From Variovorax sp. (GTDB taxonomy: Bacteria > Pseudomonadota > Gammaproteobacteria > Burkholderiales > Burkholderiaceae_C): a stretch of 64,000 bases of DNA. Below are positions 1 through 64,000 of the stretch, one piece after another. The stretch is from the NCBI GenBank assembly GCA_017744285.1, contig JAGIBP010000001.1:1-64000 (forward strand), read 5' to 3'. Position 1 is the stretch's first letter; every line of letters starts with the position of its first letter. The position numbers were made by a program, and so were the translations under genes. A model generated the notes under the pieces. The model was given only the letters and a program-made list of their open reading frames with translations. It ran no database searches and was not told the origin of the DNA.

Positions 1-1184
<1,184 letters not shown>

Positions 1185-1424
1185 GCTCGGTCACCCCTGT
1201 TGAAGATGACGCGGAGGGCTGTGCGCCCCGGCCTGCGAAGGGGGGCCCGACCAGCGTTCCAGCGCCACGGCGTTCCAGCGGCCGCCGGGATGCCAATTTG
1301 GCACTATCACGCATGCCCGCGCGCCGCGCAACGGGGCCAGCTCTGCCATGGCGACGCGGTGTAGGAATCGACTGACGCGGCAGAACCGCACGAGCGCGTG
1401 CCGCGTCCGGGCACAATGGCGCCC

Positions 1425-1667
1425 ATGATGACGGAGCCCGCCCAACTCTCAGACGAGGATCTTCTCGAACGCGCGCACCAGCTGCGCCTCCTGGCCTTGC
1501 GCGGCCATGTCGATGCGCGCGGACCCGCCCACTCGCACGAGCGCGAGGTACGACGCCGCTTCGGCAGCGCGACAACGCTGCGCGCGGCGCTCGAACCCGC
1601 GCCGCGCCCGCGCCGGTTCCAGCGCCTGTGGTCGCTGTTCAGCGGGCGTCGCGACTCGGTGAACTGA
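1425..1667 (+). CDS. Small conserved hypothetical protein (80 aa)
   Basis: Short basic protein with an N-terminal helix (LSDEDLLERAHQLRLLALRG), then RGPAHSHEREVRRRFG and a proline/arginine-rich tail. I recall similar short proteins in Comamonadaceae but know of no function. Starts are possible at 1416, 1425 and 1428; the CACAAT hexamer just upstream may be a -10 element, which favours the later ones. No domain is recognised. It ends about 20 bp from the converging DUF3297 gene. Confidence 0.55.
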   Translation: MMTEPAQLSDEDLLERAHQLRLLALRGHVDARGPAHSHEREVRRRFGSATTLRAALEPAPRPRRFQRLWSLFSGRRDSVN

Positions 1668-1687
1668 GGGTCCGCCTCCCGGGCGGG

Positions 1688-1936
1688 TCAGCGGTAGAAG
1701 ACCTCGACCCGGCCCTTGAGCTTGATCAGCAGCGGCTGGCCCTTGCGGTCGAGCGCGCGGCCCGCGGGCACCTTGATCCAGCCTTCGCTGATGCAGTATT
1801 CCTCGACGTCGTTGCGGTCCTTGCCGTTGAAGCGCACGCCGATGTCGTGCTCGAACACGGCGGCGACATGGTGCGGACTGCGAGGATCCACCGAAAGATG
1901 GTCGGGAAGCGGCGGGACGTGTGAGGTTTCTGTCAT
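1688..1936 (-). CDS. DUF3297 family protein
   Basis: This 82-residue protein is nearly all one domain. It contains PPLPDHLSVDPRSPHH, FEHDIGVRFNG and VEEYCISEGWIKVPAG, which are hallmarks of the DUF3297 family of proteobacteria. It is soluble, with no signal peptide or metal motif. The family has no assigned biochemical role. It lies alone between a converging small gene and the codirectional hydrolase gene, 39 bp away, so it may be transcribed from the hydrolase side. Confidence 0.85.
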   Translation of the reverse strand: MTETSHVPPLPDHLSVDPRSPHHVAAVFEHDIGVRFNGKDRNDVEEYCISEGWIKVPAGRALDRKGQPLLIKLKGRVEVFYR

Positions 1937-1975
1937 GCCGTGTATTGGACCGCAAATTGCGCGGCCTTCCGCCGC

Positions 1976-2746
1976 TCAGGCGCGCGCCGCGCCTTCGAAC
2001 GACGCGATCCAGGACCACACCCGCTCCGGCGCCTCGACCATGACGTTGTGGCCGAAGGGCCCGAGGTCCGACGCGCCGGCATCGAGCGTGCGCGTCTGCG
2101 CCATCGTGACCAGCGCATCGCCGGCGCCGCGGCCCAGGTGCACCGGGCAGCGCGCCAGCGTCATCAGCTCGTCGAGCGGCGGCTTGCCGACGGCGTTGGC
2201 GCGCGGGTCCATCGCGAGCCGCCAGCCCTCGCCGTCATGCACCACGCCGCGCCGGACGGCGGCGCAGCCGGGGGTGGCGATGCCGGCCAGGCCCGAGACC
2301 TTCAGGTAGCGGTCCCACGCCTCTTCCGGCGTCGCGAACCGCCGCGCCGGCTGCGCGGCCAGCGCTTCCATGCGGCGCAGTTCTTCGTCGCTCCACGCGA
2401 CCTTGATGCCGGCACCGAACACGCGATGCGGCAGGAGTCCGAACCAGCCCGAGGCCAGCGCCAGCCCGATCACGCCGCCGAACGAATGCCCCAGCACCAC
2501 CAGCCGGCCCGCGGGCGCGATGTGCGGGAGCACGACACGCGCGACGGCCGCCGCGCACTGGCCGATGGCATAGGACGGCTCGCGATCCGCTTCGCCGTGC
2601 CCCGGCAGGTCGAGCGCCAGCCAGCGGCCGCGCCAATGCGCCGGCGCCTGCGCACACATCGGCGACCACACCCCCGCCGTCGCGCCGAGCCCATGCAGCA
2701 TGAGCAGCAGATCGGCGCCGTCGCCGCCTTGTTCGATGGAGGTCAT
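1976..2746 (-). CDS. Alpha/beta-fold hydrolase
   Basis: Predicted 256-residue alpha/beta hydrolase. It shows the oxyanion-hole HGLGA segment near the N-terminus, a nucleophile elbow GHSFGG, an acid-loop aspartate and a late histidine (GPFGHNVMVEAPERV), so the Ser-Asp-His triad looks intact. No signal peptide is seen, so it should be cytoplasmic. Substrate is unknown; esters, lactones or ring-cleavage products are typical of the family. The ATG at 2746 was chosen because AGGAAGG precedes it; a longer open frame upstream has no ribosome site and unusual composition. Confidence 0.8.
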   Translation of the reverse strand: MTSIEQGGDGADLLLMLHGLGATAGVWSPMCAQAPAHWRGRWLALDLPGHGEADREPSYAIGQCAAAVARVVLPHIAPAGRLVVLGHSFGGVIGLALASGWFGLLPHRVFGAGIKVAWSDEELRRMEALAAQPARRFATPEEAWDRYLKVSGLAGIATPGCAAVRRGVVHDGEGWRLAMDPRANAVGKPPLDELMTLARCPVHLGRGAGDALVTMAQTRTLDAGASDLGPFGHNVMVEAPERVWSWIASFEGAARA

Positions 2747-2872
2747 TGCGCAGCCTTCCTCTGACGATGAAGCGCGCGAGATTACCCGACGCACGCCGCT
2801 GCATCGCGGGCGCGCGCCCGTGACGCCCGCCGGGGCCACGGGCGACGACCGCCGCTTGCGGAGCCGCTTCGC

Positions 2873-5284
2873 TCAGAAGCGGTCCGCCTTGCCCATGGCC
2901 GGGTCGCTCACCGAGTGGCGCCCCGTTTCCACGCGGCCCGCGAAGCGGCGCAGGAACCCCGGGTCGGCATCGCAGGTCACGATGAAGTCGTACCACTGGC
3001 CCGCGTCGTCGAGGCTCCAGCGGATGCGGGCATCGTCGCCGCCCTTGGCGCGCACGCTCCACGAGCCATCGCCGTTGACGGCCAGCGCGGCATTGCCGTC
3101 GCGATGGTCGTCATGGTCCTGGTTGCCCTTGCCGCTGCCCTGGCCGTTGTGCTTGCCGTTGTCGTGGTGGTCGTCCTTGCCGGCGGGGCCGAGGCCTTCG
3201 GGGCGCGGATAGGCACCGTTCGAACGCACCGTGAAGACGCATTCGCGCTTGCCCTCGTTGCGCACCACCAGGTGAAGGTCGCCACGATGGCGGTCGTAGC
3301 CGACGCGGATCTCCGGCAGCGCCACGCCGTTGGCGCGCAGCTTGTTCAGGTCGCCCTTGAAATGCCGGTGGAAGCCATTCGGGCCGAGCACCCACAGGTC
3401 GTAGAGGCCCGCGTTGTCGGTCATGGCGGCCCACTGGTCGACGAACTGCTTGCCCGGTTCGACCACGTAGCGGCGCGGCAGGCGGTCCGCGAGGTGCAGC
3501 TTGTCGTAGACGTGGAACACCGCGGCGGCACGGCCGGTGTTCGCGAACTGCAGCTGCACGCGGCCGTTGAGCAGGTCGGCCTGCGCGCTGGCGTGCAGTT
3601 CGTAGGGCAGCGCGCGCGAGGGGCGCACGCCCGTGGCCTGTACCGGCAGGGCCAGGTCGGTCGTGGGGTTGATCTTGGGCAGCGCCTGCTGCGCGAGCGT
3701 CAGCGCGTCGGCTTCGCCTTTGGTCTTGCGCCCGGCCAGCGTGGGCAGCGGCTCGTCGTTGGGGCGCTCGAAGTTGAAGGCGCTGGTCAGGTCGCCGCAC
3801 ACCGCGCGGCGGTAGGCGCTGATCTGCGGCTCGGCCACGCCGAAGACCTTCTCGAGGAAGAGCAGCGTCGAGGTGTGGTCGCAGACCTGCGAGTTGACCC
3901 AGCCGCCGCGGCTCCAGGGCGACACCACCCACAGCGGCACGCGCGGGCCGGGGCCGTAGGGCCGGCCGTCGGCCGCGGGCTGGCTCGTGGTGGCGGGGGC
4001 GTAGTTGTGGTACTCCACCGCCATGTCGGTCTCGGCCATCGTGCTGCCGCCGGCCAGCGTGCCGTCCGCATTGCGCGACGGCACGGCGGGCGACGGCAGG
4101 TGGTCGAAGAAGCCGTCGTTCTCGTCGAAGTTGATCAGGAGCACCGTCTTGCTCCACACCTCGGGGTTGGAAGTCAGCGCGTCCAGCACCTGCTGCACGT
4201 ACCAGCCGCCCTTCGCGGGGCTCGACGGGCCGGGATGCTCGCTGTAGGCCGAGGGCGCGATGATCCACGACACGGCGGGCAGCGTGCCCTTCTGCACGTC
4301 GTCGCGGAAGGTTTCGAGAAAACCGTAGGGCATCGTGTTGCCGAAGCCCTTGGCGAGCGGGCTCAGCGCATCGTCCACCACCGGGTCGTAGAACGGGCCG
4401 GCGGCAGTCACCGGCTGCGTGATGTCGGTCGAGGCCACGTAGACCGGGCGGCGCGCCACGGGCATCTGCTCGATCGCGGCACGCCAGTGGCGAAAGCCCA
4501 TCATCTCGTTGCAGCCGTAGTTGTCGATCAGGCTCTGATAGACCTTCCACTTCACGCCGGCCTTCTCGAGGCGATCGGCGTAGGTGGTCCAGGTCCAGCC
4601 TTGCGTGGACGGGCCGATGTCGTTGCCGCCGTTGAACTGGTTGTTCAGCGCCGCGATGTTCACGCGGGTGCCGTCGACCGGGCTCACGCCGTTGGGGCCG
4701 TTGGTGCCGCTCCAGTAGAAGAGGCGGTTGGCGATCGTGCCGGTGTGCATGCCGCAGTGGTAGTGGTCGCACAGCGTGAAGGCATCGGCCAGTGCGCGCT
4801 GGAACGGCACTTCGGCACTTTCGTAGTACCCGAGCGAGAGCAGGTTCTTCGCGTCGGGCCACTTGTCCATGCGGCCATGGTCCCACGCCGCCTGCGAGTC
4901 CGCCCAGGTGTGCGGCGTGCTGCCCGCGCGCTGCGCGTTGCCCTTGGCGCCATCGAGGTGATAGGGCACGTAGGTCGCCGGGGGCGTGACCTTGGTGTAG
5001 CTCTGATAGAAGACGTTCTTGCCGTTGGCGGTCGGCACCGCGAATCGGTCGCCGAAGCCGCGCACGCCCTTGAAGGTGCCGAAGTAGCTGTCGAACGAGC
5101 GGTTTTCCTGCATCAGCAGCACGACGTGCTTGACGTCCTTGACGGTACCGGTGTCGCGGTGCGCGGGAATCGCGAGCGCGCGGCGGATGCTGGGCGGGAA
5201 GGCGGCCAGCGTCGCGGCGGCGATGCCGGTGGTGGCGGTGCTCTGGAGGAACTTCCGGCGCGAGTTGGGTGTGTTGGAGTTCAT
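2873..5284 (-). CDS. Phosphocholine-specific phospholipase C, Tat-exported
   Basis: An 803-residue exported phosphoesterase of the bacterial phospholipase C/acid phosphatase family, expected to hydrolyse phosphatidylcholine or sphingomyelin to phosphocholine. The N-terminus has a twin-arginine signal (SRRKFLQ, then a hydrophobic stretch). VVLLMQENRSFDSYFG is the metal/nucleophile region and NFDENDGFFDHLPSP a second metal site. Two C-terminal DUF756-like domains follow. Between them, around residues 700-730, is a His/Asp/Asn/Gly-rich insert (KDDHHDNGKHNGQG and similar). The ATG at 5284 places the Tat motif at residue 9. No pho box was identified upstream. Confidence 0.9.
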   Translation of the reverse strand: MNSNTPNSRRKFLQSTATTGIAAATLAAFPPSIRRALAIPAHRDTGTVKDVKHVVLLMQENRSFDSYFGTFKGVRGFGDRFAVPTANGKNVFYQSYTKVTPPATYVPYHLDGAKGNAQRAGSTPHTWADSQAAWDHGRMDKWPDAKNLLSLGYYESAEVPFQRALADAFTLCDHYHCGMHTGTIANRLFYWSGTNGPNGVSPVDGTRVNIAALNNQFNGGNDIGPSTQGWTWTTYADRLEKAGVKWKVYQSLIDNYGCNEMMGFRHWRAAIEQMPVARRPVYVASTDITQPVTAAGPFYDPVVDDALSPLAKGFGNTMPYGFLETFRDDVQKGTLPAVSWIIAPSAYSEHPGPSSPAKGGWYVQQVLDALTSNPEVWSKTVLLINFDENDGFFDHLPSPAVPSRNADGTLAGGSTMAETDMAVEYHNYAPATTSQPAADGRPYGPGPRVPLWVVSPWSRGGWVNSQVCDHTSTLLFLEKVFGVAEPQISAYRRAVCGDLTSAFNFERPNDEPLPTLAGRKTKGEADALTLAQQALPKINPTTDLALPVQATGVRPSRALPYELHASAQADLLNGRVQLQFANTGRAAAVFHVYDKLHLADRLPRRYVVEPGKQFVDQWAAMTDNAGLYDLWVLGPNGFHRHFKGDLNKLRANGVALPEIRVGYDRHRGDLHLVVRNEGKRECVFTVRSNGAYPRPEGLGPAGKDDHHDNGKHNGQGSGKGNQDHDDHRDGNAALAVNGDGSWSVRAKGGDDARIRWSLDDAGQWYDFIVTCDADPGFLRRFAGRVETGRHSVSDPAMGKADRF

Positions 5285-5397
5285 GTGGCTGTACGCGTGG
5301 AGGGTGATGGATGTGCGCAACGCACGCGGGGGTGAAGCGCGGCGCAAGGCTAGACATCGAACATGTCATCGCCATGACCGGGGGCGGGGGGGATTTC

Positions 5398-5426
5398 TTG
5401 ACAAGCTTCCCCCGCTTGCCTCTAAT
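5398..5426 (+). promoter_or_regulatory. Sigma-70-type promoter of the nap-ccm operon
   Basis: TTGACA at 5398-5403 is a perfect -35 box, followed by 17 bp and TCTAAT as the -10 box. The expected start point near 5433 leaves a leader of about 40 nt before napE. No Fnr or NarL box is evident in the adjoining bases. Confidence 0.6.
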
Positions 5427-5473
5427 TTGCCTCGTACTGCTCTGCAGTGGCAGGGTCCGATCCAGGAATCGCC

Positions 5474-5647
5474 ATGACCACGATGGACACCAAGGATGCG
5501 GTCGATCCGCAACGCAAGAAGGAGGAGATCCGCAGCTTTCTCTTCCTTACGGCCGTCATGGTTCCCGTGCTGTCCGTCATCGTCGTCGGCGGCTACGGAT
5601 TCATCGTCTGGATGGCCCAGCTCGTGAGCGGTCCGCCCACGCACTAA
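5474..5647 (+). CDS. napE: NapE, small membrane protein of periplasmic nitrate reductase
   Basis: A 57-residue protein with a charged N-terminus (DPQRKKEEIRSF) and one long transmembrane helix (LFLTAVMVPVLSVIVVGGYGF, shown here only in part by its ends), ending SGPPTH. This matches NapE, a membrane component of unknown exact role found first in many nap operons. The ATG at 5474 is used rather than an earlier in-frame one because NapE proteins begin just before the charged segment. It opens the operon, 48 bp after the promoter. Confidence 0.85.
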   Translation: MTTMDTKDAVDPQRKKEEIRSFLFLTAVMVPVLSVIVVGGYGFIVWMAQLVSGPPTH

Positions 5648-5733
5648 CGGCGGTGTGCAGGCGCGATCGAACGTCCGGCGAGCATCCAGCAGCTCACCGG
5701 CCGGCACACATGAATTCAACCCGGAGGTCTTCG

Positions 5734-6069
5734 ATGGCCCTGGCCAAGCGCTTCATCTCGATCGAGCCCGACGACAGCCCCGATGAATGGCACATCGCGG
5801 GCGTCGTCGTGCATGCCCTTCCCAGCCGCCTTGCCGACGTGCGCGCGGCGATCGACGCCATGGCTGGCGCCGAGATCTACGCGGCCAATGACGCGGGCAA
5901 GCTCGTGGTCACGCTCGAGGCGCCCAGCGCGCGTGCGATCGCGGCCCACCTGACCTGCCTGCACCAGCTCGAGGGCGTGCAGTCCGCCGCACTCGTCTAC
6001 CAGCACCACGAGGACGCAGCCGCCATGGCCGAGGAGATCCACGATGACGACGCGCCGGGACTTCATTAA
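5734..6069 (+). CDS. napD: NapD, chaperone for NapA Tat signal
   Basis: A 111-residue cytoplasmic chaperone that binds the twin-arginine signal of NapA and delays export until the molybdenum cofactor is inserted. The sequence [27 protein letters not shown] is the typical NapD ferredoxin-like fold start. The ATG at 5734 follows GGAGG by 6 nt; an ATG at 5710 lacks one. Its 3' end overlaps napA by 26 bp, implying coupled translation, which suits a chaperone and its client. The acidic, His-containing tail is not critical in the family. Confidence 0.88.
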
Positions 6070-8536
6070 GCGCACCGCCGCGGCCGCGACGGCCTCGGTG
6101 GCCGGTGTCACGCTGCCCGCGGACGCCGCCAACTTCGTGACCGACGGCGACATGACCCGGTTGAAGTGGTCGAAGGCGCCCTGCCGCTTCTGCGGCACCG
6201 GCTGCGGCGTGACGGTGGCGGTCAAGGACAACAAGGTGGTCGCCACGCAGGGCGACCCGCAGGCCGAGGTGAACAAGGGCCTCAACTGCGTCAAGGGCTA
6301 CTTCCTGTCGAAGATCATGTACGGCGGCGACCGGCTGACCCAGCCGCTCATGCGCCAGAAGAACGGCAAGTACGACAAGAACGGCGACTTCAAGCCCGTG
6401 ACCTGGGACCAGGCCTTCGCGCTGATGGAACAGCAATGGAAGCGCGTGCTCAAGGAGAAGGGTCCGACCGGCGTCGGCATGTTCGGCTCGGGCCAGTGGA
6501 CCGTGTGGGAAGGCTATGCGGCCTCCAAGCTCTACAAGGCGGGCTTCCGCTCCAACAACATCGACCCCAACGCGCGCCACTGCATGGCCTCGGCCGTGAC
6601 CGGTTTCATGCGCACCTTCGGCATGGACGAGCCGATGGGCTGCTACGACGACTTCGAGGCCGCCGACGCCTTCGTGCTGTGGGGCTCGAACATGGCGGAG
6701 ATGCACCCGATCCTGTGGACCCGCGTGACCGACCGGCGCCTGAGCGCGCCGAAGACGAGGGTGGCGGTGCTGTCGACCTTCACGCACCGCTCGTTCGACC
6801 TCGCGGACCTGCCGATCATCTTCAAGCCGCAGACCGACCTGGCGATCATGAACTACATCGCCAACTACCTGATCCGCAACAACAAGGTCAACCAGGACTT
6901 CGTCTCGAAGCACACCGTGTTCAAGCAGGGCGTGACCGACATCGGCTACGGCCTGCGCCCCGAGCACCCGCTGCAGAAGGCGGCCAAGAATGCGGGCGAC
7001 CCCAATGCCGCATCGCCGATCACCTTCGAGGAGTTCGCGAAGTTCGTCTCGAAGTACGACGCGGCCTACGTCACCAAGCTGTCGGGCGTCTCGCGCGAGC
7101 AGCTCGACCGGCTCGCCGAGCTCTACGCCGACCCGAACATCAAGGTGATGTCGCTGTGGACCATGGGCTTCAACCAGCACACGCGCGGCACGTGGGCCAA
7201 CAACATGGTCTACAACCTGCACCTCCTGACGGGGAAGATCGCGACGCCGGGCAACAGCCCCTTCTCCCTCACCGGCCAGCCCTCCGCCTGCGGCACGGCG
7301 CGCGAGGTGGGCACTTTCTCGCACCGGCTGCCGGCCGACCTGCTGGTTGCGAACCCCAAGCACCGCGAGCACGCCGAGCAGATCTGGAAGCTGCCCGCCG
7401 GCACCATTCCCGACAAGCCCGGCTACCACGCGGTGCTGCAGAACCGCATGCTCAAGGACGGCAAGCTCAACGCGTATTGGGTGCAGGTCAACAACAACAT
7501 GCAGGCTGCGGCCAACCTCGTCGAAGAGGGCTATCCGGGCTACCGCAACCCGGACAACTTCGTCGTGGTGTCGGATGTCTACCCGACCGTGACCGCGCTG
7601 GCGGCGGACCTGATCCTGCCGACCGCGATGTGGGTCGAGAAGGAAGGCGCCTATGGCAATGCGGAGCGCCGCACGCAGTTCTGGCATCAGCTGGTCGATG
7701 CCCCCGGCGATGCGCGCTCCGACCTATGGCAGCTCGTGGAGTTCTCCAAGCGCTTCAAGGTCGAGGAGGTGTGGCCGGCGGAGCTCATCGCCAAGCAGCC
7801 GGAGGTCAAGGGCAAGACGCTCTTCGACGTGCTCTACCGCAACGGGCAGGTCGACAAGTTCCCGCTCAAGGACACCGACCCCGACTACAACAACATGGAG
7901 GCCAAGGCCTTCGGCTTCTACATCCAGAAGGGCCTGTTCGAGGAATACGCCAGCTTCGGCCGTGGCCACGGCCACGACCTCGCGCCCTTCGACATGTACC
8001 ACGAGGCGCGCGGCCTGCGCTGGCCGGTGGTCAACGGCCAGGAGACGCGCTGGCGCTACCGCGAAGGCAGCGACCCCTACGTGAAGGCCGGCACCGGCTT
8101 CCAGTTCTACGGCAATCCGGACGGCAAGGCGGTGATCTTCGCCCTGCCGTACGAGCCGCCGGCCGAGTCGCCGGACAAGGAGTATCCGTTCTGGCTCGCG
8201 ACCGGTCGCGTGCTGGAGCACTGGCACTCGGGCTCGATGACGCGGCGCGTGCCCGAGCTCTATCGCGCGGTGCCCAACGCGGTGTGCTTCATGCATGCGG
8301 ACGACGCCAAGAAGCTCGACCTGCGACGCGGCGTGGAGGTCGAGCTGGTGTCGCGGCGCGGCAAGATGCGCACCCGGGTGGAGACCCGCGGGCGCAACAT
8401 GCCGCCGCCGGGCCTGGTGTTCGTGCCATGGTTCGACGCCAGCCAGCTGATCAACAAGGTCACGCTCGACGCCACCTGCCCGATCTCGCTGCAGACGGAC
8501 TTCAAGAAGTGCGCGATCAAGATCGTCAAGGTATGA
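6044..8536 (+). CDS. napA: NapA, catalytic subunit of periplasmic nitrate reductase
   Basis: An 830-residue molybdoenzyme reducing nitrate to nitrite in the periplasm with electrons from NapB. It begins with a Tat signal (TTRRDFIKR). The [4Fe-4S] site is Cys47, Cys50, Cys54 and Cys82 (CRFCGTGC, later NCVKG). Cys180 in NARHCMAS is the molybdenum ligand. Length and motifs match full-size NapA, and no key residue is missing. It is preceded by napD and followed directly by napB, with an ATGA junction. NapF, NapG and NapH are absent, so electrons probably come from quinol through NapC alone. Confidence 0.97.
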
Positions 8537-8539
8537 AAA

Positions 8540-8658
8540 CTCTCTCCCCCAGCCTCCGCGCACTTCGTGTCGCTTCCCTACCCCCCTCGCCGGGGGCGCT
8601 CCGGGCGCCCCGGCAAAGCGGGTTCCGCGGGAGCCTTGGCCTTGGCTGCGCCAGTCTC
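8540..8658. repeat. Probable repetitive palindromic element inserted between napA and napB
   Basis: This 120-bp block is not gene-like: it has short GC hairpins (CCGGGCGCCCCGG; CCCCC...GGGGG) and phrases such as CGCGCACTTCGTGTCGCTTCC that I recall as a dispersed intergenic repeat in Variovorax-like genomes. It separates the napA stop from the conserved start of napB and keeps the frame open. No second copy was noticed in this window, so the repeat identity rests on recall. Confidence 0.45.
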
Positions 8659-9141
8659 GTGAGGCACTTGCTTCTGGTTGTCTTGTGCGCTCTGCTCGCC
8701 GCGCCGGTCCATTCGCAGGTGCCGCCCGGCACGCCGGGCCTGGTTGATTCGATGCGCGGTCCGACGCCGATTCCGCAGCAGACCAAGCCGCCGCCGATCT
8801 TCCCGACGGAGAACAAGGACATCCGGCGCACGCGCAACTTCGCGATGCAGCCGCCGACCATCCCGCACACGATCGACGGCTACCAGGTCGACAAGGAGTT
8901 CAACCGCTGCATGTTCTGCCATGCGCGCACTCGCACGCAGGAAACCGGCGCCATTCCCGTCTCCATCACGCACTACCAGGACCGCAACGGCAACATGCTC
9001 GCGGATGTTTCGCCGCGCCGCTACTTCTGCACGCAGTGCCACGTGGCGCAGGCCGAGGCCAAGCCGCTCATCGGCAACAACTTCGTCGACGTCGAACAGC
9101 TCCTCCAGCGCCGCCCCGGCGTGCTGGGCTCGACGAAGTAG
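8659..9141 (+). CDS. napB: NapB, dihaem cytochrome c subunit of nitrate reductase
   Basis: Periplasmic dihaem cytochrome c that passes electrons from NapC to NapA. Two haem sites are seen, CMFCH and CTQCH, with the expected MRGPTPI and HTIDGYQVDKEFN context. The GTG at 8659 gives 160 residues and a normal signal peptide (RHLLLVVLCALLAAPVHSQ). Reading can also begin at the ATG at 8533, which overlaps the napA stop and would add 42 arginine/proline-rich residues from the inserted repeat ahead of the signal peptide. No good ribosome site precedes the GTG, so which start is used is open. Confidence 0.9.
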   Translation: MRHLLLVVLCALLAAPVHSQVPPGTPGLVDSMRGPTPIPQQTKPPPIFPTENKDIRRTRNFAMQPPTIPHTIDGYQVDKEFNRCMFCHARTRTQETGAIPVSITHYQDRNGNMLADVSPRRYFCTQCHVAQAEAKPLIGNNFVDVEQLLQRRPGVLGSTK

Positions 9142-9153
9142 CGCGGGTTCGCC

Positions 9154-9741
9154 ATGCTCGACCTGATCAAGCGCTACTGGGCCACCATCAATCGCCCGAG
9201 CGCGTACTTCAGCCTCGGCTTCCTGACGCTGGGCGGCTTCGTCGCCGGGGTCATCTTCTGGGGCGCGTTCAACACCGCGCTCGAACTGACGAACACCGAG
9301 GCCTTCTGCACCGGCTGCCACGAGATGCGCGACAACGTGTACCCGGAGCTGCAGGCCACCATCCACTACACGAACCGCAGCGGCGTGCGCGCCCGCTGCC
9401 CCGACTGCCACGTGCCGCACCGCTGGACCAGCAAGATTGCGCGCAAGATGCAGGCTTCCAAGGAGGTGTGGGGCAAGATCTTCGGCACCATCAACACGCG
9501 CGAGAAGTTCCTCGAGCACCGGCTGGTGCTGGCCCAGCACGAGTGGGAGCGCATGAAGGCCAACGATTCGCTCGAATGCCGCAACTGCCACGACTACCAG
9601 TCGATGGACTTCACGCGCCAGAGCCAGCGCGCGCAGGCCATGCACTCGACCCTGCTGGCCAGCGGCGAGAAGACCTGCATCGACTGCCACAAGGGCATCG
9701 CGCATCACCTGCCCGACGTGGCCCAGGCGAAGGAACCCTAG
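9154..9741 (+). CDS. napC: NapC, membrane-anchored tetrahaem cytochrome c
   Basis: A 195-residue NapC/NirT-family quinol dehydrogenase. One N-terminal transmembrane helix (about residues 18-42) anchors it, with a periplasmic domain carrying four CXXCH motifs: CTGCH, CPDCH, CRNCH and CIDCH. It oxidises membrane quinol and reduces NapB. It lies 12 bp after napB and just before ccmA, so its four haems are attached by products of the same transcript. Confidence 0.95.
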
Positions 9742-9744
9742 GGC

Positions 9745-10401
9745 GTGCCCGGCCGTCACGACGCCAACGACATCGAAGCAGCTGCAGGCCCCTGCCTCGC
9801 CGCCCGGCGGCTCGGCTTGTCGCGCGCGGGGCGGCCGGTGTTCTCGGGCATCGACTTCGCGCTCGCACCTGGCGGGCTGCTGCAGGTCACCGGCGCCAAC
9901 GGCAGCGGCAAATCCAGCCTCCTGCGCGTGCTGAGCGGGCTGCTGCCGCCTTCGGCCGGCGAGCTGTGCTGGCAGGCGCGGCCGGTGCGCGGCGGCGATC
10001 CGGCCTATCTCCAGTCGGTCGCCTACGTGGGGCACGCAGACGGCATCGACCCCGACCTGAGCCCTTTCGAGAACCTGCGGTTCGCGATGCGCGTGGCCGG
10101 CGGCGCGCCGGGCCGCGCCGCGATCGAGCGCGCGATGGCCGACTGGGGCATCGCGCGCGCCACGTCCGCCCCGGTGCGACGGCTTTCGCAGGGCCAGCGG
10201 CGGCGCGTCGCACTCGTGCGCCTCTCGCTGTCGCCGCGCCGACTCTGGCTGCTCGACGAGCCGCTGACCTCGCTCGACGCCGCGGCCGCCGAGTGCTTCC
10301 AGGCCCGGCTCGATGCGCACCTGCATGAAGGCGGCATGGCGGTGGTCGCAACGCACCAGCCGCTGGCGAACCGCGGCCGCCTGCTGCGCCTGGGTGGGTA
10401 G
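9745..10401 (+). CDS. ccmA: CcmA, ATP-binding subunit of the haem exporter
   Basis: A 218-residue ABC ATPase of the CcmABCD complex, which releases holo-CcmE after haem loading in cytochrome c maturation. Walker A is GANGSGKSS, the signature RLSQGQRRR and Walker B LWLLDEP. It starts with GTG, 3 bp after the napC stop, so the nap and ccm genes form one operon. Length is normal for CcmA. Confidence 0.93.
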   Translation: MPGRHDANDIEAAAGPCLAARRLGLSRAGRPVFSGIDFALAPGGLLQVTGANGSGKSSLLRVLSGLLPPSAGELCWQARPVRGGDPAYLQSVAYVGHADGIDPDLSPFENLRFAMRVAGGAPGRAAIERAMADWGIARATSAPVRRLSQGQRRRVALVRLSLSPRRLWLLDEPLTSLDAAAAECFQARLDAHLHEGGMAVVATHQPLANRGRLLRLGG

Positions 10402-10405
10402 CACC

Positions 10406-11074
10406 ATGGCCCAGCTCTTCGGCGCCATCGTGCTGCACGACGTCTCGCTGGCCTGGCGGCGGCGAGGAAGCATCCTCTCGTGCCTGCTGTTCTTCGTGAT
10501 CGCGAGCAGCCTGTTCCCCCTCGCCATCGGGCCCGAGCCGCAGCAGCTGAGGGCGCTCGCGCCGGGCATCCTGTGGGTCGCGGCCTTGCTGGCCTCGATG
10601 CTGTCGTTGTCGCGGCTGTTTTCGCAGGAGCATGCCGACGGCAGCCTGGAGCAGCTCCTGCTGTCGCCCCATCCGCTCGCGCTGCTCGTGCTGGCGAAGA
10701 TCTGCGCCCACTGGATGACCAGCGGACTGCCGCTGCTGCTGCTGACGCCGCTGCTCGCGCAGCAGTACGGGTTGCCGGCCGCTTCCGCGCTGCTGCTGTC
10801 GGTCTCGCTGCTGATCGGCACGCCGGTGCTGAGCCTGATCGGCGCGGTGGGCGCGGCGCTCACGCTCGGATTGCGCGGCGGCGCGGTCCTGTTGTGCATC
10901 CTCGTGCTGCCGCTGTGCGTGCCGGTGCTGATCTTCGGCGCCGGCGCGGGCGCCGCGGCGGACGCGGGGCTCGACGCGGTGCCGCAGCTCTCGCTGCTGG
11001 GCGCCTGCCTGGCGCTCTCGCTGTTCCTGTGCCCGCTCGCGGCCGCGGCCGGCCTGCGCATCGCGATGGAGTGA
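10406..11074 (+). CDS. ccmB: CcmB, membrane subunit of the haem exporter
   Basis: A 222-residue integral membrane protein with about six hydrophobic segments; LGAIVLHD-like start, then LFFVIASSLFPLAIGPEP and the FSQEHADGSLEQLL loop are typical of CcmB. It partners CcmA and CcmC. The ATG at 10406, 5 bp after ccmA, is chosen because an upstream open extension overlaps ccmA and is arginine/tryptophan-rich. Confidence 0.93.
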   Translation: MAQLFGAIVLHDVSLAWRRRGSILSCLLFFVIASSLFPLAIGPEPQQLRALAPGILWVAALLASMLSLSRLFSQEHADGSLEQLLLSPHPLALLVLAKICAHWMTSGLPLLLLTPLLAQQYGLPAASALLLSVSLLIGTPVLSLIGAVGAALTLGLRGGAVLLCILVLPLCVPVLIFGAGAGAAADAGLDAVPQLSLLGACLALSLFLCPLAAAAGLRIAME

Positions 11075-11083
11075 GGCCACCCG

Positions 11084-11866
11084 ATGAGCCGCATCCTGCA
11101 TTCCTCGCCCATCGGCCGCGACGCGCGGCCCGCGCGATGGCGCTGGTTCGCGTTCGCCTCGGCGCAGCGCTTCGATCCGCTGGCCCGGCGGCTCGCGCCG
11201 CGGTTCTTCGCGGCGGCGCTGGCCTTCCTGCTCGCGGGGATGACCGTCGGCTTCGCGCTCGCGCCGACCGACGCGCAGCAGGGCGAGGTGTACCGGATCA
11301 TCTTCATCCACGTGCCCGCCGCGTGGATGTCGATGTTCATCTACCTCGTGATGGCGATGTACTCGGCCCTGGCGCTGGTGTTCCACACGCGCCTGTCCTC
11401 GCTGATGGCCTCGGCGCTCGCGCCGACCGGGGCGATCTTCACCGCGATCGCGCTGGTGAGCGGCGCGCTCTGGGGCCAGCCGACCTGGGGCACCTGGTGG
11501 GTGTGGGATGCGCGCCTGACCTCGGAGCTGCTCCTGCTCTTTCTCTACCTCGGCTATCTCGCCCTCGAAGCCGCGATCGACGAACCCCGCCGCGCCGAGC
11601 GGGCCTGCGCGGTGCTGGCGCTCGTGGGCTCGATCAACGTGCCGGTGATCTATTTCTCGGTGCGCTGGTGGAACACCCTGCACCAGGGCGCCTCGGTGAG
11701 CCTCACGGCCGCGCCGTCGATGGCGGCGACCATGCTCGCAGGCATGCTGCTGATGACGCTGGCCTGCTGGATGTACGCGATTGCCGTGGCGCTGGTGCGG
11801 GTGCGCTGCCTGACGCGCGAGCGCGGCCTGCTGAACCCGGTGGGAGACGAACCATGGCATGGCTGA
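11084..11866 (+). CDS. ccmC: CcmC, haem-handling membrane protein
   Basis: A 260-residue, six-helix membrane protein that loads haem onto CcmE. It has the tryptophan-rich periplasmic motif [15 protein letters not shown] and the flanking histidines ([10 protein letters not shown] and WNTLHQGAS) that hold haem. Compared with the family it carries about 35 extra N-terminal residues. It lies 9 bp after ccmB and overlaps ccmD by 13 bp. Confidence 0.95.
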
Positions 11867-11979
11867 GCGTCCATGCCGCCTACGTGGCGGCCGCCTTCGG
11901 CATCGCCTTTGCGCTGCTCGGCGCAGAGCTCGCACTGCTGCGCCGGCGCTGGCGCGCCGCGGAGGCGCACCGGCCATGA
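11854..11979 (+). CDS. ccmD: CcmD, small haem exporter protein
   Basis: A 41-residue protein with one transmembrane helix ([19 protein letters not shown]) followed by a basic tail ([11 protein letters not shown]), the normal CcmD layout. It stabilises CcmE in the CcmABCD complex. It overlaps the end of ccmC and shares an ATGA junction with ccmE. Confidence 0.88.
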
Positions 11980-12437
11980 CCCCGAGGCAGCGCCGCATCG
12001 GCCTCCTCGTGGCCGCCCTCGCCTGCGCCGGCACGGCGACCGCGCTGGTGCTCAACGCGTTCCGCTCGAACCTGGTCTTCTTCTTCAGCCCCTCGCAGGT
12101 GATGGCGCGCGAGGCGCCGGCGGCGCGCACCTTCCGACTGGGCGGCCTGGTAGCGCCCGGCTCGATCCGCCGCGAGGGTGACGGCATGACCATCCGCTTC
12201 ACCGTGACCGACACCGCGCAGGCCGTGCCGGTGGTCTACCGCGGCCTGCTGCCCGACCTGTTCCGCGAAGGCAAGGGCGTGGTCGCCGGCGGGCGCCTGC
12301 GCGAGGACGGCACCTTCGTGGCCACCGAAGTGCTGGCCAAGCACGACGAGAACTACATGCCGCCCGAGGCCGCCGACGCGCTGAAGAAGGCCGAGCAGGT
12401 GCGGCAGCGGATGGCCGAGCCAGCCCCCCAGCCATGA
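11976..12437 (+). CDS. ccmE: CcmE, periplasmic haem chaperone
   Basis: A 153-residue membrane-anchored haem chaperone that carries haem covalently to CcmF. It has an N-terminal anchor helix, the strand-rich core with FFFSPSQV and LGGLVAPGS, and the haem-binding HDENY motif with His123. It overlaps ccmD and ccmF by ATGA junctions at both ends. Confidence 0.95.
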
Positions 12438-14437
12438 CCCCCGAGTTCGGCCACTTCTGCCTCATCGTCGCACTGCTCGTGGCATTGGTGCAGGCCGCGC
12501 TGTCGCTGGCCGGCGCCGCCACCGCCCGCACCGCCTGGATGGCCATCGCGCGCCCCGCGGCGCAGCTGCAGGGCCTGCTGGTGTTCATGGCCTTCGCGTC
12601 GCTCGCGTGGGCCTTCGCAGACAACGATTTCAGCGTGCGCTACGTGGCCGCCAACTCGAACACCGCACTGCCGATTGCCTACCGCCTCGCGGCCGTCTGG
12701 GGCTCGCACGAAGGCTCGATGCTGCTGTGGACGCTGATGCTCGGCGCATGGTCGGTGGCCGTGTCGATGTTCAGCCGGCGCCTTCCGCTCGACATGGTGG
12801 CCCGCGTGCTCGGCGTGATGGGCTTCATCAGCGCGGGCTTCCTGCTCTTCCTGCTGTTCGCCTCGAACCCCTTCGTGCGGCTGCTGCCTCCCGCGATGGA
12901 AGGGCGGGACCTCAACCCGCTGCTGCAGGACCCCGGCATGGTGCTGCACCCGCCGCTCCTTTACATGGGCTACGTGGGCTTTTCCGTCAGCTTCGCCTTC
13001 GCGGTCGCGGCGCTGCTGTCGGGCCGCTTCGATGCCGCGTGGGCGCGCTGGACGCGCCCCTGGACCCTCGCGGCCTGGGCCTGCCTGACGGTGGGGATCA
13101 TGCTGGGCAGCGCGTGGGCCTACTACGAACTGGGCTGGGGCGGCTGGTGGTTCTGGGACCCGGTCGAGAACGCCTCCTTCATGCCCTGGCTCGCAGGCAC
13201 GGCGCTGATCCATTCGCTCGCGGTCACCGAGAAGCGCGGCGCGTTCCGCGCCTGGACCGCGCTGCTGGCGATCTTCACCTTCTCGCTGAGCCTTCTGGGC
13301 ACCTTCCTCGTTCGCTCTGGCGTTCTCACGTCGGTCCATGCCTTCGCGGTCGATCCGCTGCGCGGCAGCTTCATCCTCGCCCTGCTCGGGCTGGTCACCG
13401 GCCTCGCGCTGATGCTGTTCGCCCTGCGCGCGCCGCGGCTCGCGCGGCGCAGCGAGTTCAGCGTGGTGTCGCGCGAGTCCTTCCTTCTGGCCAACAACGT
13501 GCTGCTGGCGGTGGCGGCGGCCACGGTGCTGCTCGGCACGCTCTATCCGCTGCTGCTCGACGTGCTGGGGCTCGGCAAGATCTCCGTCGGTCCGGCCTAC
13601 TTCGAGCAGGTGTTCGTGCCGCTGATGGCCCCGGCCGTGCTGTTGATGGGCGCCGCGCCCTGGGCGCACTGGCGCGTCACCGCGCCGGCGGCGCTCGCGG
13701 CGCACCTGCGCTGGCCGGCCTTCGCGAGCCTCGCGCTGGCCCTCGCCGTGCTGGCGGCGCTGGACCATCGCTCGGCCTGGACCGGCCTCGGCCTGCTGCT
13801 GGCGTGCTGGGCGGCGGTCAGCGCGATCGCCCGTCTGGCCGCGCCGCTGCGCCTTCCACGCGGGCGCCGACTCGCCGCCCTGCGGCAGTGGCCCCGCAGC
13901 GACCTGGGCATGCTGCTCGCGCACGGCGGCGTGGGCCTCTTCATCGCGGGCGTCACGCTGGTGAATGGGCAGGAGAGCATGCGCGAGCTGCCCATGAAGC
14001 CGGGCGAAGTCGCCGAGCTCGCGGGCTACGGCTTCCGTCTCGACGGCGTATCGCCGGCGAGCGGACCGAACTACGAGGCACTGGCCGCCACCGTGACCGT
14101 CATGCGCCACGGCAAGGCCGTCGCCACGCTCGCGCCCGAGCGGCGCATCTATCGCAGCAGCCAGCAGATGCCGACGACCGAGGCCGCGATCGACGTCGGG
14201 TGGACGCGCGACCTCTACGTCGCGCTCGGCGAAGCCGTCGACGACCAGCGCTGGGCCATGCGCATCCACGTCAAGCCCTTCGTCGACTGGATCTGGATCG
14301 GCTGCCTGCTGATGGCCGCTGGCGGGCTCCTGGCCGCCAGCGACCGCCGCTACCGCGCGCGCCACCGCCCGAGCGCGGCGGAAGAAGCATCGCGCGCCGC
14401 GGGCCTGCGCCCCGTGGAGGAGGCACGCACCACATGA
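12434..14437 (+). CDS. ccmF: CcmF, cytochrome c haem lyase
   Basis: A 667-residue multi-pass membrane protein that ligates haem from CcmE to apocytochrome c. It has the WWD motif ([18 protein letters not shown]), the [10 protein letters not shown] segment and a C-terminal periplasmic domain. The length is normal. It shares ATGA junctions with ccmE and ccmG. Confidence 0.96.
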
Positions 14438-14976
14438 CGCGCTTTCTGCTTCCGCTCGGAGCGTTCCTGCTGCTCGCCATCGCGCTGGCGGCGGGCATGC
14501 GGCACGACCCGCGCGCCCTGCCCTCGCCGCTGATCGACAAGCCGGCGCCGGAGTTCGAACTGCCGCTGCTGGAAGACCGCACGCGCAGCGTCCGCGCCAG
14601 CGAGATGCGCGGCAAGGTCTGGGTACTCAACGTGTGGGCCTCTTGGTGCGCGCCGTGCCAGCTCGAGCATTCGGTGCTGGTCGATTTCGCCGCGCGCTCG
14701 CGCGTGCCCATGATCGGCCTGAATTACAAGGACAAGCCCGAGGCCGCGCGCCAGTGGCTTGGGCGGCTCGGCAATCCCTACGCCGCAACGCTCGTGGACG
14801 CCGACGGCGCCACCGGCATCGACTTCGGCGTCTACGGCGTGCCCGAGACCTTCGTGATCGACCAGGCCGGCGTGATCCGGCTGCGCCATGCCGGCCCCGT
14901 GAGCGCGGAGTTCGTCGAGCGCACGCTCCTGCCGCTGGTGCGCGAGCTGGCGCGGGGCGAGGATCCCCATGCGTAG
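14434..14976 (+). CDS. ccmG: CcmG/DsbE, thiol-disulfide oxidoreductase
   Basis: A 180-residue membrane-anchored thioredoxin-fold protein that keeps the CXXCH cysteines of apocytochromes reduced. It has an N-terminal helix, the active site WCAPC (Cys72, Cys75), and the family loop GVYGVPETFVID. It overlaps both neighbours by a few bases. Confidence 0.95.
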   Translation: MTRFLLPLGAFLLLAIALAAGMRHDPRALPSPLIDKPAPEFELPLLEDRTRSVRASEMRGKVWVLNVWASWCAPCQLEHSVLVDFAARSRVPMIGLNYKDKPEAARQWLGRLGNPYAATLVDADGATGIDFGVYGVPETFVIDQAGVIRLRHAGPVSAEFVERTLLPLVRELARGEDPHA

Positions 14977-15436
14977 GTCTTTCGCCGCCCTGCTGCCGCT
15001 GCTGGCCTTCGCGGCCGCGATGGCCGCGCCGGTCGCCACCGAGGATCAGCTCGATGCGCGCGTGCATGCGCTGTCGCAGCAGCTGCGCTGCGTGGTCTGC
15101 CAGAACCAGACCCTGGCCGATTCGCAGGCCGAGCTCGCCATCGACCTGCGCCGCCAGATCCGCGAGCAGATGCGGCGCGGCGCCAGCGACGACACCGTGA
15201 AGGACTACCTCGTGCAGCGCTATGGCGACTTCGTGCTCTACGACCCGCCGCTCAAGCCGCTGACGCTGCTGCTCTGGTTCGGGCCGCTGCTGCTCCTGGC
15301 GGTGGCGGCGATCGCGGTGGTGCGCAGCCGCCTGCGCCGTGCCCCGGCGGCGGCGCCGCTCGACGACGAAGAGCGGCGGCGGCTCGCAGTTCTGCTCGGC
15401 CCCTCCTCCCCGTCGTCGCGGGAGCCGCGCCCATGA
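14969..15436 (+). CDS. ccmH: CcmH, cytochrome c maturation thiol protein
   Basis: A 155-residue protein with signal peptide, the LRCVVCQNQ redox motif (Cys41, Cys44) and a C-terminal transmembrane helix. It acts with CcmF and CcmI to present reduced apocytochrome. The C-terminus carries a proline/serine tail beyond the helix. It overlaps ccmG by 8 bp and ccmI by 4 bp. Confidence 0.93.
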   Translation: MRRSFAALLPLLAFAAAMAAPVATEDQLDARVHALSQQLRCVVCQNQTLADSQAELAIDLRRQIREQMRRGASDDTVKDYLVQRYGDFVLYDPPLKPLTLLLWFGPLLLLAVAAIAVVRSRLRRAPAAAPLDDEERRRLAVLLGPSSPSSREPRP

Positions 15437-16668
15437 CCGTCTTCTGGCTGCTCGCGGCCGCGCTGATGGCGGGCGCCATGGCCTGGCTGCTGCTGCCGCT
15501 GCTGCGGCCCGCGCGACATGCCCGCGCGCCGGGCGGCCCTGCGCCGATGGTCGATCTCTATCGAGGCCAGCTGGAGGACATCGAGGCCGACGAGCGACGC
15601 GGCGAGCTCGACGCCGCACACGCCGGCGAGGCGCGCGACGAGATCGGGCGGCGGCTTCTCGACGAAGCCGGACCTGGATCGCCGCGCCTGCGCGACGCGC
15701 CTTCCCCGCTGCTCGCCGCGCTGCTGCTGGCGCTGCTGCCGAGCGCGGCGATCGTGCTCTACCTGCATCTGGGCAATCCGGTCGCGCTCTGGCAGGTTGA
15801 CGATGCCGACCACGCACATGCCAGCGATCGCGCGCCGAGCGCGGCGCAGATCGAGGGCATGGTGAACCAGCTCGCGCAGCGCCTGCGCACCGAGCCCGAC
15901 GATGCGGAGGGCTGGTCCATGCTGGCCCGCTCGTACGCGGCACTCGACCGCCCCGGCGATGCCGCCGTGGCCTACGCCCGCGCGATCGCGCTCGCACCGG
16001 ACGAGGCCGCGCTGCGCGCGGACTACGCCGACGTGCTGGCCAGCGTCGATGGTGGCCGGCTCAACGGCCGGGCCTCCGCGCAGATCGAACGCGCGCTGGC
16101 GCTGGATGCGCACCAGCCCAAGGCACTCGCGCTCGCGGCCAGCGCCGCCATGGAGCGCGGCGATGCGCCCGAGGCGGTGCGCCGCTGGCAGCAACTTCAG
16201 CGCCTGCTGCCGCCCGACTCGCAGACCGCGGCGCGCGTGGCCGCGAACATCGCCCAGGCCCAGGCGCCCGCCGCGCCGGCGGCCAAGGCCTCGCTCGCGG
16301 GCCGCGTGCGCCTCGGGGGCCAGACGGGGAGAACGCCCGCGCCCGACGAAACGGTCTTCGTGTACGCACGCACCACCCAGGGCCCGCGCCTTCCGCTGGC
16401 GGTGCTGAAGCGCCGCGCGGCCGAGCTGCCCTTCGCCTTCGTGCTCGACGACAGCCTCGCGATGCGGCCCGACCATCGGCTCTCTGGCGCTGGCGAGGTC
16501 ATCGTGGAAGCGCGCGTCTCGCGAAGCGGCAACGCCAGCCCCGGCGAAGGCGACCTCGTGGGCCGCACCGGGCCGGTCGCGGTGGGCCGGCGCGATCTGG
16601 AGATCGTGATCGACGGGCCCGCGGCGTCCGCCGCCGGGCCGGCCTCGCCCGGAACGCCACAGCGATAG
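15433..16668 (+). CDS. ccmI: CcmI, TPR apocytochrome c chaperone
   Basis: A 411-residue protein with two transmembrane helices in the first 120 residues around a cytoplasmic loop (DLYRGQLEDIEAD), then TPR repeats (EGWSMLARSYAALDRPGDA, EAALRADYADVL) and a C-terminal domain resembling the periplasmic part of CcmI/CycH (VFVYARTTQGPRLPLAV, VEARVSRSGNA). It chaperones apocytochrome c and is the last gene of the nap-ccm operon. Confidence 0.9.
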   Translation: MTVFWLLAAALMAGAMAWLLLPLLRPARHARAPGGPAPMVDLYRGQLEDIEADERRGELDAAHAGEARDEIGRRLLDEAGPGSPRLRDAPSPLLAALLLALLPSAAIVLYLHLGNPVALWQVDDADHAHASDRAPSAAQIEGMVNQLAQRLRTEPDDAEGWSMLARSYAALDRPGDAAVAYARAIALAPDEAALRADYADVLASVDGGRLNGRASAQIERALALDAHQPKALALAASAAMERGDAPEAVRRWQQLQRLLPPDSQTAARVAANIAQAQAPAAPAAKASLAGRVRLGGQTGRTPAPDETVFVYARTTQGPRLPLAVLKRRAAELPFAFVLDDSLAMRPDHRLSGAGEVIVEARVSRSGNASPGEGDLVGRTGPVAVGRRDLEIVIDGPAASAAGPASPGTPQR

Positions 16669-16693
16669 CGCGCGCGCCCACGGCGCGACGCCT

Positions 16694-16832
16694 TCACTCC
16701 GTACTGACCCGATGGCGCAGCTTGACGACCGTTGCGGCCCACACCCAGCTTGCGCATCAGGCGCATGCGGCGCACCTCGACAGTGCGGTGGCTCATGTCG
16801 AGTTCGCGCGCGATTTCCTTGCTGCTCATGCC
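16694..16832 (-). pseudogene. Remnant of a FixJ/NarL-type response regulator (HTH tail, frameshifted)
   Basis: Only the last 45 or so codons of a LuxR-type DNA-binding domain remain: SSKEIARELDMSHRTVEVRRMRLMRKLGV. Just after LGV a one-base frameshift is needed to continue into WAATVVKLRHRVSTE and a stop at 16694, which is a plausible original C-terminus. No receiver domain lies upstream; pobA begins 35 bp away. Being next to nap-ccm, it may once have belonged to a regulator of that operon, but that is speculation. Confidence 0.65.
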
Positions 16833-16863
16833 GCCCTAGGCGGCTCGGGCGCCTGCATCACGG

Positions 16864-18036
16864 TCAGAACGGCAAGCCGACGTAGTTCTCCGCCAGCACC
16901 CCCATGGCCCGTTCGGACGACAGCAGGTAGGCCAGCTCGGTCTGCTGCAGCTCGTTGTCGTAGCTGCTGTTCTGCGGAAAGGTGTGCAGCATCGTGGTCA
17001 TCCACCACGAGAAGCGCTGGTTCTTCCACACGCGGGCCAGCGCCTTCGCAGAGTAGTTGTCGAGCCCCGTCGAGTCGCCCCGGGTGTAGTGGTCGAGCAT
17101 CGCGTGATAGAGGTAGTAGATGTCCGAGGCCGCGGTGTTCAGCCCGCGCGCGCCGGTCGGCGGCACGATGTGCGCCGCGTCGCCGGCGAGGAACAGCCGG
17201 CCCCAGCGCATCGGTTCGGCGACGAAGGAGCGCAGCGGCGCGATCGACTTCTCGATCGACGGTCCGGTGACGAGCCGTGCCGCGACGTCGGCCGGAAGAC
17301 GGCGCTTGAGCTCTTCCCAGAACAGTTCGTCCGTCCATTGCTCGACCGTGTCCGTCAGCGGCACCTGGATGTAGTAGCGGCTGAGCACCTGCGAGCGCAT
17401 CGAGCACAGCGCGAAGCCGCGCTCGCTCTTGGAGTAGATCAGCTCGGGGGACACCGGCTTGGTCCGGGAAAGCACGCCGAGCCAGCCGAAGGGGTAGAGC
17501 TTCTCGTACTCGCGCAGCGTGTCGGCCGGAATCGACTTGCGGCTCACGCCGTGGAAGCCGTCGGCGCCGATCACGAAGTCGCAATCGATGCGCACCACCT
17601 CGTCGCCCTTGCGGTAGCTGACCCACGGCGCATCGCTCTTGAGGTCGTGCAAGGCCACGTCCTGCGCATCGTGGATCACCTGTCCCTTGGCGCGATCTCG
17701 CGCTTCATAGAGATCGCGCGTGAGCTCCGTCTGGCCGTAGACCACGACCGAATGGCCGCCCGAATACTTGTGCAGATCGATCCTGTCGAGCCGGCCGTCG
17801 TGCGAGATGAAAAAGCCGTGGTGAATCTCGCCCTCGCGGTCCATGCGCTCCCCGCACTGGGCCTCCCGCATCAGCGCCGCGAAGCCGTGCTCGAGCACGC
17901 CGGCACGGATTCGCGCGAGCACGTACTCGCGGCTGTGCTTCTCGAGCACGATGTTCGAGATGCCTTTCAGATCGAGCAATTGGGAAAGCAGAAGGCCCGA
18001 AGGGCCGCCGCCGATGATGCAGACTTGGGTTTTCAC
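16864..18036 (-). CDS. pobA: 4-Hydroxybenzoate 3-monooxygenase
   Basis: A 390-residue FAD monooxygenase converting 4-hydroxybenzoate to protocatechuate using NAD(P)H and oxygen. It shows the dinucleotide motif GGGPSG (residues 9-14), DG-type motif VIGADGFHG and FAD ribityl motif GDAAHIVPPTGARGLN. The GTG at 18036 is preceded by AGGAGG, which decides the start; a longer frame adds an arginine-rich extension. It is divergent from the AraC regulator gene at 18111, which probably controls it. Confidence 0.95.
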   Translation of the reverse strand: MKTQVCIIGGGPSGLLLSQLLDLKGISNIVLEKHSREYVLARIRAGVLEHGFAALMREAQCGERMDREGEIHHGFFISHDGRLDRIDLHKYSGGHSVVVYGQTELTRDLYEARDRAKGQVIHDAQDVALHDLKSDAPWVSYRKGDEVVRIDCDFVIGADGFHGVSRKSIPADTLREYEKLYPFGWLGVLSRTKPVSPELIYSKSERGFALCSMRSQVLSRYYIQVPLTDTVEQWTDELFWEELKRRLPADVAARLVTGPSIEKSIAPLRSFVAEPMRWGRLFLAGDAAHIVPPTGARGLNTAASDIYYLYHAMLDHYTRGDSTGLDNYSAKALARVWKNQRFSWWMTTMLHTFPQNSSYDNELQQTELAYLLSSERAMGVLAENYVGLPF

Positions 18037-18110
18037 GAGAAGCCTCCTGGTTGCATGCGCCGGAATCGGCCGCACAGGACGTACCTTAGGCTTCGCAGGG
18101 GGCGCGCAGA

Positions 18111-19085
18111 ATGGCTGGATCGGGCCACTACTTGTACGATTCGAACATCATGCGCGCACCCGGTTCACAGGCAGGCTCCATTCGCTCGTACGGCCTTTTC
18201 GGCGAGTCGGGCCAGCTCCCCGATGTGCTCCATTGCGAGACCATCGCCGCCCGCTCCTCGCTGCACAGCTGGGAACTGGCCTCGCATCGCCATACGCGCC
18301 TGCACCAGTTGCTCCTGCTGCGAGAAGGCCGCGGGAAGGCGTGGCTGGAATCCGGTGCGGTGCCGCTGGCCCGCCAGACGCTGGTCAACGTGCCGGTCGG
18401 CGATGTGCACGCCTTTTCCTTTTCGCCCGGCACGCAGGGCTGGGTCCTGAGCCTGCCCGACGAACTGGTGGCACAGCAGCTGGCGGGCGAACCGGCCTTG
18501 CGCCAGCCGCTCGAGCGCGCTGTCGCGGTCCCGGTGCCGGCGGCGGCGGCTGCGCCGCTGACCTCCCTGTTCGACCTGTTGTGGGCCGCCTATGGCGAGG
18601 ATGGCGTCGCGGGACGTTCGCTCGCGCTGCGGGGCCTGGGCACGGCCGTGCTCGGGCTGGCGGGCCGTGCGCTGGCCGAAGCCTCGTCCGATGCCGTCGA
18701 GTCCGCGGGTTCGCGCGTGCTGCGCCGCTTCGAAGCGCTGCTGGAGCAGCAGTTCGCCTCCGCGTGGCGCGTGCGCGACTATGCGCAGTCGCTGGGCGTC
18801 ACGCCCGCCCACCTGAGCCGCGTCGCGCGCAGTGCCACGGGCTTTCCGGTTTCGCGACTGGTCGACGCCCGTCGCATGCGCGAAGCGCGCCGGCAGCTCG
18901 CCTACACCACCGCGAGCGTGGCAGCCATCGGCGAACTGGTGGGCTTCGAGGACCCGGCCCACTTCAGCAAGGTGTTCGCCCGGACCTGCGGCTGCTCGCC
19001 CCGCGCGTTCCGCGCGAGCGTCACGCAGCCGGCGGGCCGTGCTTTCGACGGGCCGGCTGCGGCGGCGCGGCGCACGAAGATCTGA
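18111..19085 (+). CDS. AraC-family regulator of pobA
   Basis: A 324-residue regulator: an N-terminal cupin effector domain (HRHTRLHQLLLLREGRG, then VNVPVGDVHAF) and a C-terminal double HTH (ALLEQQFASAWRVRDYAQSLGVTPAHLSRVARSATG; AAIGELVGFEDPAHFSKVFARTCG). It is divergent from pobA with a 74-bp gap, the layout of AraC-type PobR/PobC activators that respond to 4-hydroxybenzoate. An ATG at 18150 is an alternative start. Confidence 0.85.
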   Translation: MAGSGHYLYDSNIMRAPGSQAGSIRSYGLFGESGQLPDVLHCETIAARSSLHSWELASHRHTRLHQLLLLREGRGKAWLESGAVPLARQTLVNVPVGDVHAFSFSPGTQGWVLSLPDELVAQQLAGEPALRQPLERAVAVPVPAAAAAPLTSLFDLLWAAYGEDGVAGRSLALRGLGTAVLGLAGRALAEASSDAVESAGSRVLRRFEALLEQQFASAWRVRDYAQSLGVTPAHLSRVARSATGFPVSRLVDARRMREARRQLAYTTASVAAIGELVGFEDPAHFSKVFARTCGCSPRAFRASVTQPAGRAFDGPAAAARRTKI

Positions 19086-19106
19086 ATCCGCCCCGGCCGT
19101 GAGGCC

Positions 19107-19814
19107 TCAGGGTGCGGCGCCGAACAGCGCGCCGACCCCTGCCGTCACGCCCATGGCCAAGGTGCCCCAGACCGCCACGCGCAAGGCGCTTCGGGCGACC
19201 GGCGTGCCGCCGATGGTCGCGGCGATCGCGCCCAGCAACGCCAGGAACAGAACGGCGCTCACGGTGATCCATGCCAGCAACGAATGCGCGGGCGCCAGGG
19301 CGACCACCGCCAGCGGAAGGGCCGCGCCGGCGGCAAAGCTGACGGCGGACGCCATCGCCGCCTGCAAGGGGCGCGCCGCGAGTGCGTCCGAGAGGCCCAG
19401 CTCATCGCGCGCATGTGCACCGAGCGCATCGTGCGCCATCAGTTGCCTGGCGACCTGCTCGGCGAGTTCGTGGTCGAGGCCGCGCCGCACATAGATCGCG
19501 GTCAGTTCCCGGTGCTCCGCTTCGAGGTCGGTCGCGAGTTCCTGGCGCTCGCGTTCGAGGTCGGCCTTCTCCGCATCGGCCTGGGAATGAACCGAGACGA
19601 ACTCGCCGGCGGCCATCGACATGGCGCCCGCGACCAGACCCGCCACGGCCGTGGTCACGATGCTGGCGTGGCTGGCCTGCGCGGCCGCCACGCCCGCGAC
19701 CAGGCTGGCGGTGGAGATGATGCCGTCGTTGGCGCCGAGCACCGCGGCGCGCAGCCAGCCGATGCGTTCGGTACGGTGGCGCTCGAGATGCGCGCGCTGG
19801 TGGCGTGACTTCAT
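19107..19814 (-). CDS. VIT1/CCC1-family iron/manganese transporter
   Basis: A 235-residue VIT-type membrane transporter. It has the signature RTERIGWLRAAVLGANDGIISTASLV (shown here in part), a MAAGEFVSVHSQADAEKAD metal-binding cytoplasmic region with acidic helices, and three closing helices. The family exports Fe(II) or Mn(II) from the cytoplasm. The ATG at 19814 overlaps the stop of the cytochrome b561 gene (ATGA), so the two are cotranscribed. Confidence 0.88.
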   Translation of the reverse strand: MKSRHQRAHLERHRTERIGWLRAAVLGANDGIISTASLVAGVAAAQASHASIVTTAVAGLVAGAMSMAAGEFVSVHSQADAEKADLERERQELATDLEAEHRELTAIYVRRGLDHELAEQVARQLMAHDALGAHARDELGLSDALAARPLQAAMASAVSFAAGAALPLAVVALAPAHSLLAWITVSAVLFLALLGAIAATIGGTPVARSALRVAVWGTLAMGVTAGVGALFGAAP

Positions 19815-20395
19815 CGGGCTTCGCGCCTCGCCCATTCGCCTGCCGCAGCGCCGCGCGGCAGCATGCGCACGAGCGTGTTGTCGCGGGTGACGTAGTGATG
19901 CATCAAGGCCGCCAGCGCATGGGCGCCGATCAGGAAATAGCCCGCCGTCGCGAGGGTTTCGTGCACCTCCTTCAGCTGGTGGGCCAGCGACTGGTCGGCC
20001 CCGACGAGCGACGGGACCGGCAGCCCGAACAGCACGATCGGCTTGCCGTCCGCGCTCAGGGTCAGCCAGCCCAGGATCGGCGTCGCGAGCATGAACACAT
20101 ACAGCGCGTAGTGCAGGAGGCTCGCGAGCTTGTCCTGCCAGCCGGGCATCGGCGGCAGGATCGGGGGCGCGGCGCCCGCGCTCCAGCGCGCGCCGATGCG
20201 CACCAGCACCACGACGAGCACGACCAGGCCCAGCAGGAAATGCAGGGCCTTCATGTTCGTGCGCATGTCGCTTCCCTTCGGGGCGAGCCCGCGCAGCTCC
20301 ATGGCGGCGTAAACGGCAATGAGCAGCACGAGCGTGAGCCAGTGCAGGGCGACGAGCGCCGTGCTGTAGCGATGTCCAGAATTTCGCAGTTCCAA
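19811..20395 (-). CDS. Cytochrome b561 (CybB-like)
   Basis: A 194-residue four-helix dihaem membrane cytochrome. Haem-ligand histidines lie in LHWLT (helix 1), KALHFLLG (helix 2), KEVHETLAT and GAHALAALMHHY. CybB-type proteins move electrons from quinol or superoxide. It heads a two-gene operon with the VIT transporter; a shared role in iron redox handling is inference. Confidence 0.88.
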   Translation of the reverse strand: MELRNSGHRYSTALVALHWLTLVLLIAVYAAMELRGLAPKGSDMRTNMKALHFLLGLVVLVVVLVRIGARWSAGAAPPILPPMPGWQDKLASLLHYALYVFMLATPILGWLTLSADGKPIVLFGLPVPSLVGADQSLAHQLKEVHETLATAGYFLIGAHALAALMHHYVTRDNTLVRMLPRGAAAGEWARREAR

Positions 20396-20492
20396 GGTTT
20401 TCTCCCTTCAATCACCTGAGCCTCGAATGTGGGGCTCTATTCTGAAGGGTGTATGAAGCTCGGCGAGCCGCTCATTGACGACCGTCAAGCGC

Positions 20493-20897
20493 TCAGGCCG
20501 CCTCGCCCGGCAGGCACAGGTCTGCCCGCACCCGGCGCACCCGGTGATCGACGTAGTACCCGCCGTACTCCGTGTAGCGCAGGGCCAGCAGGCCGCACTG
20601 GCGGCAGCGGAAGACATCGCACCGGTTGAAGGGAAAGTAGTTCACCGCGATCGGCGCATCCGGCGAGTCGTAGCGGGTGCCGCGCGGATGGAACTCCTCG
20701 AAGGTCGGCTCGTCCACCGACGGGTCGCGCAAGGTGCCCAGGCGCTCCATGAGCGCGGCCGGCCAGCGCTCCTCCGCGATGCTTTCCCAGCCGGCGGCGG
20801 ACCTCAGGCGGCAGGCACAGTCGGCGGCCGGCGCGGCCGGCTCCGCGGCCTCGGCCAGTTGCTTGAGTTCCGCGGCGTCGATTTGTCTGGTGGTCAT
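20493..20897 (-). CDS. Conserved hypothetical protein with CxxC motif
   Basis: A 134-residue soluble protein. The C-terminal half has NRCDVFRCRQCGLLALRYTEYGGYYVDHRVRRV (given here by its ends: NRCDVFRC, CGLLALRY, YYVDHRVR), suggesting a metal or disulfide site with CRQC. I recognise no domain with a known function. The ATG at 20897 is taken because an upstream extension is arginine-rich. It is a single gene between cytochrome b561 and katG. Confidence 0.65.
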   Translation of the reverse strand: MTTRQIDAAELKQLAEAAEPAAPAADCACRLRSAAGWESIAEERWPAALMERLGTLRDPSVDEPTFEEFHPRGTRYDSPDAPIAVNYFPFNRCDVFRCRQCGLLALRYTEYGGYYVDHRVRRVRADLCLPGEAA

Positions 20898-20957
20898 GGC
20901 GCCGAGCATGCCAGCTTCGGGCGCCCGTCTCGCGCGCGGGGGCACTCGCGAACGGAA

Positions 20958-20992
20958 ATCGGGCAGGCCGGAGATGAACCGGCCTGCCCGAT
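20958..20992 (-). terminator. Hairpin terminator after katG
   Basis: Perfect 14-bp inverted repeat (ATCGGGCAGGCCGG and its complement) around a 7-base loop, 17 bp past the katG stop. No long T-tract follows. Confidence 0.65.
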
Positions 20993-21008
20993 CAGCGTGC
21001 CCGAGGCG

Positions 21009-23276
<2,268 letters not shown>

Positions 23277-23336
23277 CTAGCGAGGGAAGGAAAGGGCATT
23301 CTGTGTCAGAAGTTTCCCGCAGGCGACCAAAAACGC

Positions 23337-23351
23337 CTATCAGAGTGATAG
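23337..23351 (-). promoter_or_regulatory. Candidate OxyR half-site upstream of katG
   Basis: CTATCAGAGTGATAG: CTAT-N7-ATAG is the inner pair of quarter-sites of the OxyR consensus. The outer quarter-sites match poorly. Position 79-93 bp before the katG ATG is suitable for activation. Confidence 0.45.
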
Positions 23352-23503
23352 CGAGTGTTGGCGCTGCGTAAACGGCGCCGCCTCGTCGAACGGGCCAGTC
23401 GATACCGGCGGTTACAACCTCGCGAAGGCGGGAGACGGGTCGGTCCGTGAAGGGCCCGCGCGACGCCGGGCACGACCGGCCAGCGCGCCGGGGGCGCGAG
23501 CCC

Positions 23504-24250
23504 TCAGGGCGTCTCGACCTTCGGGATGAGGATGTAGCCCGCTCCCCGCACCGACTTGATGATCCGGGGGCTCGCCGGATCCACTTCGAGCTTGCGGCGC
23601 AGCCGCCCGATCTGGACGTCGATGGTCCGATCGAAGGGGCCGGCCTCGCGGCCGCGGGTGGACTCGAGGAGGAAGTCGCGGGTCAACACGCGGTTGGGAT
23701 GGGTGGCCAGCACGCTCAGTATCTCGAACTCGCCGGTCGTGAGCGAGACCTCGATGCCGCTGGGGTCGAGCAAGCGCCGGGCCGCCATGTCCAGTTCCCA
23801 CTGCGCGAATCGCAGCACCTGCCCACTCGCCGCAGGCTTGGCAGGGACGGCGGGCGGGGCAATCGGCAATGCCGGCGCCGTGCGCCGCAGAACGGCCTTG
23901 ATGCGCGCCAGCAACTCGCGAAGGTCGAAAGGCTTGGTCACATAGTCGTCGGCGCCCACCTCCAGACCCACCACCTTGTCCACCGCATCGCCGCGCCCCG
24001 TGACGATGATGAGGCCGCAGCGCCAGTGCTCCCGAACGGCCCGCGCGATGGAGAACCCGTCTTCCCCCGGCAGGCCGAGATCGAGCAGCAGCAGCGCGGG
24101 CGCATCGCGTTCCATCAGGCCCATGAGCTCCGCACCCGAATGCAGGGCGCTCACGCGAAAGCCCTGCGCACTCAGGTAGACGGTCAGCAGCTGGGTGATC
24201 TCCGTCTCGTCGTCCAGAACGGCGAGATGCGGAGCTGCAACGATGTTCAC
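23504..24250 (-). CDS. OmpR-family response regulator (orphan)
   Basis: A 248-residue two-component regulator. The receiver domain has the acidic pocket LDDE, phospho-acceptor Asp57 (LLLLDLGLPGEDG) and TKPFD lysine; the C-terminus is a winged helix ending SVRGAGYILIP. A 30-residue Ala/Pro linker (APALPIAPPAVPAKPAASG) joins them and is longer than usual. No histidine kinase gene is adjacent. It lies 57 bp downstream of the DksA-like gene and is probably cotranscribed with it. Confidence 0.92.
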   Translation of the reverse strand: MNIVAAPHLAVLDDETEITQLLTVYLSAQGFRVSALHSGAELMGLMERDAPALLLLDLGLPGEDGFSIARAVREHWRCGLIIVTGRGDAVDKVVGLEVGADDYVTKPFDLRELLARIKAVLRRTAPALPIAPPAVPAKPAASGQVLRFAQWELDMAARRLLDPSGIEVSLTTGEFEILSVLATHPNRVLTRDFLLESTRGREAGPFDRTIDVQIGRLRRKLEVDPASPRIIKSVRGAGYILIPKVETP

Positions 24251-24307
24251 ACAGCCATCGTAATGGCACCTCTTTCCCGCATCAATCGCCCCGCGTTCAG
24301 CCTCGAT

Positions 24308-24688
24308 TCAGCTGCGACGCTTGCGCTCCCAAACCACCTGGCAAGCGTTGCAGCGCAGGGCGGTGGGGTAGGCCATGAGCCGCTCCCGAGGAATGTCCTC
24401 GCCGCAAGCAACGCACACGCCGTAGTCTTTCTTGGCCATCCGCTGCAACGATTCGTCGATTTCCCGCAAGCGCTGGCGATCGACGTCGATCTCGGCAAAG
24501 CGCAGGTCCTCGCTTCGCTCCTCCTCGGCATCCTCCACGTTGTTGTGGACCTCGTGCTCGTACGAGACCCGCTCCTGGAGCGCATCCGTCGGATCGCTGC
24601 GCTGGCGCAGCTCGTCGAGCGTGCGCTGCTTCATCGCTTCGAGCTGCCTGCTCAGCTGCTTGCGGTCTTCGGATGTCAGTCGTGCCAT
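24308..24688 (-). CDS. DksA/TraR-family zinc-finger protein
   Basis: A 126-residue DksA-like protein expected to enter the RNA polymerase secondary channel. A long N-terminal coiled coil precedes a four-cysteine zinc finger (Cys92, Cys95, Cys113, Cys116; CVACGEDIP and CNAC). Acidic residues Asp32 and Asp35 (DPTDA) sit where the DksA tip aspartates are found. It is shorter than housekeeping DksA (about 150), so an accessory paralogue is likely. An Fnr-type box precedes it. Confidence 0.88.
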   Translation of the reverse strand: MARLTSEDRKQLSRQLEAMKQRTLDELRQRSDPTDALQERVSYEHEVHNNVEDAEEERSEDLRFAEIDVDRQRLREIDESLQRMAKKDYGVCVACGEDIPRERLMAYPTALRCNACQVVWERKRRS

Positions 24689-24751
24689 GGCCGTTCTCCG
24701 GGGGTGGGTCGTTCACGCGAGACCAATGTAGGGGCGATGGCGGCGCCGGGC

Positions 24752-24765
24752 TTGTCCTGGATCAA
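24752..24765 (-). promoter_or_regulatory. Fnr-type box before the DksA-like gene
   Basis: TTGTCCTGGATCAA matches TTGAT-N4-ATCAA at 8 of 10 positions. On the minus strand TACATT lies where the -10 should be if the box is centred at -41.5. Confidence 0.55.
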
Positions 24766-24768
24766 TTC

Positions 24769-25605
24769 TCACCCGCCGTGCCCGCGCTCCCGCGGGACGT
24801 TCGGGGCCACTGTCCAGGGTGCCCGGCGCGGCAGGGCGCTGTCGACGATGACCATGTAGCGTCCGGGATCGGCGACGGTTTCGCGGTCGTTCTTCAGGAC
24901 CCACGGCGGCGTCCCGTCGGCCGCCAGCAGTTCGTACCCGGCGTCCAGCACGCCATAGTGGTCCAGCAGTGTGTTCAAGGTGGCTGGAATGCGGACGCAG
25001 CCCTTGGACCGTGCGCTGCCCAGTCGCCCCTCCAGCGCATCCGGGTCCGTCGCGTGCATCTGCAGCCGCATGTCGATCGTCGCGCGATCGCCCCAGCCTT
25101 TGGGCACGCGCTGCCAGCCGAAGTCGTAGACGCGCATGCCCTTGCGCCCGTAGCCGCGGATGCCATTGCTGTTGAACGTGCCCTCGGCGCGAAAGTCAGG
25201 GTTGGACGGCGAATGCTCGAACACGCCCGCAGGCGTCTCGAAATGATCGAACGTGCCCGGTCGTCCGGTCGACACCGGGGAGGCGCCGATGAAGCGGTAC
25301 TCCCCGAACGCCGAGCGCCAGAACAACAGCGCCGCCTGCACCTTCGGATCGCGATCGACCACGAGCAGGTACTGCGCACTGGACAGGTCCGCATCCGCGC
25401 CGCGCAGCGCCCCCTCGGCGAGTGCCTGATAGCGCCGCACTTCGCCCTCGGGAACCGCGAGCGCGCGGTCCACCTCGCGGCGGTAGATTGCCGCCAGCTC
25501 CCGCGGAGAGGCCAAAGCCGCCGCCAGGGTCCGGGGCGGCACCGCGAGAAGAAGACAGAGCGCACCCGCGAGCGTCAGCCCCCACATTCGTCGGCTTCTT
25601 TTCAT
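24769..25605 (-). CDS. L,D-transpeptidase (YkuD domain), exported
   Basis: A 278-residue periplasmic enzyme predicted to form 3-3 cross-links or attach proteins to peptidoglycan. It has a signal peptide (MWGLTLAGALCLLLAVPPRTLAA) and the YkuD core with FDHFETPAGVFEHSP, GTFNSNGIRGYG, MHATD and the catalytic SKGCVRIP. The usual SHGC is SKGC, so the histidine beside the cysteine is changed. It lies 35 bp behind the mscS-type gene on the same strand, so osmotic channel and wall enzyme are probably cotranscribed. Confidence 0.85.
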   Translation of the reverse strand: MKRSRRMWGLTLAGALCLLLAVPPRTLAAALASPRELAAIYRREVDRALAVPEGEVRRYQALAEGALRGADADLSSAQYLLVVDRDPKVQAALLFWRSAFGEYRFIGASPVSTGRPGTFDHFETPAGVFEHSPSNPDFRAEGTFNSNGIRGYGRKGMRVYDFGWQRVPKGWGDRATIDMRLQMHATDPDALEGRLGSARSKGCVRIPATLNTLLDHYGVLDAGYELLAADGTPPWVLKNDRETVADPGRYMVIVDSALPRRAPWTVAPNVPRERGHGG

Positions 25606-25640
25606 AACGGCATGGGGTGGGGCACGTGGATACGAGGCGC

Positions 25641-27302
25641 CTATGCCCGCGACACTGCGGACACCGGTGACGCCGGGGCTGCATACCACTTCGCCTTCGG
25701 CACCACCACCGAATGCTCCGGCTGACCGAGGAAGTGAGGCGACATGATCTGTACGCCGTGCTCGTTGAAGGCATCCTGGATGCTCGCGTGCAGGGCCGAC
25801 AGGACGGGAATGCGGTCCGCCGGATTCTCGATGCTGGCGAACAGTTCGTACTCCACGTAGAAGTCCGACAGCGCGCGCTGATAGACATAGGGCACCGGCG
25901 TCGCGCGGACCCCGATGGTCTTGCACGCCGCTTCGATCAGCAGAGCGTGCACCTGGCGCCACGGCACGTCATAGCCGATGGTCACCTTGGTGCTCAGCAG
26001 CGTGCCTTGCGTGCCCGAGAGCTTGGAGTAGTTGTGGATGGGACTGGCGATGACCACCGAATTGGGGATCGTGATCTCGTCGTTGCGGACGTTGGTGATC
26101 TTCGTCGCGAGCGCGGACACCTCGATCACGACGCCCTGCACGCCGTTGATGTCGACAAAGTCGCCCTTGTGCAGGGAGCGCGAATAGACCACGACGAGGC
26201 CGCTCATGAGCTGCGTCACCAGTCCGGTCGACCCGAGCGTCACCATCAGGCCGAAGAGCACCGAGAGCCCCTTGAACACGTCGCTGCTGGCGCCCGGCAG
26301 GAACGGGTAGGCCACCGCGACGCCCACGCACCAGGCGAAGACGGTGAAGATGCGCCGGGTCGCGCTGACGGTGTCGGGATGAAACAGCGGCAGGCGCAGC
26401 CGTCCCTGCTGCAGCGCGTCGAAGAAGTAGCCGAGCAAGTCGACGATCGCGCGCGTGAAGGCAAGGACGATCAGGACCGTGGCCAGTCCCGGCAGGCTGT
26501 CCAGCACACCCTCGGCCAGCCAGGCGACTTTCGCCAGAAGCCAGTCGCCCAGGTCGTTCGCGATGGGCGCCGTGGCAACGAAACTCGCCAGCACGAAGTG
26601 CGCCCACGAATAGGTGAGCGCGAGCAGCACCAGCCATTGCAGCACCTGCAGGACGCCGACCACGAGCCTTGCGAGGAACTCGCGCCAGTCCACATAGGAA
26701 AAGCGGGCCGCCAGCACATCGCGTCTTCTTTCCATGCGCGCAACGATCCGGGTCATGCCGCGATGGGCCAGCCATACCACGCCGCAGAAAAGCAGCGTCG
26801 CGCCGATCGCCCGCAACAGGCCGTGAAGCAAGAGCGGCCTGCTGCGCATCTGCCCCCAGGCGGCATGGACCTCGTCGAGACGCGACCGCGTTTGCTCCAC
26901 GAGCGCATCGAGATCCTGCTTCGCTTCAGGGTCGACGTCGCCCTCCACCACCGAGAACAGCGGCAGGTCGCCCAGGAGGAACTGCACGCCGCGCGTCTCG
27001 CCGGCCTGGAACTGCACCGTGTTGATCGGAAGCGCGATCGCCTGGTCCGGCAGCGCCTGCAGCCGCTCGCGGGCGCGACGCACGCGCGCCTGGGGCGTCA
27101 CGCCGGCGATTCGCGCCCGCATCGTGACGATGTCGCGATTCAGAACGCGCAGCGTCGCCGCCTCGTCCGGCTGCACGGCGTCGGCGGCCGGACGCGCCGT
27201 CGAGGCTGCACGTTCCGCGGTTCCCGGGGCCCCGAAGGCCGCGGAACCCGCAAGCAGCCAGCCGACACAAACGATCGCCCACTTCCGAATGGTTCTGCGC
27301 AT
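25641..27302 (-). CDS. MscS-family mechanosensitive channel
   Basis: A 553-residue inner-membrane channel with a signal peptide, a periplasmic helical domain of about 150 residues, then several transmembrane helices and the MscS core: pore helix (LFGLMVTLGSTGLVTQLMSGLVVVYSR, in part), beta domain (GDFVDINGVQGVVIEVS; DEITIPNSVV) and C-terminal alpha-beta domain. It releases solutes under membrane tension. The promoter region is shared with the divergent sulP gene and holds a perfect Fnr box. Confidence 0.93.
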   Translation of the reverse strand: MRRTIRKWAIVCVGWLLAGSAAFGAPGTAERAASTARPAADAVQPDEAATLRVLNRDIVTMRARIAGVTPQARVRRARERLQALPDQAIALPINTVQFQAGETRGVQFLLGDLPLFSVVEGDVDPEAKQDLDALVEQTRSRLDEVHAAWGQMRSRPLLLHGLLRAIGATLLFCGVVWLAHRGMTRIVARMERRRDVLAARFSYVDWREFLARLVVGVLQVLQWLVLLALTYSWAHFVLASFVATAPIANDLGDWLLAKVAWLAEGVLDSLPGLATVLIVLAFTRAIVDLLGYFFDALQQGRLRLPLFHPDTVSATRRIFTVFAWCVGVAVAYPFLPGASSDVFKGLSVLFGLMVTLGSTGLVTQLMSGLVVVYSRSLHKGDFVDINGVQGVVIEVSALATKITNVRNDEITIPNSVVIASPIHNYSKLSGTQGTLLSTKVTIGYDVPWRQVHALLIEAACKTIGVRATPVPYVYQRALSDFYVEYELFASIENPADRIPVLSALHASIQDAFNEHGVQIMSPHFLGQPEHSVVVPKAKWYAAPASPVSAVSRA

Positions 27303-27350
27303 GGTTTCGTTCCGTATCGATCGATGCTAGGCGCGCGAACCTCGTGGCGA

Positions 27351-27364
27351 TTGATCTGGATCAA
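27351..27364. promoter_or_regulatory. Perfect Fnr box between divergent mscS-type and sulP genes
   Basis: TTGATCTGGATCAA, 10 of 10 consensus positions. With the box centred at -41.5 on either strand, TGCAAT falls at -10 for sulP and TAGCAT for the channel gene, so one site could serve both promoters. Confidence 0.75.
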
Positions 27365-27446
27365 GCCGCACCGGCGGCGGCGCGCTGCAATCGAGAAGCC
27401 TGATTCGCAAGGCTCGGAAGCGGCATCGTGAGACAGGAGCATCACC

Positions 27447-29225
27447 ATGAAGACCATTCCAAAGGGTCAGGCGCTCGCCGAGGCGCCGGGCCCTGGCATG
27501 CAGGATCTCGCCACACCGCCCCTCGAACCCGGAGCAACCGGACACAAGATCGGACGGCGGTACAGCGGCGATCTGTTCAGGGCGGATGCGGTCGCCGGCC
27601 TGACGGTCGCGGCCGTGGTGATTCCCAAATCGCTGGCGTACGCCACGGTCGCCGGGTTGCCGATTCAGGTGGGCCTGTACACGGCTTTCCTGCCGATGGT
27701 CATCTATGCCCTGCTCGGCTCCTCGCGCCCACTCAGCGTGAGCACCACCGCGACGCTGGCCATCCTGACGGCATCGGCTCTCGGGCGGGCCGTGCCCGAC
27801 GGCAATCCCGCTGCCTTGACCACTGCCGTCGCGACCTTGACGGCGCTCGTGGGGATCACGCTTCTACTGGCGGCGGTCCTCCGGCTCGGCTTCGTCGCCA
27901 ACTTCATCTCCGACCCGGTACTCACTGGCTTCAAGGCCGGGATCGCCGTTGTGATCGTGGTGGATCAGCTGCCCAAGCTCCTGGGCATTCACTTCGACAA
28001 GGGACCTTTTTTCCACAATGTCCATGAGATCCTGACCCACCTGCCTGACCTGTCGCTCGCCACCCTGGCGCTGGGCGCGGCCACGGTCTGCACGCTTCTC
28101 GTCATCGAGCACCTCTGGCCCAAGGCGCCCGCGCCTCTCATCGCGGTCGCCGCCGGCATCGCTGGCGTCGCCCTCTTCGGCTTGTCCTCGCATGGCGTCG
28201 GCGTGGTCGGCGACATTCCCAAGGGCCTGCCACGCCTGACCTTGCCTGACCGGGCACTCGTTCTCGAACTTTGGCCGGCGGCCGTCGGCATCGCGCTCAT
28301 GAGCTTCACCGAAACGGTCGCGGCCGGGCGGGCATTCGTTCGCGACGACGAGCCCATGCCTTCAGCCAACCGCGAACTGCTCGCCACCGGCGTCGCCAAC
28401 ATCGGCGGCGCGTTGCTCGGGGCCATGCCGGGAGGCGGAGGCACGTCACAGACGGCGGTCAATCGACTCGCGGGCGCGCGCACGCAAGTGGCGGAACTGA
28501 TCACCGCCGCCGCAACGCTTTGCACGATGCTGGTGCTGGCGCCATTCATCGCCCAGATGCCGCACGCCACCCTGGCCGCGGTGGTCATCGTGTATTCCGT
28601 CGGTCTGATCGATCCGGCCGAGTTTCGATCGATCCTGGCGATCCGCCGCACCGAGTTCGTGTGGGCCATTGCTGCCATGGTGGGTGTCGTCGTTCTTGGA
28701 ACGTTGCAGGGCATCGTGATCGCCATTGCCGTCTCCCTGCTGGCGCTCGCGCACCAGGTGTCGGACCCGACGCTGCATGTCATCGGCCGCAAGACCGGGA
28801 CCCGGGTGTTCCGCCCCGCGTCGCCGGAACATCCCGGCGACGATCAGATCGCGGGACTGTTGATCCTCCGGCCCGAAGGGCGCATCTTCTTCGCCAACGC
28901 GCAGCGCCTGGGTCACAAGATGATGGCCCTGGTCTCGGCGCGCGCCCCGCGCGTGGTCGTGCTCGACCTGCGCGCCGTGTTCGATCTCGAGTACACGGCG
29001 CTGAAGATGCTGACGGCAGCAGAGAAGAAGGCCCGCGCCGAAGGCCGCGAGATCTGGCTGGTCGGGCTGACGCCGGACGTCATGCGCCTGGTGCGGCGCT
29101 CCGCCCTGAACGACGCGCTGGGTCGGGAGCGGATGTTCGCCCGGCTGGAAGACGCCGTGGCGAAGTTCGAATCGACGCCACCCAGCACCCCCGCGCGCGT
29201 CAGCGAAGAAGCCTCATCGCCCTGA
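27447..29225 (+). CDS. SulP-family anion permease with STAS domain
   Basis: A 592-residue SLC26/SulP transporter. The membrane part begins DAVAGLTVAAVVIPKSLAYA and includes the family's VGLYTAFLPMVIYALLGSSR region; a cytoplasmic STAS domain closes the protein (LRPEGRIFFANAQRLGH; VVVLDLRAVFDLEYTALKML). Sulfate is the classic substrate, but bicarbonate or dicarboxylates are equally possible. AGGAG precedes the ATG. The 3' end overlaps the converging membrane-protein gene by 26 bp. Confidence 0.9.
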   Translation: MKTIPKGQALAEAPGPGMQDLATPPLEPGATGHKIGRRYSGDLFRADAVAGLTVAAVVIPKSLAYATVAGLPIQVGLYTAFLPMVIYALLGSSRPLSVSTTATLAILTASALGRAVPDGNPAALTTAVATLTALVGITLLLAAVLRLGFVANFISDPVLTGFKAGIAVVIVVDQLPKLLGIHFDKGPFFHNVHEILTHLPDLSLATLALGAATVCTLLVIEHLWPKAPAPLIAVAAGIAGVALFGLSSHGVGVVGDIPKGLPRLTLPDRALVLELWPAAVGIALMSFTETVAAGRAFVRDDEPMPSANRELLATGVANIGGALLGAMPGGGGTSQTAVNRLAGARTQVAELITAAATLCTMLVLAPFIAQMPHATLAAVVIVYSVGLIDPAEFRSILAIRRTEFVWAIAAMVGVVVLGTLQGIVIAIAVSLLALAHQVSDPTLHVIGRKTGTRVFRPASPEHPGDDQIAGLLILRPEGRIFFANAQRLGHKMMALVSARAPRVVVLDLRAVFDLEYTALKMLTAAEKKARAEGREIWLVGLTPDVMRLVRRSALNDALGRERMFARLEDAVAKFESTPPSTPARVSEEASSP

Positions 29226-29691
29226 GGGTGAGCGCGCGCGCCATGGCGTAGGGCAGGCAGATCAGCACTGGGCCCAGAACCACCGCGGCGCCCGGGTAGA
29301 CGCGGCCGTAGATCAGCAACTGCGCGATCACGTCGAACACGATGGACATGGAGACCAGGTCGCGCACAGCCGCCAGAGCGCTTCGCAGGAGCGCGTTGCG
29401 CTCACCCGATCCCGTGAGCAGCGCATACAGGAAAGGCGGGCGCCCCGCCTGGGCGTCGATCCTGCCGCCGCGAATCCCCAGAAAGATGGCCACGGCCGGT
29501 TGGAGGATGAAGCGCAGGCGCCCCGGCCCGGTCAGCCGTTGCGGCAGATCGTCCAGGAACTGATGAGAGAACAGGTAGATGCGCCCGGTCTCGAACGTGT
29601 CGACGACCGCGGACGGCAGCGCCGCCAGCAGCACCAGCCCGGCCACGACGGTGACGGCCGTGCTCAACGTGCTTCGGCTGAACTTCATCAT
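29200..29691 (-). CDS. Hypothetical membrane protein
   Basis: A 163-residue protein with about four hydrophobic segments (an N-terminal one near residues 12-30; ILQPAVAIFLGIRGG; SMSIVFDVIAQLLIYG; AVVLGPVLICLPYAMAR). I recognise no family with a known function. Two adjacent ATGs (29691, 29688) are possible starts. It faces the DUF2252 gene across a perfect Fnr box and its tail overlaps sulP. Confidence 0.7.
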   Translation of the reverse strand: MMKFSRSTLSTAVTVVAGLVLLAALPSAVVDTFETGRIYLFSHQFLDDLPQRLTGPGRLRFILQPAVAIFLGIRGGRIDAQAGRPPFLYALLTGSGERNALLRSALAAVRDLVSMSIVFDVIAQLLIYGRVYPGAAVVLGPVLICLPYAMARALTLRAMRLLR

Positions 29692-29788
29692 GCACCTCCA
29701 CCAGGGACCTCGATGCTGCGCATGATGGGTTGCACCGCGCGGCCCGGCTTGCGCCCGAGCAAGCTTTCATCCGCATGCCTTCCCCGGC

Positions 29789-29802
29789 TTGATTCAGATC
29801 AA
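29789..29802. promoter_or_regulatory. Perfect Fnr box before the DUF2252 gene
   Basis: TTGATTCAGATCAA, 10 of 10. TAACCT at 29824-29829 lies where the -10 is expected for a box at -41.5 driving the DUF2252 gene. The match to a minus-strand promoter is weaker. Confidence 0.7.
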
Positions 29803-29859
29803 CCGGCGCGTGACGTCAAGCCCTAACCTTCTTCGGCCGACGATCTCGAAGGAGTCGCA

Positions 29860-31284
29860 ATGAAAGGCAAGTCCGAAAAGCCGGCGCACAGCGCCGAAGA
29901 GACGCGCGAAGCGCCCCAGTACTTGAGCGCCGATCAGCGGGCCGCCCAGGGCCGCAGACTGCGCGACAAGGTCCCCCGTGCGTCCCATGCCGGGTGGTCC
30001 GAGCCGCGAAACCGCCGCGACCCGCTGGAGATCCTCGTCGAATCGAACGAAGGGCGCATTCCGCAACTCGTGCCGATCCGATTCGGGCGGATGTCGGCCT
30101 CTCCGTTCGCGTTCTATCGGGGCGCGGCCTCGCTCATGGCGGCCGACCTCGCGACGACGCCCGTCAGCGGCCTGCGGGTGCAGGCGTGCGGCGACGCGCA
30201 CCTCATGAACTTCGGAGGCTTCGCCACGCCCGAGCGCAACGTCATCTTCGACGTGAACGACCTGGACGAGACCCTGCCCGCGCCGTTCGAGTGGGATCTG
30301 AAGCGGCTGGCGGCCAGCGTGGTCATTGCGGCCGAACACCTGATGTTCCCCAACAGCGACACGGCCCGGATCGCGGCGGACGTCGTCAAGGAGTATCGCG
30401 AGCGGATGTTCGACTACGCCGGCATGCGCGCACTGGACATCTGGTACGACCGGATCGACCTGCGCAAGTATTGCGACAGGGCGGGAGATCCGGCCGTCGT
30501 CGCGGATGCGCGCAAACGCCTGGCGGAGAGGATCGAGACGGAGCAGCGCAAGACCGTGGCCGATCACCTGTACCCGAAGCTGGTCTCCGACCAGGGCACG
30601 CTGCCTCGCATCAAGGACGACCCGCCCCTGATCTACCACCCGACCCTCGAAGAGGCGCCCGGCCTCCAGTCGGGCTACACCGAAGCCATTGCCCGGTACC
30701 GCGAGAGCCTGCCCGAGCATGTCCGGACGCTGTTCGACAGGTTCCACTTCATCGACCTCGCGGTCAAGGTGGTGGGGGTCGGAAGCGTCGGCACCATGTG
30801 CTCCGTCTGCCTCTTTCTTGCCGCCGACGGCGACCCGCTCTTCCTGCAGGTGAAGGAAGCCCGGGCATCGGTCCTCGAGCCCTATGCCGGGAAGAGCCTG
30901 CACCCCAACCATGGGCAGCGCGTGATCGCGGGCCAGCGTCTCATGCAGGCGGCAAGCGACGTGTTTCTCGGCTGGACACAGGGCATGAACGGACGGCACT
31001 TCTATATCCGGCAGCTTCGAGACATGAAGATGTCGGCCGTCATCGAAGACTGGGACGTGGGGCTCCTGCGCCAGTACGGGCGCATGTGCGCGCACGCCCT
31101 TGCGCGCGCGCATGCCCGCTCGGGCGACCCGGCAGCCATCGCCGGATACATGGGGTCCGGCCAGTCGTTCGAAGACGCCGTGGGCGAGTTCGCGACCGAA
31201 TACAGCCAACAGAACCGCAAGGACTATCGCGCGTTCCTCAAGGCAATCCGTTCAGGGAAGATCGACGTGATCGTCGAGGGTTGA
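29860..31284 (+). CDS. DUF2252 family protein
   Basis: A 474-residue cytoplasmic protein of the DUF2252 family, which I regard as distantly kinase-like. Characteristic segments are SPFAFYRGAASLMAADL, CGDAHLMNFGGFATPERNVIFDVNDLDE and LQVKEARASVLEPY. The GDAHxxNFG and DxNDLDE blocks resemble the catalytic and metal loops of aminoglycoside phosphotransferase-like folds. Function is unknown. AAGGAG precedes the ATG. The 3' end overlaps the converging patatin gene by 33 bp. Confidence 0.85.
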   Translation: MKGKSEKPAHSAEETREAPQYLSADQRAAQGRRLRDKVPRASHAGWSEPRNRRDPLEILVESNEGRIPQLVPIRFGRMSASPFAFYRGAASLMAADLATTPVSGLRVQACGDAHLMNFGGFATPERNVIFDVNDLDETLPAPFEWDLKRLAASVVIAAEHLMFPNSDTARIAADVVKEYRERMFDYAGMRALDIWYDRIDLRKYCDRAGDPAVVADARKRLAERIETEQRKTVADHLYPKLVSDQGTLPRIKDDPPLIYHPTLEEAPGLQSGYTEAIARYRESLPEHVRTLFDRFHFIDLAVKVVGVGSVGTMCSVCLFLAADGDPLFLQVKEARASVLEPYAGKSLHPNHGQRVIAGQRLMQAASDVFLGWTQGMNGRHFYIRQLRDMKMSAVIEDWDVGLLRQYGRMCAHALARAHARSGDPAAIAGYMGSGQSFEDAVGEFATEYSQQNRKDYRAFLKAIRSGKIDVIVEG

Positions 31285-32733
31285 CGGTTCCGGGCTCGTC
31301 CGTGGCCTGGAGGATGCACCGCCGCCTTCGGCCACGCCCTGGCGCAAGGCACGAAACGCGGGCGCTTCGCGCAGCAGGCGGCCGCCCAGTTCGCGCAGGC
31401 GATCGACAGCGTCATCCGGCAGGACGAAGCTCGTCGGCAGGTTCATGAAATAGTGCCGCTCCTCGGGGTCCGGGATGGACTCGAAGCTCACATCGATGGC
31501 GTCGAAGCGCAGTCTTGGCACCGAGGCCTCGGCCTGCGCCTTCGACATGCCGGCAAGCTGTCGTTCCGCCACTTCGAGCCGGCGCTTGTCGGCCCAGCGC
31601 TCGGCGATGTCCTTCAGGAGCTCGACCGACTCGGAGGAGAAATGGTCGATCGGCACGCTCGACGACTGGAACAGCTGCGACACGATGCCCGGCGCACGCG
31701 ATCGGCGATCCCATCCCGTGTCCGGCGCGGAGCGCGAGTTGACGACCACCACCACGATCCGGCGCAGCTGGTTCAATCCGATCTGCTGCTGGTAGGCACG
31801 GCTGGCTTCCAGTTCCTCGAATGCCTCCAGCAGTCCACGCAGGCCGAGGTTGTCCGAGACGCCGCCGTCGACCACATGGAGGTAGGGGCGGTTCCTGCTG
31901 TCTTGCAGGCTCGCCATGTCGCGGTAGCGCAGCAGCGCGCGCCCGGCGGGACGCGACGGGCTGTCGGTACGGGTGACGTCGCGCACCCACGCCGGCATGA
32001 TCGCGCCGCAGCTGCCTCCATAGTTGTAATAGGTGACCGGCGACAGCACCGCAGGCACGGCGGAAGACGTCGCCGCTGCACGCGCGAGCCGCACCTTGCC
32101 GACATCGGAACAGATCAGGTCGAAGTGATCCTGAGAGAACTGGAAGCGCGCGCCGGTCGAAAGATCGGTGCCCGTGACGGCGGTGATGGGCGTGGGCTTG
32201 TCCATCAGATCGTCGAACGTCGCGCCATGGAAGAGGATCTCGTCGTAGTAGTCGGCGGCCATTTCCGAACGGCCATAGAGGCCACTGCCGAGTGCGAACC
32301 AGTTGAGCGGGTTCAGCACACGCGAGGTCAGCGCGCCCTGCACATCCCGCTTCAGGAACCTGGATTCGTACTCGGTGAAGAGCTTCTCGCCGTACAGCGC
32401 GTAGGCCAGCGCGGTGAAGCTGCCACCCGAGACACCCGCGATGGCGTCGACCTCGTTGAGCAGGTTCACGTTCCTGCCGTCGACCTGGATGTTCGTGCGC
32501 CGGAGTTCTTCGAGCACCCCATATGAAAAGGCCGCCGCGCGCGTCCCGCCGCCGGAGAACGTGAGCAGGAACAGGGTGTCCGGGTCGTTCTTGGCGGCGT
32601 GCGTGTGCCTGATCCGGTTGCCGACGCGATAGCCGCCATCGAGGTCCACGTGGTCGATGCGCGGATTCACCGGCGCGAGCGCAGTGCATCCCCCGAGCGC
32701 CAGCACTGCCGGCAGGACGAATGCGCGCATCAT
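31252..32733 (-). CDS. Patatin-like phospholipase lipoprotein
   Basis: A 493-residue predicted outer-membrane or periplasmic lipoprotein with lipobox LALGGC. The patatin catalytic elements are FSGGGTRAAAFSYG (oxyanion loop), GVSGGSFTALA (Ser nucleophile) and VVDGGVSDNLGLRG (Asp of the dyad). It should hydrolyse acyl esters of phospholipids. It starts within the stop codon of the AraC gene, so the two form an operon. Confidence 0.9.
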   Translation of the reverse strand: MMRAFVLPAVLALGGCTALAPVNPRIDHVDLDGGYRVGNRIRHTHAAKNDPDTLFLLTFSGGGTRAAAFSYGVLEELRRTNIQVDGRNVNLLNEVDAIAGVSGGSFTALAYALYGEKLFTEYESRFLKRDVQGALTSRVLNPLNWFALGSGLYGRSEMAADYYDEILFHGATFDDLMDKPTPITAVTGTDLSTGARFQFSQDHFDLICSDVGKVRLARAAATSSAVPAVLSPVTYYNYGGSCGAIMPAWVRDVTRTDSPSRPAGRALLRYRDMASLQDSRNRPYLHVVDGGVSDNLGLRGLLEAFEELEASRAYQQQIGLNQLRRIVVVVVNSRSAPDTGWDRRSRAPGIVSQLFQSSSVPIDHFSSESVELLKDIAERWADKRRLEVAERQLAGMSKAQAEASVPRLRFDAIDVSFESIPDPEERHYFMNLPTSFVLPDDAVDRLRELGGRLLREAPAFRALRQGVAEGGGASSRPRTSPEPSTLDDHVDLP

Positions 32734-33821
32734 TCTGCGGCAGGCGGCACTCCGGCCACCACCCGGGGGGACCGCAGGGTCGCCGGGTCTTGACGTCGTG
32801 CGACCCATTGCGACGGCGTCATTCCGAAGCGTCTGCGGAACCAGCGGGAGAACTCGGCGCCCGACGCGAAGCCCAGCATGTGCCCCACCAGATAGAGCGT
32901 CCGCACGCCGCCCCCGAGGTACGTCTCGGCCAGTTCGGCCCGCACGTCGTCGATGATCGTCGTGACACTCGCGCCGGCCGCGGCAAGGTGCCGGTTCAGT
33001 GTCCGTCGATGCGTGCCGAGCTGCTCCGCGACGCATCCGACCGAGCAGCCGCCATTGGGTATCAGCCTGCGCACCACCCCACGCACCCGGTCGAGTGGCT
33101 CGTCGCGTGATGCAAAGAGATCCTGATCGAGCCTGCGCTTGAGGGCCCGGCCGACGTCGGGGTCCGCCGATTCGATCGGAACGTCCAGATCCCGGCTGCG
33201 GCACACGATCGCATTGAACGGGTGCCCGAAGTCGATCGCGGCGCCGAGCAGCCGCTTGTGGACGTCCATGCCCTGGGGATGCCCGTGCCTGAAGCAGACG
33301 CTGACTGGATCGAAGCTGCCTCTTGCCAGCGCCCTCAACGCCTGCAGGGTGACGCCGGCCGCCATCTCGATCCCTTGGCGAGCGCCCTTCGGCTTTCGAA
33401 GCTGCAGTTCGAGAAGGATCATCGTGAACTCGCCCATGTCGTCGAGCGTCAACACCAGGCCTTCGTTCTGCACGCAGATGTAGCGCGCCAGCGACTCCAG
33501 GGCCGCACGCAACGTCGGTTCCTCGCGCAGCACCGCGGCGAGGACGCCGAGGTCGCCGATCCTCCGCGTCTCGGAAAGCAGCAGTCCGAAGGCCTCCTGG
33601 CCTGAGCGGCGGGCCGACTCCTCCAGCAAGGCCGCCGCCGAATCGACACTGATCAGCACCTCGGGGTTCGCAAGCACGTCGGGCGGCAGGTTGAATGCCT
33701 CGAGCATGCTCAGCGGATCGAGCCCCAACGAGCGGGCGAGCGCCCCATAGCCTTTCAGCATGAAGCCGCGCGTCAAGCGACCGGGCGAGGCCTCCCGGTC
33801 ATGCGGAGCGGCAATATTCAT
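32730..33821 (-). CDS. AraC-family regulator
   Basis: A 363-residue regulator with an N-terminal ligand-binding domain of the AraC_N/OruR class (GYGALARSLGLDPLSMLEAFNLP; LARYICVQNEGLVLTLDD) and a C-terminal AraC HTH (CSVGCVAEQLGTHRRTLNRHLAAAG; LVGHMLGFASGAEFSRWFRRRFGMTPSQW). Regulators of this build often sense fatty acids or aromatic acids. It is translationally coupled to the patatin lipase, so a fatty-acid signal is plausible but unproven. Confidence 0.88.
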   Translation of the reverse strand: MNIAAPHDREASPGRLTRGFMLKGYGALARSLGLDPLSMLEAFNLPPDVLANPEVLISVDSAAALLEESARRSGQEAFGLLLSETRRIGDLGVLAAVLREEPTLRAALESLARYICVQNEGLVLTLDDMGEFTMILLELQLRKPKGARQGIEMAAGVTLQALRALARGSFDPVSVCFRHGHPQGMDVHKRLLGAAIDFGHPFNAIVCRSRDLDVPIESADPDVGRALKRRLDQDLFASRDEPLDRVRGVVRRLIPNGGCSVGCVAEQLGTHRRTLNRHLAAAGASVTTIIDDVRAELAETYLGGGVRTLYLVGHMLGFASGAEFSRWFRRRFGMTPSQWVARRQDPATLRSPRVVAGVPPAAE

Positions 33822-33880
33822 GTGGACTCCATCACCGTGCCTAGAGGACTGCCACTGTAGGAAGCGCGCTCGGGCGCGGC

Positions 33881-33894
33881 ATGACGCAGATCAA
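33881..33894 (-). promoter_or_regulatory. Fnr-type box before the araC-patatin operon
   Basis: ATGACGCAGATCAA, 8 of 10. TACAGT sits at the minus-strand -10 position expected for a box at -41.5. Confidence 0.55.
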
Positions 33895-33917
33895 TCGAGC
33901 GTGGACACGTTCGGAAC

Positions 33918-33931
33918 TTGCGCTGCGTCAA
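33918..33931 (+). promoter_or_regulatory. Fnr/Dnr-like box before the ArsC-like gene
   Basis: TTGCGCTGCGTCAA (TTG-N8-CAA, near-palindromic). TAGCAT at 33953-33958 is the -10 expected for a box at -41.5. Confidence 0.45.
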
Positions 33932-33999
33932 CCCGAAGGCAGGGCCCGCGCCTAGCATCGACCGGCCGACCCCACACACGAACGAAGAGGCAACCGATC

Positions 34000-34518
34000 A
34001 TGGCGGCGCAAGGTCAAGGTTCAGATCCGCAACGCTTCGTGGTGTTCTTTGTGTCGCAGCGATGTTCCTTGCGAAGCGTGCTCGCCGAAGCATGCCTGGC
34101 GCATCTTTGCGAAAAACGCTTCGCTGCCTATGCATGCGGCAATCCGCGACGCCTCGAGCGCGACATTCATCCTGCCGCCGTCGGCGCCCTCGCACATGCA
34201 GGCATCGCTGTTCGCGCGCAGCCGCGCCGGAACTGGAACGACCTGTCCGGCCCGGGCGCACGCAAGGCAGATTTCGTGATCACGCTGGACGAAGACACGC
34301 TGGCCAGACAGCCAAGATGGCCGGGCCAACCCAACTCAGCGTTGTGGGCATTGCCGGACATCGCGCAGATCCAGGACCCCGAGGCGCTCGCCCATGCGTC
34401 GATCCAGACCCTGTATGTCCTTCGGCGCAGGCTGGAGCTGCTGATCAACCTGCCGCTGCGCCATGCCGACAGGGCGGCCTTCCAGATGGATGTGCGCGAC
34501 CTGGCCTTCATGACCTAG
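34000..34518 (+). CDS. ArsC/low-molecular-weight phosphatase-like protein with degenerate active site
   Basis: A 172-residue protein resembling thioredoxin-coupled arsenate reductases and low-molecular-weight tyrosine phosphatases. VVFFVSQRCSLRSVLAEA aligns with the CX5R loop (FLCTGNSARSQMAEA), but Ser19 replaces the catalytic Cys; Arg25 remains and a Cys is present three positions later (Cys22). The second redox cysteine region reads VITLDED, without Cys. Arsenate reduction is therefore unlikely. A regulatory or structural role is possible. It lies in the Fnr-box island and is not linked to arsR or acr3. Confidence 0.7.
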   Translation: MAAQGQGSDPQRFVVFFVSQRCSLRSVLAEACLAHLCEKRFAAYACGNPRRLERDIHPAAVGALAHAGIAVRAQPRRNWNDLSGPGARKADFVITLDEDTLARQPRWPGQPNSALWALPDIAQIQDPEALAHASIQTLYVLRRRLELLINLPLRHADRAAFQMDVRDLAFMT

Positions 34519-34547
34519 GCGAAGCCAGGATGCAGGCCGGCCTTTCA

Positions 34548-34561
34548 TTGATGCGCGTCAA
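34548..34561 (+). promoter_or_regulatory. Fnr-type box before the 194-aa gene and USP
   Basis: TTGATGCGCGTCAA, 9 of 10. GATGAT occupies the -10 position for a box at -41.5. Confidence 0.6.
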
Positions 34562-34642
34562 TTCGCGTCCGGCAGCGGGCCGGATGATGGTGTCGACGTG
34601 GCGCGACGCCGCGCGGACGTCTCTTCCCACCGAGAGCCCGAC

Positions 34643-35227
34643 ATGCAGATCCTGAGCCGACTCTTTCACGAGACCAGCGCCGAGAGCGAGCGGTGCGACG
34701 ACGAGATCGACGCGTTGGTCATGCGTGTGCTTCGCATCAACCCCTGCTTGCGTCGCGCGCACGGGTACGAGGAGCGCCTGAGGTCGGCGTTGGCCTGGTC
34801 CGCGAGCCCTGTCGGTGAAGCCGCAAGCCCGCTGGCCCCGTCCCGTGCCGCGTCGCGCACACGGGCCGTCGAACGCCTCGTCGACCAGTTGGCACTCGAG
34901 GCGCTGCGATCGATCGCGAAGGAAGCCGACGGGCGCCACATGCTCGAATGCGAGCGTGCGCTGCTGGCCAGCCGGATCGAGATCCTGCAACGCCTGGGCG
35001 TCGGCACGAACCCGGCGGCTGGCGCCGGACCGCGGGACGCCGCCGAGCAGGCCCGGATCACCGCGCGCCTTGACAGGAGCGACCTCGAACTGCGCGGCCT
35101 CGGTTTGCTCTCCGATGCGTTCGACGAGCAACTCGCTCGCTTCTGCGACGTGCTTTTCCGGCCCGGCGCGCACCTCGACGCCGCCGCGCCGCACATGCAG
35201 TTCCGCCACACAGCCCGGCATGCCTGA
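34643..35227 (+). CDS. Hypothetical protein of the stress island (194 aa)
   Basis: Soluble, mostly helical protein. Noticeable segments are CDDEIDALVMRVLRINPCLRRAHGYEERL and VERLVDQLALEALRSIAKEADGRHMLECERALL (each given in part elsewhere). No signal peptide, metal motif or recognised domain. The ATG at 34643 is favoured over 34598, whose extension lies too close to the inferred start point. It is followed after 19 bp by a universal stress protein gene and probably cotranscribed. I cannot assign a function. Confidence 0.6.
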   Translation: MQILSRLFHETSAESERCDDEIDALVMRVLRINPCLRRAHGYEERLRSALAWSASPVGEAASPLAPSRAASRTRAVERLVDQLALEALRSIAKEADGRHMLECERALLASRIEILQRLGVGTNPAAGAGPRDAAEQARITARLDRSDLELRGLGLLSDAFDEQLARFCDVLFRPGAHLDAAAPHMQFRHTARHA

Positions 35228-35246
35228 TTCTTCCAAGGAGCTTTCC

Positions 35247-35780
35247 ATGTACCAGAACATCCTCGTCCCAGTGGACGGCAGCGCCACCTCGATGCGGGGC
35301 CTGGATCAGGCCATCGCGATGGCACGACTGACCAATGGCCGCATCCGCCTGATGCACATCGTCGACGAGCTGTCCTTCGCGCTCGCGACGGATGCCTACG
35401 CGGGCTATGTCGGCGACTGGCTCAGCGTGCTGCGCGCGAACGGCGCCAGGCTCTTGCAGGAATGCCTGCAGAAGGTCGAGGCCGCCGACATCTCGGTGGA
35501 CACCGTGCTGCGCGACAACCTCGACGGCTCGGTCCACGAGCTCGTGACGAAGGAGGCCGCGACCTGGCCGGCCGACCTGATCGTGCTGGGCACCCATGGC
35601 CGCCGCGGGGCCAAGCGCCTCTTCCTCGGGAGCAGCGCCGAGAACATCCTGCGCACCGCACCCGTTCCGGTCCTGCTGGTGCGGGCGCCAGAAGACGCCG
35701 CTCCGGACGAAACCCAGGCCATGGCCGGACGCAAGCCGCTGCGCGTCCACCTGCCCAGCGGCGCGCTCTCGATCGAGTGA
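35247..35780 (+). CDS. Universal stress protein (single domain)
   Basis: A 177-residue UspA-family protein. YQNILVPVDGS starts the fold, and GTHGRRGAKRLFLGSSAENILRTAPVPVLLV holds the ATP-binding motif G-2x-G-9x-G(S/T). Binding of ATP is expected. A 25-residue tail follows the domain. AAGGAG lies before the ATG. It is the second gene of an Fnr-box transcript. Confidence 0.92.
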   Translation: MYQNILVPVDGSATSMRGLDQAIAMARLTNGRIRLMHIVDELSFALATDAYAGYVGDWLSVLRANGARLLQECLQKVEAADISVDTVLRDNLDGSVHELVTKEAATWPADLIVLGTHGRRGAKRLFLGSSAENILRTAPVPVLLVRAPEDAAPDETQAMAGRKPLRVHLPSGALSIE

Positions 35781-35781
35781 G

Positions 35782-35805
35782 ACGCATCGCCTGAAGGCGA
35801 TGCGT
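35782..35805. terminator. Bidirectional hairpin between USP and ABC-transporter genes
   Basis: ACGCATCGCC, loop TGAA, GGCGATGCGT: a perfect 10-bp stem with tetraloop between two converging genes. It has no T-tract. Confidence 0.65.
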
Positions 35806-35817
35806 CCGTCGCAGTGA

Positions 35818-36499
35818 TCACACGGGATCGAGCAGCCGTCCGTCGACCACCTGCACGATGCGGTCGCATCGCTGGGCCAGCGTCGCGTTGTGCGTGACGA
35901 AAAGCACCGCCATGCCCTCCTTCCGATTGGCCTCGTGCAGGAGCGCGAACACGGCATCGGCGGACTTCGTATCAAGATTCCCGGTCGGCTCGTCCGCCAG
36001 CAGAAGCCGCGGACTCATCGCCAGTGCACGTGCCACCGCCACCCGCTGCTGCTGACCTCCGCTGAGGTTGGTCGCGAGGTTGCCGCGCCATCTGGAAAGG
36101 CCGACGCTGTCCAGCAGCTCGCTCGCGCGGTCGGACATGCGCTGATCGGCGAAGCCCGCGCCGCCGATCATCGGCATCATCACGTTCTCAAGGGCCGTGA
36201 AGCCCGAAAGCAGGTTGTGGTACTGGAAGACGAACCCGATGCTGTGCCCGCGCAGGCGCGTCATCGCATGGTCGTCGAGGCCCACGGTCTCCTCGCCGCA
36301 GATGCGCAGCGAACCGGCGGTCGGCCGGTCGAGCAGGCCGATGATGTTCAGCAGCGTGCTCTTGCCGGAGCCGGACGGCCCCATCACCGCGCAGAACTCG
36401 CCGCGCACCAGGTCCAGGTCGATGCCGTGCAGCACCTCGGTCTCGATCGGCAGGCCCACGTTGAAGGCCTTGCGCACGCCGCGCATCCTGACGACCGGC

Positions 36500-36507
<8 letters not shown>
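35818..36507 (-). CDS. MacB/LolD-type ABC transporter ATPase
   Basis: A 229-residue ATPase with Walker [11 protein letters not shown]-loop [15 protein letters not shown], signature LSGGQQQR and Walker [13 protein letters not shown]. This subclass energises MacB/FtsX-type permeases that export peptides, lipids or macrolides. It overlaps the permease gene by 8 bp; with the upstream membrane-fusion gene it forms a three-gene efflux operon. Confidence 0.93.
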
Positions 36508-37735
<1,228 letters not shown>

Positions 37736-37748
37736 GGCTGGCGGCCCC

Positions 37749-39062
37749 TCACGCGCCCACCTCGGCACGCACGCGAGGCCGCAGGCGCGAGCCCTCGGCG
37801 ATGTCCGGTGTCGACGCCGGCACGACCAGGTCGCCCGGCCGCAGGCCCTCGAGTACCTCGCTGAGACCGCCCCCGTGCAGGCCAAGCTTCACGCTCTGGC
37901 GCCTGGCATGGTGGCCATCGACTTTCAGCACCCATGGCTGGCCGCGGTCGGCATCGCGCACCGCATCGGTCGCCAGGAGCAAGGCCTGGCTGCGGAATCC
38001 CGTGCGGATCTGCACCGACACGGTCATGTCCTGGCGCAGGTAGGCCGGTGGGCGCGGGACGTTCAGCTTCACCTCGACCGAGCCGCGCTGCACGTCCACG
38101 CCCGGGTTGATGTAGGCGACCTCGGCGCCGAAGCGCTGGTCGGCGTAGGCGTCGGCCGACGCGACGGCTTGCTGGCCCATCAGGAGCAGCGCCAGGTTCT
38201 TCTCGTCGATCTGAACCACGAGTTGCGTCTCGCCGGACGGCGACAGCACCATGAGCGGCTTGCCGGGCTGCACGATGTCGCCGGGTTCCACGGAACGGTC
38301 GATCAGCGTGCCGGCCACGGGCGCCTTGATGGTCGTGTACTTCAGGCGCGAATGGGCGGCCGCGGCAGCCGCATGCGCCTCGGCGAGCGCCGTGGTCGCC
38401 ACGGCATGATCGCTGCCGCCCGGCTGCGCGCTGGCGAGCTGCTTGCGGGCCGAGCGCACCAGGGCGTCGCCGAGGTCCACGGACTTCCTCAGATCGTCCA
38501 GCGCGGCCTGGCCGATGAAGCCCTGCTCGCGCAGCGCCACGTTTCTGCGCCACTGCGCCCGGGCGTTCTCCGCACCGATCTCGGCCTGCCGCAAGGCCTG
38601 CGCGGCGACCGGCTCCTGCACCTCGCGAACCAGCCTGAGACGCGCCTCGGCCTGCTGCACGGCCGCGTCGGCCTGGGCCGCGGCGGCGACCCATTCGGCA
38701 TCGACCAGCTGGATGAGCACCTGCCCCGCGGCCACCTCCTGCCCCTCCTCCACCGGCACCGCCTTCACCTCGCCGGCGAGTTGCGCACCGATGCTCACCC
38801 GGTGAGGCGCCTCGACGTGCCCGCTGGCCACCACCGATTGGACGAGGTCGCCGCGCACCACGGACGTGACCGCGACCGGGGGCCCCCAGAGGAGCCGCGG
38901 TGCGAACACGATGGCCAGCGCGAACAGCGCCGCGACGCCCAGCACCGCGGCGGCATGGCGCCGCAGCTTCTGGATGAAGCCCGCTTCCGGCGCCCGCGGC
39001 GCCACCGTCCGCACGGCGAGGTCGCCGGGATGCACATCGGTGGACGAGGGATCCAGTTTCAT
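37749..39062 (-). CDS. HlyD/MacA-family membrane fusion protein
   Basis: A 437-residue periplasmic adaptor with one N-terminal membrane helix (HAAAVLGVAALFALAIVFAP), biotinyl-lipoyl halves (GHVEAPHRVSIGAQLAGEV and TIKAPVAGTLIDRSVEPGD), a central coiled coil rich in Ala/Arg and a beta-barrel domain. The N-terminal 25 residues before the helix are longer than usual. The ATG at 39062 fits the family. No outer-membrane TolC gene is adjacent. An Fnr-type box precedes the operon. Confidence 0.9.
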   Translation of the reverse strand: MKLDPSSTDVHPGDLAVRTVAPRAPEAGFIQKLRRHAAAVLGVAALFALAIVFAPRLLWGPPVAVTSVVRGDLVQSVVASGHVEAPHRVSIGAQLAGEVKAVPVEEGQEVAAGQVLIQLVDAEWVAAAAQADAAVQQAEARLRLVREVQEPVAAQALRQAEIGAENARAQWRRNVALREQGFIGQAALDDLRKSVDLGDALVRSARKQLASAQPGGSDHAVATTALAEAHAAAAAAHSRLKYTTIKAPVAGTLIDRSVEPGDIVQPGKPLMVLSPSGETQLVVQIDEKNLALLLMGQQAVASADAYADQRFGAEVAYINPGVDVQRGSVEVKLNVPRPPAYLRQDMTVSVQIRTGFRSQALLLATDAVRDADRGQPWVLKVDGHHARRQSVKLGLHGGGLSEVLEGLRPGDLVVPASTPDIAEGSRLRPRVRAEVGA

Positions 39063-39121
39063 GCTGCGGCTGCACATCGAACGAACAAGCAGCCACTCTA
39101 GGAGGCACGCACCGGTCCGGC

Positions 39122-39135
39122 ATGATGCAGATCAA
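39122..39135 (-). promoter_or_regulatory. Fnr-type box before the efflux operon
   Basis: ATGATGCAGATCAA, 9 of 10. TAGAGT is the minus-strand -10 for a box at -41.5. Confidence 0.6.
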
Positions 39136-39180
39136 GCGAACGGCACCGGGATCCGCAGCCCGCGCGACACGCATCGCTTC

Positions 39181-39194
39181 TTGCGCCACATCAA
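39181..39194 (+). promoter_or_regulatory. Fnr-type box before the tandem USP gene
   Basis: TTGCGCCACATCAA, 8 of 10. CATACT at 39217-39222 is the -10 for a box at -41.5. Confidence 0.5.
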
Positions 39195-39272
39195 GCGGCT
39201 CGGTGGATGCGCTGCCCATACTGCATCTTTCGCACCGAGCGTTGCTCGACGCCATCGAATCGGGGAAAGATC

Positions 39273-40100
39273 ATGAGCACCTTTCAATCCCTTCTCGTGC
39301 ACCTGGACGGCACTGCGCGCGCCGCCACGCGCCTGGACTGGGCGCTGCAGCTTGCGATGCCCTGGCATGCGCGCGTGAGCGCGCTGTTCGCCGTCGAGCG
39401 AAGCCATCTCCCGTTGCTGCCCGTGGGCCCCGGCATTCCGCCGCTGCCGCCGGACATCAGGATGGAGGCCGACCACCGCCGGCAGGCACTGGCCGTCTAC
39501 GACCAGTCCTGCGTGCTGTCGGGCCAGCCCTGCGAATGGCTCGACTCGGACGGGGCGCCGGTGATCGAGACCTTCACGCAGCGGGCGCTCCTTGCCGATC
39601 TTCTCTTCCTCGGGCAAGGAGATCCGAACGACCGCGAGAGCGCCGACGTGCCGGGCGATTTCGTCGAGTCCGTCATCATCGGCAGCGGGCGTCCCGCATT
39701 GGTCGTTCCCCATGCGGGCGAGTTCGCCCGCTCGGCGGACATCGTCTTGCTGGCATGGAAGCCCACGCGCGAGTGCGCCCGGGCGCTCGCGGCGGCCATT
39801 CCCTTCTTGCAGGGCGGACATCACATCCATCTCGTCGAAGAAGATGGCGACGCGCTGCAGCCCGTCCCCGTGAAGGTCCGAGACTACCTCCATCTCCATG
39901 GCATCGATCGCGTGCACGAGCACGCGCGCATCGCCCAGCAAGATGCCGGAGAGCAGCTCCTGTCGATCGCATCCGACTGCGACGCCGACCTCCTGGTCAT
40001 GGGGTGCTACGGACACAGCCGTGCGCGTGAACTGCTGCTCGGGGGCGCCACGCGGACCATCCTCGATTCGATGACGCTCCCCGTGCTCATGGCGCACTGA
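39273..40100 (+). CDS. Tandem-domain universal stress protein
   Basis: A 275-residue protein with two UspA-like halves. The first (FQSLLVHLDGTARAATRLDWALQLA) is degenerate at its nucleotide loop; the second keeps LLVMGCYGHSRARELLLGGATRTILDSMTLPVLMAH (given here by its halves: MGCYGHSRARELLLGG, TRTILDSMTLPVLM), a good ATP-binding motif. This build is common in proteins induced at low oxygen. It heads a plus-strand group with the CBS protein and hibernation factor. Confidence 0.9.
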   Translation: MSTFQSLLVHLDGTARAATRLDWALQLAMPWHARVSALFAVERSHLPLLPVGPGIPPLPPDIRMEADHRRQALAVYDQSCVLSGQPCEWLDSDGAPVIETFTQRALLADLLFLGQGDPNDRESADVPGDFVESVIIGSGRPALVVPHAGEFARSADIVLLAWKPTRECARALAAAIPFLQGGHHIHLVEEDGDALQPVPVKVRDYLHLHGIDRVHEHARIAQQDAGEQLLSIASDCDADLLVMGCYGHSRARELLLGGATRTILDSMTLPVLMAH

Positions 40101-40132
40101 ACGAAAGCGTGCGCGGCGTAGAAGGATCTGCC

Positions 40133-40525
40133 ATGAATCAACCCATTTCCTCCCTGATGCAACGCCCCGTGACCGGCGTCGGCATGGACGACACCGTGGC
40201 ACAGGTCGAGGCCCTGCTGTCGAAGCTGCATCTCACCTGGGCGCCCGTCCTGGAGCCGACGAAGCGCGACGCGGCCGGCGTCATCAGCGCCACCGACCTC
40301 GTCGCCTTTCACGCGCAAGGCCGAGACGCCGAAGCCACGCGTGCGTGGCAGATGTGCAGCTACAAGCCCGTCGTCGTCGATGCCGACACGCCGATCGCCA
40401 TGGTGGCCGCGCTGATGGTCGAGCGGGGAATCCATCACGTGGTGGTCACCGATCGCCACGGCATCGCCGGTGTCGTTTCATCGCTGGACTTCGTGCGCAC
40501 CTTTCTGCCGGACGGCCGGCGTTGA
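40133..40525 (+). CDS. CBS-domain pair protein
   Basis: A 130-residue protein made of two CBS motifs (ISSLMQRPVTGVGMDDTVAQVEALL and CSYKPVVVDADTPIAMVAALM...HHVVVTD), forming one Bateman module that may sense adenine nucleotides. No other domain. It starts 32 bp after the USP gene and is probably cotranscribed. Confidence 0.9.
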   Translation: MNQPISSLMQRPVTGVGMDDTVAQVEALLSKLHLTWAPVLEPTKRDAAGVISATDLVAFHAQGRDAEATRAWQMCSYKPVVVDADTPIAMVAALMVERGIHHVVVTDRHGIAGVVSSLDFVRTFLPDGRR

Positions 40526-40541
40526 GTCGAGGAGGCCCATC

Positions 40542-40961
40542 ATGCGACCGGCTGCATCCCTTCTCGCGCTGACCATGCTCCTGGGCGCGCCGCACGCACA
40601 GGCTCTGGCGCTGCAGGCCCCGACGCCGCTTCTCGCCCCGGGGGCGCATGTCACCGGAGGCATCGGGGAAGAAGACCAGCAGCGCATGCGGTTGAGCCGG
40701 ACCCTCTACAACCTCCAGCTGACCTTTGCGGAAGCCGGCACCGGTGCGTACCTCACGGGCGTGGAGGTGCTCATCGAACCCCTGGCCCCCGGGCCTGCGG
40801 TCGGTCCCATCAAGGACTGCGGCCCCCTCCTGTACGTGGCTCTGGGTCCGGGCGCCTACCGTGTGCATGCGACCTACCGGGGCGTCGTTCGCACGGCCAA
40901 CGTGAAGATCGCCAGGGGCACGACCGCCTGGACGCTCTACTGGCCGATCTTCCCTGATTGA
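40542..40961 (+). CDS. Hypothetical exported protein
   Basis: A 139-residue protein with a signal peptide (RPAASLLALTMLLGAPHAQAL). The mature part is beta-rich: LYNLQLTFAEAGTGAYLTGVEV, GPGAYRVHATYRGVVRTANVKIARG. It resembles short Ig-like or carboxypeptidase-regulatory-like folds in pattern, but I cannot assign a family. AGGAGG precedes the ATG. It lies 16 bp after the CBS gene. Confidence 0.7.
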   Translation: MRPAASLLALTMLLGAPHAQALALQAPTPLLAPGAHVTGGIGEEDQQRMRLSRTLYNLQLTFAEAGTGAYLTGVEVLIEPLAPGPAVGPIKDCGPLLYVALGPGAYRVHATYRGVVRTANVKIARGTTAWTLYWPIFPD

Positions 40962-40988
40962 CCCGACGGTCGCCGCTCGTGCCAGGAC

Positions 40989-41002
40989 TTGCGCCAGCGC
41001 AA
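40989..41002 (+). promoter_or_regulatory. Fnr/Dnr-like palindrome before the hibernation factor gene
   Basis: TTGCGCCAGCGCAA is a perfect palindrome of the TTG-N8-CAA class. No -10 is seen at the right distance, so it is weak as a promoter site. Confidence 0.25.
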
Positions 41003-41036
41003 ACCTCCTGCGCGGCAAATGCGAGATCGTACGGAC

Positions 41037-41405
41037 ATGAACCTTCCTTTCACGATCCAGTTCGATGGCGTCGCGCGCTCCAGCGCGGTCGAGGATTTCG
41101 CGCGATCGCGCGCCGAGCATCTCGAGCGGCACTTCACGGACCTGATGGCGTGCCGCGTGACCGTCTCGAGGGAATCGCGGCACGGGCAAGTGGGCGGTTT
41201 CTTCTCCGCCCGCGTCGCCATGACCTTGCCGGGCCGGGAACTCGTCGTCTCGCACGCGCATGAGCACGACGCCCATATCGCACTGCGCGATGCCTTCGAC
41301 GCCATCCGCCGGAGGTTGGAAGACGGCCAGCAGATCCGCCGCGGCAAGGTCAAGACGCACGCCGAACCCGCGGCGGGCACGGGTGACGACGCGGGCGGAG
41401 AGTGA
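41037..41405 (+). CDS. HPF/RaiA-family ribosome-associated protein
   Basis: A 122-residue protein of the sigma-54 modulation/hibernation family that binds the 30S subunit and idles ribosomes under stress. It is a short form: a single domain (NLPFTIQFDGVARSSAVEDFARSRAEHLERHF, in part) with the later HDAHIALRDAFDAIRRRLED helix. The N-terminus is slightly divergent from standard HPF, so it may be an accessory copy. It ends near the converging cytochrome gene. Confidence 0.82.
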   Translation: MNLPFTIQFDGVARSSAVEDFARSRAEHLERHFTDLMACRVTVSRESRHGQVGGFFSARVAMTLPGRELVVSHAHEHDAHIALRDAFDAIRRRLEDGQQIRRGKVKTHAEPAAGTGDDAGGE

Positions 41406-41435
41406 GTTCTCTTCCTCCCGGCGCAGGCGGATGCT

Positions 41436-41777
41436 TCAGCAGCGAGAGCCCTTGCAGGTCTTTGCCGCGGGTGTGAGCACCACCGGCGCATCGCGTGGCG
41501 CCTGGAAGCCGTAGTAGCTCTCGTTGAGGTACCTCGTCACGGCGGCGATGTCGTCGTCGCTCCATGCGAGGAACCCGATGCCCTGCCAACGCGCGACCTG
41601 CGCCTGCAGGCTGTTCCAGTCCGTCGCCAATCGGTGGTCACGCCAATGGACCCCCGTCGTGTGGCAGGCCACGCAGTGGGTGGTGTACAGGAGCTCTCCA
41701 CGCGATTGCGCGACAGCGGGCGCACCGCACAGGAGGCCCCCCAGGCAAAAACAGGCGGCAAGCGATGCAAGTCTCAT
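41436..41777 (-). CDS. Monohaem c-type cytochrome, exported
   Basis: A 113-residue periplasmic cytochrome c with signal peptide (RLASLAACFCLGGLLCGAPAVAQ) and one haem site CVACH near residue 40. The family's methionine ligand is not obvious. The C-terminal TCKGSRC adds two cysteines, unusual for such a small cytochrome. The start at 41777 gives a normal signal peptide. A TTGAC-N4-CGCAA sequence lies 50 bp upstream. Confidence 0.82.
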   Translation of the reverse strand: MRLASLAACFCLGGLLCGAPAVAQSRGELLYTTHCVACHTTGVHWRDHRLATDWNSLQAQVARWQGIGFLAWSDDDIAAVTRYLNESYYGFQAPRDAPVVLTPAAKTCKGSRC

Positions 41778-41828
41778 GACGCGCTCCCAAGAGGTCGCCC
41801 AGCATCGCGCGGCCGCGGCCCCCTTCGC

Positions 41829-41842
41829 TTGACGCAGCGCAA
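41829..41842 (-). promoter_or_regulatory. Weak Fnr-like box before the cytochrome c gene
   Basis: TTGACGCAGCGCAA matches at 7 of 10 positions. No convincing -10 lies at the class II distance. Confidence 0.25.
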
Positions 41843-41900
41843 CGCAGCAGGCCATTTACACGGCGTTCACGCAGCGTTACGCAATCGACTCGTCGATTCA

Positions 41901-41914
41901 GTGAACTGTTTCAC
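41901..41914 (+). promoter_or_regulatory. Crp-type palindrome before the Crp/Fnr regulator gene
   Basis: GTGAACTGTTTCAC is a perfect inverted repeat (GTGA-N6-TCAC core of Crp sites). TCCAAT at 41936-41941 fits a -10 box with the palindrome at -41.5. Confidence 0.45.
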
Positions 41915-41959
41915 GCCCTGCCTACGCTGGCACCATCCAATCAACATAGGAGCAAGGCG

Positions 41960-42694
41960 ATGACCAGCGAATCCGATCGGCGCGCAGTGGAAGAAACCTC
42001 CTTCGGGCAGCGAATTGCCGACACGCTTCACCTGGTGCAGGCGACGCTCCGGGTGCAACGGCGGATGGTGCATGCCGGCGACGCGATCTACCAGGTCGGC
42101 CAGGGGTTCGGCTCGCTCTTTGTCGTGAACTCGGGCCTGGTGAAGATGGTGAACCTGTCGAGCGAAGGCCGCGAACAGGTCGTCGCCCTTCACTTCCGCG
42201 GTGACTGGCTGGGGCTGGACGGCATCGCAAGCGGGCACTACGGGTGCGACGCGATCGCCATGGACACGGGCGAGGTCTGGTCGTTCCGCTACGAGGACCT
42301 CCTGCATGCGGCGGTCCGAACGCCCGCCCTCCTGAGCGCCCTGCACGAAGCGATGAGCCGGCAACTCGCACGGGATCACGAATCGCTTCAGTCCCTGTGC
42401 GCGCTCCCGGCGGATGCGCGGGTCGCGGGCTTTCTCCACTACTGGGCCGAGGCGATGGAAAAGCGAGGCTTGCGCACCGACCAGATTTCCCTGCGGATGA
42501 CGCGTGCCGAGATCGGCAACTATCTCGGCATGACGCTCGAGACAGTCAGCCGCGCACTGTCCCGCCTGGCCCGAGGCGACGTCATCCGCTTCATCGAGAA
42601 AGGTCGCCGGGACATCCACATTCCCAGGATCGAAGCCCTCACGACCTTCATGAGACAAGTCGCGACGCCGGTGAGCGCGCGGGCTTGTCACTAG
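41960..42694 (+). CDS. Crp/Fnr-family regulator without Fe-S cysteines
   Basis: A 244-residue regulator: a cyclic-nucleotide-binding-type beta barrel (residues about 30-115), dimer helix, and winged HTH (MTRAEIGNYLGMTLETVSRALSRLARG, in part). Glu194, Ser197 and Arg198 match the Fnr residues that read TTGAT. The four Fe-S cysteines of E. coli Fnr are absent: the N-terminus has none and the Cys122 position is not Cys. Only Cys96, Cys147 and one near the C-terminus occur. It may regulate the surrounding Fnr-box genes by another signal. Confidence 0.9.
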   Translation: MTSESDRRAVEETSFGQRIADTLHLVQATLRVQRRMVHAGDAIYQVGQGFGSLFVVNSGLVKMVNLSSEGREQVVALHFRGDWLGLDGIASGHYGCDAIAMDTGEVWSFRYEDLLHAAVRTPALLSALHEAMSRQLARDHESLQSLCALPADARVAGFLHYWAEAMEKRGLRTDQISLRMTRAEIGNYLGMTLETVSRALSRLARGDVIRFIEKGRRDIHIPRIEALTTFMRQVATPVSARACH

Positions 42695-42700
42695 CCCTGA

Positions 42701-45058
42701 TCAGAGTTCCAGCACCAGCTTGCCGCCACCGCAGGCGCGGGAGCAGCAAGTCATCATCCTCGCGCCGGTCTCGCGCTCGGCGCGCGTGAGCACCCGGTCG
42801 CGGTGGTCGATGTCGCCGGCCAGAACGCGCACTTCGCACGAGCCGCACAGGCCCTCCTCGCAGTCGCTCTGCACGTCGATGTTGGCGGCGCGCAAGGCCC
42901 CGAGCACGGTCTGGCCGGCGCTCACGTGCACGACGATGCCGGAGTCCTTGAGTTCGACATCGAACGCCTGTTCTCGCAAAGGATCGAGGGCGCCCAGGAT
43001 CGACTGGAAATGCTCGATGTGCAACGTGTCCTCGGGCCACGCGGCGCAATGCGTCTCGAGCGCCGACAGCATGCGCTCCGGGCCGCAGGCGTAGACCTGC
43101 GTGCCCGGCTCGGGCGTGGCGAGCAGCGCCGCAAGGTCGATGCGCTGGCCTTCGTCGCTCGCATGCACCACGAGCCTGTCCCCGTGCAGCGCGGCCAGTT
43201 CGCGCAGCATCGCCATGCCCGCGCGCGAACGGCCGCTGTAGTGCAGCACGTAGTCGATGCCGAGCGCCCTGGCCCGACGCGCCATCGCGCTGACGGGCGT
43301 CACGCCGATGCCGCCGGCAATGAAGATCAGCCGCTTCGCTGTCTCGTCCAGGTGGAAGTGGTTGCGCGGTCCGCGGATTCGAAGCCGGTCGCCGGCCTTC
43401 ACGTTGGCGTGGACCCAGGCCGAGCCGCCGCGGCCCTCCGCCTCGCGCAGCACCGCGATCTCGAAGGCGTACACGTCGTCGGGATTGCCGCACAGCGAAT
43501 ACTGGCGCGAGCGACCGGCGTCGCCGCACTCGACATCGATGTGCGAGCCCGGCGTCCAGCGCGGCAACGCGCGTCCCTCGGGCGTCACGAGGCGCAGCCG
43601 GACAATGCTCTCGGCCTCGCGCGTGACGCTCTGCACCACCACCGGCCGCGTGATCGCGCCCTTCGAGGGCTCGCCCAGGCGCACCGGCGCCGGCACGTCG
43701 GGCCGGCGCAGCGCGGGGCGCGCGCGCTCGGGGTTCAGCGCCGGGTTCCATTCGACCCACAGGTGCTCGGGGCCGCGGAACGAGGTGTTGGGCACGTAGG
43801 TGAAGGCCTGCTCGGCCAGTCGCATGTGCGGCAGCCGGCGCGTGAACTCCTCCAGGAAGATCTGCATCTCCATGCGCGCCAGGTTCTTGCCCATGCACTG
43901 GTGCGAACCGTAGCCGAAGGTGAGATGGTCGCTCGCGTTGTCGCGGCGGATGTCGAAGAAGTCGCCATCCGCGAAGTGCGCCTGGTCGTGATTGGCCGAC
44001 GAGGTGACGATCAGCAGCTTCGAGCCCGCAGGCAGGTCGACGCCGCCGACTTGCGTGTCGGCAGTGACGATGCGCCGCCATGCCGCTACCGGGCCGTTGT
44101 GGCGCAGGCACTCCTCGACCGCATTCGGGATCAGGCTCGGGTCCTCGCAGATCTCGCGCCAGACCTCCGGGTGCTGCAGCAGCAGCTTCATCGCGTTCGC
44201 GGTCGCGTTGGCGGTGGTCTCGTGCGCGGCGACGATGCCCGCCATCATCATCGAGTGCAGGTACGAATCGGTGACCACCTCGGGCAACTCGCGCTGCTTT
44301 CGGATGCCGTATTGCATCCAGCCGCCGCCCTCGGGGTTCTCGCGCATCTTGTCGAGCACCTTGCCGGCGAACTGCCAGAAGTTGCCCACCGCGTGGGCGA
44401 CCGCGACCTGCTCCTCGGGCTTCGGCCGGCCCCAGGTGTTGACCGTGTGCGCGATCGAGTACCTGCGCAGCGTGTCCATGTCTTCCTCGGGCACGCCGAG
44501 GAAATGCAGCGCGACCGTCAACGGCACCTCCCACAGCATCTGGTCGACGAGATCGGCGCGGCCGTCGTCGATGAAGCGGTCGACATACTCGCGCGCGAGC
44601 TGCCGCACCATCGGCTCGTGGTGCTTGAGCTCCGCGGGCGTGAAGGGGTCCATCAGCGCGCGGCGGCGCGGCATGTGCGCGGGCTCGTCCTCGTTGACCA
44701 GCGTGCGGTTCAGCGCGAAGCCGTAGGACGCAAGCACCGCATTGGCCTCGTCGCCGGTGGGCGTGATCTTCTCGAGCGCGATGGCCGGGCTGAAGGTGAT
44801 GTTGTCGCGAAAGATCGACTTGACGTCGTCGTAGCGCGTGACCACCCAATAGCCCAGCTTCGGGCTCCAGAAGATCGGCTCTTTCTCGCGCGCCCAGCGC
44901 ACGTATTCGGGCGGGTCCTGCTGGTAGCCGTCCTCGAAGGGGTCGAAGCCGGCCGCGCGCTGGCTCACCGGGCAACCGGTGGGCGTGCGCTCGACGGACA
45001 GCGGCCCGTGCGCCACCGGGCACCCGGTGGCGCGGCCGGCAACTTCCATGCTGCTCAT
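42701..45058 (-). CDS. Self-sufficient cytochrome P450 (CYP116B-type fusion)
   Basis: A 785-residue fusion of P450, FMN/NADH reductase and [2Fe-2S] ferredoxin, the layout of P450RhF-type CYP116B enzymes. P450 motifs: AHETT in helix I (Thr281), Glu316-Arg319 ExxR, and haem ligand Cys388 in FGYGSHQCMG. The reductase has RQYSLCGNP and GGIGVTPVSAM; the ferredoxin CEEGLCGSCEVRV with a later MMTCC. It needs no partner protein and hydroxylates or dealkylates diverse substrates. It follows the Bug gene by 13 bp. An N-terminal GCPV motif occurs twice. Confidence 0.95.
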   Translation of the reverse strand: MSSMEVAGRATGCPVAHGPLSVERTPTGCPVSQRAAGFDPFEDGYQQDPPEYVRWAREKEPIFWSPKLGYWVVTRYDDVKSIFRDNITFSPAIALEKITPTGDEANAVLASYGFALNRTLVNEDEPAHMPRRRALMDPFTPAELKHHEPMVRQLAREYVDRFIDDGRADLVDQMLWEVPLTVALHFLGVPEEDMDTLRRYSIAHTVNTWGRPKPEEQVAVAHAVGNFWQFAGKVLDKMRENPEGGGWMQYGIRKQRELPEVVTDSYLHSMMMAGIVAAHETTANATANAMKLLLQHPEVWREICEDPSLIPNAVEECLRHNGPVAAWRRIVTADTQVGGVDLPAGSKLLIVTSSANHDQAHFADGDFFDIRRDNASDHLTFGYGSHQCMGKNLARMEMQIFLEEFTRRLPHMRLAEQAFTYVPNTSFRGPEHLWVEWNPALNPERARPALRRPDVPAPVRLGEPSKGAITRPVVVQSVTREAESIVRLRLVTPEGRALPRWTPGSHIDVECGDAGRSRQYSLCGNPDDVYAFEIAVLREAEGRGGSAWVHANVKAGDRLRIRGPRNHFHLDETAKRLIFIAGGIGVTPVSAMARRARALGIDYVLHYSGRSRAGMAMLRELAALHGDRLVVHASDEGQRIDLAALLATPEPGTQVYACGPERMLSALETHCAAWPEDTLHIEHFQSILGALDPLREQAFDVELKDSGIVVHVSAGQTVLGALRAANIDVQSDCEEGLCGSCEVRVLAGDIDHRDRVLTRAERETGARMMTCCSRACGGGKLVLEL

Positions 45059-45071
45059 CGTCCAGGCCTCC

Positions 45072-46043
45072 TCAGTCGAGGGTGATGTTCAGGTCGCGGA
45101 TGAGCTTCTGCCACTTGCCGCTCTCGCTCTTCAGCAGCTCCGCGAACTGCGCCGGCGTGTTGCCGACCGGCTCGACGCCGAAATCGACCAGGCGCTTGTG
45201 GACGGCCGGGTCGTTGATCGCGGCCACGACCTGCTGATTGATCGCCCCGATGGTCGCGGCCGGCGTGTTGGCGGGCACCACCATGCCGACCAGCGCGGCG
45301 GCCTCGACGTTCCTGTAGCCCAGTTCGGCGAAGGTCGGCACGTCCGGCAGCTGCGGCAGGCGCGTGGCGTTGGCCACCGCCAGCGCCTTGACCTTGCCGC
45401 CCTTGATGAAGCCCGCGCCCGCGGCCAGATCGACCATCATGACCGGGATCTGGCCGCCCGCCACGTCGGCCAGCGCCGGCGCAGCGCCGCGGTACGGGGC
45501 ATGGACCATCTCGATGCCGGCTTCCTTCTTCAGCAGTTCCATCGCGAGGTGATGCGGGCTGCCGGCGCCGGCCGAGCCATAGTTGAAGCCGCCCGCCTTG
45601 GCCTTCGCCTGGGCGATGAAGTCCCTGGCGTCCTTCACCGTGATGCCGGGGCCGGCGACCAGGATCATCGGGAAGCGCCCCATCAGCGTGACCGGCGCGA
45701 GATCCTTCGTGGGGCTGTAGTTCAGCGACTTGTAGAGCACCGGATTGAAGACCAGCGTGCCGTTGTCGGCCGACAGCACGGTGTAGCCGTCGGCCGCCGC
45801 ATGCGCCACCTCCACCGCCCCGAGCGCCGTGTTGCCGCCGGGCTTGTTGTCGACCAGCACCGGCTGGCCCGCCTGCGTCGACCAGGTCTGGCCGATGGTG
45901 CGCGCAAGGAAGTCCGAGCCCCCGCCCGCCGCATAGGGCACGACCCAGCGGATCGATTTGTTCGGAAACGACGGCGCTGCCTGTTGGGCGGCGACAGGCA
46001 ATACGGGCAGCGCCAGCAGCGCCGCGACGAGAAGTCTCATCAT
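45072..46043 (-). CDS. Tripartite tricarboxylate transporter (Bug) solute-binding protein
   Basis: A 323-residue periplasmic binding protein. It has a signal peptide (MMRLLVAALLALPVLPVAAQ) and Bug hallmarks: PYAAGGGSDFLART, VDNKPGGNTALGAVEV, FNYGSAGAGSPHHLAMELL. It probably binds a carboxylate. No TctA/TctB permease genes are nearby. It is cotranscribed with the P450, so the P450 substrate may be an imported acid; that is inference. Confidence 0.93.
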   Translation of the reverse strand: MMRLLVAALLALPVLPVAAQQAAPSFPNKSIRWVVPYAAGGGSDFLARTIGQTWSTQAGQPVLVDNKPGGNTALGAVEVAHAAADGYTVLSADNGTLVFNPVLYKSLNYSPTKDLAPVTLMGRFPMILVAGPGITVKDARDFIAQAKAKAGGFNYGSAGAGSPHHLAMELLKKEAGIEMVHAPYRGAAPALADVAGGQIPVMMVDLAAGAGFIKGGKVKALAVANATRLPQLPDVPTFAELGYRNVEAAALVGMVVPANTPAATIGAINQQVVAAINDPAVHKRLVDFGVEPVGNTPAQFAELLKSESGKWQKLIRDLNITLD

Positions 46044-46067
46044 GGATGGGGTCCTTGCGGGTTGTTT

Positions 46068-46092
46068 GCGTAATTGTTGTACGCTATGCGTA
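46068..46092. promoter_or_regulatory. Candidate IclR operator in the divergent bug/iclR promoter
   Basis: Three alternating half-sites: GCGTA, 7 bp, TACGC, 3 bp, GCGTA. They form two overlapping inverted repeats (GCGTA-N7-TACGC and TACGC-TAT-GCGTA) between the two start codons. Confidence 0.5.
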
Positions 46093-46145
46093 AATTGCTT
46101 CGAGGGTTTCCACCGACTCGCTCGCCCTCGCTAGCATTCAGCCCC

Positions 46146-46973
46146 ATGCCCCAGACCCGGAAATCCGAAGCCCCTGCCGCCAGCGCCGCGCCGCGCGTGC
46201 TGGAACGGCGCCAACGCGTGCAATCCGCCGAAATCGGCATGGCGGTACTGAAGACCTTGGCAGGCATGGGCGGCAGCGCGACGCTGAGTGCACTGTCCGC
46301 GCAACTCGGCGAAAGCCCGGCCAAGGTTCACCGCTACCTGGCCAGCCTGATCCAGGAGGGCCTGGTCGATCAGGAAGCGGGCTCCCAGCGCTACTTCCTC
46401 GGCCCCGAACTGATCGGCATCGGGCTCGTGGCCATGCGGCAGGCCGAGCCCATCCGGCTCGCCGAACCGGCGCTGGTGCGGCTGCGCGAAGGCCTCGAGG
46501 TCACCTGCTTCGTGGCGCTGATGGGCAACAAGGGGCCGACCATCATGCGCATCGAGGAGCCCGGCCTGCCCGTGACCGTGAACGTGCGCGCCGGCACCGT
46601 GATGTCGCTCGTCTGGTCGGCGACGGGGCGGGTGTTCCTCGGGCTGCTGGACGAAGCCCGCGTGCGCACGCTGGCGGAAGAGGAACTGGCGGCGGCCACG
46701 CCCGAGATGCTGGCCCTGCTGCCGCGCCCAAACCCGATCGAGCGTCTGCAGAAGGACGTCCGCGCGGCCGGCTGCGCGGTGGTGAGGGACGTGTATCTGC
46801 GCGGCATCAGCGCCGTCGCGGCGCCGGTCTACGACTTCACGGGACGCGTGTGCGCGGTGATCACCGCGCTCGGCGCGACCGGCGGGTTCGATGCGTCAGC
46901 GGACGGCGCGATCGCCACGGCGGTGCTGCACGAGGCGCGGGCGACGAGCGCGAAGCTGGGGTATGCGCCGTAG
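46146..46973 (+). CDS. IclR-family regulator
   Basis: A 275-residue regulator with an N-terminal winged HTH (GMAVLKTLAGMGGSATLSALSAQLGESPAKVHRYLASL, in part) and a C-terminal IclR effector domain (GLEVTCFVALMGNKGPTIMRIE; VRDVYLRGISAVAAPVYDFTG). The ATG at 46146 gives a conventional N-terminus. It is divergent from the bug-P450 pair and is its likely regulator. Confidence 0.9.
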   Translation: MPQTRKSEAPAASAAPRVLERRQRVQSAEIGMAVLKTLAGMGGSATLSALSAQLGESPAKVHRYLASLIQEGLVDQEAGSQRYFLGPELIGIGLVAMRQAEPIRLAEPALVRLREGLEVTCFVALMGNKGPTIMRIEEPGLPVTVNVRAGTVMSLVWSATGRVFLGLLDEARVRTLAEEELAAATPEMLALLPRPNPIERLQKDVRAAGCAVVRDVYLRGISAVAAPVYDFTGRVCAVITALGATGGFDASADGAIATAVLHEARATSAKLGYAP

Positions 46974-46999
46974 GAGCCGGCGCCAGCCACCGGCGCGGG

Positions 47000-48253
47000 T
47001 CACGCGGTCCTTTGCCGAGGGCTGATGCCCCGCACCCAGCGATCGAGCATCTGCACACCCGCCGTCCACTGTTCCACGATGCCATCGCAAACCGCCCGAT
47101 GGGCCGGGTACGCGCGGCCGTAGACGGTCAATTCTGCGGCCGCCTCTTCCAGCCCGCCGGCGATGCGGATCGCCAGGTCGCGAAGACCAGGCATGGTCAT
47201 GCCTCCCCGTTCCTGGGCGAACCTCACGAAGGTCTTGTCGGCCTCGTCGAGCTTCTTGCCTGCGATCGAAATGCAGGGAATGTCGGTGCGGTACTGCGGA
47301 TAGACCTTCGTGGTGACCATGTCGAACATGGGTGCCAGGCGAACATCCGCGATGCTGGAATACAGGAGCCCGAAGTTTTTCAGGTGGGCGTCAGTGTTTC
47401 GCGCCGCCATCGAGAACAATTGAGCGGCCATCATTCCCTCCTTCGCCTTCAGGCGCTCGGGCCCGGTGGCGAAGGCGTCGATGGCTTTGAAGATTCGCTC
47501 CATCGAGCCGCTGTGCTTTCGCTCGGGAGGGAGCGCCAGCAGTGCGCAGAAGTCCTCGAAGCCGAGGGCGTTGCCGCCGGCGTCGTAGTCGAAGCGCCTG
47601 ACGGCAAAAACCGTCCCATCCTCGGACAGCGTGAACTCGGGGGTCGGCAGACCGGCGAGCGAGGCCGCGCGCATCGTGAAGTACTCGTTGACGGCCAGCG
47701 AGGGCAGCGAGTCATCTCCGACCTTCAGGATCCACTGGGCGCCATGGATCGTTGCACGCTCCTGCACCAACACCTTCGGCAGCGCGCCGGAGACGCCGAA
47801 GCCGATGAATTCGTCCAGCAGTTGCGCAAAGAGAATGCCAGCCTGGCTGTCGGCCATCATCGCCGCCACGTCGACCTGAAGGGGCTTGCTCCAATCGCGG
47901 GCGAAGCCCGAAGGGACGATCTGCTGGCGGCCGATCGTGTTCGCGCCCGTCAGCGCCAGCAGGACGAAGTCGTCGGTGGCCAGCACCTTCCCGAAACGCT
48001 GGGTGATCTTGCGGCGCAGGAACCCCTCAGGGAGGTTTTGCTGGAACACCGGAATCAACGTGGCGGATGCCGAGTAACTCTGAAGTCCGACCGGCATCAG
48101 CAACGAGACGAAGTCGCCCGGGTCGGCGTCCGGCAGATAGGCGAACACGCTGCCGTGAGCCCCTGCGCGTTCCAGGGCACCCGTTGCGTGCAGCCCCACG
48201 TGGACGTCCAGGCGCTTCGCGCTCGCTTCGATCTTCGAGAGGAGGTCGTTCAT
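47000..48253 (-). CDS. HipA-type serine/threonine kinase toxin
   Basis: A 417-residue HipA-family kinase. An N-terminal subdomain (VFAYLPDADPGDFVSLLMPV) is followed by a GVSGALPK phosphate loop, ATP Lys177, catalytic Asp288 in NTDAHLKN and metal Asp311 in APMFDMV. E. coli HipA phosphorylates GltX and induces dormancy; the target here is unknown. Active-site residues look intact. The start overlaps the hipB stop by ATGA. Confidence 0.88.
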   Translation of the reverse strand: MNDLLSKIEASAKRLDVHVGLHATGALERAGAHGSVFAYLPDADPGDFVSLLMPVGLQSYSASATLIPVFQQNLPEGFLRRKITQRFGKVLATDDFVLLALTGANTIGRQQIVPSGFARDWSKPLQVDVAAMMADSQAGILFAQLLDEFIGFGVSGALPKVLVQERATIHGAQWILKVGDDSLPSLAVNEYFTMRAASLAGLPTPEFTLSEDGTVFAVRRFDYDAGGNALGFEDFCALLALPPERKHSGSMERIFKAIDAFATGPERLKAKEGMMAAQLFSMAARNTDAHLKNFGLLYSSIADVRLAPMFDMVTTKVYPQYRTDIPCISIAGKKLDEADKTFVRFAQERGGMTMPGLRDLAIRIAGGLEEAAAELTVYGRAYPAHRAVCDGIVEQWTAGVQMLDRWVRGISPRQRTA

Positions 48254-48531
48254 GGCCGCGGCCCCTTCCCTTCGCCCAGGAAGTCGCCGTCAGCTTCTTC
48301 CATGGCTTCGTCGAGGGTCATGCCGAAGCCGGCGGGGCGCACGAGCAGTTGCATGCCGACATACTCGGCGACCCGGAGCAGGCGACGGACTCCGATCTCG
48401 TCCTGGTCCCCGCGCTCCAGGCGAGAGATCGTGGCGATGCTCATCCCCAGGTCGTCCGCCACCTTCTGCAAGGTGAGCCCTCGCCGTTTTCGAGCGACGC
48501 GGAGCGCTTGGCCGATCTCTGCCAGGTTCAT
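48250..48531 (-). CDS. HipB-type antitoxin, XRE-family HTH
   Basis: A 93-residue antitoxin and autorepressor: HTH (IGQALRVARKRRGLTLQKVADDLGMSIATISRLERGD, in part) with a C-terminal tail that would contact HipA. It is upstream of and overlaps hipA. The first operator copy lies 2 bp before the ATG, covering the leader, and no clear Shine-Dalgarno sequence is seen. Confidence 0.88.
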   Translation of the reverse strand: MNLAEIGQALRVARKRRGLTLQKVADDLGMSIATISRLERGDQDEIGVRRLLRVAEYVGMQLLVRPAGFGMTLDEAMEEADGDFLGEGKGPRP

Positions 48532-48532
48532 T

Positions 48533-48590
48533 TTTATCTTTTGCGATAAATTCCAAGAAAATCTTGGTGAATTTTATCACAAACGATAAA
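48533..48590 (-). promoter_or_regulatory. Paired hipB operators
   Basis: TTTATC-N6-GATAAA occurs twice, at 48533-48550 and 48573-48590, exactly 40 bp apart (about four helix turns). Between them is another inverted repeat, CCAAG-N5-CTTGG, at 48553-48567. Confidence 0.65.
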
Positions 48591-48612
48591 TCTAGCCCTG
48601 CCGCTTGGCCGG

Positions 48613-49407
48613 TCAACTGCCGCTGAACCGGGGCTTGCGCCGCTCCTTGAACGCCTCGCGCCCTTCCGCGAAATCGCGGCTTTGCGCGGTCATGGCCTCG
48701 CGCTCGCGCAGGGCCTTCATGTCGATGCGCCCTTGCGCGATCTCGTTCAATGACTTCTTGGTGGCCTGCACGGCCAGGGGCGCGAGGTCCGCGACTTCGG
48801 CGACCAGGCGCGCCACCGCTTCGTCGAAGTCCGCCGCGTCGGCGATCTCTTCGAGGCAGCCCATGCGCCACAGCCGCTCGGCCGTGAAGGGCCGCGCGCT
48901 CAGGAAGGCGCGCTTGGCGCCCGAGGCGCCCAGGCGCGCCACGTAGCGCTGGAGGCCGCTCGGGTAGTAGTGCAAGCCGAGCGCCGCGGCCGGCATGCGG
49001 AACTCGATGTCCGCGAGGGCCACGCACAGGTCGCAGGCGAGCATCAGGTCGGTCGCTCCGCCATACACGCTGCCATTGAGCGCGCACACCGTGATCGGCC
49101 GCAGCGCCGCCAGCGCATCGGCGACGCGCTCGAACAGGCCCGGGTCGTCGCCGTCGCTGTCGAAGCTGCCGATGTGGTAGCCCGAGCAGAACACCGGCCG
49201 CGGCTGGCCCTGCGTATGGGCGGTGAGGGTCAACACGCGAATGCCCGGGTCGGCGTCGATCTGCGCGAAGTGGCGCAGCAGCGCGCGCAGGTCGCCGACC
49301 TCCAGCCGGTTGCGATGCGCGGGGCGGTTGAGGGTGATGGTCGCGACGGGGCCCTCCACCGACAGGAGCGGTTCGGAGGGCGAGGTCATCGATTCGGGAA
49401 CAGTCAT
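48613..49407 (-). CDS. Enoyl-CoA hydratase/isomerase family protein
   Basis: A 264-residue crotonase-fold protein. The oxyanion holes are SGYHIGSF and NGSVYGGATDLMLACD. The usual catalytic Glu after GG is Asp in GGATDL, so the reaction may not be simple hydration. It is the last gene of the 12-kb catabolic operon, 11 bp after the first RraA-like gene. Confidence 0.85.
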   Translation of the reverse strand: MTVPESMTSPSEPLLSVEGPVATITLNRPAHRNRLEVGDLRALLRHFAQIDADPGIRVLTLTAHTQGQPRPVFCSGYHIGSFDSDGDDPGLFERVADALAALRPITVCALNGSVYGGATDLMLACDLCVALADIEFRMPAAALGLHYYPSGLQRYVARLGASGAKRAFLSARPFTAERLWRMGCLEEIADAADFDEAVARLVAEVADLAPLAVQATKKSLNEIAQGRIDMKALREREAMTAQSRDFAEGREAFKERRKPRFSGS

Positions 49408-49418
49408 TCAGGGCGCCT

Positions 49419-50081
49419 TCATTTCCAGCCGTAGACCGCAAGCGTACCTTCGCCGGCCTCCAGGCGGCGGAGGATGGCGGCCTCCTCGGCTTCGCGCCGC
49501 GTGCCGGCGGCGATCACGTCGGCGGCGCGCGCCTGCGGGATGGCCACCACGCCGTCGTCGTCGCCCACCACGAGGTCGCCCGCGTGGACCACCACGTCGC
49601 CCATGGTGACCGGATGGTTGATCCAGCCGATGGCGCCGAAGTCCTTGCCCGTGCCGCGGATGCACAGGCCGCGCGCGAAGACCGGGAAGCCGATCTCGCC
49701 GAGCAGCACGCCGTCGCGCACGCAGCCGTCGATGACGAGGCCCGCGAGGCCGCGCACCTTGGCCATGGTGGTCATGATCTCGCCCCAGTAGCCGTGCTCG
49801 TACGCGCCGCCCGTGAAGACCACGAGCACGTCGCCGGGCTGCGCGACGTCGAGCGCGCGGTGCAGCCACAGGTTGTCGCCGCCCGGCGAATGCACGGTGA
49901 GCGCCGAGCCTGCGAAGCGGAAGCGGGGTGCCACCGGCTTGATGGCCGAGGGCAGCGCGCCGATCTTGCCGCCGGCCTCGTGCAGGGTGGCGGTGGGCAG
50001 GCGCGCGGCGGCGGCCGCCAGTTCGGAGCGCAGGCGCTGGAAGTCCAGGCGGGTGGTGAGGGCCGGGTCGTGCTTCTTCAT
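49419..50081 (-). CDS. RraA/LigK-like protein 1
   Basis: A 220-residue member of the RraA/HMG-CHA aldolase fold. It has GDVLVV, the active-site DGCVRD pair and GDLVVGDDDGVVAIP. Enzymes of this fold cleave 4-carboxy-4-hydroxy-2-oxoadipate to pyruvate and oxaloacetate or decarboxylate oxaloacetate. A GTG at 50090 is an alternative start. It shares its fold and operon with two other copies. Confidence 0.85.
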   Translation of the reverse strand: MKKHDPALTTRLDFQRLRSELAAAAARLPTATLHEAGGKIGALPSAIKPVAPRFRFAGSALTVHSPGGDNLWLHRALDVAQPGDVLVVFTGGAYEHGYWGEIMTTMAKVRGLAGLVIDGCVRDGVLLGEIGFPVFARGLCIRGTGKDFGAIGWINHPVTMGDVVVHAGDLVVGDDDGVVAIPQARAADVIAAGTRREAEEAAILRRLEAGEGTLAVYGWK

Positions 50082-50086
50082 GCGAT

Positions 50087-50761
50087 TCACGCGCTCTCGC
50101 GCGTCTGGAGCTGGTGGTACTTGAACTGCTTGCGCGCCTCGTCCAGGCGCATGCCGCCGCGCACCGCTTCGCGGATGCGGCTTTCGGCCGCGTCGATGGC
50201 CTCGGCGGCATCGAGCACCCTGCCCTCGTGCTCCTTCGGGATCACGATCACGCCATCCGAATCGCCGATCACGATGTCGCCGGGCGCCACGCGCGCATCG
50301 CCGATGTTCACCGGAACGCCGGTCGCCTCGACCTGCACGCGGTCCTTGCCGGTGCGCATCCAGTGGTCCTTGCTGAACACGGGGTAGCCCAGTTGGCGGC
50401 AGAGCCAGGTGTCGCGGCAGACGCCGTCGATCAGGGTCCCCGCGATGCCGCGGCGGTGCGCGATCTCGGTCAGGATGTCGCCCCACACGGTGGCGTTGTC
50501 GCGCCCGCCGTTGTCGAGCACGATGACGCTGCCCGGCGGCACGTCGTCGATGTAGTCGCCCACGGTGCCGGGCGGATTGCCCGCCGGCCCGTAGAGCAGC
50601 GTCCAGGCGCGGCCCGCCATGCGGAAGCCGCTGTCGCGCGGCTTGATGCGGTAGCACTGGCCGGCGATGCCGAGCTTGTCGAGCGCGTCGCTCAGCGTGG
50701 CGGTGTCGAAGCGCGCGGCGCGCGCGACCTGCGGGTCCGGGTGGTCTGTCCTGGTGTTCAT
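50087..50761 (-). CDS. RraA/LigK-like protein 2
   Basis: A 224-residue paralogue: TLSDALDKLGIAGQC at the N-terminus, GTLIDGVCRDT active site, and GDIVIGDSDGVIVIPKEHE. The C-terminal 50 residues (EAIDAAESRIREAVRGGMRLDEARKQFKYH in part) form a helical extension. Among the three it looks most like classical CHA aldolases. It overlaps gene 3 by 4 bp. Confidence 0.88.
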   Translation of the reverse strand: MNTRTDHPDPQVARAARFDTATLSDALDKLGIAGQCYRIKPRDSGFRMAGRAWTLLYGPAGNPPGTVGDYIDDVPPGSVIVLDNGGRDNATVWGDILTEIAHRRGIAGTLIDGVCRDTWLCRQLGYPVFSKDHWMRTGKDRVQVEATGVPVNIGDARVAPGDIVIGDSDGVIVIPKEHEGRVLDAAEAIDAAESRIREAVRGGMRLDEARKQFKYHQLQTRESA

Positions 50762-51435
50762 GCGTTCTGTTCCAGCATATGTTCGTAGTTGCCGCCCATC
50801 ACTTCGCCGATGGGCGTTCCGCCGAGGATGGCCTTGGCCATCGCGGCTTCCTTGGCGACGATGGTCTCGGCCGCGTCGAGCACGCGCCCGATGTCCGCCG
50901 CCGCGATGAAGATCACCGCGCTGCGATCGGCCAGCACGTAGTCGCCGGGCCGCACCGTGACTTCGCCGCCGGCCGCGGCGCGGATCGTCACCGGCACCTG
51001 CACGCCGAGTTCGACCACGCGGCCGCGCGCGGTGCGCGAGGTCAGGCTGCGGCTCCAGACCGGGAACTCGTAGGCCATCGCCTCGTCGACGTCGCGCAGC
51101 GGCCCGTCCGCGACGACGCCGGCCACGCCGCGCACCTTGGCGCCGAGCGTGAGCAGGCCGCCCCAGCAGCCGGCCTCGACGCCCGAGCGCTGCTCGACCA
51201 CGATCACGTCGTCCGCGCCCGCGTGCTCGATGGCCGTGCAGCCGAGGTGCTTCGGCGGCCCGGGTGGCGGCGTGCCGGGACCGACCTTCATCGTCACGGC
51301 ACGGCCGGCGATGCGGCCTGCGCCGCTGCGCTGCGGCAGGCCGGTGACGGCACCCGGAAGCGCGAGTTTGTCCAGGGCATCGGAAACCGCGCAGGCATCG
51401 AGCCGGCGCAGGCGTTGTACGTTGGGATCGGTCAT
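50758..51435 (-). CDS. RraA/LigK-like protein 3
   Basis: A 225-residue paralogue with CAVSDALDKLALPGAV, VVADGPLRDVDEA active site and GDYVLADRSAVIFI. The metal-loop DDDG/DSDG of the other two is DRSA here, so its function may differ. It lies 10 bp after the LigB-like gene. Confidence 0.85.
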   Translation of the reverse strand: MTDPNVQRLRRLDACAVSDALDKLALPGAVTGLPQRSGAGRIAGRAVTMKVGPGTPPPGPPKHLGCTAIEHAGADDVIVVEQRSGVEAGCWGGLLTLGAKVRGVAGVVADGPLRDVDEAMAYEFPVWSRSLTSRTARGRVVELGVQVPVTIRAAAGGEVTVRPGDYVLADRSAVIFIAAADIGRVLDAAETIVAKEAAMAKAILGGTPIGEVMGGNYEHMLEQNA

Positions 51436-51445
51436 GGGTCGGTCT

Positions 51446-52447
51446 TCAGAAAAGTGTCTTCCACGCCGCGAAGGCGAGGCCAGTGCCGGTCAGCGCGGGC
51501 GTGCGGTAGCCCGGCACGTATTCGATCCACTCCAGGTCGAGGTCGCGCGCCATCTCGCCGACGACCAGCCAGTTGCGGATCTCGGAGCTGCCGGCCTGCA
51601 GTTGCTTCGGATCGAGCGCGGCGAGCGTGGCGCTGTCCTTGTCGCGGATGGCCTGGATGATCTTGCGGTCGAGTTCCTCGTCGACCACGAAGTGGCTGAG
51701 GCCGCCCGAGGCGATCACGCCGACGCGGATGTCCTCGGGCCAGGCGGCGATTAGCTCGCGCAGCGCACGGCCGAGCGCGACGCAGCGGCGCGGCGTCGGC
51801 TGGTTCGGCGGATCGAAGGTGTTGAGGATCACCGGGATCACCGGCAGTTCGTAGTCCTTGAAGAGACGGCGGTGGACGAACTGGAAGGCGTGGCCCTCGA
51901 ACTGGCCGCGTTCGAGCCCGTCCATGGCGGTGATGTCGAAGTCGCGCTCGCACAACTGGCGGATCAGCCACTCGGCCAGATCGCTCTTCACCGGGTACTC
52001 GCGGTCCACCTCCGGCTCGTGCCGCCACATGCGCGCGGACTTGACCCAGTTGTCGCCGGGCGCGGCCGGTTCGCGCGCGGTGTTGCGGATCGTCGCGCCG
52101 TAGTAGATGGCGAAGGCGGGGTTGTTGGTGGTGCGGAAGAGCTCGGTCTGGTCGTCGCCGACGATCAGCAGCACATCGAGGCGCGCCTCGCGGATGCGGC
52201 GGCCGAGCTCGTCCATGGCGGCCTGCGCGGCGTCGAAGCGCGCGCTCATCTTCTCGGGGGTCACCATCGCTTCCGAATCGGGCGGCGCGGCGGCCAGCAG
52301 CGCGTCGTAGTCGGTCTTGTCGCCGCGCTTGTCGTAGTAGTGCGGGTTCTTCGTGTCGATGACGCGGAAGCCGTGCTGCCAGTCCTCGCGCTGCGAGACC
52401 AGCATGATGCTGTGGGAGGAGCCGAAGGCGGCTGCAAGCTTTGCCAT
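51446..52447 (-). CDS. LigB-family (class III extradiol dioxygenase-like) protein
   Basis: A 333-residue LigB-superfamily protein expected to act in aromatic ring cleavage. His12 (GSSHS) and Glu289 fit the iron ligands of LigB, and His252 (SGGLSHF) the second-shell base. The second iron ligand, usually His in GNDH, is Gln100 in VGDDQTELF. The protein is about 30 residues longer than LigB. Whether it is an active dioxygenase is therefore uncertain. It is between the RraA genes and the CoA-transferase gene. Confidence 0.82.
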   Translation of the reverse strand: MAKLAAAFGSSHSIMLVSQREDWQHGFRVIDTKNPHYYDKRGDKTDYDALLAAAPPDSEAMVTPEKMSARFDAAQAAMDELGRRIREARLDVLLIVGDDQTELFRTTNNPAFAIYYGATIRNTAREPAAPGDNWVKSARMWRHEPEVDREYPVKSDLAEWLIRQLCERDFDITAMDGLERGQFEGHAFQFVHRRLFKDYELPVIPVILNTFDPPNQPTPRRCVALGRALRELIAAWPEDIRVGVIASGGLSHFVVDEELDRKIIQAIRDKDSATLAALDPKQLQAGSSEIRNWLVVGEMARDLDLEWIEYVPGYRTPALTGTGLAFAAWKTLF

Positions 52448-52470
52448 GCGCGTTCTTTCACTGGTTAATT

Positions 52471-53703
52471 TCAGACGACGTGCCGCGCACGCCATTGCGC
52501 GATCTGCTCGCGCCCGTAGCCCAGGTCGCCCAGGATGGCGTCGGTCTGGTCGCCCTGGTGCGGCGCGGGTTCCATCGGCCCTTCGCTGCGCGGGTGGCGC
52601 GAGAACTGCATCGGCAGCCCCACCACCGCGATGTCGCCGAGTTCGGGATGATGCATCGGCCGCGCCATGCCGAGGTGCCGCACTTGCGGGTCGTCGAACA
52701 TGCGGTCCACCGTGTGGATGGGCCCGCAGGGCACGCCCGCCTTCAGCAGGCGCTCGGTCCATTCGGCGGTGGTGCGCGTCCTGAACACTTCGCCGACGGC
52801 GGCGTTGACGCGCGCGCGGTTCTGCACCCGCTCAGGGTCGGAGCCGAAGCCCGGTTCCTGCACGAGCTGCGGCACCTCCAGCGCCTCGCACAGCCGCCGC
52901 CACATCGTCTGTCCGATGGCCGCGAGGTTGATGTGGCCGTCGCGCGTCTGGAACACGCCGGTGGGCACGGTCAGCGGGTGCTCGTTGCCGGTGGAGGTCG
53001 GCACCTTGCGATCGATCAGCCACTGCGCGGCCTGGAAGTCGAGCATCGCGATCTGCGCTTCGAGCAGCGAGGTCTGCACCCATTGCCCTTCACCGGTCGC
53101 ATCGCGCTCCAGCAGCGCGGCCATGATCGCCTGCGCGCAGAAGTGCCCCGCGCACAGGTCGGCGATCGGGATGCCGACGCGCATCGGCCCGTCACCGGGC
53201 TTGCCCGTGACGCTCATGAGCCCGCCCATGCCCTGCGCGATCGAATCGAAGCCGGGCCAGTTCGCATAAGGCCCGTCCTGGCCGAAGCCCGAGATGCTCG
53301 CGTAGACCAGCCGCGGGTTGATCGCGCGCAGCGCGTCCGGGCCGATGCCCAGGCGGTACTTCACGTCGGGCCGGTAGTTCTCGATGAAAACGTCGGCGTG
53401 CGCGACCAGCCGCTGCAGGATCTCGCGCCCCTCGGGCTCCTTCATGTTGAGCGTCAGGCTCTGCTTGTTGCGGTGCAGGTTCTCGTAGTCCGCGCGGTTG
53501 TGGTCGCGCCCGCCGATCATGTCGTCGCCGCCGGGCGCACCCGGCGGAATCTCGAGCTTGATCACGCGCGCCCCGAGGTCGGCGAAGGTGCGGATCGCGG
53601 TCGGGCCGGCGCGCACGCGCGTGGCGTCGAGGATCGTGAAGCGCGACAGCGGGCCTCGGCGCGCCGTGTCGTGGGCCTGGGCATCGGGCATGCGGGTCTC
53701 CAT
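52471..53703 (-). CDS. CaiB/BaiF family CoA transferase
   Basis: A 410-residue class III CoA transferase that moves CoA between carboxylic acids through an Asp anhydride. It shows RFTILDATRVRAGP, HRNKQSLTLNMKEPEG, FIENYRPDVKYRLGIG and PIADLCAGHFCAQAI, where the aspartate is the probable nucleophile. The ATG at 53703 overlaps the DUF35 stop; a GTG lies one codon earlier. It would activate an acid substrate in the pathway. Confidence 0.9.
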   Translation of the reverse strand: METRMPDAQAHDTARRGPLSRFTILDATRVRAGPTAIRTFADLGARVIKLEIPPGAPGGDDMIGGRDHNRADYENLHRNKQSLTLNMKEPEGREILQRLVAHADVFIENYRPDVKYRLGIGPDALRAINPRLVYASISGFGQDGPYANWPGFDSIAQGMGGLMSVTGKPGDGPMRVGIPIADLCAGHFCAQAIMAALLERDATGEGQWVQTSLLEAQIAMLDFQAAQWLIDRKVPTSTGNEHPLTVPTGVFQTRDGHINLAAIGQTMWRRLCEALEVPQLVQEPGFGSDPERVQNRARVNAAVGEVFRTRTTAEWTERLLKAGVPCGPIHTVDRMFDDPQVRHLGMARPMHHPELGDIAVVGLPMQFSRHPRSEGPMEPAPHQGDQTDAILGDLGYGREQIAQWRARHVV

Positions 53704-54107
53704 CACAAGGTTGTGAACATGGGCACGGCGTGGCCGCCGTCGCTGGGCTTGAAGACGACGCGCACCGGCTGGCCGATCGCGACCGCCGCCGGGTCGCAGT
53801 CCACCAGGTTGGTCATCAGCGTGACGCCTTCATCGAGCGTGACGAAGGCCAGCGTGTAGGCGGCCTCTCCCTTGCCCATGGTGCTGAACGAATACACCGT
53901 GCCGGTGCCGGCGGCCTGCAACCACTCGGTGTCGGCACTCAGGCAGTGCGGGCAGATGTCGCGCGGGTAGTGATGCACTTCGCCGCAGGCTCTGCACTTC
54001 TTGACGAGCAGGCGGCCTTCGTCGGCGGCGGTCCAGTAGGGCAGCGATTCGGGCAGCACGCGCGGCGCGGGGATGCGGCGCGCGGCGCCTGGGGTGGGTG
54101 TGCTCAT
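53703..54107 (-). CDS. DUF35 OB-fold/zinc-ribbon protein
   Basis: A 134-residue protein with a four-cysteine zinc ribbon (CRACGEVHHYPRDICPHC) followed by an OB fold (GTGTVYSFSTMGKGEAAYTLAFVTLDEGV in part). DUF35 proteins pair with thiolase-like enzymes as acyl-CoA-binding partners. Adjacent to the thiolase gene, 5 bp away, it probably forms a complex with it. Confidence 0.9.
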   Translation of the reverse strand: MSTPTPGAARRIPAPRVLPESLPYWTAADEGRLLVKKCRACGEVHHYPRDICPHCLSADTEWLQAAGTGTVYSFSTMGKGEAAYTLAFVTLDEGVTLMTNLVDCDPAAVAIGQPVRVVFKPSDGGHAVPMFTTL

Positions 54108-54112
54108 GGTCT

Positions 54113-55324
54113 TCAGAGTCTTTCGAGGATCAGGGTGCCGGCGGTGTGGCGCGAGGCCAGCGCGCCGCCAATGCCGCTCGCGAGCGCGAGGCCGCAGTTC
54201 GGCACCTGCACCGCGGGATGCGCCTCGCCGCGCAACTGGCGAACGGCCTCGATGACCTTGGTGACGCCGCCGCGGTTGGCCGGATGGTTGTTGCACAGCC
54301 CGCCGCCGTCGGTGTTGAAGGGCAGCTTGCCGACGCCGGAGATGAGGTTGCCGTCGGCCACGAAGCGGCCGCCCTCGCCTTTCCTGCAGAAGCCGAGGTC
54401 CTCCAGCTGCATGAGCACCGTGATGGTGAAGCTGTCGTAGAGCGAGGCGTACTGGATGTCGGCCGGCGTCACGCCGGCTTCGGCAAAGGCGAGCGGCCCG
54501 GACCACGCGGCCGCCGAATAGGTGAGGTCGAGCTTGCCGCCCATGCCGTGCTTGGGCGCCTCGCCGGTGCCGCGCACCTTGACCAGCGGGCGCTTGAGCT
54601 CGCGCGCGATCTCGGGGCGCGCGACGATGAGCGCGCCGCCGCCGTCGCTCATCACGCAGCAGTCCAGTCGATGCAGCGGGTCGCTCACCATCGGCGAACC
54701 CACGACGTCGGCGACCGTGACCACATCGCGCAGCATCGCGTGGGGGTTGTGCTGCGCGTGGTGCGAGGCCGCGACCTTGATCCAGGCGAGCTGTTCGCTG
54801 GTGGTGCCGAACTCGTGCATGTGGCGCTTCGCCACGGCCGCATAGAGGTTCTGCGTGGCCGGGCCGTAGGGCAGCTCGAACGCGAGCTCGGGCGCGTCGG
54901 GGTCTGGCGGCTTGAGCGCCAGCCGCGGCGGCCCGCCCGCCTTGCCGGACGCGGCAGCGGCGGCCTGCGCTTGCGCCATCGCCGCGCGCGGCCGTCCGGC
55001 CAGCGTGATGAGCGCGACGTTGCAGCGCCCGGCCGCGATGGCCTCGGCCGCGTGCGCGACATGCAGGATCGGCGCCGAGCCGCCGCACTCGGTCGAATCC
55101 ACGTGGCGCAGCTTGAGGCCGAGGTATTCGGCCATCGTGGTGGTTCCCAGGCCGGGCGCGTCGCCGGCGCAGAAATAGCCGTCGATGTCGTGTTTCGTGA
55201 GGCCGGCGTCTTCGAGCGCGCCCTTGGCGACGTCGGCGTGCAGGCGCACCACCGACAGCTCGTCCGCCTTTCGCGTGGGGTGTTCGTAGGCGCCGACGAT
55301 GTAGGCGGATCCGTTGAGGCTCAT
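54113..55324 (-). CDS. Thiolase-family protein (SCP-x/Ltp2 type)
   Basis: A 403-residue thiolase-fold protein. Cys80 in STECGGSAP is at the nucleophile position. NNHPANRGG corresponds to the HP motif and CGLALASGIGG to the C-terminal motif. It is of the SCP-x-like branch, which includes thiolases and retro-aldolases. Its pairing with DUF35 supports an Ltp2/ChsH2-like retro-aldol role, but thiolysis cannot be excluded. Confidence 0.88.
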   Translation of the reverse strand: MSLNGSAYIVGAYEHPTRKADELSVVRLHADVAKGALEDAGLTKHDIDGYFCAGDAPGLGTTTMAEYLGLKLRHVDSTECGGSAPILHVAHAAEAIAAGRCNVALITLAGRPRAAMAQAQAAAAASGKAGGPPRLALKPPDPDAPELAFELPYGPATQNLYAAVAKRHMHEFGTTSEQLAWIKVAASHHAQHNPHAMLRDVVTVADVVGSPMVSDPLHRLDCCVMSDGGGALIVARPEIARELKRPLVKVRGTGEAPKHGMGGKLDLTYSAAAWSGPLAFAEAGVTPADIQYASLYDSFTITVLMQLEDLGFCRKGEGGRFVADGNLISGVGKLPFNTDGGGLCNNHPANRGGVTKVIEAVRQLRGEAHPAVQVPNCGLALASGIGGALASRHTAGTLILERL

Positions 55325-55361
55325 GTTGATTCAGTCGTCTTGAAACTTGCGCGGCCCGTCG

Positions 55362-56339
55362 TCACTGTTCAGGCGTGAAGCCGGACGCCTTGATGATCGG
55401 CCCCCAGTACGCGAGCTCCTTGCGCTGCAGGCGCTCCATCTCCTCGGCCGGGCGGAAATCCGGGGTCAGCGTCGCCTTGGCGGTCAGGATGTCCCGCACC
55501 TCGGGCAGCCCCAGCACGTGCTGCAGCGCGTTCTGCATGCGCTCGACCTGCGCGGGCGGCGTCTTCGCGGGCGCCCACATGCCGGTCCAGGCGTCGCCGG
55601 CGTCGATGTCGATGCCCTGCTCCTTGAAGGTCGGCACGTCGGGCATCAGCGGCGAGCGCTTCGCGCCGAACACGGCGATCACGCGCACCCTGCCGGAGGC
55701 CTGGTGCGGAAGGATGTCGCCGGCGGTCATCACGCCCGCGGCCACCTGGCCGCCGAGCAGGTCGGTGACCAGCGGACCGTTGCCGCGATAGGGCACCGCC
55801 TGCAGCTTGATGCCCATCGCCTTGCCGAGTTCGAGGCCGCTGAAGTGGGTCTGGCCGCCGGCGCCCGCGGTGCCGAAGCTCGCCTTCTCGGGGTGCGCCT
55901 TGGCCCAGGCCATGAACTCCTGCCCGGTCTTGACGCCCGTGTCCTGGCCGACCGCCAGCGCCAGCGGGTACGACACCATCACCGCCACCGGCGCGAAGTC
56001 CTTGAGCATGTCGTACTTCAGCGTCGACGGCGGATACAGCAGCGTCTGGAACACCGGCGTGGCGTTGGGCGCGATCATGAACGTGAGCCCGTCCGGCGCG
56101 CTCGCCTTGAGCGCCTGCGCGGCCAGCCGTCCGCCTGCGCCGGGCTTGTTCTCGATGATGATCGGCTGCTTGAGCACCACCGACATCTTGTCCGCCAAGA
56201 GGCGCGCCACGGTATCGGTGGAGCCGCCGGGCGGAAAGCCCACGAGGATCTTGATCGGCTGGTCGGATTGGGCGGACGCCGCCGTCGAAATGCCCAGAAG
56301 GGCGGCGAGCAGCGCCGCGTTGAAGGTCTTGCGATTCAC
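55362..56339 (-). CDS. Bug-family solute-binding protein
   Basis: A 325-residue periplasmic binding protein with signal peptide (RKTFNAALLAALLGISTAASAQ), VGFPPGGSTDTVARLLA, IENKPGAGGRLAAQAL and SFGTAGAGGQTHFSGLEL. It starts at GTG 56339 with AGGAGA upstream. Inside the catabolic operon it suggests that the pathway substrate is an imported carboxylate. No TctAB genes are nearby. Confidence 0.92.
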   Translation of the reverse strand: MNRKTFNAALLAALLGISTAASAQSDQPIKILVGFPPGGSTDTVARLLADKMSVVLKQPIIIENKPGAGGRLAAQALKASAPDGLTFMIAPNATPVFQTLLYPPSTLKYDMLKDFAPVAVMVSYPLALAVGQDTGVKTGQEFMAWAKAHPEKASFGTAGAGGQTHFSGLELGKAMGIKLQAVPYRGNGPLVTDLLGGQVAAGVMTAGDILPHQASGRVRVIAVFGAKRSPLMPDVPTFKEQGIDIDAGDAWTGMWAPAKTPPAQVERMQNALQHVLGLPEVRDILTAKATLTPDFRPAEEMERLQRKELAYWGPIIKASGFTPEQ

Positions 56340-56391
56340 TTTGCCTGTCTCCTGTTGTTGATCTCTCGAAACGGTGGCGCGCGCCGGGGCC

Positions 56392-57519
56392 TCAGCCGCC
56401 TGCGGCGCCCGGGGTGCCCATGCGCCGCAGGTGCCACGCGGCATCGCCAAGGAGCTGCCCGATCACCATCAGCCGCTTGGCGTAGTGGCCCACGCGGCAT
56501 TCGTCGGTCATGCCCATGGCGCCGTGCATCTGGATGGCGGCGAGCGCGATCTGGCGGCCCTGCTGGCTCGCCAGCACCTTGGCGGCCGAAACGAGCCGGC
56601 GGCGCCGGGCGGCATCGCCCGCCTCGACCGCCATCGCCGCGGCGCAGGCCATGGACTTGAGCTGTTCGAGCCCGATCGCCATGTCGGCCACGCGGTGCTG
56701 CAGCACCTGGAACTTCGCCAGCGGCGCGCCGAACTGGCGGCGCGTGCGCAGGTGTTCGGCGGTGAGCGCCAGCAGCGCCTCGACCGCGCCCGCGCTCTCG
56801 GCGCACAGGGCCGCGACGGCGGCGTCGAGCGCCGCCTCGGCGGCCTCGCCGGCGGCACCGCGCGCGCCGAGCAGGCGATCGGCGCCGACCTGGACGCGTT
56901 CGAAGCGCACATGCGCGGCACGGCGGCCATCGAGGGTGTCGAAGCCCTGCACCTGCACGCCCGGCGCATGGGCATCGACCGCGAACAGGCTGAGCCCGGC
57001 GTCCCCGTCGATGCGCGCGGCCACGAGCAGCAGGCCGGCGGTGTCGCCATGCAGCACGAGCCGCTTGCGGCCCTCCAGCACGTGGCCGCCGAGCGTCTCG
57101 GTGGCCTGGGTCTTCGCCTCCTGCCAGTCGTAGCGCAACCCGTCCTCGTAGAGCGCCACGCTCGCCTGCAGCCGGCCGGCGGCCAGGGCCGGCAGCCATT
57201 GCCGCTGCTGGGCCGGCGATCCGAGCCGGCGCAGCAGTTCCCCGGCCATCACGGTGCTGGCCAGGAAGGCGCCGCCACCGAGCGCGCGGCCGAGCTCCTG
57301 CGCCACCAGCATCACCTCGATGGCGCCCTGCCCGGTGCCGCCGAAGTCGGCCGCGAAGGGCAGGCTCAGGAGGCCGAGCTCGCCCATCGCACCCCAGCGC
57401 CGGTCCGACTGCTCGCGCGTCTCGGGGTTGCCGCGATGTTCGGCGGGGTACTCGCCGTCGCAGAAGCGGCGCACCGCGTCGCGCAGCGCCAGATGGTCGT
57501 CGTTGAGCGAAAAGTCCAT
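56392..57519 (-). CDS. Acyl-CoA dehydrogenase 1 (beta-type subunit)
   Basis: A 375-residue acyl-CoA dehydrogenase fold protein with a short N-terminus (DFSLNDDHLALRDAVRRFC), RRQFGAPLAKFQVLQHRVADM and IQMHGAMGMTDECRVGHYAKRL. It resembles the smaller subunit of heteromeric steroid-type dehydrogenases. The start at 57519 was chosen for its DFSLNDD beginning. It is 7 bp after acyl-CoA dehydrogenase 2, so an alpha2-beta2 enzyme is likely. Confidence 0.88.
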   Translation of the reverse strand: MDFSLNDDHLALRDAVRRFCDGEYPAEHRGNPETREQSDRRWGAMGELGLLSLPFAADFGGTGQGAIEVMLVAQELGRALGGGAFLASTVMAGELLRRLGSPAQQRQWLPALAAGRLQASVALYEDGLRYDWQEAKTQATETLGGHVLEGRKRLVLHGDTAGLLLVAARIDGDAGLSLFAVDAHAPGVQVQGFDTLDGRRAAHVRFERVQVGADRLLGARGAAGEAAEAALDAAVAALCAESAGAVEALLALTAEHLRTRRQFGAPLAKFQVLQHRVADMAIGLEQLKSMACAAAMAVEAGDAARRRRLVSAAKVLASQQGRQIALAAIQMHGAMGMTDECRVGHYAKRLMVIGQLLGDAAWHLRRMGTPGAAGG

Positions 57520-57526
57520 GGTGGTC

Positions 57527-58716
<1,190 letters not shown>

Positions 58717-58720
<4 letters not shown>

Positions 58721-60864
58721 GCCTGGCCCACCACGAGCGCATCGAGCGCCAGCACCGGCGGATTCGCACCGGCCGGATAGGCGACGAGCGGGTTGATGTC
58801 GATCTCGCTGATGCGCGGGTTCGCGCGCATCTGCTCGCCGACGCGCGCCACCACGCGGGCGATCGCCCGCAGGTCCACGCCGGCCTCGCCGCGCGTGCCG
58901 CGCAGCACGGCGGCGGCCTTCAGACGACCGAGCTCGACCACGATGTCTTCCTCGGCCATGTCGGCCGGGATCAGCCGCACGTCCTTGAGCGCCTCGATCC
59001 AGATGCCGCCGAGCCCCACGAGCACGACCGGCCCCCACTCGGGATCGCGCTTGGCGCCGACGACGAGTTCGAGGCCGCGCGGCCCCATGGCCTCGACCAG
59101 CGCCCCGTCGAGCTGCAGGCCGGGGCGGTGGCGCCCGACGTTGTCGTGCAGCCGCTGCCAGCCTTCTCGCAGCGCCGCCTCGTCGGCCAGGCCGACGAGC
59201 ACGCCGCCGACGTCGCTCTTGTGCGGCAGTTCGCTGGCCTGCGCCTTGAGCACCACCGGGAAGCCGATGTCGCGGGCCACGCGCACCGCTTCGTCGGCGC
59301 TGCGCGCCAGCGCGCCGCGCGGCACCGGCAAGCCGGCCTGTGCCAGCCACGCCTTGCCCTGGTATTCGGGAAAGATGCCGTTGGCGGGCACCGCCCCCGG
59401 CAGCGGCAGCGCGCGCGGCTCGCCTTGCGCGGACCGCGCCGCGCGTTGCAGTGCCTCGCCGTAGGCCGCCACGCGGCGCAGCGCGCGCAAGGCGCGGTCG
59501 GCCGAGCGGAACAGCGGCACGCCGCTCTCGCGGATCGCGTCGGTGAAGAAGGGCTCGATCGGACTCGCGTCGCCGGTCAGCACCAGCACCGCGGGCTTGC
59601 GTGCGCGGGCAATGGCGGGAACGATGTGCTCGGCCTTGTCCTTCTGGGCCACCACCGGGCCCACGGGGATCGCGAGCACGATGCTGCCGATGCGCACGTC
59701 GTCCAGCATGGTCAGCAGCAGCTCGCCGATGAGGCCCGGCTGGCGCACGCCGATGGTGGTGTAGTCGAGCGGGTTCTCGGCCACCGCATAGGGCGGGAGC
59801 ATCGCGCGCAGCTTGTCGACCGTGCCGGGTTCGAGTTCCGGCAGTTCCAGGCCGAGGTCGTCGGCGAAGTCGAGCGCGATGTTCTTCATCGCGCCGGAGC
59901 CGGTCATGAAGGCGGCGCCACCGACCGGCGGCTGCGGATAGCGCAGCAGGATCGCCGTGGTGTCGAGCAGTTCGTCGAGCGACTCGACCACCACCACGGC
60001 CTCGCGGCGCAGCAGCGCGGTCGCCGTGGCGTGGTCGCCGGCCAGCGCGCCGGTGTGCGACTGCGCGGCCTCGCGCGCCCGCTCGCTGCGCCCCGGCATC
60101 AGCAGCACCAGCGGCTTGCCCTTGACGCGCGCCTCGGCGGCCAGCTGCATGAAGAGGCGTGGGCGGCGGATCTGCTCCGCATAGACCACGATGACGCGGG
60201 TCTGCGCGTCTCCGAGGTAGTGCGCCACCACGTCCTCGGCGCACAGCGACACCTCGTTGCCGGTCGAGAAGACCGAGGTGACCGGCACGCCGTTGCCCAG
60301 GAAGGCATCGCGCAGGGTCGCCGCCATGAAGCCGCTCTGCGCCACCACGCCGACGCCGGGGCGCTGCTCGCGCTCGCGCGCCGCCAGCGGCTCGAAAGTC
60401 ACGGGCACGCCGCCCGCGAGGTTGGTGAAGCCCATGCAGTTCGGCCCCACGAGCACGATGCCGGCCTCGTGCGCGGCGCGTGCCAGCGCCTCCTGCTTCG
60501 CCTGCCCTTCCTCGCCGGCTTCGGCATAGCCCGAGGCGAAGAGCACCGCCGCATGGCAGCGGCGTGCCGCCAGCGCCGTGACGGCATCGAGCACGCCGGC
60601 CTCGGGGATCGCCAGCACGGCCAGATCGATGTCTTCGGGCAGCTCGGCCACCGACTTCACGCAGGGACGGCCGTTGATCTCGGCGCTGCTGCGGCTCACG
60701 AGGTGCAGCGCGCCCTCGTAGCCGAAGCGCTCCAGGTTGCCCTGGACGAAGCCGCCGAAGGAGCGCGGGTCCGCCGAGGCGCCGACGATGGCGATGGTGC
60801 GCGGCGCCATGACGCGCCGCAGGTCCGCGCTGCCTGCAGGTCGAGATGGGAATTTGGCATTCAT
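58717..60864 (-). CDS. ADP-forming acyl-CoA synthetase
   Basis: A 715-residue acetate-CoA ligase (ADP-forming) family protein. Domains in order: CoA-binding Rossmann (TIAIVGASADPRSFGGFVQGN), succinyl-CoA ligase-like regions with phosphohistidine site SHTGALAGD, and C-terminal ATP-grasp (LLPADMAEEDIVVELG is near it). It activates an acid to its CoA ester. The ATG at 60864 lies about 1 nt from the inferred start point of the operon promoter, so its transcript could be leaderless. Confidence 0.9.
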
Positions 60865-60871
60865 GTGGATG

Positions 60872-60899
60872 ATTCTGGCATACACAGAACGCTTGTCAA
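60872..60899 (-). promoter_or_regulatory. Promoter of the 12-kb catabolic operon
   Basis: On the minus strand TTGACA (60894-60899), 16 bp, CAGAAT (60872-60877). GCATAC, shared with the GntR palindrome, occurs inside the spacer at 60878-60883, suggesting direct repression. Confidence 0.5.
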
Positions 60900-61067
60900 C
60901 ACACCAGAAACCCGGAAGTGGCGCCTCGGATCGGTCGGCAAGCACCGGATCGGACGCGACATAGAGAGGGAAATCTCCTGAAATTCAGTGGACCTATCAA
61001 GGGAAGCAGGGCTGAACAGAGGCTGACCTGCAGCGCAGGCGATTGGCATTCTTTCAAATACCTATTG

Positions 61068-61092
61068 CATACCACCAATCACAGGTGGTATG
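61068..61092. promoter_or_regulatory. Candidate GntR operator
   Basis: CATACCACC, 7 bp, GGTGGTATG: a perfect 9-bp inverted repeat ending 8 bp before the gntR ATG. It would cover the leader of the regulator gene. Confidence 0.65.
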
Positions 61093-61100
61093 TTTCAGCC

Positions 61101-61841
61101 ATGGAATCCGAGCAAGACCCCTCCCTTCTTTCCGACGAAGACGCTTCCGCCGAGGAATCGCGCCGCCGCGGCGGCCGCGCCAACGAGATCCGCACCGTGA
61201 TCCAGGAAGAGATCGAGAGCGGCAACCTGCCCCCCGGCACGCCGCTCGACGAACGCGCGCTGGCCGCCCGCTTCCAGGTGTCGCGCACGCCGGTGCGCGA
61301 GGCGCTCCAGCAACTGGCGGCGCGCGACCTCGTGCGCATCGCGCCGCGCCAGGGCGTGAGCGTGGCGCGGCTGTCCATCAGCCAGGTGCGCGCCATCATG
61401 GAAAGCATCGGCGAACTCGAGGCACTCGCGGCCAAGCTCGCCGCCCGCCGGGTCGACGACCCGCTGCGCGCCCGGCTCGACGACGCCATCCGCCGCGGCC
61501 AGGACGCCGCGGTGCAGGGCGGCGCGGCCGAATACGCGATCGCCAACACCTTCTTCCACGAGACCGTCTATGACGGCGCGCGCAATCCGTACATCGCCGA
61601 ACTCATCCGCAATGCGCGCCGGCAGATCCAGCGCTACCGCCTGAAGGACTTCCGCACCAAGGCGCAGATCAGCAAGTCGCTGCAGGACCACCTGCGCGTG
61701 GCGCGCGCCATCCAGGACGGGGACGAGGCGCTCGCGGCGCAGGCCATGCTGCTGCACGTGCCTTCCGGCTCCACGGGCTTTTCGGAGTTCCTCGCGCGCA
61801 TGCCGATGAGCTTCTTCGAGAGCGAAACCGCGGACCACTGA
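61101..61841 (+). CDS. GntR-family regulator (FadR/FCD subfamily)
   Basis: A 246-residue regulator with an N-terminal winged HTH (LDERALAARFQVSRTPVREALQQLAARDLV, in part) and an all-helical FCD effector domain (RAIMESIGELEALAAKLAARR; FFHETVYDGARNPYIAELIRNAR). FCD domains commonly sense carboxylic acids. Its gene divides the two catabolic arms and is preceded by a palindromic operator, so local regulation of both arms is likely. Confidence 0.92.
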   Translation: MESEQDPSLLSDEDASAEESRRRGGRANEIRTVIQEEIESGNLPPGTPLDERALAARFQVSRTPVREALQQLAARDLVRIAPRQGVSVARLSISQVRAIMESIGELEALAAKLAARRVDDPLRARLDDAIRRGQDAAVQGGAAEYAIANTFFHETVYDGARNPYIAELIRNARRQIQRYRLKDFRTKAQISKSLQDHLRVARAIQDGDEALAAQAMLLHVPSGSTGFSEFLARMPMSFFESETADH

Positions 61842-61879
61842 AATCCCCCACCTTCCCCATCTCGAAGGACCCCTTGCGC

Positions 61880-62266
61880 ATGACATCCTCCGGACGCTCC
61901 ATCGACCTGCCGGGCGCCTCGCACAACGCGCCGATCCCCGCCGGTGCACGCGTCGGCAACATCCTGTGTTCCTCCGCCATCGGGGGCAAGGACCCGGCCA
62001 CCGGCCAGCTGCCCGAAGACATGGCGGCGCAGGCCCGCCATGCGTTCGCCAACCTGCGCGCGCTGCTCGAAGCCGGCGGCGCCACGCCGGCCGACGTGGT
62101 CAAGCTCGCCGTCACCGTGCGCGACAACACGGTGCGCGATGCGATCAATGCCGAGTGGCTGGCCCTGTTTCCCGATCCTCACGACCGCCCGGCGCGCCAC
62201 ATCACGGTGGTTCCGCTGCAGCACGGCATGTGGCTGCAGCTCGAGGTGATGGCCGTCATTCGATAG
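61880..62266 (+). CDS. RidA-family protein
   Basis: A 128-residue RidA/YjgF-fold protein. It has ILCSSAIGGKDPATGQLPED, a GATPADVVKLAVTV strand and the C-terminal ARHITVVPLQHG. Family members hydrolyse reactive enamines or act as deaminases, for example 2-aminomuconate deaminase in aromatic amine pathways. The arginine typical of imine-cleaving RidA is not obvious at the C-terminus. It is cotranscribed with the LigJ-like gene. Confidence 0.88.
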   Translation: MTSSGRSIDLPGASHNAPIPAGARVGNILCSSAIGGKDPATGQLPEDMAAQARHAFANLRALLEAGGATPADVVKLAVTVRDNTVRDAINAEWLALFPDPHDRPARHITVVPLQHGMWLQLEVMAVIR

Positions 62267-62309
62267 ACCCCCCAGACATCAGACCCACGACATCCGGAGA
62301 CGCTTCTTC

Positions 62310-63314
62310 ATGATCATCGATTCGCACGCCCACATCGTCATGCCGCCCGAGAGCTTCCGCTTCATGGCGGAACTGGTCGGCGGCCGCGCCAACCCGAATA
62401 CGCTGCCCAAGATTCCCGAGGCCTCGGTGCGCAAGGTGGCCGAGGAGCTCGTCAAGAGCATGGACGCCGTGGGCACCGACATCCAGTTCATCTCGCCGCG
62501 CCCCTACCTGCAGATGCACTCGGTCAAGCCCGGCCGGGTGGCCGAGCTGTGGAGCATGCACTGCAACGACCTCATCGCGCGCTTCGTCGAGATGTTCCCC
62601 GACCGCTTTCGCGGCGTCGCCGGGCTGCCGCAGTACATGGACGAGCCGCTCGAGCTGCGCGCCATTCCCGAGCTGCGCCGCTGCGTGACGCAGCACGGCT
62701 TCGTCGGCTGCCTGATCAACCCCGACCCGACCGAGGGGCAGGGCGATCCCCCGGGGCTGGGGGATCCGTTCTGGCATCCGCTCTACCAGGCCATGACCGA
62801 ACTCGACGTGCCGGGCCTGATCCACTCCGCCGGCAGCTGCAGCGCGCGCGAGTCGTACACGCTGAAGTTCATCAACGAGGAGAGCATCGCGGTCATCTCG
62901 CTGCTCGGCGCGAAGACCTTCGACGCCTTCCCCGATCTGAAGATCGTGGTCGCGCACGCCGGCGGCGCGATCCCCTACCAGATGGGGCGCTTCCGCTCGT
63001 GGAATGTGCGCAAGGGCGAAAAGGAGACCTTCGACGAGCAACTGCGCAAGCTCTACTTCGACACCTGCAACTACAGCCAGGAAGCGATCGAGCTGCTGGT
63101 GAAGGTGGTGGGCAGCGACAACGTGCTCTTCGGCACCGAGAAGCCCGGCACCGGCAGCTCGCGCGACCCGATCAGCGGGCGCGACTACGACGACATGAAG
63201 CCGGTGATCGAGAGCATCGAGTGGCTCACCGACAAGCAGCGCACCGACATCTTCGAATGCAACTGCAAGCGCGTGTACCCGCGCGCCTTCCGCCGCGACG
63301 AGGACTGCCGCTGA
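62310..63314 (+). CDS. Amidohydrolase of the LigJ type (4-oxalomesaconate hydratase-like)
   Basis: A 334-residue amidohydrolase-fold protein. His6 and His8 (DSHAH), His172 (LIHSAG) and Glu277 (FGTEKPG) fit the LigJ zinc ligands His6, His8, His178 and Glu284; most family members have Asp at the last position. FGTEKPGTGSSRDPISGRDYDD resembles the LigJ C-terminal block. LigJ hydrates 4-oxalomesaconate in the 4,5-cleavage pathway of protocatechuate. A gamma-resorcylate-like decarboxylase is the main alternative. It pairs with the RraA/LigK proteins. Confidence 0.82.
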   Translation: MIIDSHAHIVMPPESFRFMAELVGGRANPNTLPKIPEASVRKVAEELVKSMDAVGTDIQFISPRPYLQMHSVKPGRVAELWSMHCNDLIARFVEMFPDRFRGVAGLPQYMDEPLELRAIPELRRCVTQHGFVGCLINPDPTEGQGDPPGLGDPFWHPLYQAMTELDVPGLIHSAGSCSARESYTLKFINEESIAVISLLGAKTFDAFPDLKIVVAHAGGAIPYQMGRFRSWNVRKGEKETFDEQLRKLYFDTCNYSQEAIELLVKVVGSDNVLFGTEKPGTGSSRDPISGRDYDDMKPVIESIEWLTDKQRTDIFECNCKRVYPRAFRRDEDCR

Positions 63315-63345
63315 GGCGGCCCGACCCCCTTCTGGAGACGCTCTC

Positions 63346-64000
63346 ATGCCGCTGAGCAAGGAAGACAACTATCTGCTGACCCGCGTCGAGCACGGCGCAC
63401 CCATGGGCGAGATGATCCGCCAGCACTACTGGCTGCCGGCCGTGCCCTCGTCCAAGCTCGAAGCCGACGGCGCGCCGGTGCGCATCCGCCTGCTGGGCAA
63501 GAACTACGTGGCCTTTCGCGCCACCGACGGCGCGGTGGGCGTGCTCGACGAGCAGTGCCCGCACCGCAAGGCTTCGCTCGCGCTGGCGCGCAACGAGGAC
63601 AACGGCCTGCGCTGCATCTACCACGGCTGGAAGTTCAACGTCAAAGGCGAGGTGGTCGAAGCCCCCAACCACACCGGCGACCAGGCCCAGTTCTGCCAGC
63701 ACGTGCGCGTGAACCGCCACACCGCGGCCGACCGCGGTGGCATCGTCTGGGTCTGGCTCGGCGAAGGCGACACGCCGCCGCCCTTCCCCGACCTGCCCTT
63801 CATCGACCTGCCCGCGCACCAGCGCTCGGTGACCAGCGTCGAGGTGCCGACCAACTGGGTGCAGGGCGTGGAAGCGTCGATGGACTCGTCGCACGTGGGC
63901 GTGCTGCACGAGTCCACCACGCAGATCACGGCCGGCGGCGGCAACGAGCGGATGCTGATGACCAAGGCGCTCGCGCCCAAGCTGGAGTTCGAGGAACGCC
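63346..64000 (+). CDS. Rieske ring-hydroxylating oxygenase, alpha subunit (cut by window end)
   Basis: The first 218 codons of a Rieske oxygenase are present. The [2Fe-2S] motif is CPHRKASL and CIYHGWKF; VPTNWVQGVEASMDSSHVGVLH contains the start of the mononuclear-iron site (Asp-His). The N-terminus (LTRVEHGAPMGEMIRQHYWLPA) resembles phthalate 4,5-dioxygenase and related O-demethylases. It would hydroxylate or demethylate the aromatic substrate. A reductase gene was not seen and may lie beyond the edge. Confidence 0.92.
   Translation, partial: MPLSKEDNYLLTRVEHGAPMGEMIRQHYWLPAVPSSKLEADGAPVRIRLLGKNYVAFRATDGAVGVLDEQCPHRKASLALARNEDNGLRCIYHGWKFNVKGEVVEAPNHTGDQAQFCQHVRVNRHTAADRGGIVWVWLGEGDTPPPFPDLPFIDLPAHQRSVTSVEVPTNWVQGVEASMDSSHVGVLHESTTQITAGGGNERMLMTKALAPKLEFEER

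What the first reader, a model, noticed from the sequence alone, without database searches (positions are those of the whole stretch)
48613..64000. Uncharacterised hybrid catabolic locus: CoA-dependent side-chain removal plus meta-cleavage
One operon and its divergent arm join an ADP-forming acyl-CoA synthetase, paired acyl-CoA dehydrogenases, thiolase/DUF35, CoA transferase and crotonase with a Rieske oxygenase, LigB-like protein, LigJ-like hydratase, three RraA/LigK-like proteins and RidA. I know of no described pathway with this exact set. A substituted aromatic acid whose side chain is trimmed as a CoA ester and whose ring goes through an oxalomesaconate-like intermediate would use all of them. 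RidA plus an amidohydrolase leaves an amino-aromatic substrate as an alternative.
Basis: partly seen in the sequence, partly recalled or inferred. Interest (0 to 1): 0.72.

Follow-up and report, generated by a model that had tools for sequence, protein, structure and literature searches.

The report
Lignin-type side-chain and ring-cleavage cassette
A widespread and apparently unstudied bacterial gene cassette seems to shorten the side chain of a lignin-like aromatic compound and then open its ring, much like a known pathway for two-ring lignin fragments but in other bacteria and with extra steps.

Summary
The gene set is real, and it is a larger unit than the window shows. Twelve minus-strand genes (48613-60810) and a divergent arm (61101 to about 70100, past the window end) form a cassette. 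Of 33 cassette loci found (Burkholderiales, Acidocella, a Rhizobiales MAG, halomonads), 25 hold a complete 11-gene core, all 25 in one order.

It has a precedent. The 5,5'-dehydrodivanillate (DDVA) cluster of Sphingobium SYK-6 holds homologues of 11 of its genes. The 'LigJ-like' protein belongs with LigY, a C-C hydrolase. A second Rieske enzyme, beyond the window, lies in the LigXa clade.

The CoA genes make a complete beta-oxidation cycle. Halomonads carry MaoC and SDR genes in place of the missing dehydrogenase. Some relatives add an alcohol oxidase, an aldehyde dehydrogenase or a thioesterase.

Best reading: the C3 side chain of a 5-substituted (biaryl-type) guaiacyl compound is oxidised as its CoA ester; the ring is then O-demethylated, meta-cleaved, hydrolysed and split by RraA-family aldolases. 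The substrate is unknown; 14 of 17 cassette genomes tested show no LigW, which argues against DDVA itself.

The dioxygenase branch, LigZ included, has Gln where LigAB has an iron-ligand His.

The parts
48613..49389 (-). ECH: crotonase-family protein, last gene of the operon; precise role open
   Evidence: Pfam ECH_1 2e-28; 28 of 33 cassettes
49419..50081 (-). R3: RraA-like protein, resembles LigK/PcmE (HMG/CHA aldolase)
   Evidence: PRK06201 (hypothetical) 1.5e-53, PRK09262 8.5e-52, ligK_PcmE 9.6e-46, all below cut-off; PDB 3noj 2e-36
50087..50761 (-). R2: RraA-like protein, 76% identical to the gene beside LigY in SYK-6
   Evidence: Asp at the 3noj D102 column in 31 of 31
50758..51435 (-). 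R1: RraA-like protein, overlaps R2; lacks the D102-equivalent acid
   Evidence: Gly at that column in 32 of 32
51446..52447 (-). EDO: LigZ-family class III extradiol dioxygenase with Gln at the LigB His61 position
   Evidence: Pfam LigB 1e-14; 36% to SYK-6 LigZ; hhalign 99.7% to LigB/DesB
52471..53703 (-). CaiB-type (class III) CoA transferase
   Evidence: Pfam CoA_transf_3 4e-119
53703..54107 (-). DUF35/ChsH2-type partner of the thiolase
   Evidence: Pfam OB_ChsH2_C and zf-ChsH2
54113..55324 (-). THL: thiolase/Ltp2-superfamily protein
   Evidence: PRK08142 8e-215 over cut-off; residues
55362..56339 (-). Bug (TctC-type) periplasmic binding protein
   Evidence: sequence; not scanned itself, but shares relatives with the 64667 Bug (Pfam TctC); Bug1 in 20 of 33 cassettes
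56392..57519 (-). ADs: acyl-CoA dehydrogenase, PimD-like (small) subunit
   Evidence: pimD_small 2e-81, below cut-off
57527..58720 (-). ADl: acyl-CoA dehydrogenase, PimC-like (large) subunit
   Evidence: pimC_large 2.5e-117, below cut-off
58717..60810 (-). ACS: ADP-forming acyl-CoA synthetase
   Evidence: Pfam ATP-grasp_5, Succ_CoA_lig, CoA_binding_2
60873..60889 (.). Putative operator (TTCTGTGTATGCCAGAA read on the minus strand) in the divergent region
   Evidence: consensus TTCTGG-N3-6-CCAGAA with <=2 mismatches in 15 of 24 divergent regions against 5.6% of shuffled and 6.6% of random segments; motif chosen on the same data
61101..61841 (+). GntR/FCD-type regulator
   Evidence: Pfam GntR and FCD
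61880..62266 (+). RidA-family protein
   Evidence: Pfam Ribonuc_L-PSP 8e-13
62310..63314 (+). AH: LigY-type C-C hydrolase of the amidohydrolase superfamily
   Evidence: PDB 5vn5 (LigY) 1e-79 against 2gwg (LigJ) 1e-66; tree
63346..64000 (+). RO1: Rieske oxygenase, LigXa_C type (continues to 64581 on the contig)
   Evidence: Pfam LigXa_C 3e-32 and Rieske

Best explanation
The locus is one catabolic cassette for a plant (lignin-type) aromatic compound that carries a three-carbon side chain and a carbon substituent ortho to the phenol, 5-5' (biaryl) linked guaiacylpropanoids being the model. Steps, all inferred from homology and conserved gene order: (1) where accessory GMC oxidase and aldehyde dehydrogenase exist, a terminal alcohol becomes the acid; (2) ACS makes the CoA ester; (3) the ADl/ADs pair desaturates it; (4) crotonase hydrates and 3-hydroxyacyl-CoA dehydrogenase oxidises it; (5) THL/DUF35 cleaves off acetyl-CoA; (6) CaiB, or a thioesterase in relatives, recovers the CoA and frees the benzoate-type acid; (7) RO2 with its reductase (perhaps RO1 also) removes the O-methyl group to give a catechol; (8) EDO cleaves the ring beside the substituent; (9) AH hydrolyses the C-C bond, releasing R-COOH and a 4-carboxy-2-hydroxypentadienoate-type piece (CHPD); (10) R1, R2 and R3 turn that piece into pyruvate. 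GntR controls both arms; Bug proteins serve uptake. Shown here: families, order, conservation, tree placement. Not shown: any reaction, the substrate, or co-expression.
For: SYK-6 DDVA cluster (genome named by 100% LigY over 328 aa, and by gene order matching ddvT, ligZ, ligY, ligXa) has homologues of ADs 34%, ADl 48%, ACS 45%, ECH2 52.5%, THL 33%, DUF35 31%, EDO 36%, R1 56%, R2 76%, AH 43%, RO2 59%. AH shares a 100/100 clade with LigY, apart from LigJ; RO2 lies in the LigXa clade, 100/100. R1 and R2 sit with LigY-type AH in 17 of 18 non-cassette stretches examined, and with LigJ-type AH in 0 of 5. Full beta-oxidation: HAD on the cassette's contig in 19 of 22 genomes tested; the 3 without it are halomonads, which carry SDR and MFE-2-type MaoC genes between ADs and THL. 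Accessory GMC oxidase in 11, aldehyde dehydrogenase in 10 (plus one remnant) and 4HBT thioesterase in 12 of 33 loci. AH inside or within about 5 kb of the fetched stretch in 22 of 24 genomes given (one search places against ranges; contig identity inferred from matching coordinates).
Against: No biochemical or expression data. EDO is not a LigZ orthologue: cassette EDOs are a separate clade; AH is in a sister sub-clade of LigY, not in LigY's own. LigW, which follows LigY in SYK-6, was not found at E<=1e-40 in the window genome (a 69% complete MAG) nor in 14 of 17 cassette genomes given; the other 3 have 41-44% homologues on other contigs. R1-R3 are absent although sequence follows EDO in 3 of 33 loci (L037, L042, L076); L042 and L060 have no dehydrogenase pair or CaiB between ACS and EDO. 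The GMC, aldehyde dehydrogenase and thioesterase genes have no match on the 100 kb of the window contig that I read. THL has the Tyr of Ltp2 (Y296) but the His of thiolases (H347), and its C80 is Ser or Thr in 3 of 35, so thiolysis is not proven. RidA and CaiB have no match in the 40 kb read around the SYK-6 DDVA genes. I recognised no dedicated CHPD hydratase.
Confidence: 0.6

Rival explanations
1. Syringylpropanoid route: the cassette degrades dihydrosinapate-type compounds. Beta-oxidation gives syringate, Rieske enzymes demethylate it to 3-O-methylgallate, EDO makes the methyl ester CHMOD, AH acts as its hydrolase, and R1-R3 lead through CHA to pyruvate and oxaloacetate.
For: Explains two Rieske enzymes, the LigK-like R3 and the absence of LigW. 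CHMOD is reported to need a hydrolase (NGC7 paper PMC12314914, passages).
Against: The ring-cleaving MgaAB of that paper is LigAB/GalA-like, and its hydrolase candidate PSN_2689 shares a MenH domain with DesC, so neither resembles EDO or AH. RO2 falls with LigXa and AH with LigY. No LigJ/GalB-type hydratase recognised in the cassette.
Confidence: 0.2
2. The CoA genes act after ring cleavage: AH releases an aliphatic or branched R-COOH (for example from a prenylated or terpenoid-substituted hydroxybenzoate), which ACS, the dehydrogenase pair and THL/DUF35 then degrade.
For: The best PDB relative of ADl and a good one of THL are 4x28 and 6ok1; that these are steroid side-chain enzymes is recalled. 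No aromatic-acid decarboxylase recognised nearby.
Against: SYK-6 keeps homologous CoA genes beside enzymes whose R-COOH is aromatic. Accessory alcohol and aldehyde oxidation fits an entry step.
Confidence: 0.15
3. DDVA itself is the substrate, as in SYK-6, and the CoA genes serve a different compound.
For: LigXa-clade RO2, LigY-type AH and a LigZ-family EDO together.
Against: No LigW in 14 of 17 cassette genomes given; EDO clade distinct from LigZ; the CoA genes lie in the same operon.
Confidence: 0.1
4. Amino-aromatic catabolism, with RidA as an enamine/imine deaminase and the amidohydrolase acting as in the ACMSD family.
For: RidA is in the fetched stretch in 22 of 33 cassettes; ACMSD is a distant relative of AH.
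Against: AH is far closer to LigY (1e-79) than to ACMSD (about 2e-18). I recognised no amino-group chemistry in the set.
Confidence: 0.03

Closest known systems
Sphingobium sp. SYK-6 DDVA cluster (ddvT, ddvK, ligZ, ligY, ligXa)
   Same: Homologues of 11 cassette genes in one region: paired ACADs, ADP-forming ACS, ECH, thiolase, DUF35, LigZ, two RraA genes, LigY, LigXa
   Different: The cassette has CaiB, RidA, a LigK-like third RraA, 3-hydroxyacyl-CoA dehydrogenase, a second Rieske enzyme, a VanB-like reductase, GntR and Bug proteins, for which one search shows no counterpart of their own in the 40 kb read around the SYK-6 genes. No ddvT/ddvK-type transporter or LigW among its called genes. 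EDO is in another clade.
Second SYK-6 LigY/LigZ-like cluster (2.0988-2.1065 Mb, L130); I know of no description of it
   Same: AH 44%, EDO 40.5%, R1 70%, R2 73%, R3 63%, Rieske 36% to RO1
   Different: No match to ACS, ADl, ADs, THL, DUF35 or CaiB within the 20 kb read
[quoted passage not shown]
   Same: Same superfamilies; R3 resembles LigK
   Different: AH is LigY-type, not LigJ-type
BbsA/BbsB thiolase and Ltp2/ChsH2 aldolase
   Same: THL paired with a DUF35 protein
   Different: Active-site residues mixed: Tyr as in Ltp2, His as in thiolases; the roles of these residues are recalled
fde/ifc flavonoid and isoflavone clusters
   Same: Plant aromatic compounds, related hosts (Comamonadaceae, rhizobia)
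   Different: Their ring-cleaving enzyme is described as a putative glyoxalase, not LigB-like (PMC11069340, passages)

Membership tests
DDVA (LigX-LigZ-LigY) pathway | LigXa-type Rieske O-demethylase | tested here: met
   RO2 (beyond the window end) lies in the LigXa clade, 100/100, 59% identity
DDVA (LigX-LigZ-LigY) pathway | LigY-type C-C hydrolase | tested here: met
   AH joins LigY apart from LigJ, 100/100, in a sister sub-clade
DDVA (LigX-LigZ-LigY) pathway | LigZ orthologue | tested here: not met
   Same family, but a separate clade, 36% identity
DDVA (LigX-LigZ-LigY) pathway | 5-carboxyvanillate decarboxylase (LigW) | tested here: not met
   None at 1e-40 in the window MAG and in 14 of 17 cassette genomes given; absence in an incomplete MAG is weak
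DDVA (LigX-LigZ-LigY) pathway | Turnover of DDVA / OH-DDVA | not testable with these tools
   needs enzymes and substrates
LigJ-type oxalomesaconate (PCA 4,5 / gallate) route | LigJ- or GalB-type hydratase | tested here: not met
   AH is not LigJ-type; no other hydratase of this kind recognised among the called genes
Class III extradiol dioxygenase | LigB fold | tested here: met
   By sequence: Pfam LigB over cut-off; hhalign 99.7%; no structure was predicted
Class III extradiol dioxygenase | 2-His-1-carboxylate triad as in LigAB (H12, H61, E242; roles recalled) | tested here: not met
   H12 and E289 present; Q100 at H61 in 77 of 81, also in LigZ. Since LigZ is a described OH-DDVA oxygenase, this does not rule out activity.
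Beta-oxidation of an acyl side chain | Synthetase, dehydrogenase, hydratase, 3-OH-acyl-CoA dehydrogenase and thiolase together | tested here: met
Beta-oxidation of an acyl side chain | THL is a thiolase rather than a retro-aldolase | tested here: inconclusive
   mixed residues
fde/ifc flavonoid cluster | glyoxalase-type dioxygenase FdeC/IfcB | tested here: not met
   The EDO is LigB-type; FdeC/IfcB described as a putative glyoxalase

The most novel reading that the evidence does not exclude
R1 and R2 are a specialised RraA-family pair, perhaps one hetero-oligomeric enzyme, that hydrates and splits the dienoate left by LigY-type hydrolases, a step with no enzyme named in the SYK-6 passages that I saw. 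With them goes a branch of extradiol dioxygenases (LigZ and the cassette EDO) that works with a His-Gln-Glu iron site. The cassette would then be a route for C-C-linked guaiacylpropanoids outside the sphingomonads.
Probability: 0.35. Interest if true: 0.68.

Novelty: new variant of a known kind. Interest (0 to 1): 0.55.

Why it matters
A 2020 paper (PMC8027834, passages) says that depolymerisation pathways for aromatic lignin oligomers had been identified only in sphingomonads. A 2025 paper (PMC12673573, only its listing and start of abstract seen) reports DDVA degradation by Paenibacillus, Agrobacterium and Ochrobactrum strains that carry mhq genes, so the field has widened. This cassette points to a further system, related to that of SYK-6 and spread across classes, in freshwater, soil and saline bacteria, and it couples the ring module to side-chain beta-oxidation. 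It gives concrete candidates for the steps after LigY and for the role of CoA genes beside ligZ/ligY in the SYK-6 model. The Gln at an iron-ligand position in the LigZ branch is a directly testable point of enzyme chemistry.

Tried and rejected
Flavonoid (fde/ifc) pathway: considered because Bradyrhizobium and Rhodococcus plasmids carry the ring core; rejected because FdeC/IfcB is described as a glyoxalase. LigJ reading of the amidohydrolase: rejected by residues and tree. LigZ orthology of EDO: rejected by tree. A DQ motif as a sign of a dead or non-oxygenase enzyme: rejected because LigZ has it too. LigAB-type syringate route of NGC7 as a direct match: rejected.

Led nowhere: literature searches for RidA/RraA/extradiol clusters, for cassette genera, for CoA genes with DDVA, for diferulates and for DDVA in Burkholderiales or cassette genera; no listed title or abstract start described the cassette. 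The library holds open-licence papers only, so this is weak evidence of absence. One search held a two-base third row by mistake and was replaced. One search picked some wrong-strand frames for the LigB set; I rely, built from LigB and DesB only. One search warns of long branches (among them Rkor, G175, G587). Structure prediction was not run.
Full report
WHAT IS THERE. The window lies on a 192 kb contig of a 4.09 Mb MAG rated 69% complete. A codon-usage gene call gives twelve minus-strand genes with gaps of -4 to 52 bp (48613-60810) and, divergently, GntR, RidA, amidohydrolase and a Rieske oxygenase. The divergent arm goes on beyond the window: Bug protein, second Rieske oxygenase, reductase, crotonase and 3-hydroxyacyl-CoA dehydrogenase up to 70099.

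CONSERVATION. Of these, 33 have an EDO at 60% identity or more. In those 33, limited by 10 kb flanks and contig ends, THL and DUF35 occur in 33, CaiB in 31, ACS in 30, ADl, ADs, R1 and R2 in 29, R3 and ECH in 28. In the other 47 loci, counting matches of at least 30% identity, they are rare: ACS 1, ADl 0, ADs 0, THL 1, DUF35 1, R1 2, R2 1, R3 1, ECH 0, but CaiB 8 of 47. All 25 loci with a complete 11-gene core have one order (one has a further EDO-like gene after it). Of the 8 incomplete loci some are cut by contig or fetch ends (L032, L038, L039, L060 at least in part). Real gaps are the lack of R1-R3 after EDO in L037, L042 and L076, of R3 in L043, and of the dehydrogenase pair and CaiB between ACS and EDO in L042 and L060. 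Hosts are Comamonadaceae and relatives, Burkholderiaceae, Acidocella aquatica, a Rhizobiales MAG and three halomonads: a cassette that crosses classes of Pseudomonadota.

THE NEAREST KNOWN SYSTEM. The PDB entry closest to the amidohydrolase is LigY, the C-C hydrolase of DDVA degradation (1e-79), before LigJ (1e-66). A search with LigY among 298 genomes of a sphingomonad family found one with 100% identity over 328 aa. Its gene order matches the published ddvT, ligZ, ligY and ligXa locus tags (table in PMC12997858, passages; PMC6874591, passages), so I treat it as SYK-6. Reading it, the DDVA region runs: ACAD small, ACAD large, ddvT, ACS, ECH, thiolase, DUF35, alpha/beta hydrolase, ddvK, ligZ, RraA, RraA, ligY, ligXa (names of ddvT, ddvK, ligZ and ligXa by position and the published order). 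Identities to the window or contig proteins are 34, 48, -, 45, 52.5, 33, 31, -, -, 36, 56, 76, 43 and 59%. The apparent hybrid of CoA enzymes and ring enzymes therefore exists in a model organism. In the passages that I read the ring genes and transporters are described; the CoA genes and the two RraA genes are not mentioned.

PLACEMENT BY TREES. AH shares a 29-row clade (100/100) with LigY and is apart from LigJ (7 rows); inside that clade AH and LigY are in two sister sub-clades (13 and 16 rows). RO2 lies inside the LigXa clade of 11 rows (100/100). EDO is in its own 36-row clade (100/99; window and two repeated rows included), outside the clade that holds LigZ. So the unit works like the LigX-LigZ-LigY module, but EDO is not a LigZ orthologue.

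THE RraA PAIR. R1 and R2 accompany LigY-type amidohydrolases in 17 of 18 non-cassette stretches examined (the exception, G175, has R1 only; not every LigY-like place was fetched). They accompany LigJ-type ones in 0 of 5 loci (with types). Against this, three cassette loci have no R genes in view. R1 has Gly where 3noj has D102 in 32 of 32 rows; R2 keeps Asp in 31 of 31 and R3 Glu in 29 of 29. That D102 is catalytic is recalled, not from a call. I infer a division of labour within the pair, acting on the dienoate that LigY makes (CHPD; legend in PMC6874591).

THE DIOXYGENASE SITE. Profile alignment to SYK-6 LigB and DesB puts H12, Q100, H252 and E289 on LigB H12, H61, H195 and E242. A segment aligned to an MhpB-type structure agrees at Q100, but its own score is not significant. 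Position 100 is Gln in 77 and His in 4 of 81 rows (the scan favoured Gln). LigZ itself reads GNDQ, so Gln goes with an enzyme described as the OH-DDVA oxygenase. That these LigB residues are the iron ligands and the base is recalled. I do not know whether the change has been discussed in print; I made no dedicated search for it.

THE CoA PART IS A FULL BETA-OXIDATION CYCLE. The 3-hydroxyacyl-CoA dehydrogenase (HAD) has a match at 1e-90 in 19 of 22 cassette genomes given, in each case with one on the cassette's contig; none is found in the three halomonads. There, an SDR gene and an MFE-2-type MaoC hydratase gene lie between ADs and THL. Whether halomonads also lack the second crotonase was not searched genome-wide. 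Replacement of the middle steps by unrelated enzymes is the best evidence that the steps belong to one cycle. Further genes fit entry and exit: GMC oxidase in 11, aldehyde dehydrogenase in 10 plus a remnant in Polaromonas, 4HBT thioesterase in 12 of 33 loci (Pfam). None of these three has a match at 1e-15 on the 100 kb of the window contig that I read. THL keeps Y296 and H347 in 35 of 35 rows and C80 in 32. It aligns with Y294 of 6ok1 (Ltp2, recalled) on one side and with the thiolase His on the other, so thiolysis against retro-aldol cleavage stays open; the dehydrogenase favours thiolysis.

REGULATION. A palindrome TTCTGG-N-CCAGAA lies in the GntR/ACS divergent region with at most 2 mismatches in 15 of 24 loci, against 5.6% of shuffled and 6.6% of random segments. 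I defined the motif on the same data, so this is suggestive only. In the window it is at 60873-60889, with one mismatch.

WHAT SPEAKS AGAINST DDVA ITSELF. LigW, which follows LigY in SYK-6, has no match at 1e-40 in the window MAG and in 14 of 17 cassette genomes given; three have 41-44% matches on other contigs. The released acid is therefore probably not 5-carboxyvanillate, or is handled by another enzyme.

CONCLUSION. Best reading: CoA-dependent shortening of the C3 side chain of a 5-substituted guaiacyl compound, then LigX/LigZ/LigY-like O-demethylation, meta-cleavage and C-C hydrolysis, then RraA-family aldolases. Confidence 0.6 for this scheme as a class; lower for any named substrate. 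The syringylpropanoid rival (0.2) is the one to test first. It is a new variant of a known kind: most parts have a counterpart in SYK-6, but the cassette, its hosts, its extra genes and its likely substrate differ.

Noticed in passing
window 42701-45058 (-): P450 fused to a reductase and a 2Fe-2S ferredoxin domain, beside a Bug-like protein (45072-46043) and an IclR regulator (46146-46973); perhaps another aromatic demethylase or hydroxylase unit
   Followed up: partly
window 47000-48531 (-): HipA-like protein with a small upstream ORF, a likely toxin-antitoxin pair next to the cassette end (the small ORF was not scanned)
   Followed up: no
L130 8838-16469 (G467 2.0988-2.1065 Mb): Second LigY/LigZ/R1/R2/R3/Rieske cluster in SYK-6, closer to the window in EDO and R1 than the DDVA cluster is
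   Followed up: partly
L017 15079-18993, L027 11082-14993, L018 17252-25075: Peanut and Stylosanthes Bradyrhizobium plasmids and a Rhodococcus koreensis plasmid from apple replant soil carry the EDO/amidohydrolase/RidA/R1/R2 core with different partners
   Followed up: partly
L034 5590-5847: Remnant (86 aa aligned) of an aldehyde dehydrogenase inside the Polaromonas cassette, as if an accessory gene had been lost
   Followed up: no
L051 14225-15088 and 18035-19045: BphD/MhpC-like hydrolase and an MhpB-type dioxygenase beside the Acidocella cassette, hinting at phenylpropanoid substrates
   Followed up: partly
L035 and L037: One Comamonadaceae MAG holds two cassette copies; the second lacks R1-R3 and has a second HAD/DUF35/THL/ECH2/Rieske set after EDO
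   Followed up: no
L042 3270-11026: Variant cassette with a GMC oxidase gene and no dehydrogenase pair between ACS and THL
   Followed up: no
L067, L071, L072, L074, L093: Other EDO-family loci pair with a LigJ-type amidohydrolase and lack R1/R2: possibly a gallate- or methylgallate-type branch
   Followed up: partly
window 61068-61092: Perfect 9-bp inverted repeat (CATACCACC N7 GGTGGTATG on the minus strand) just upstream of the GntR start, read by eye in the output; possible autoregulatory site
   Followed up: no
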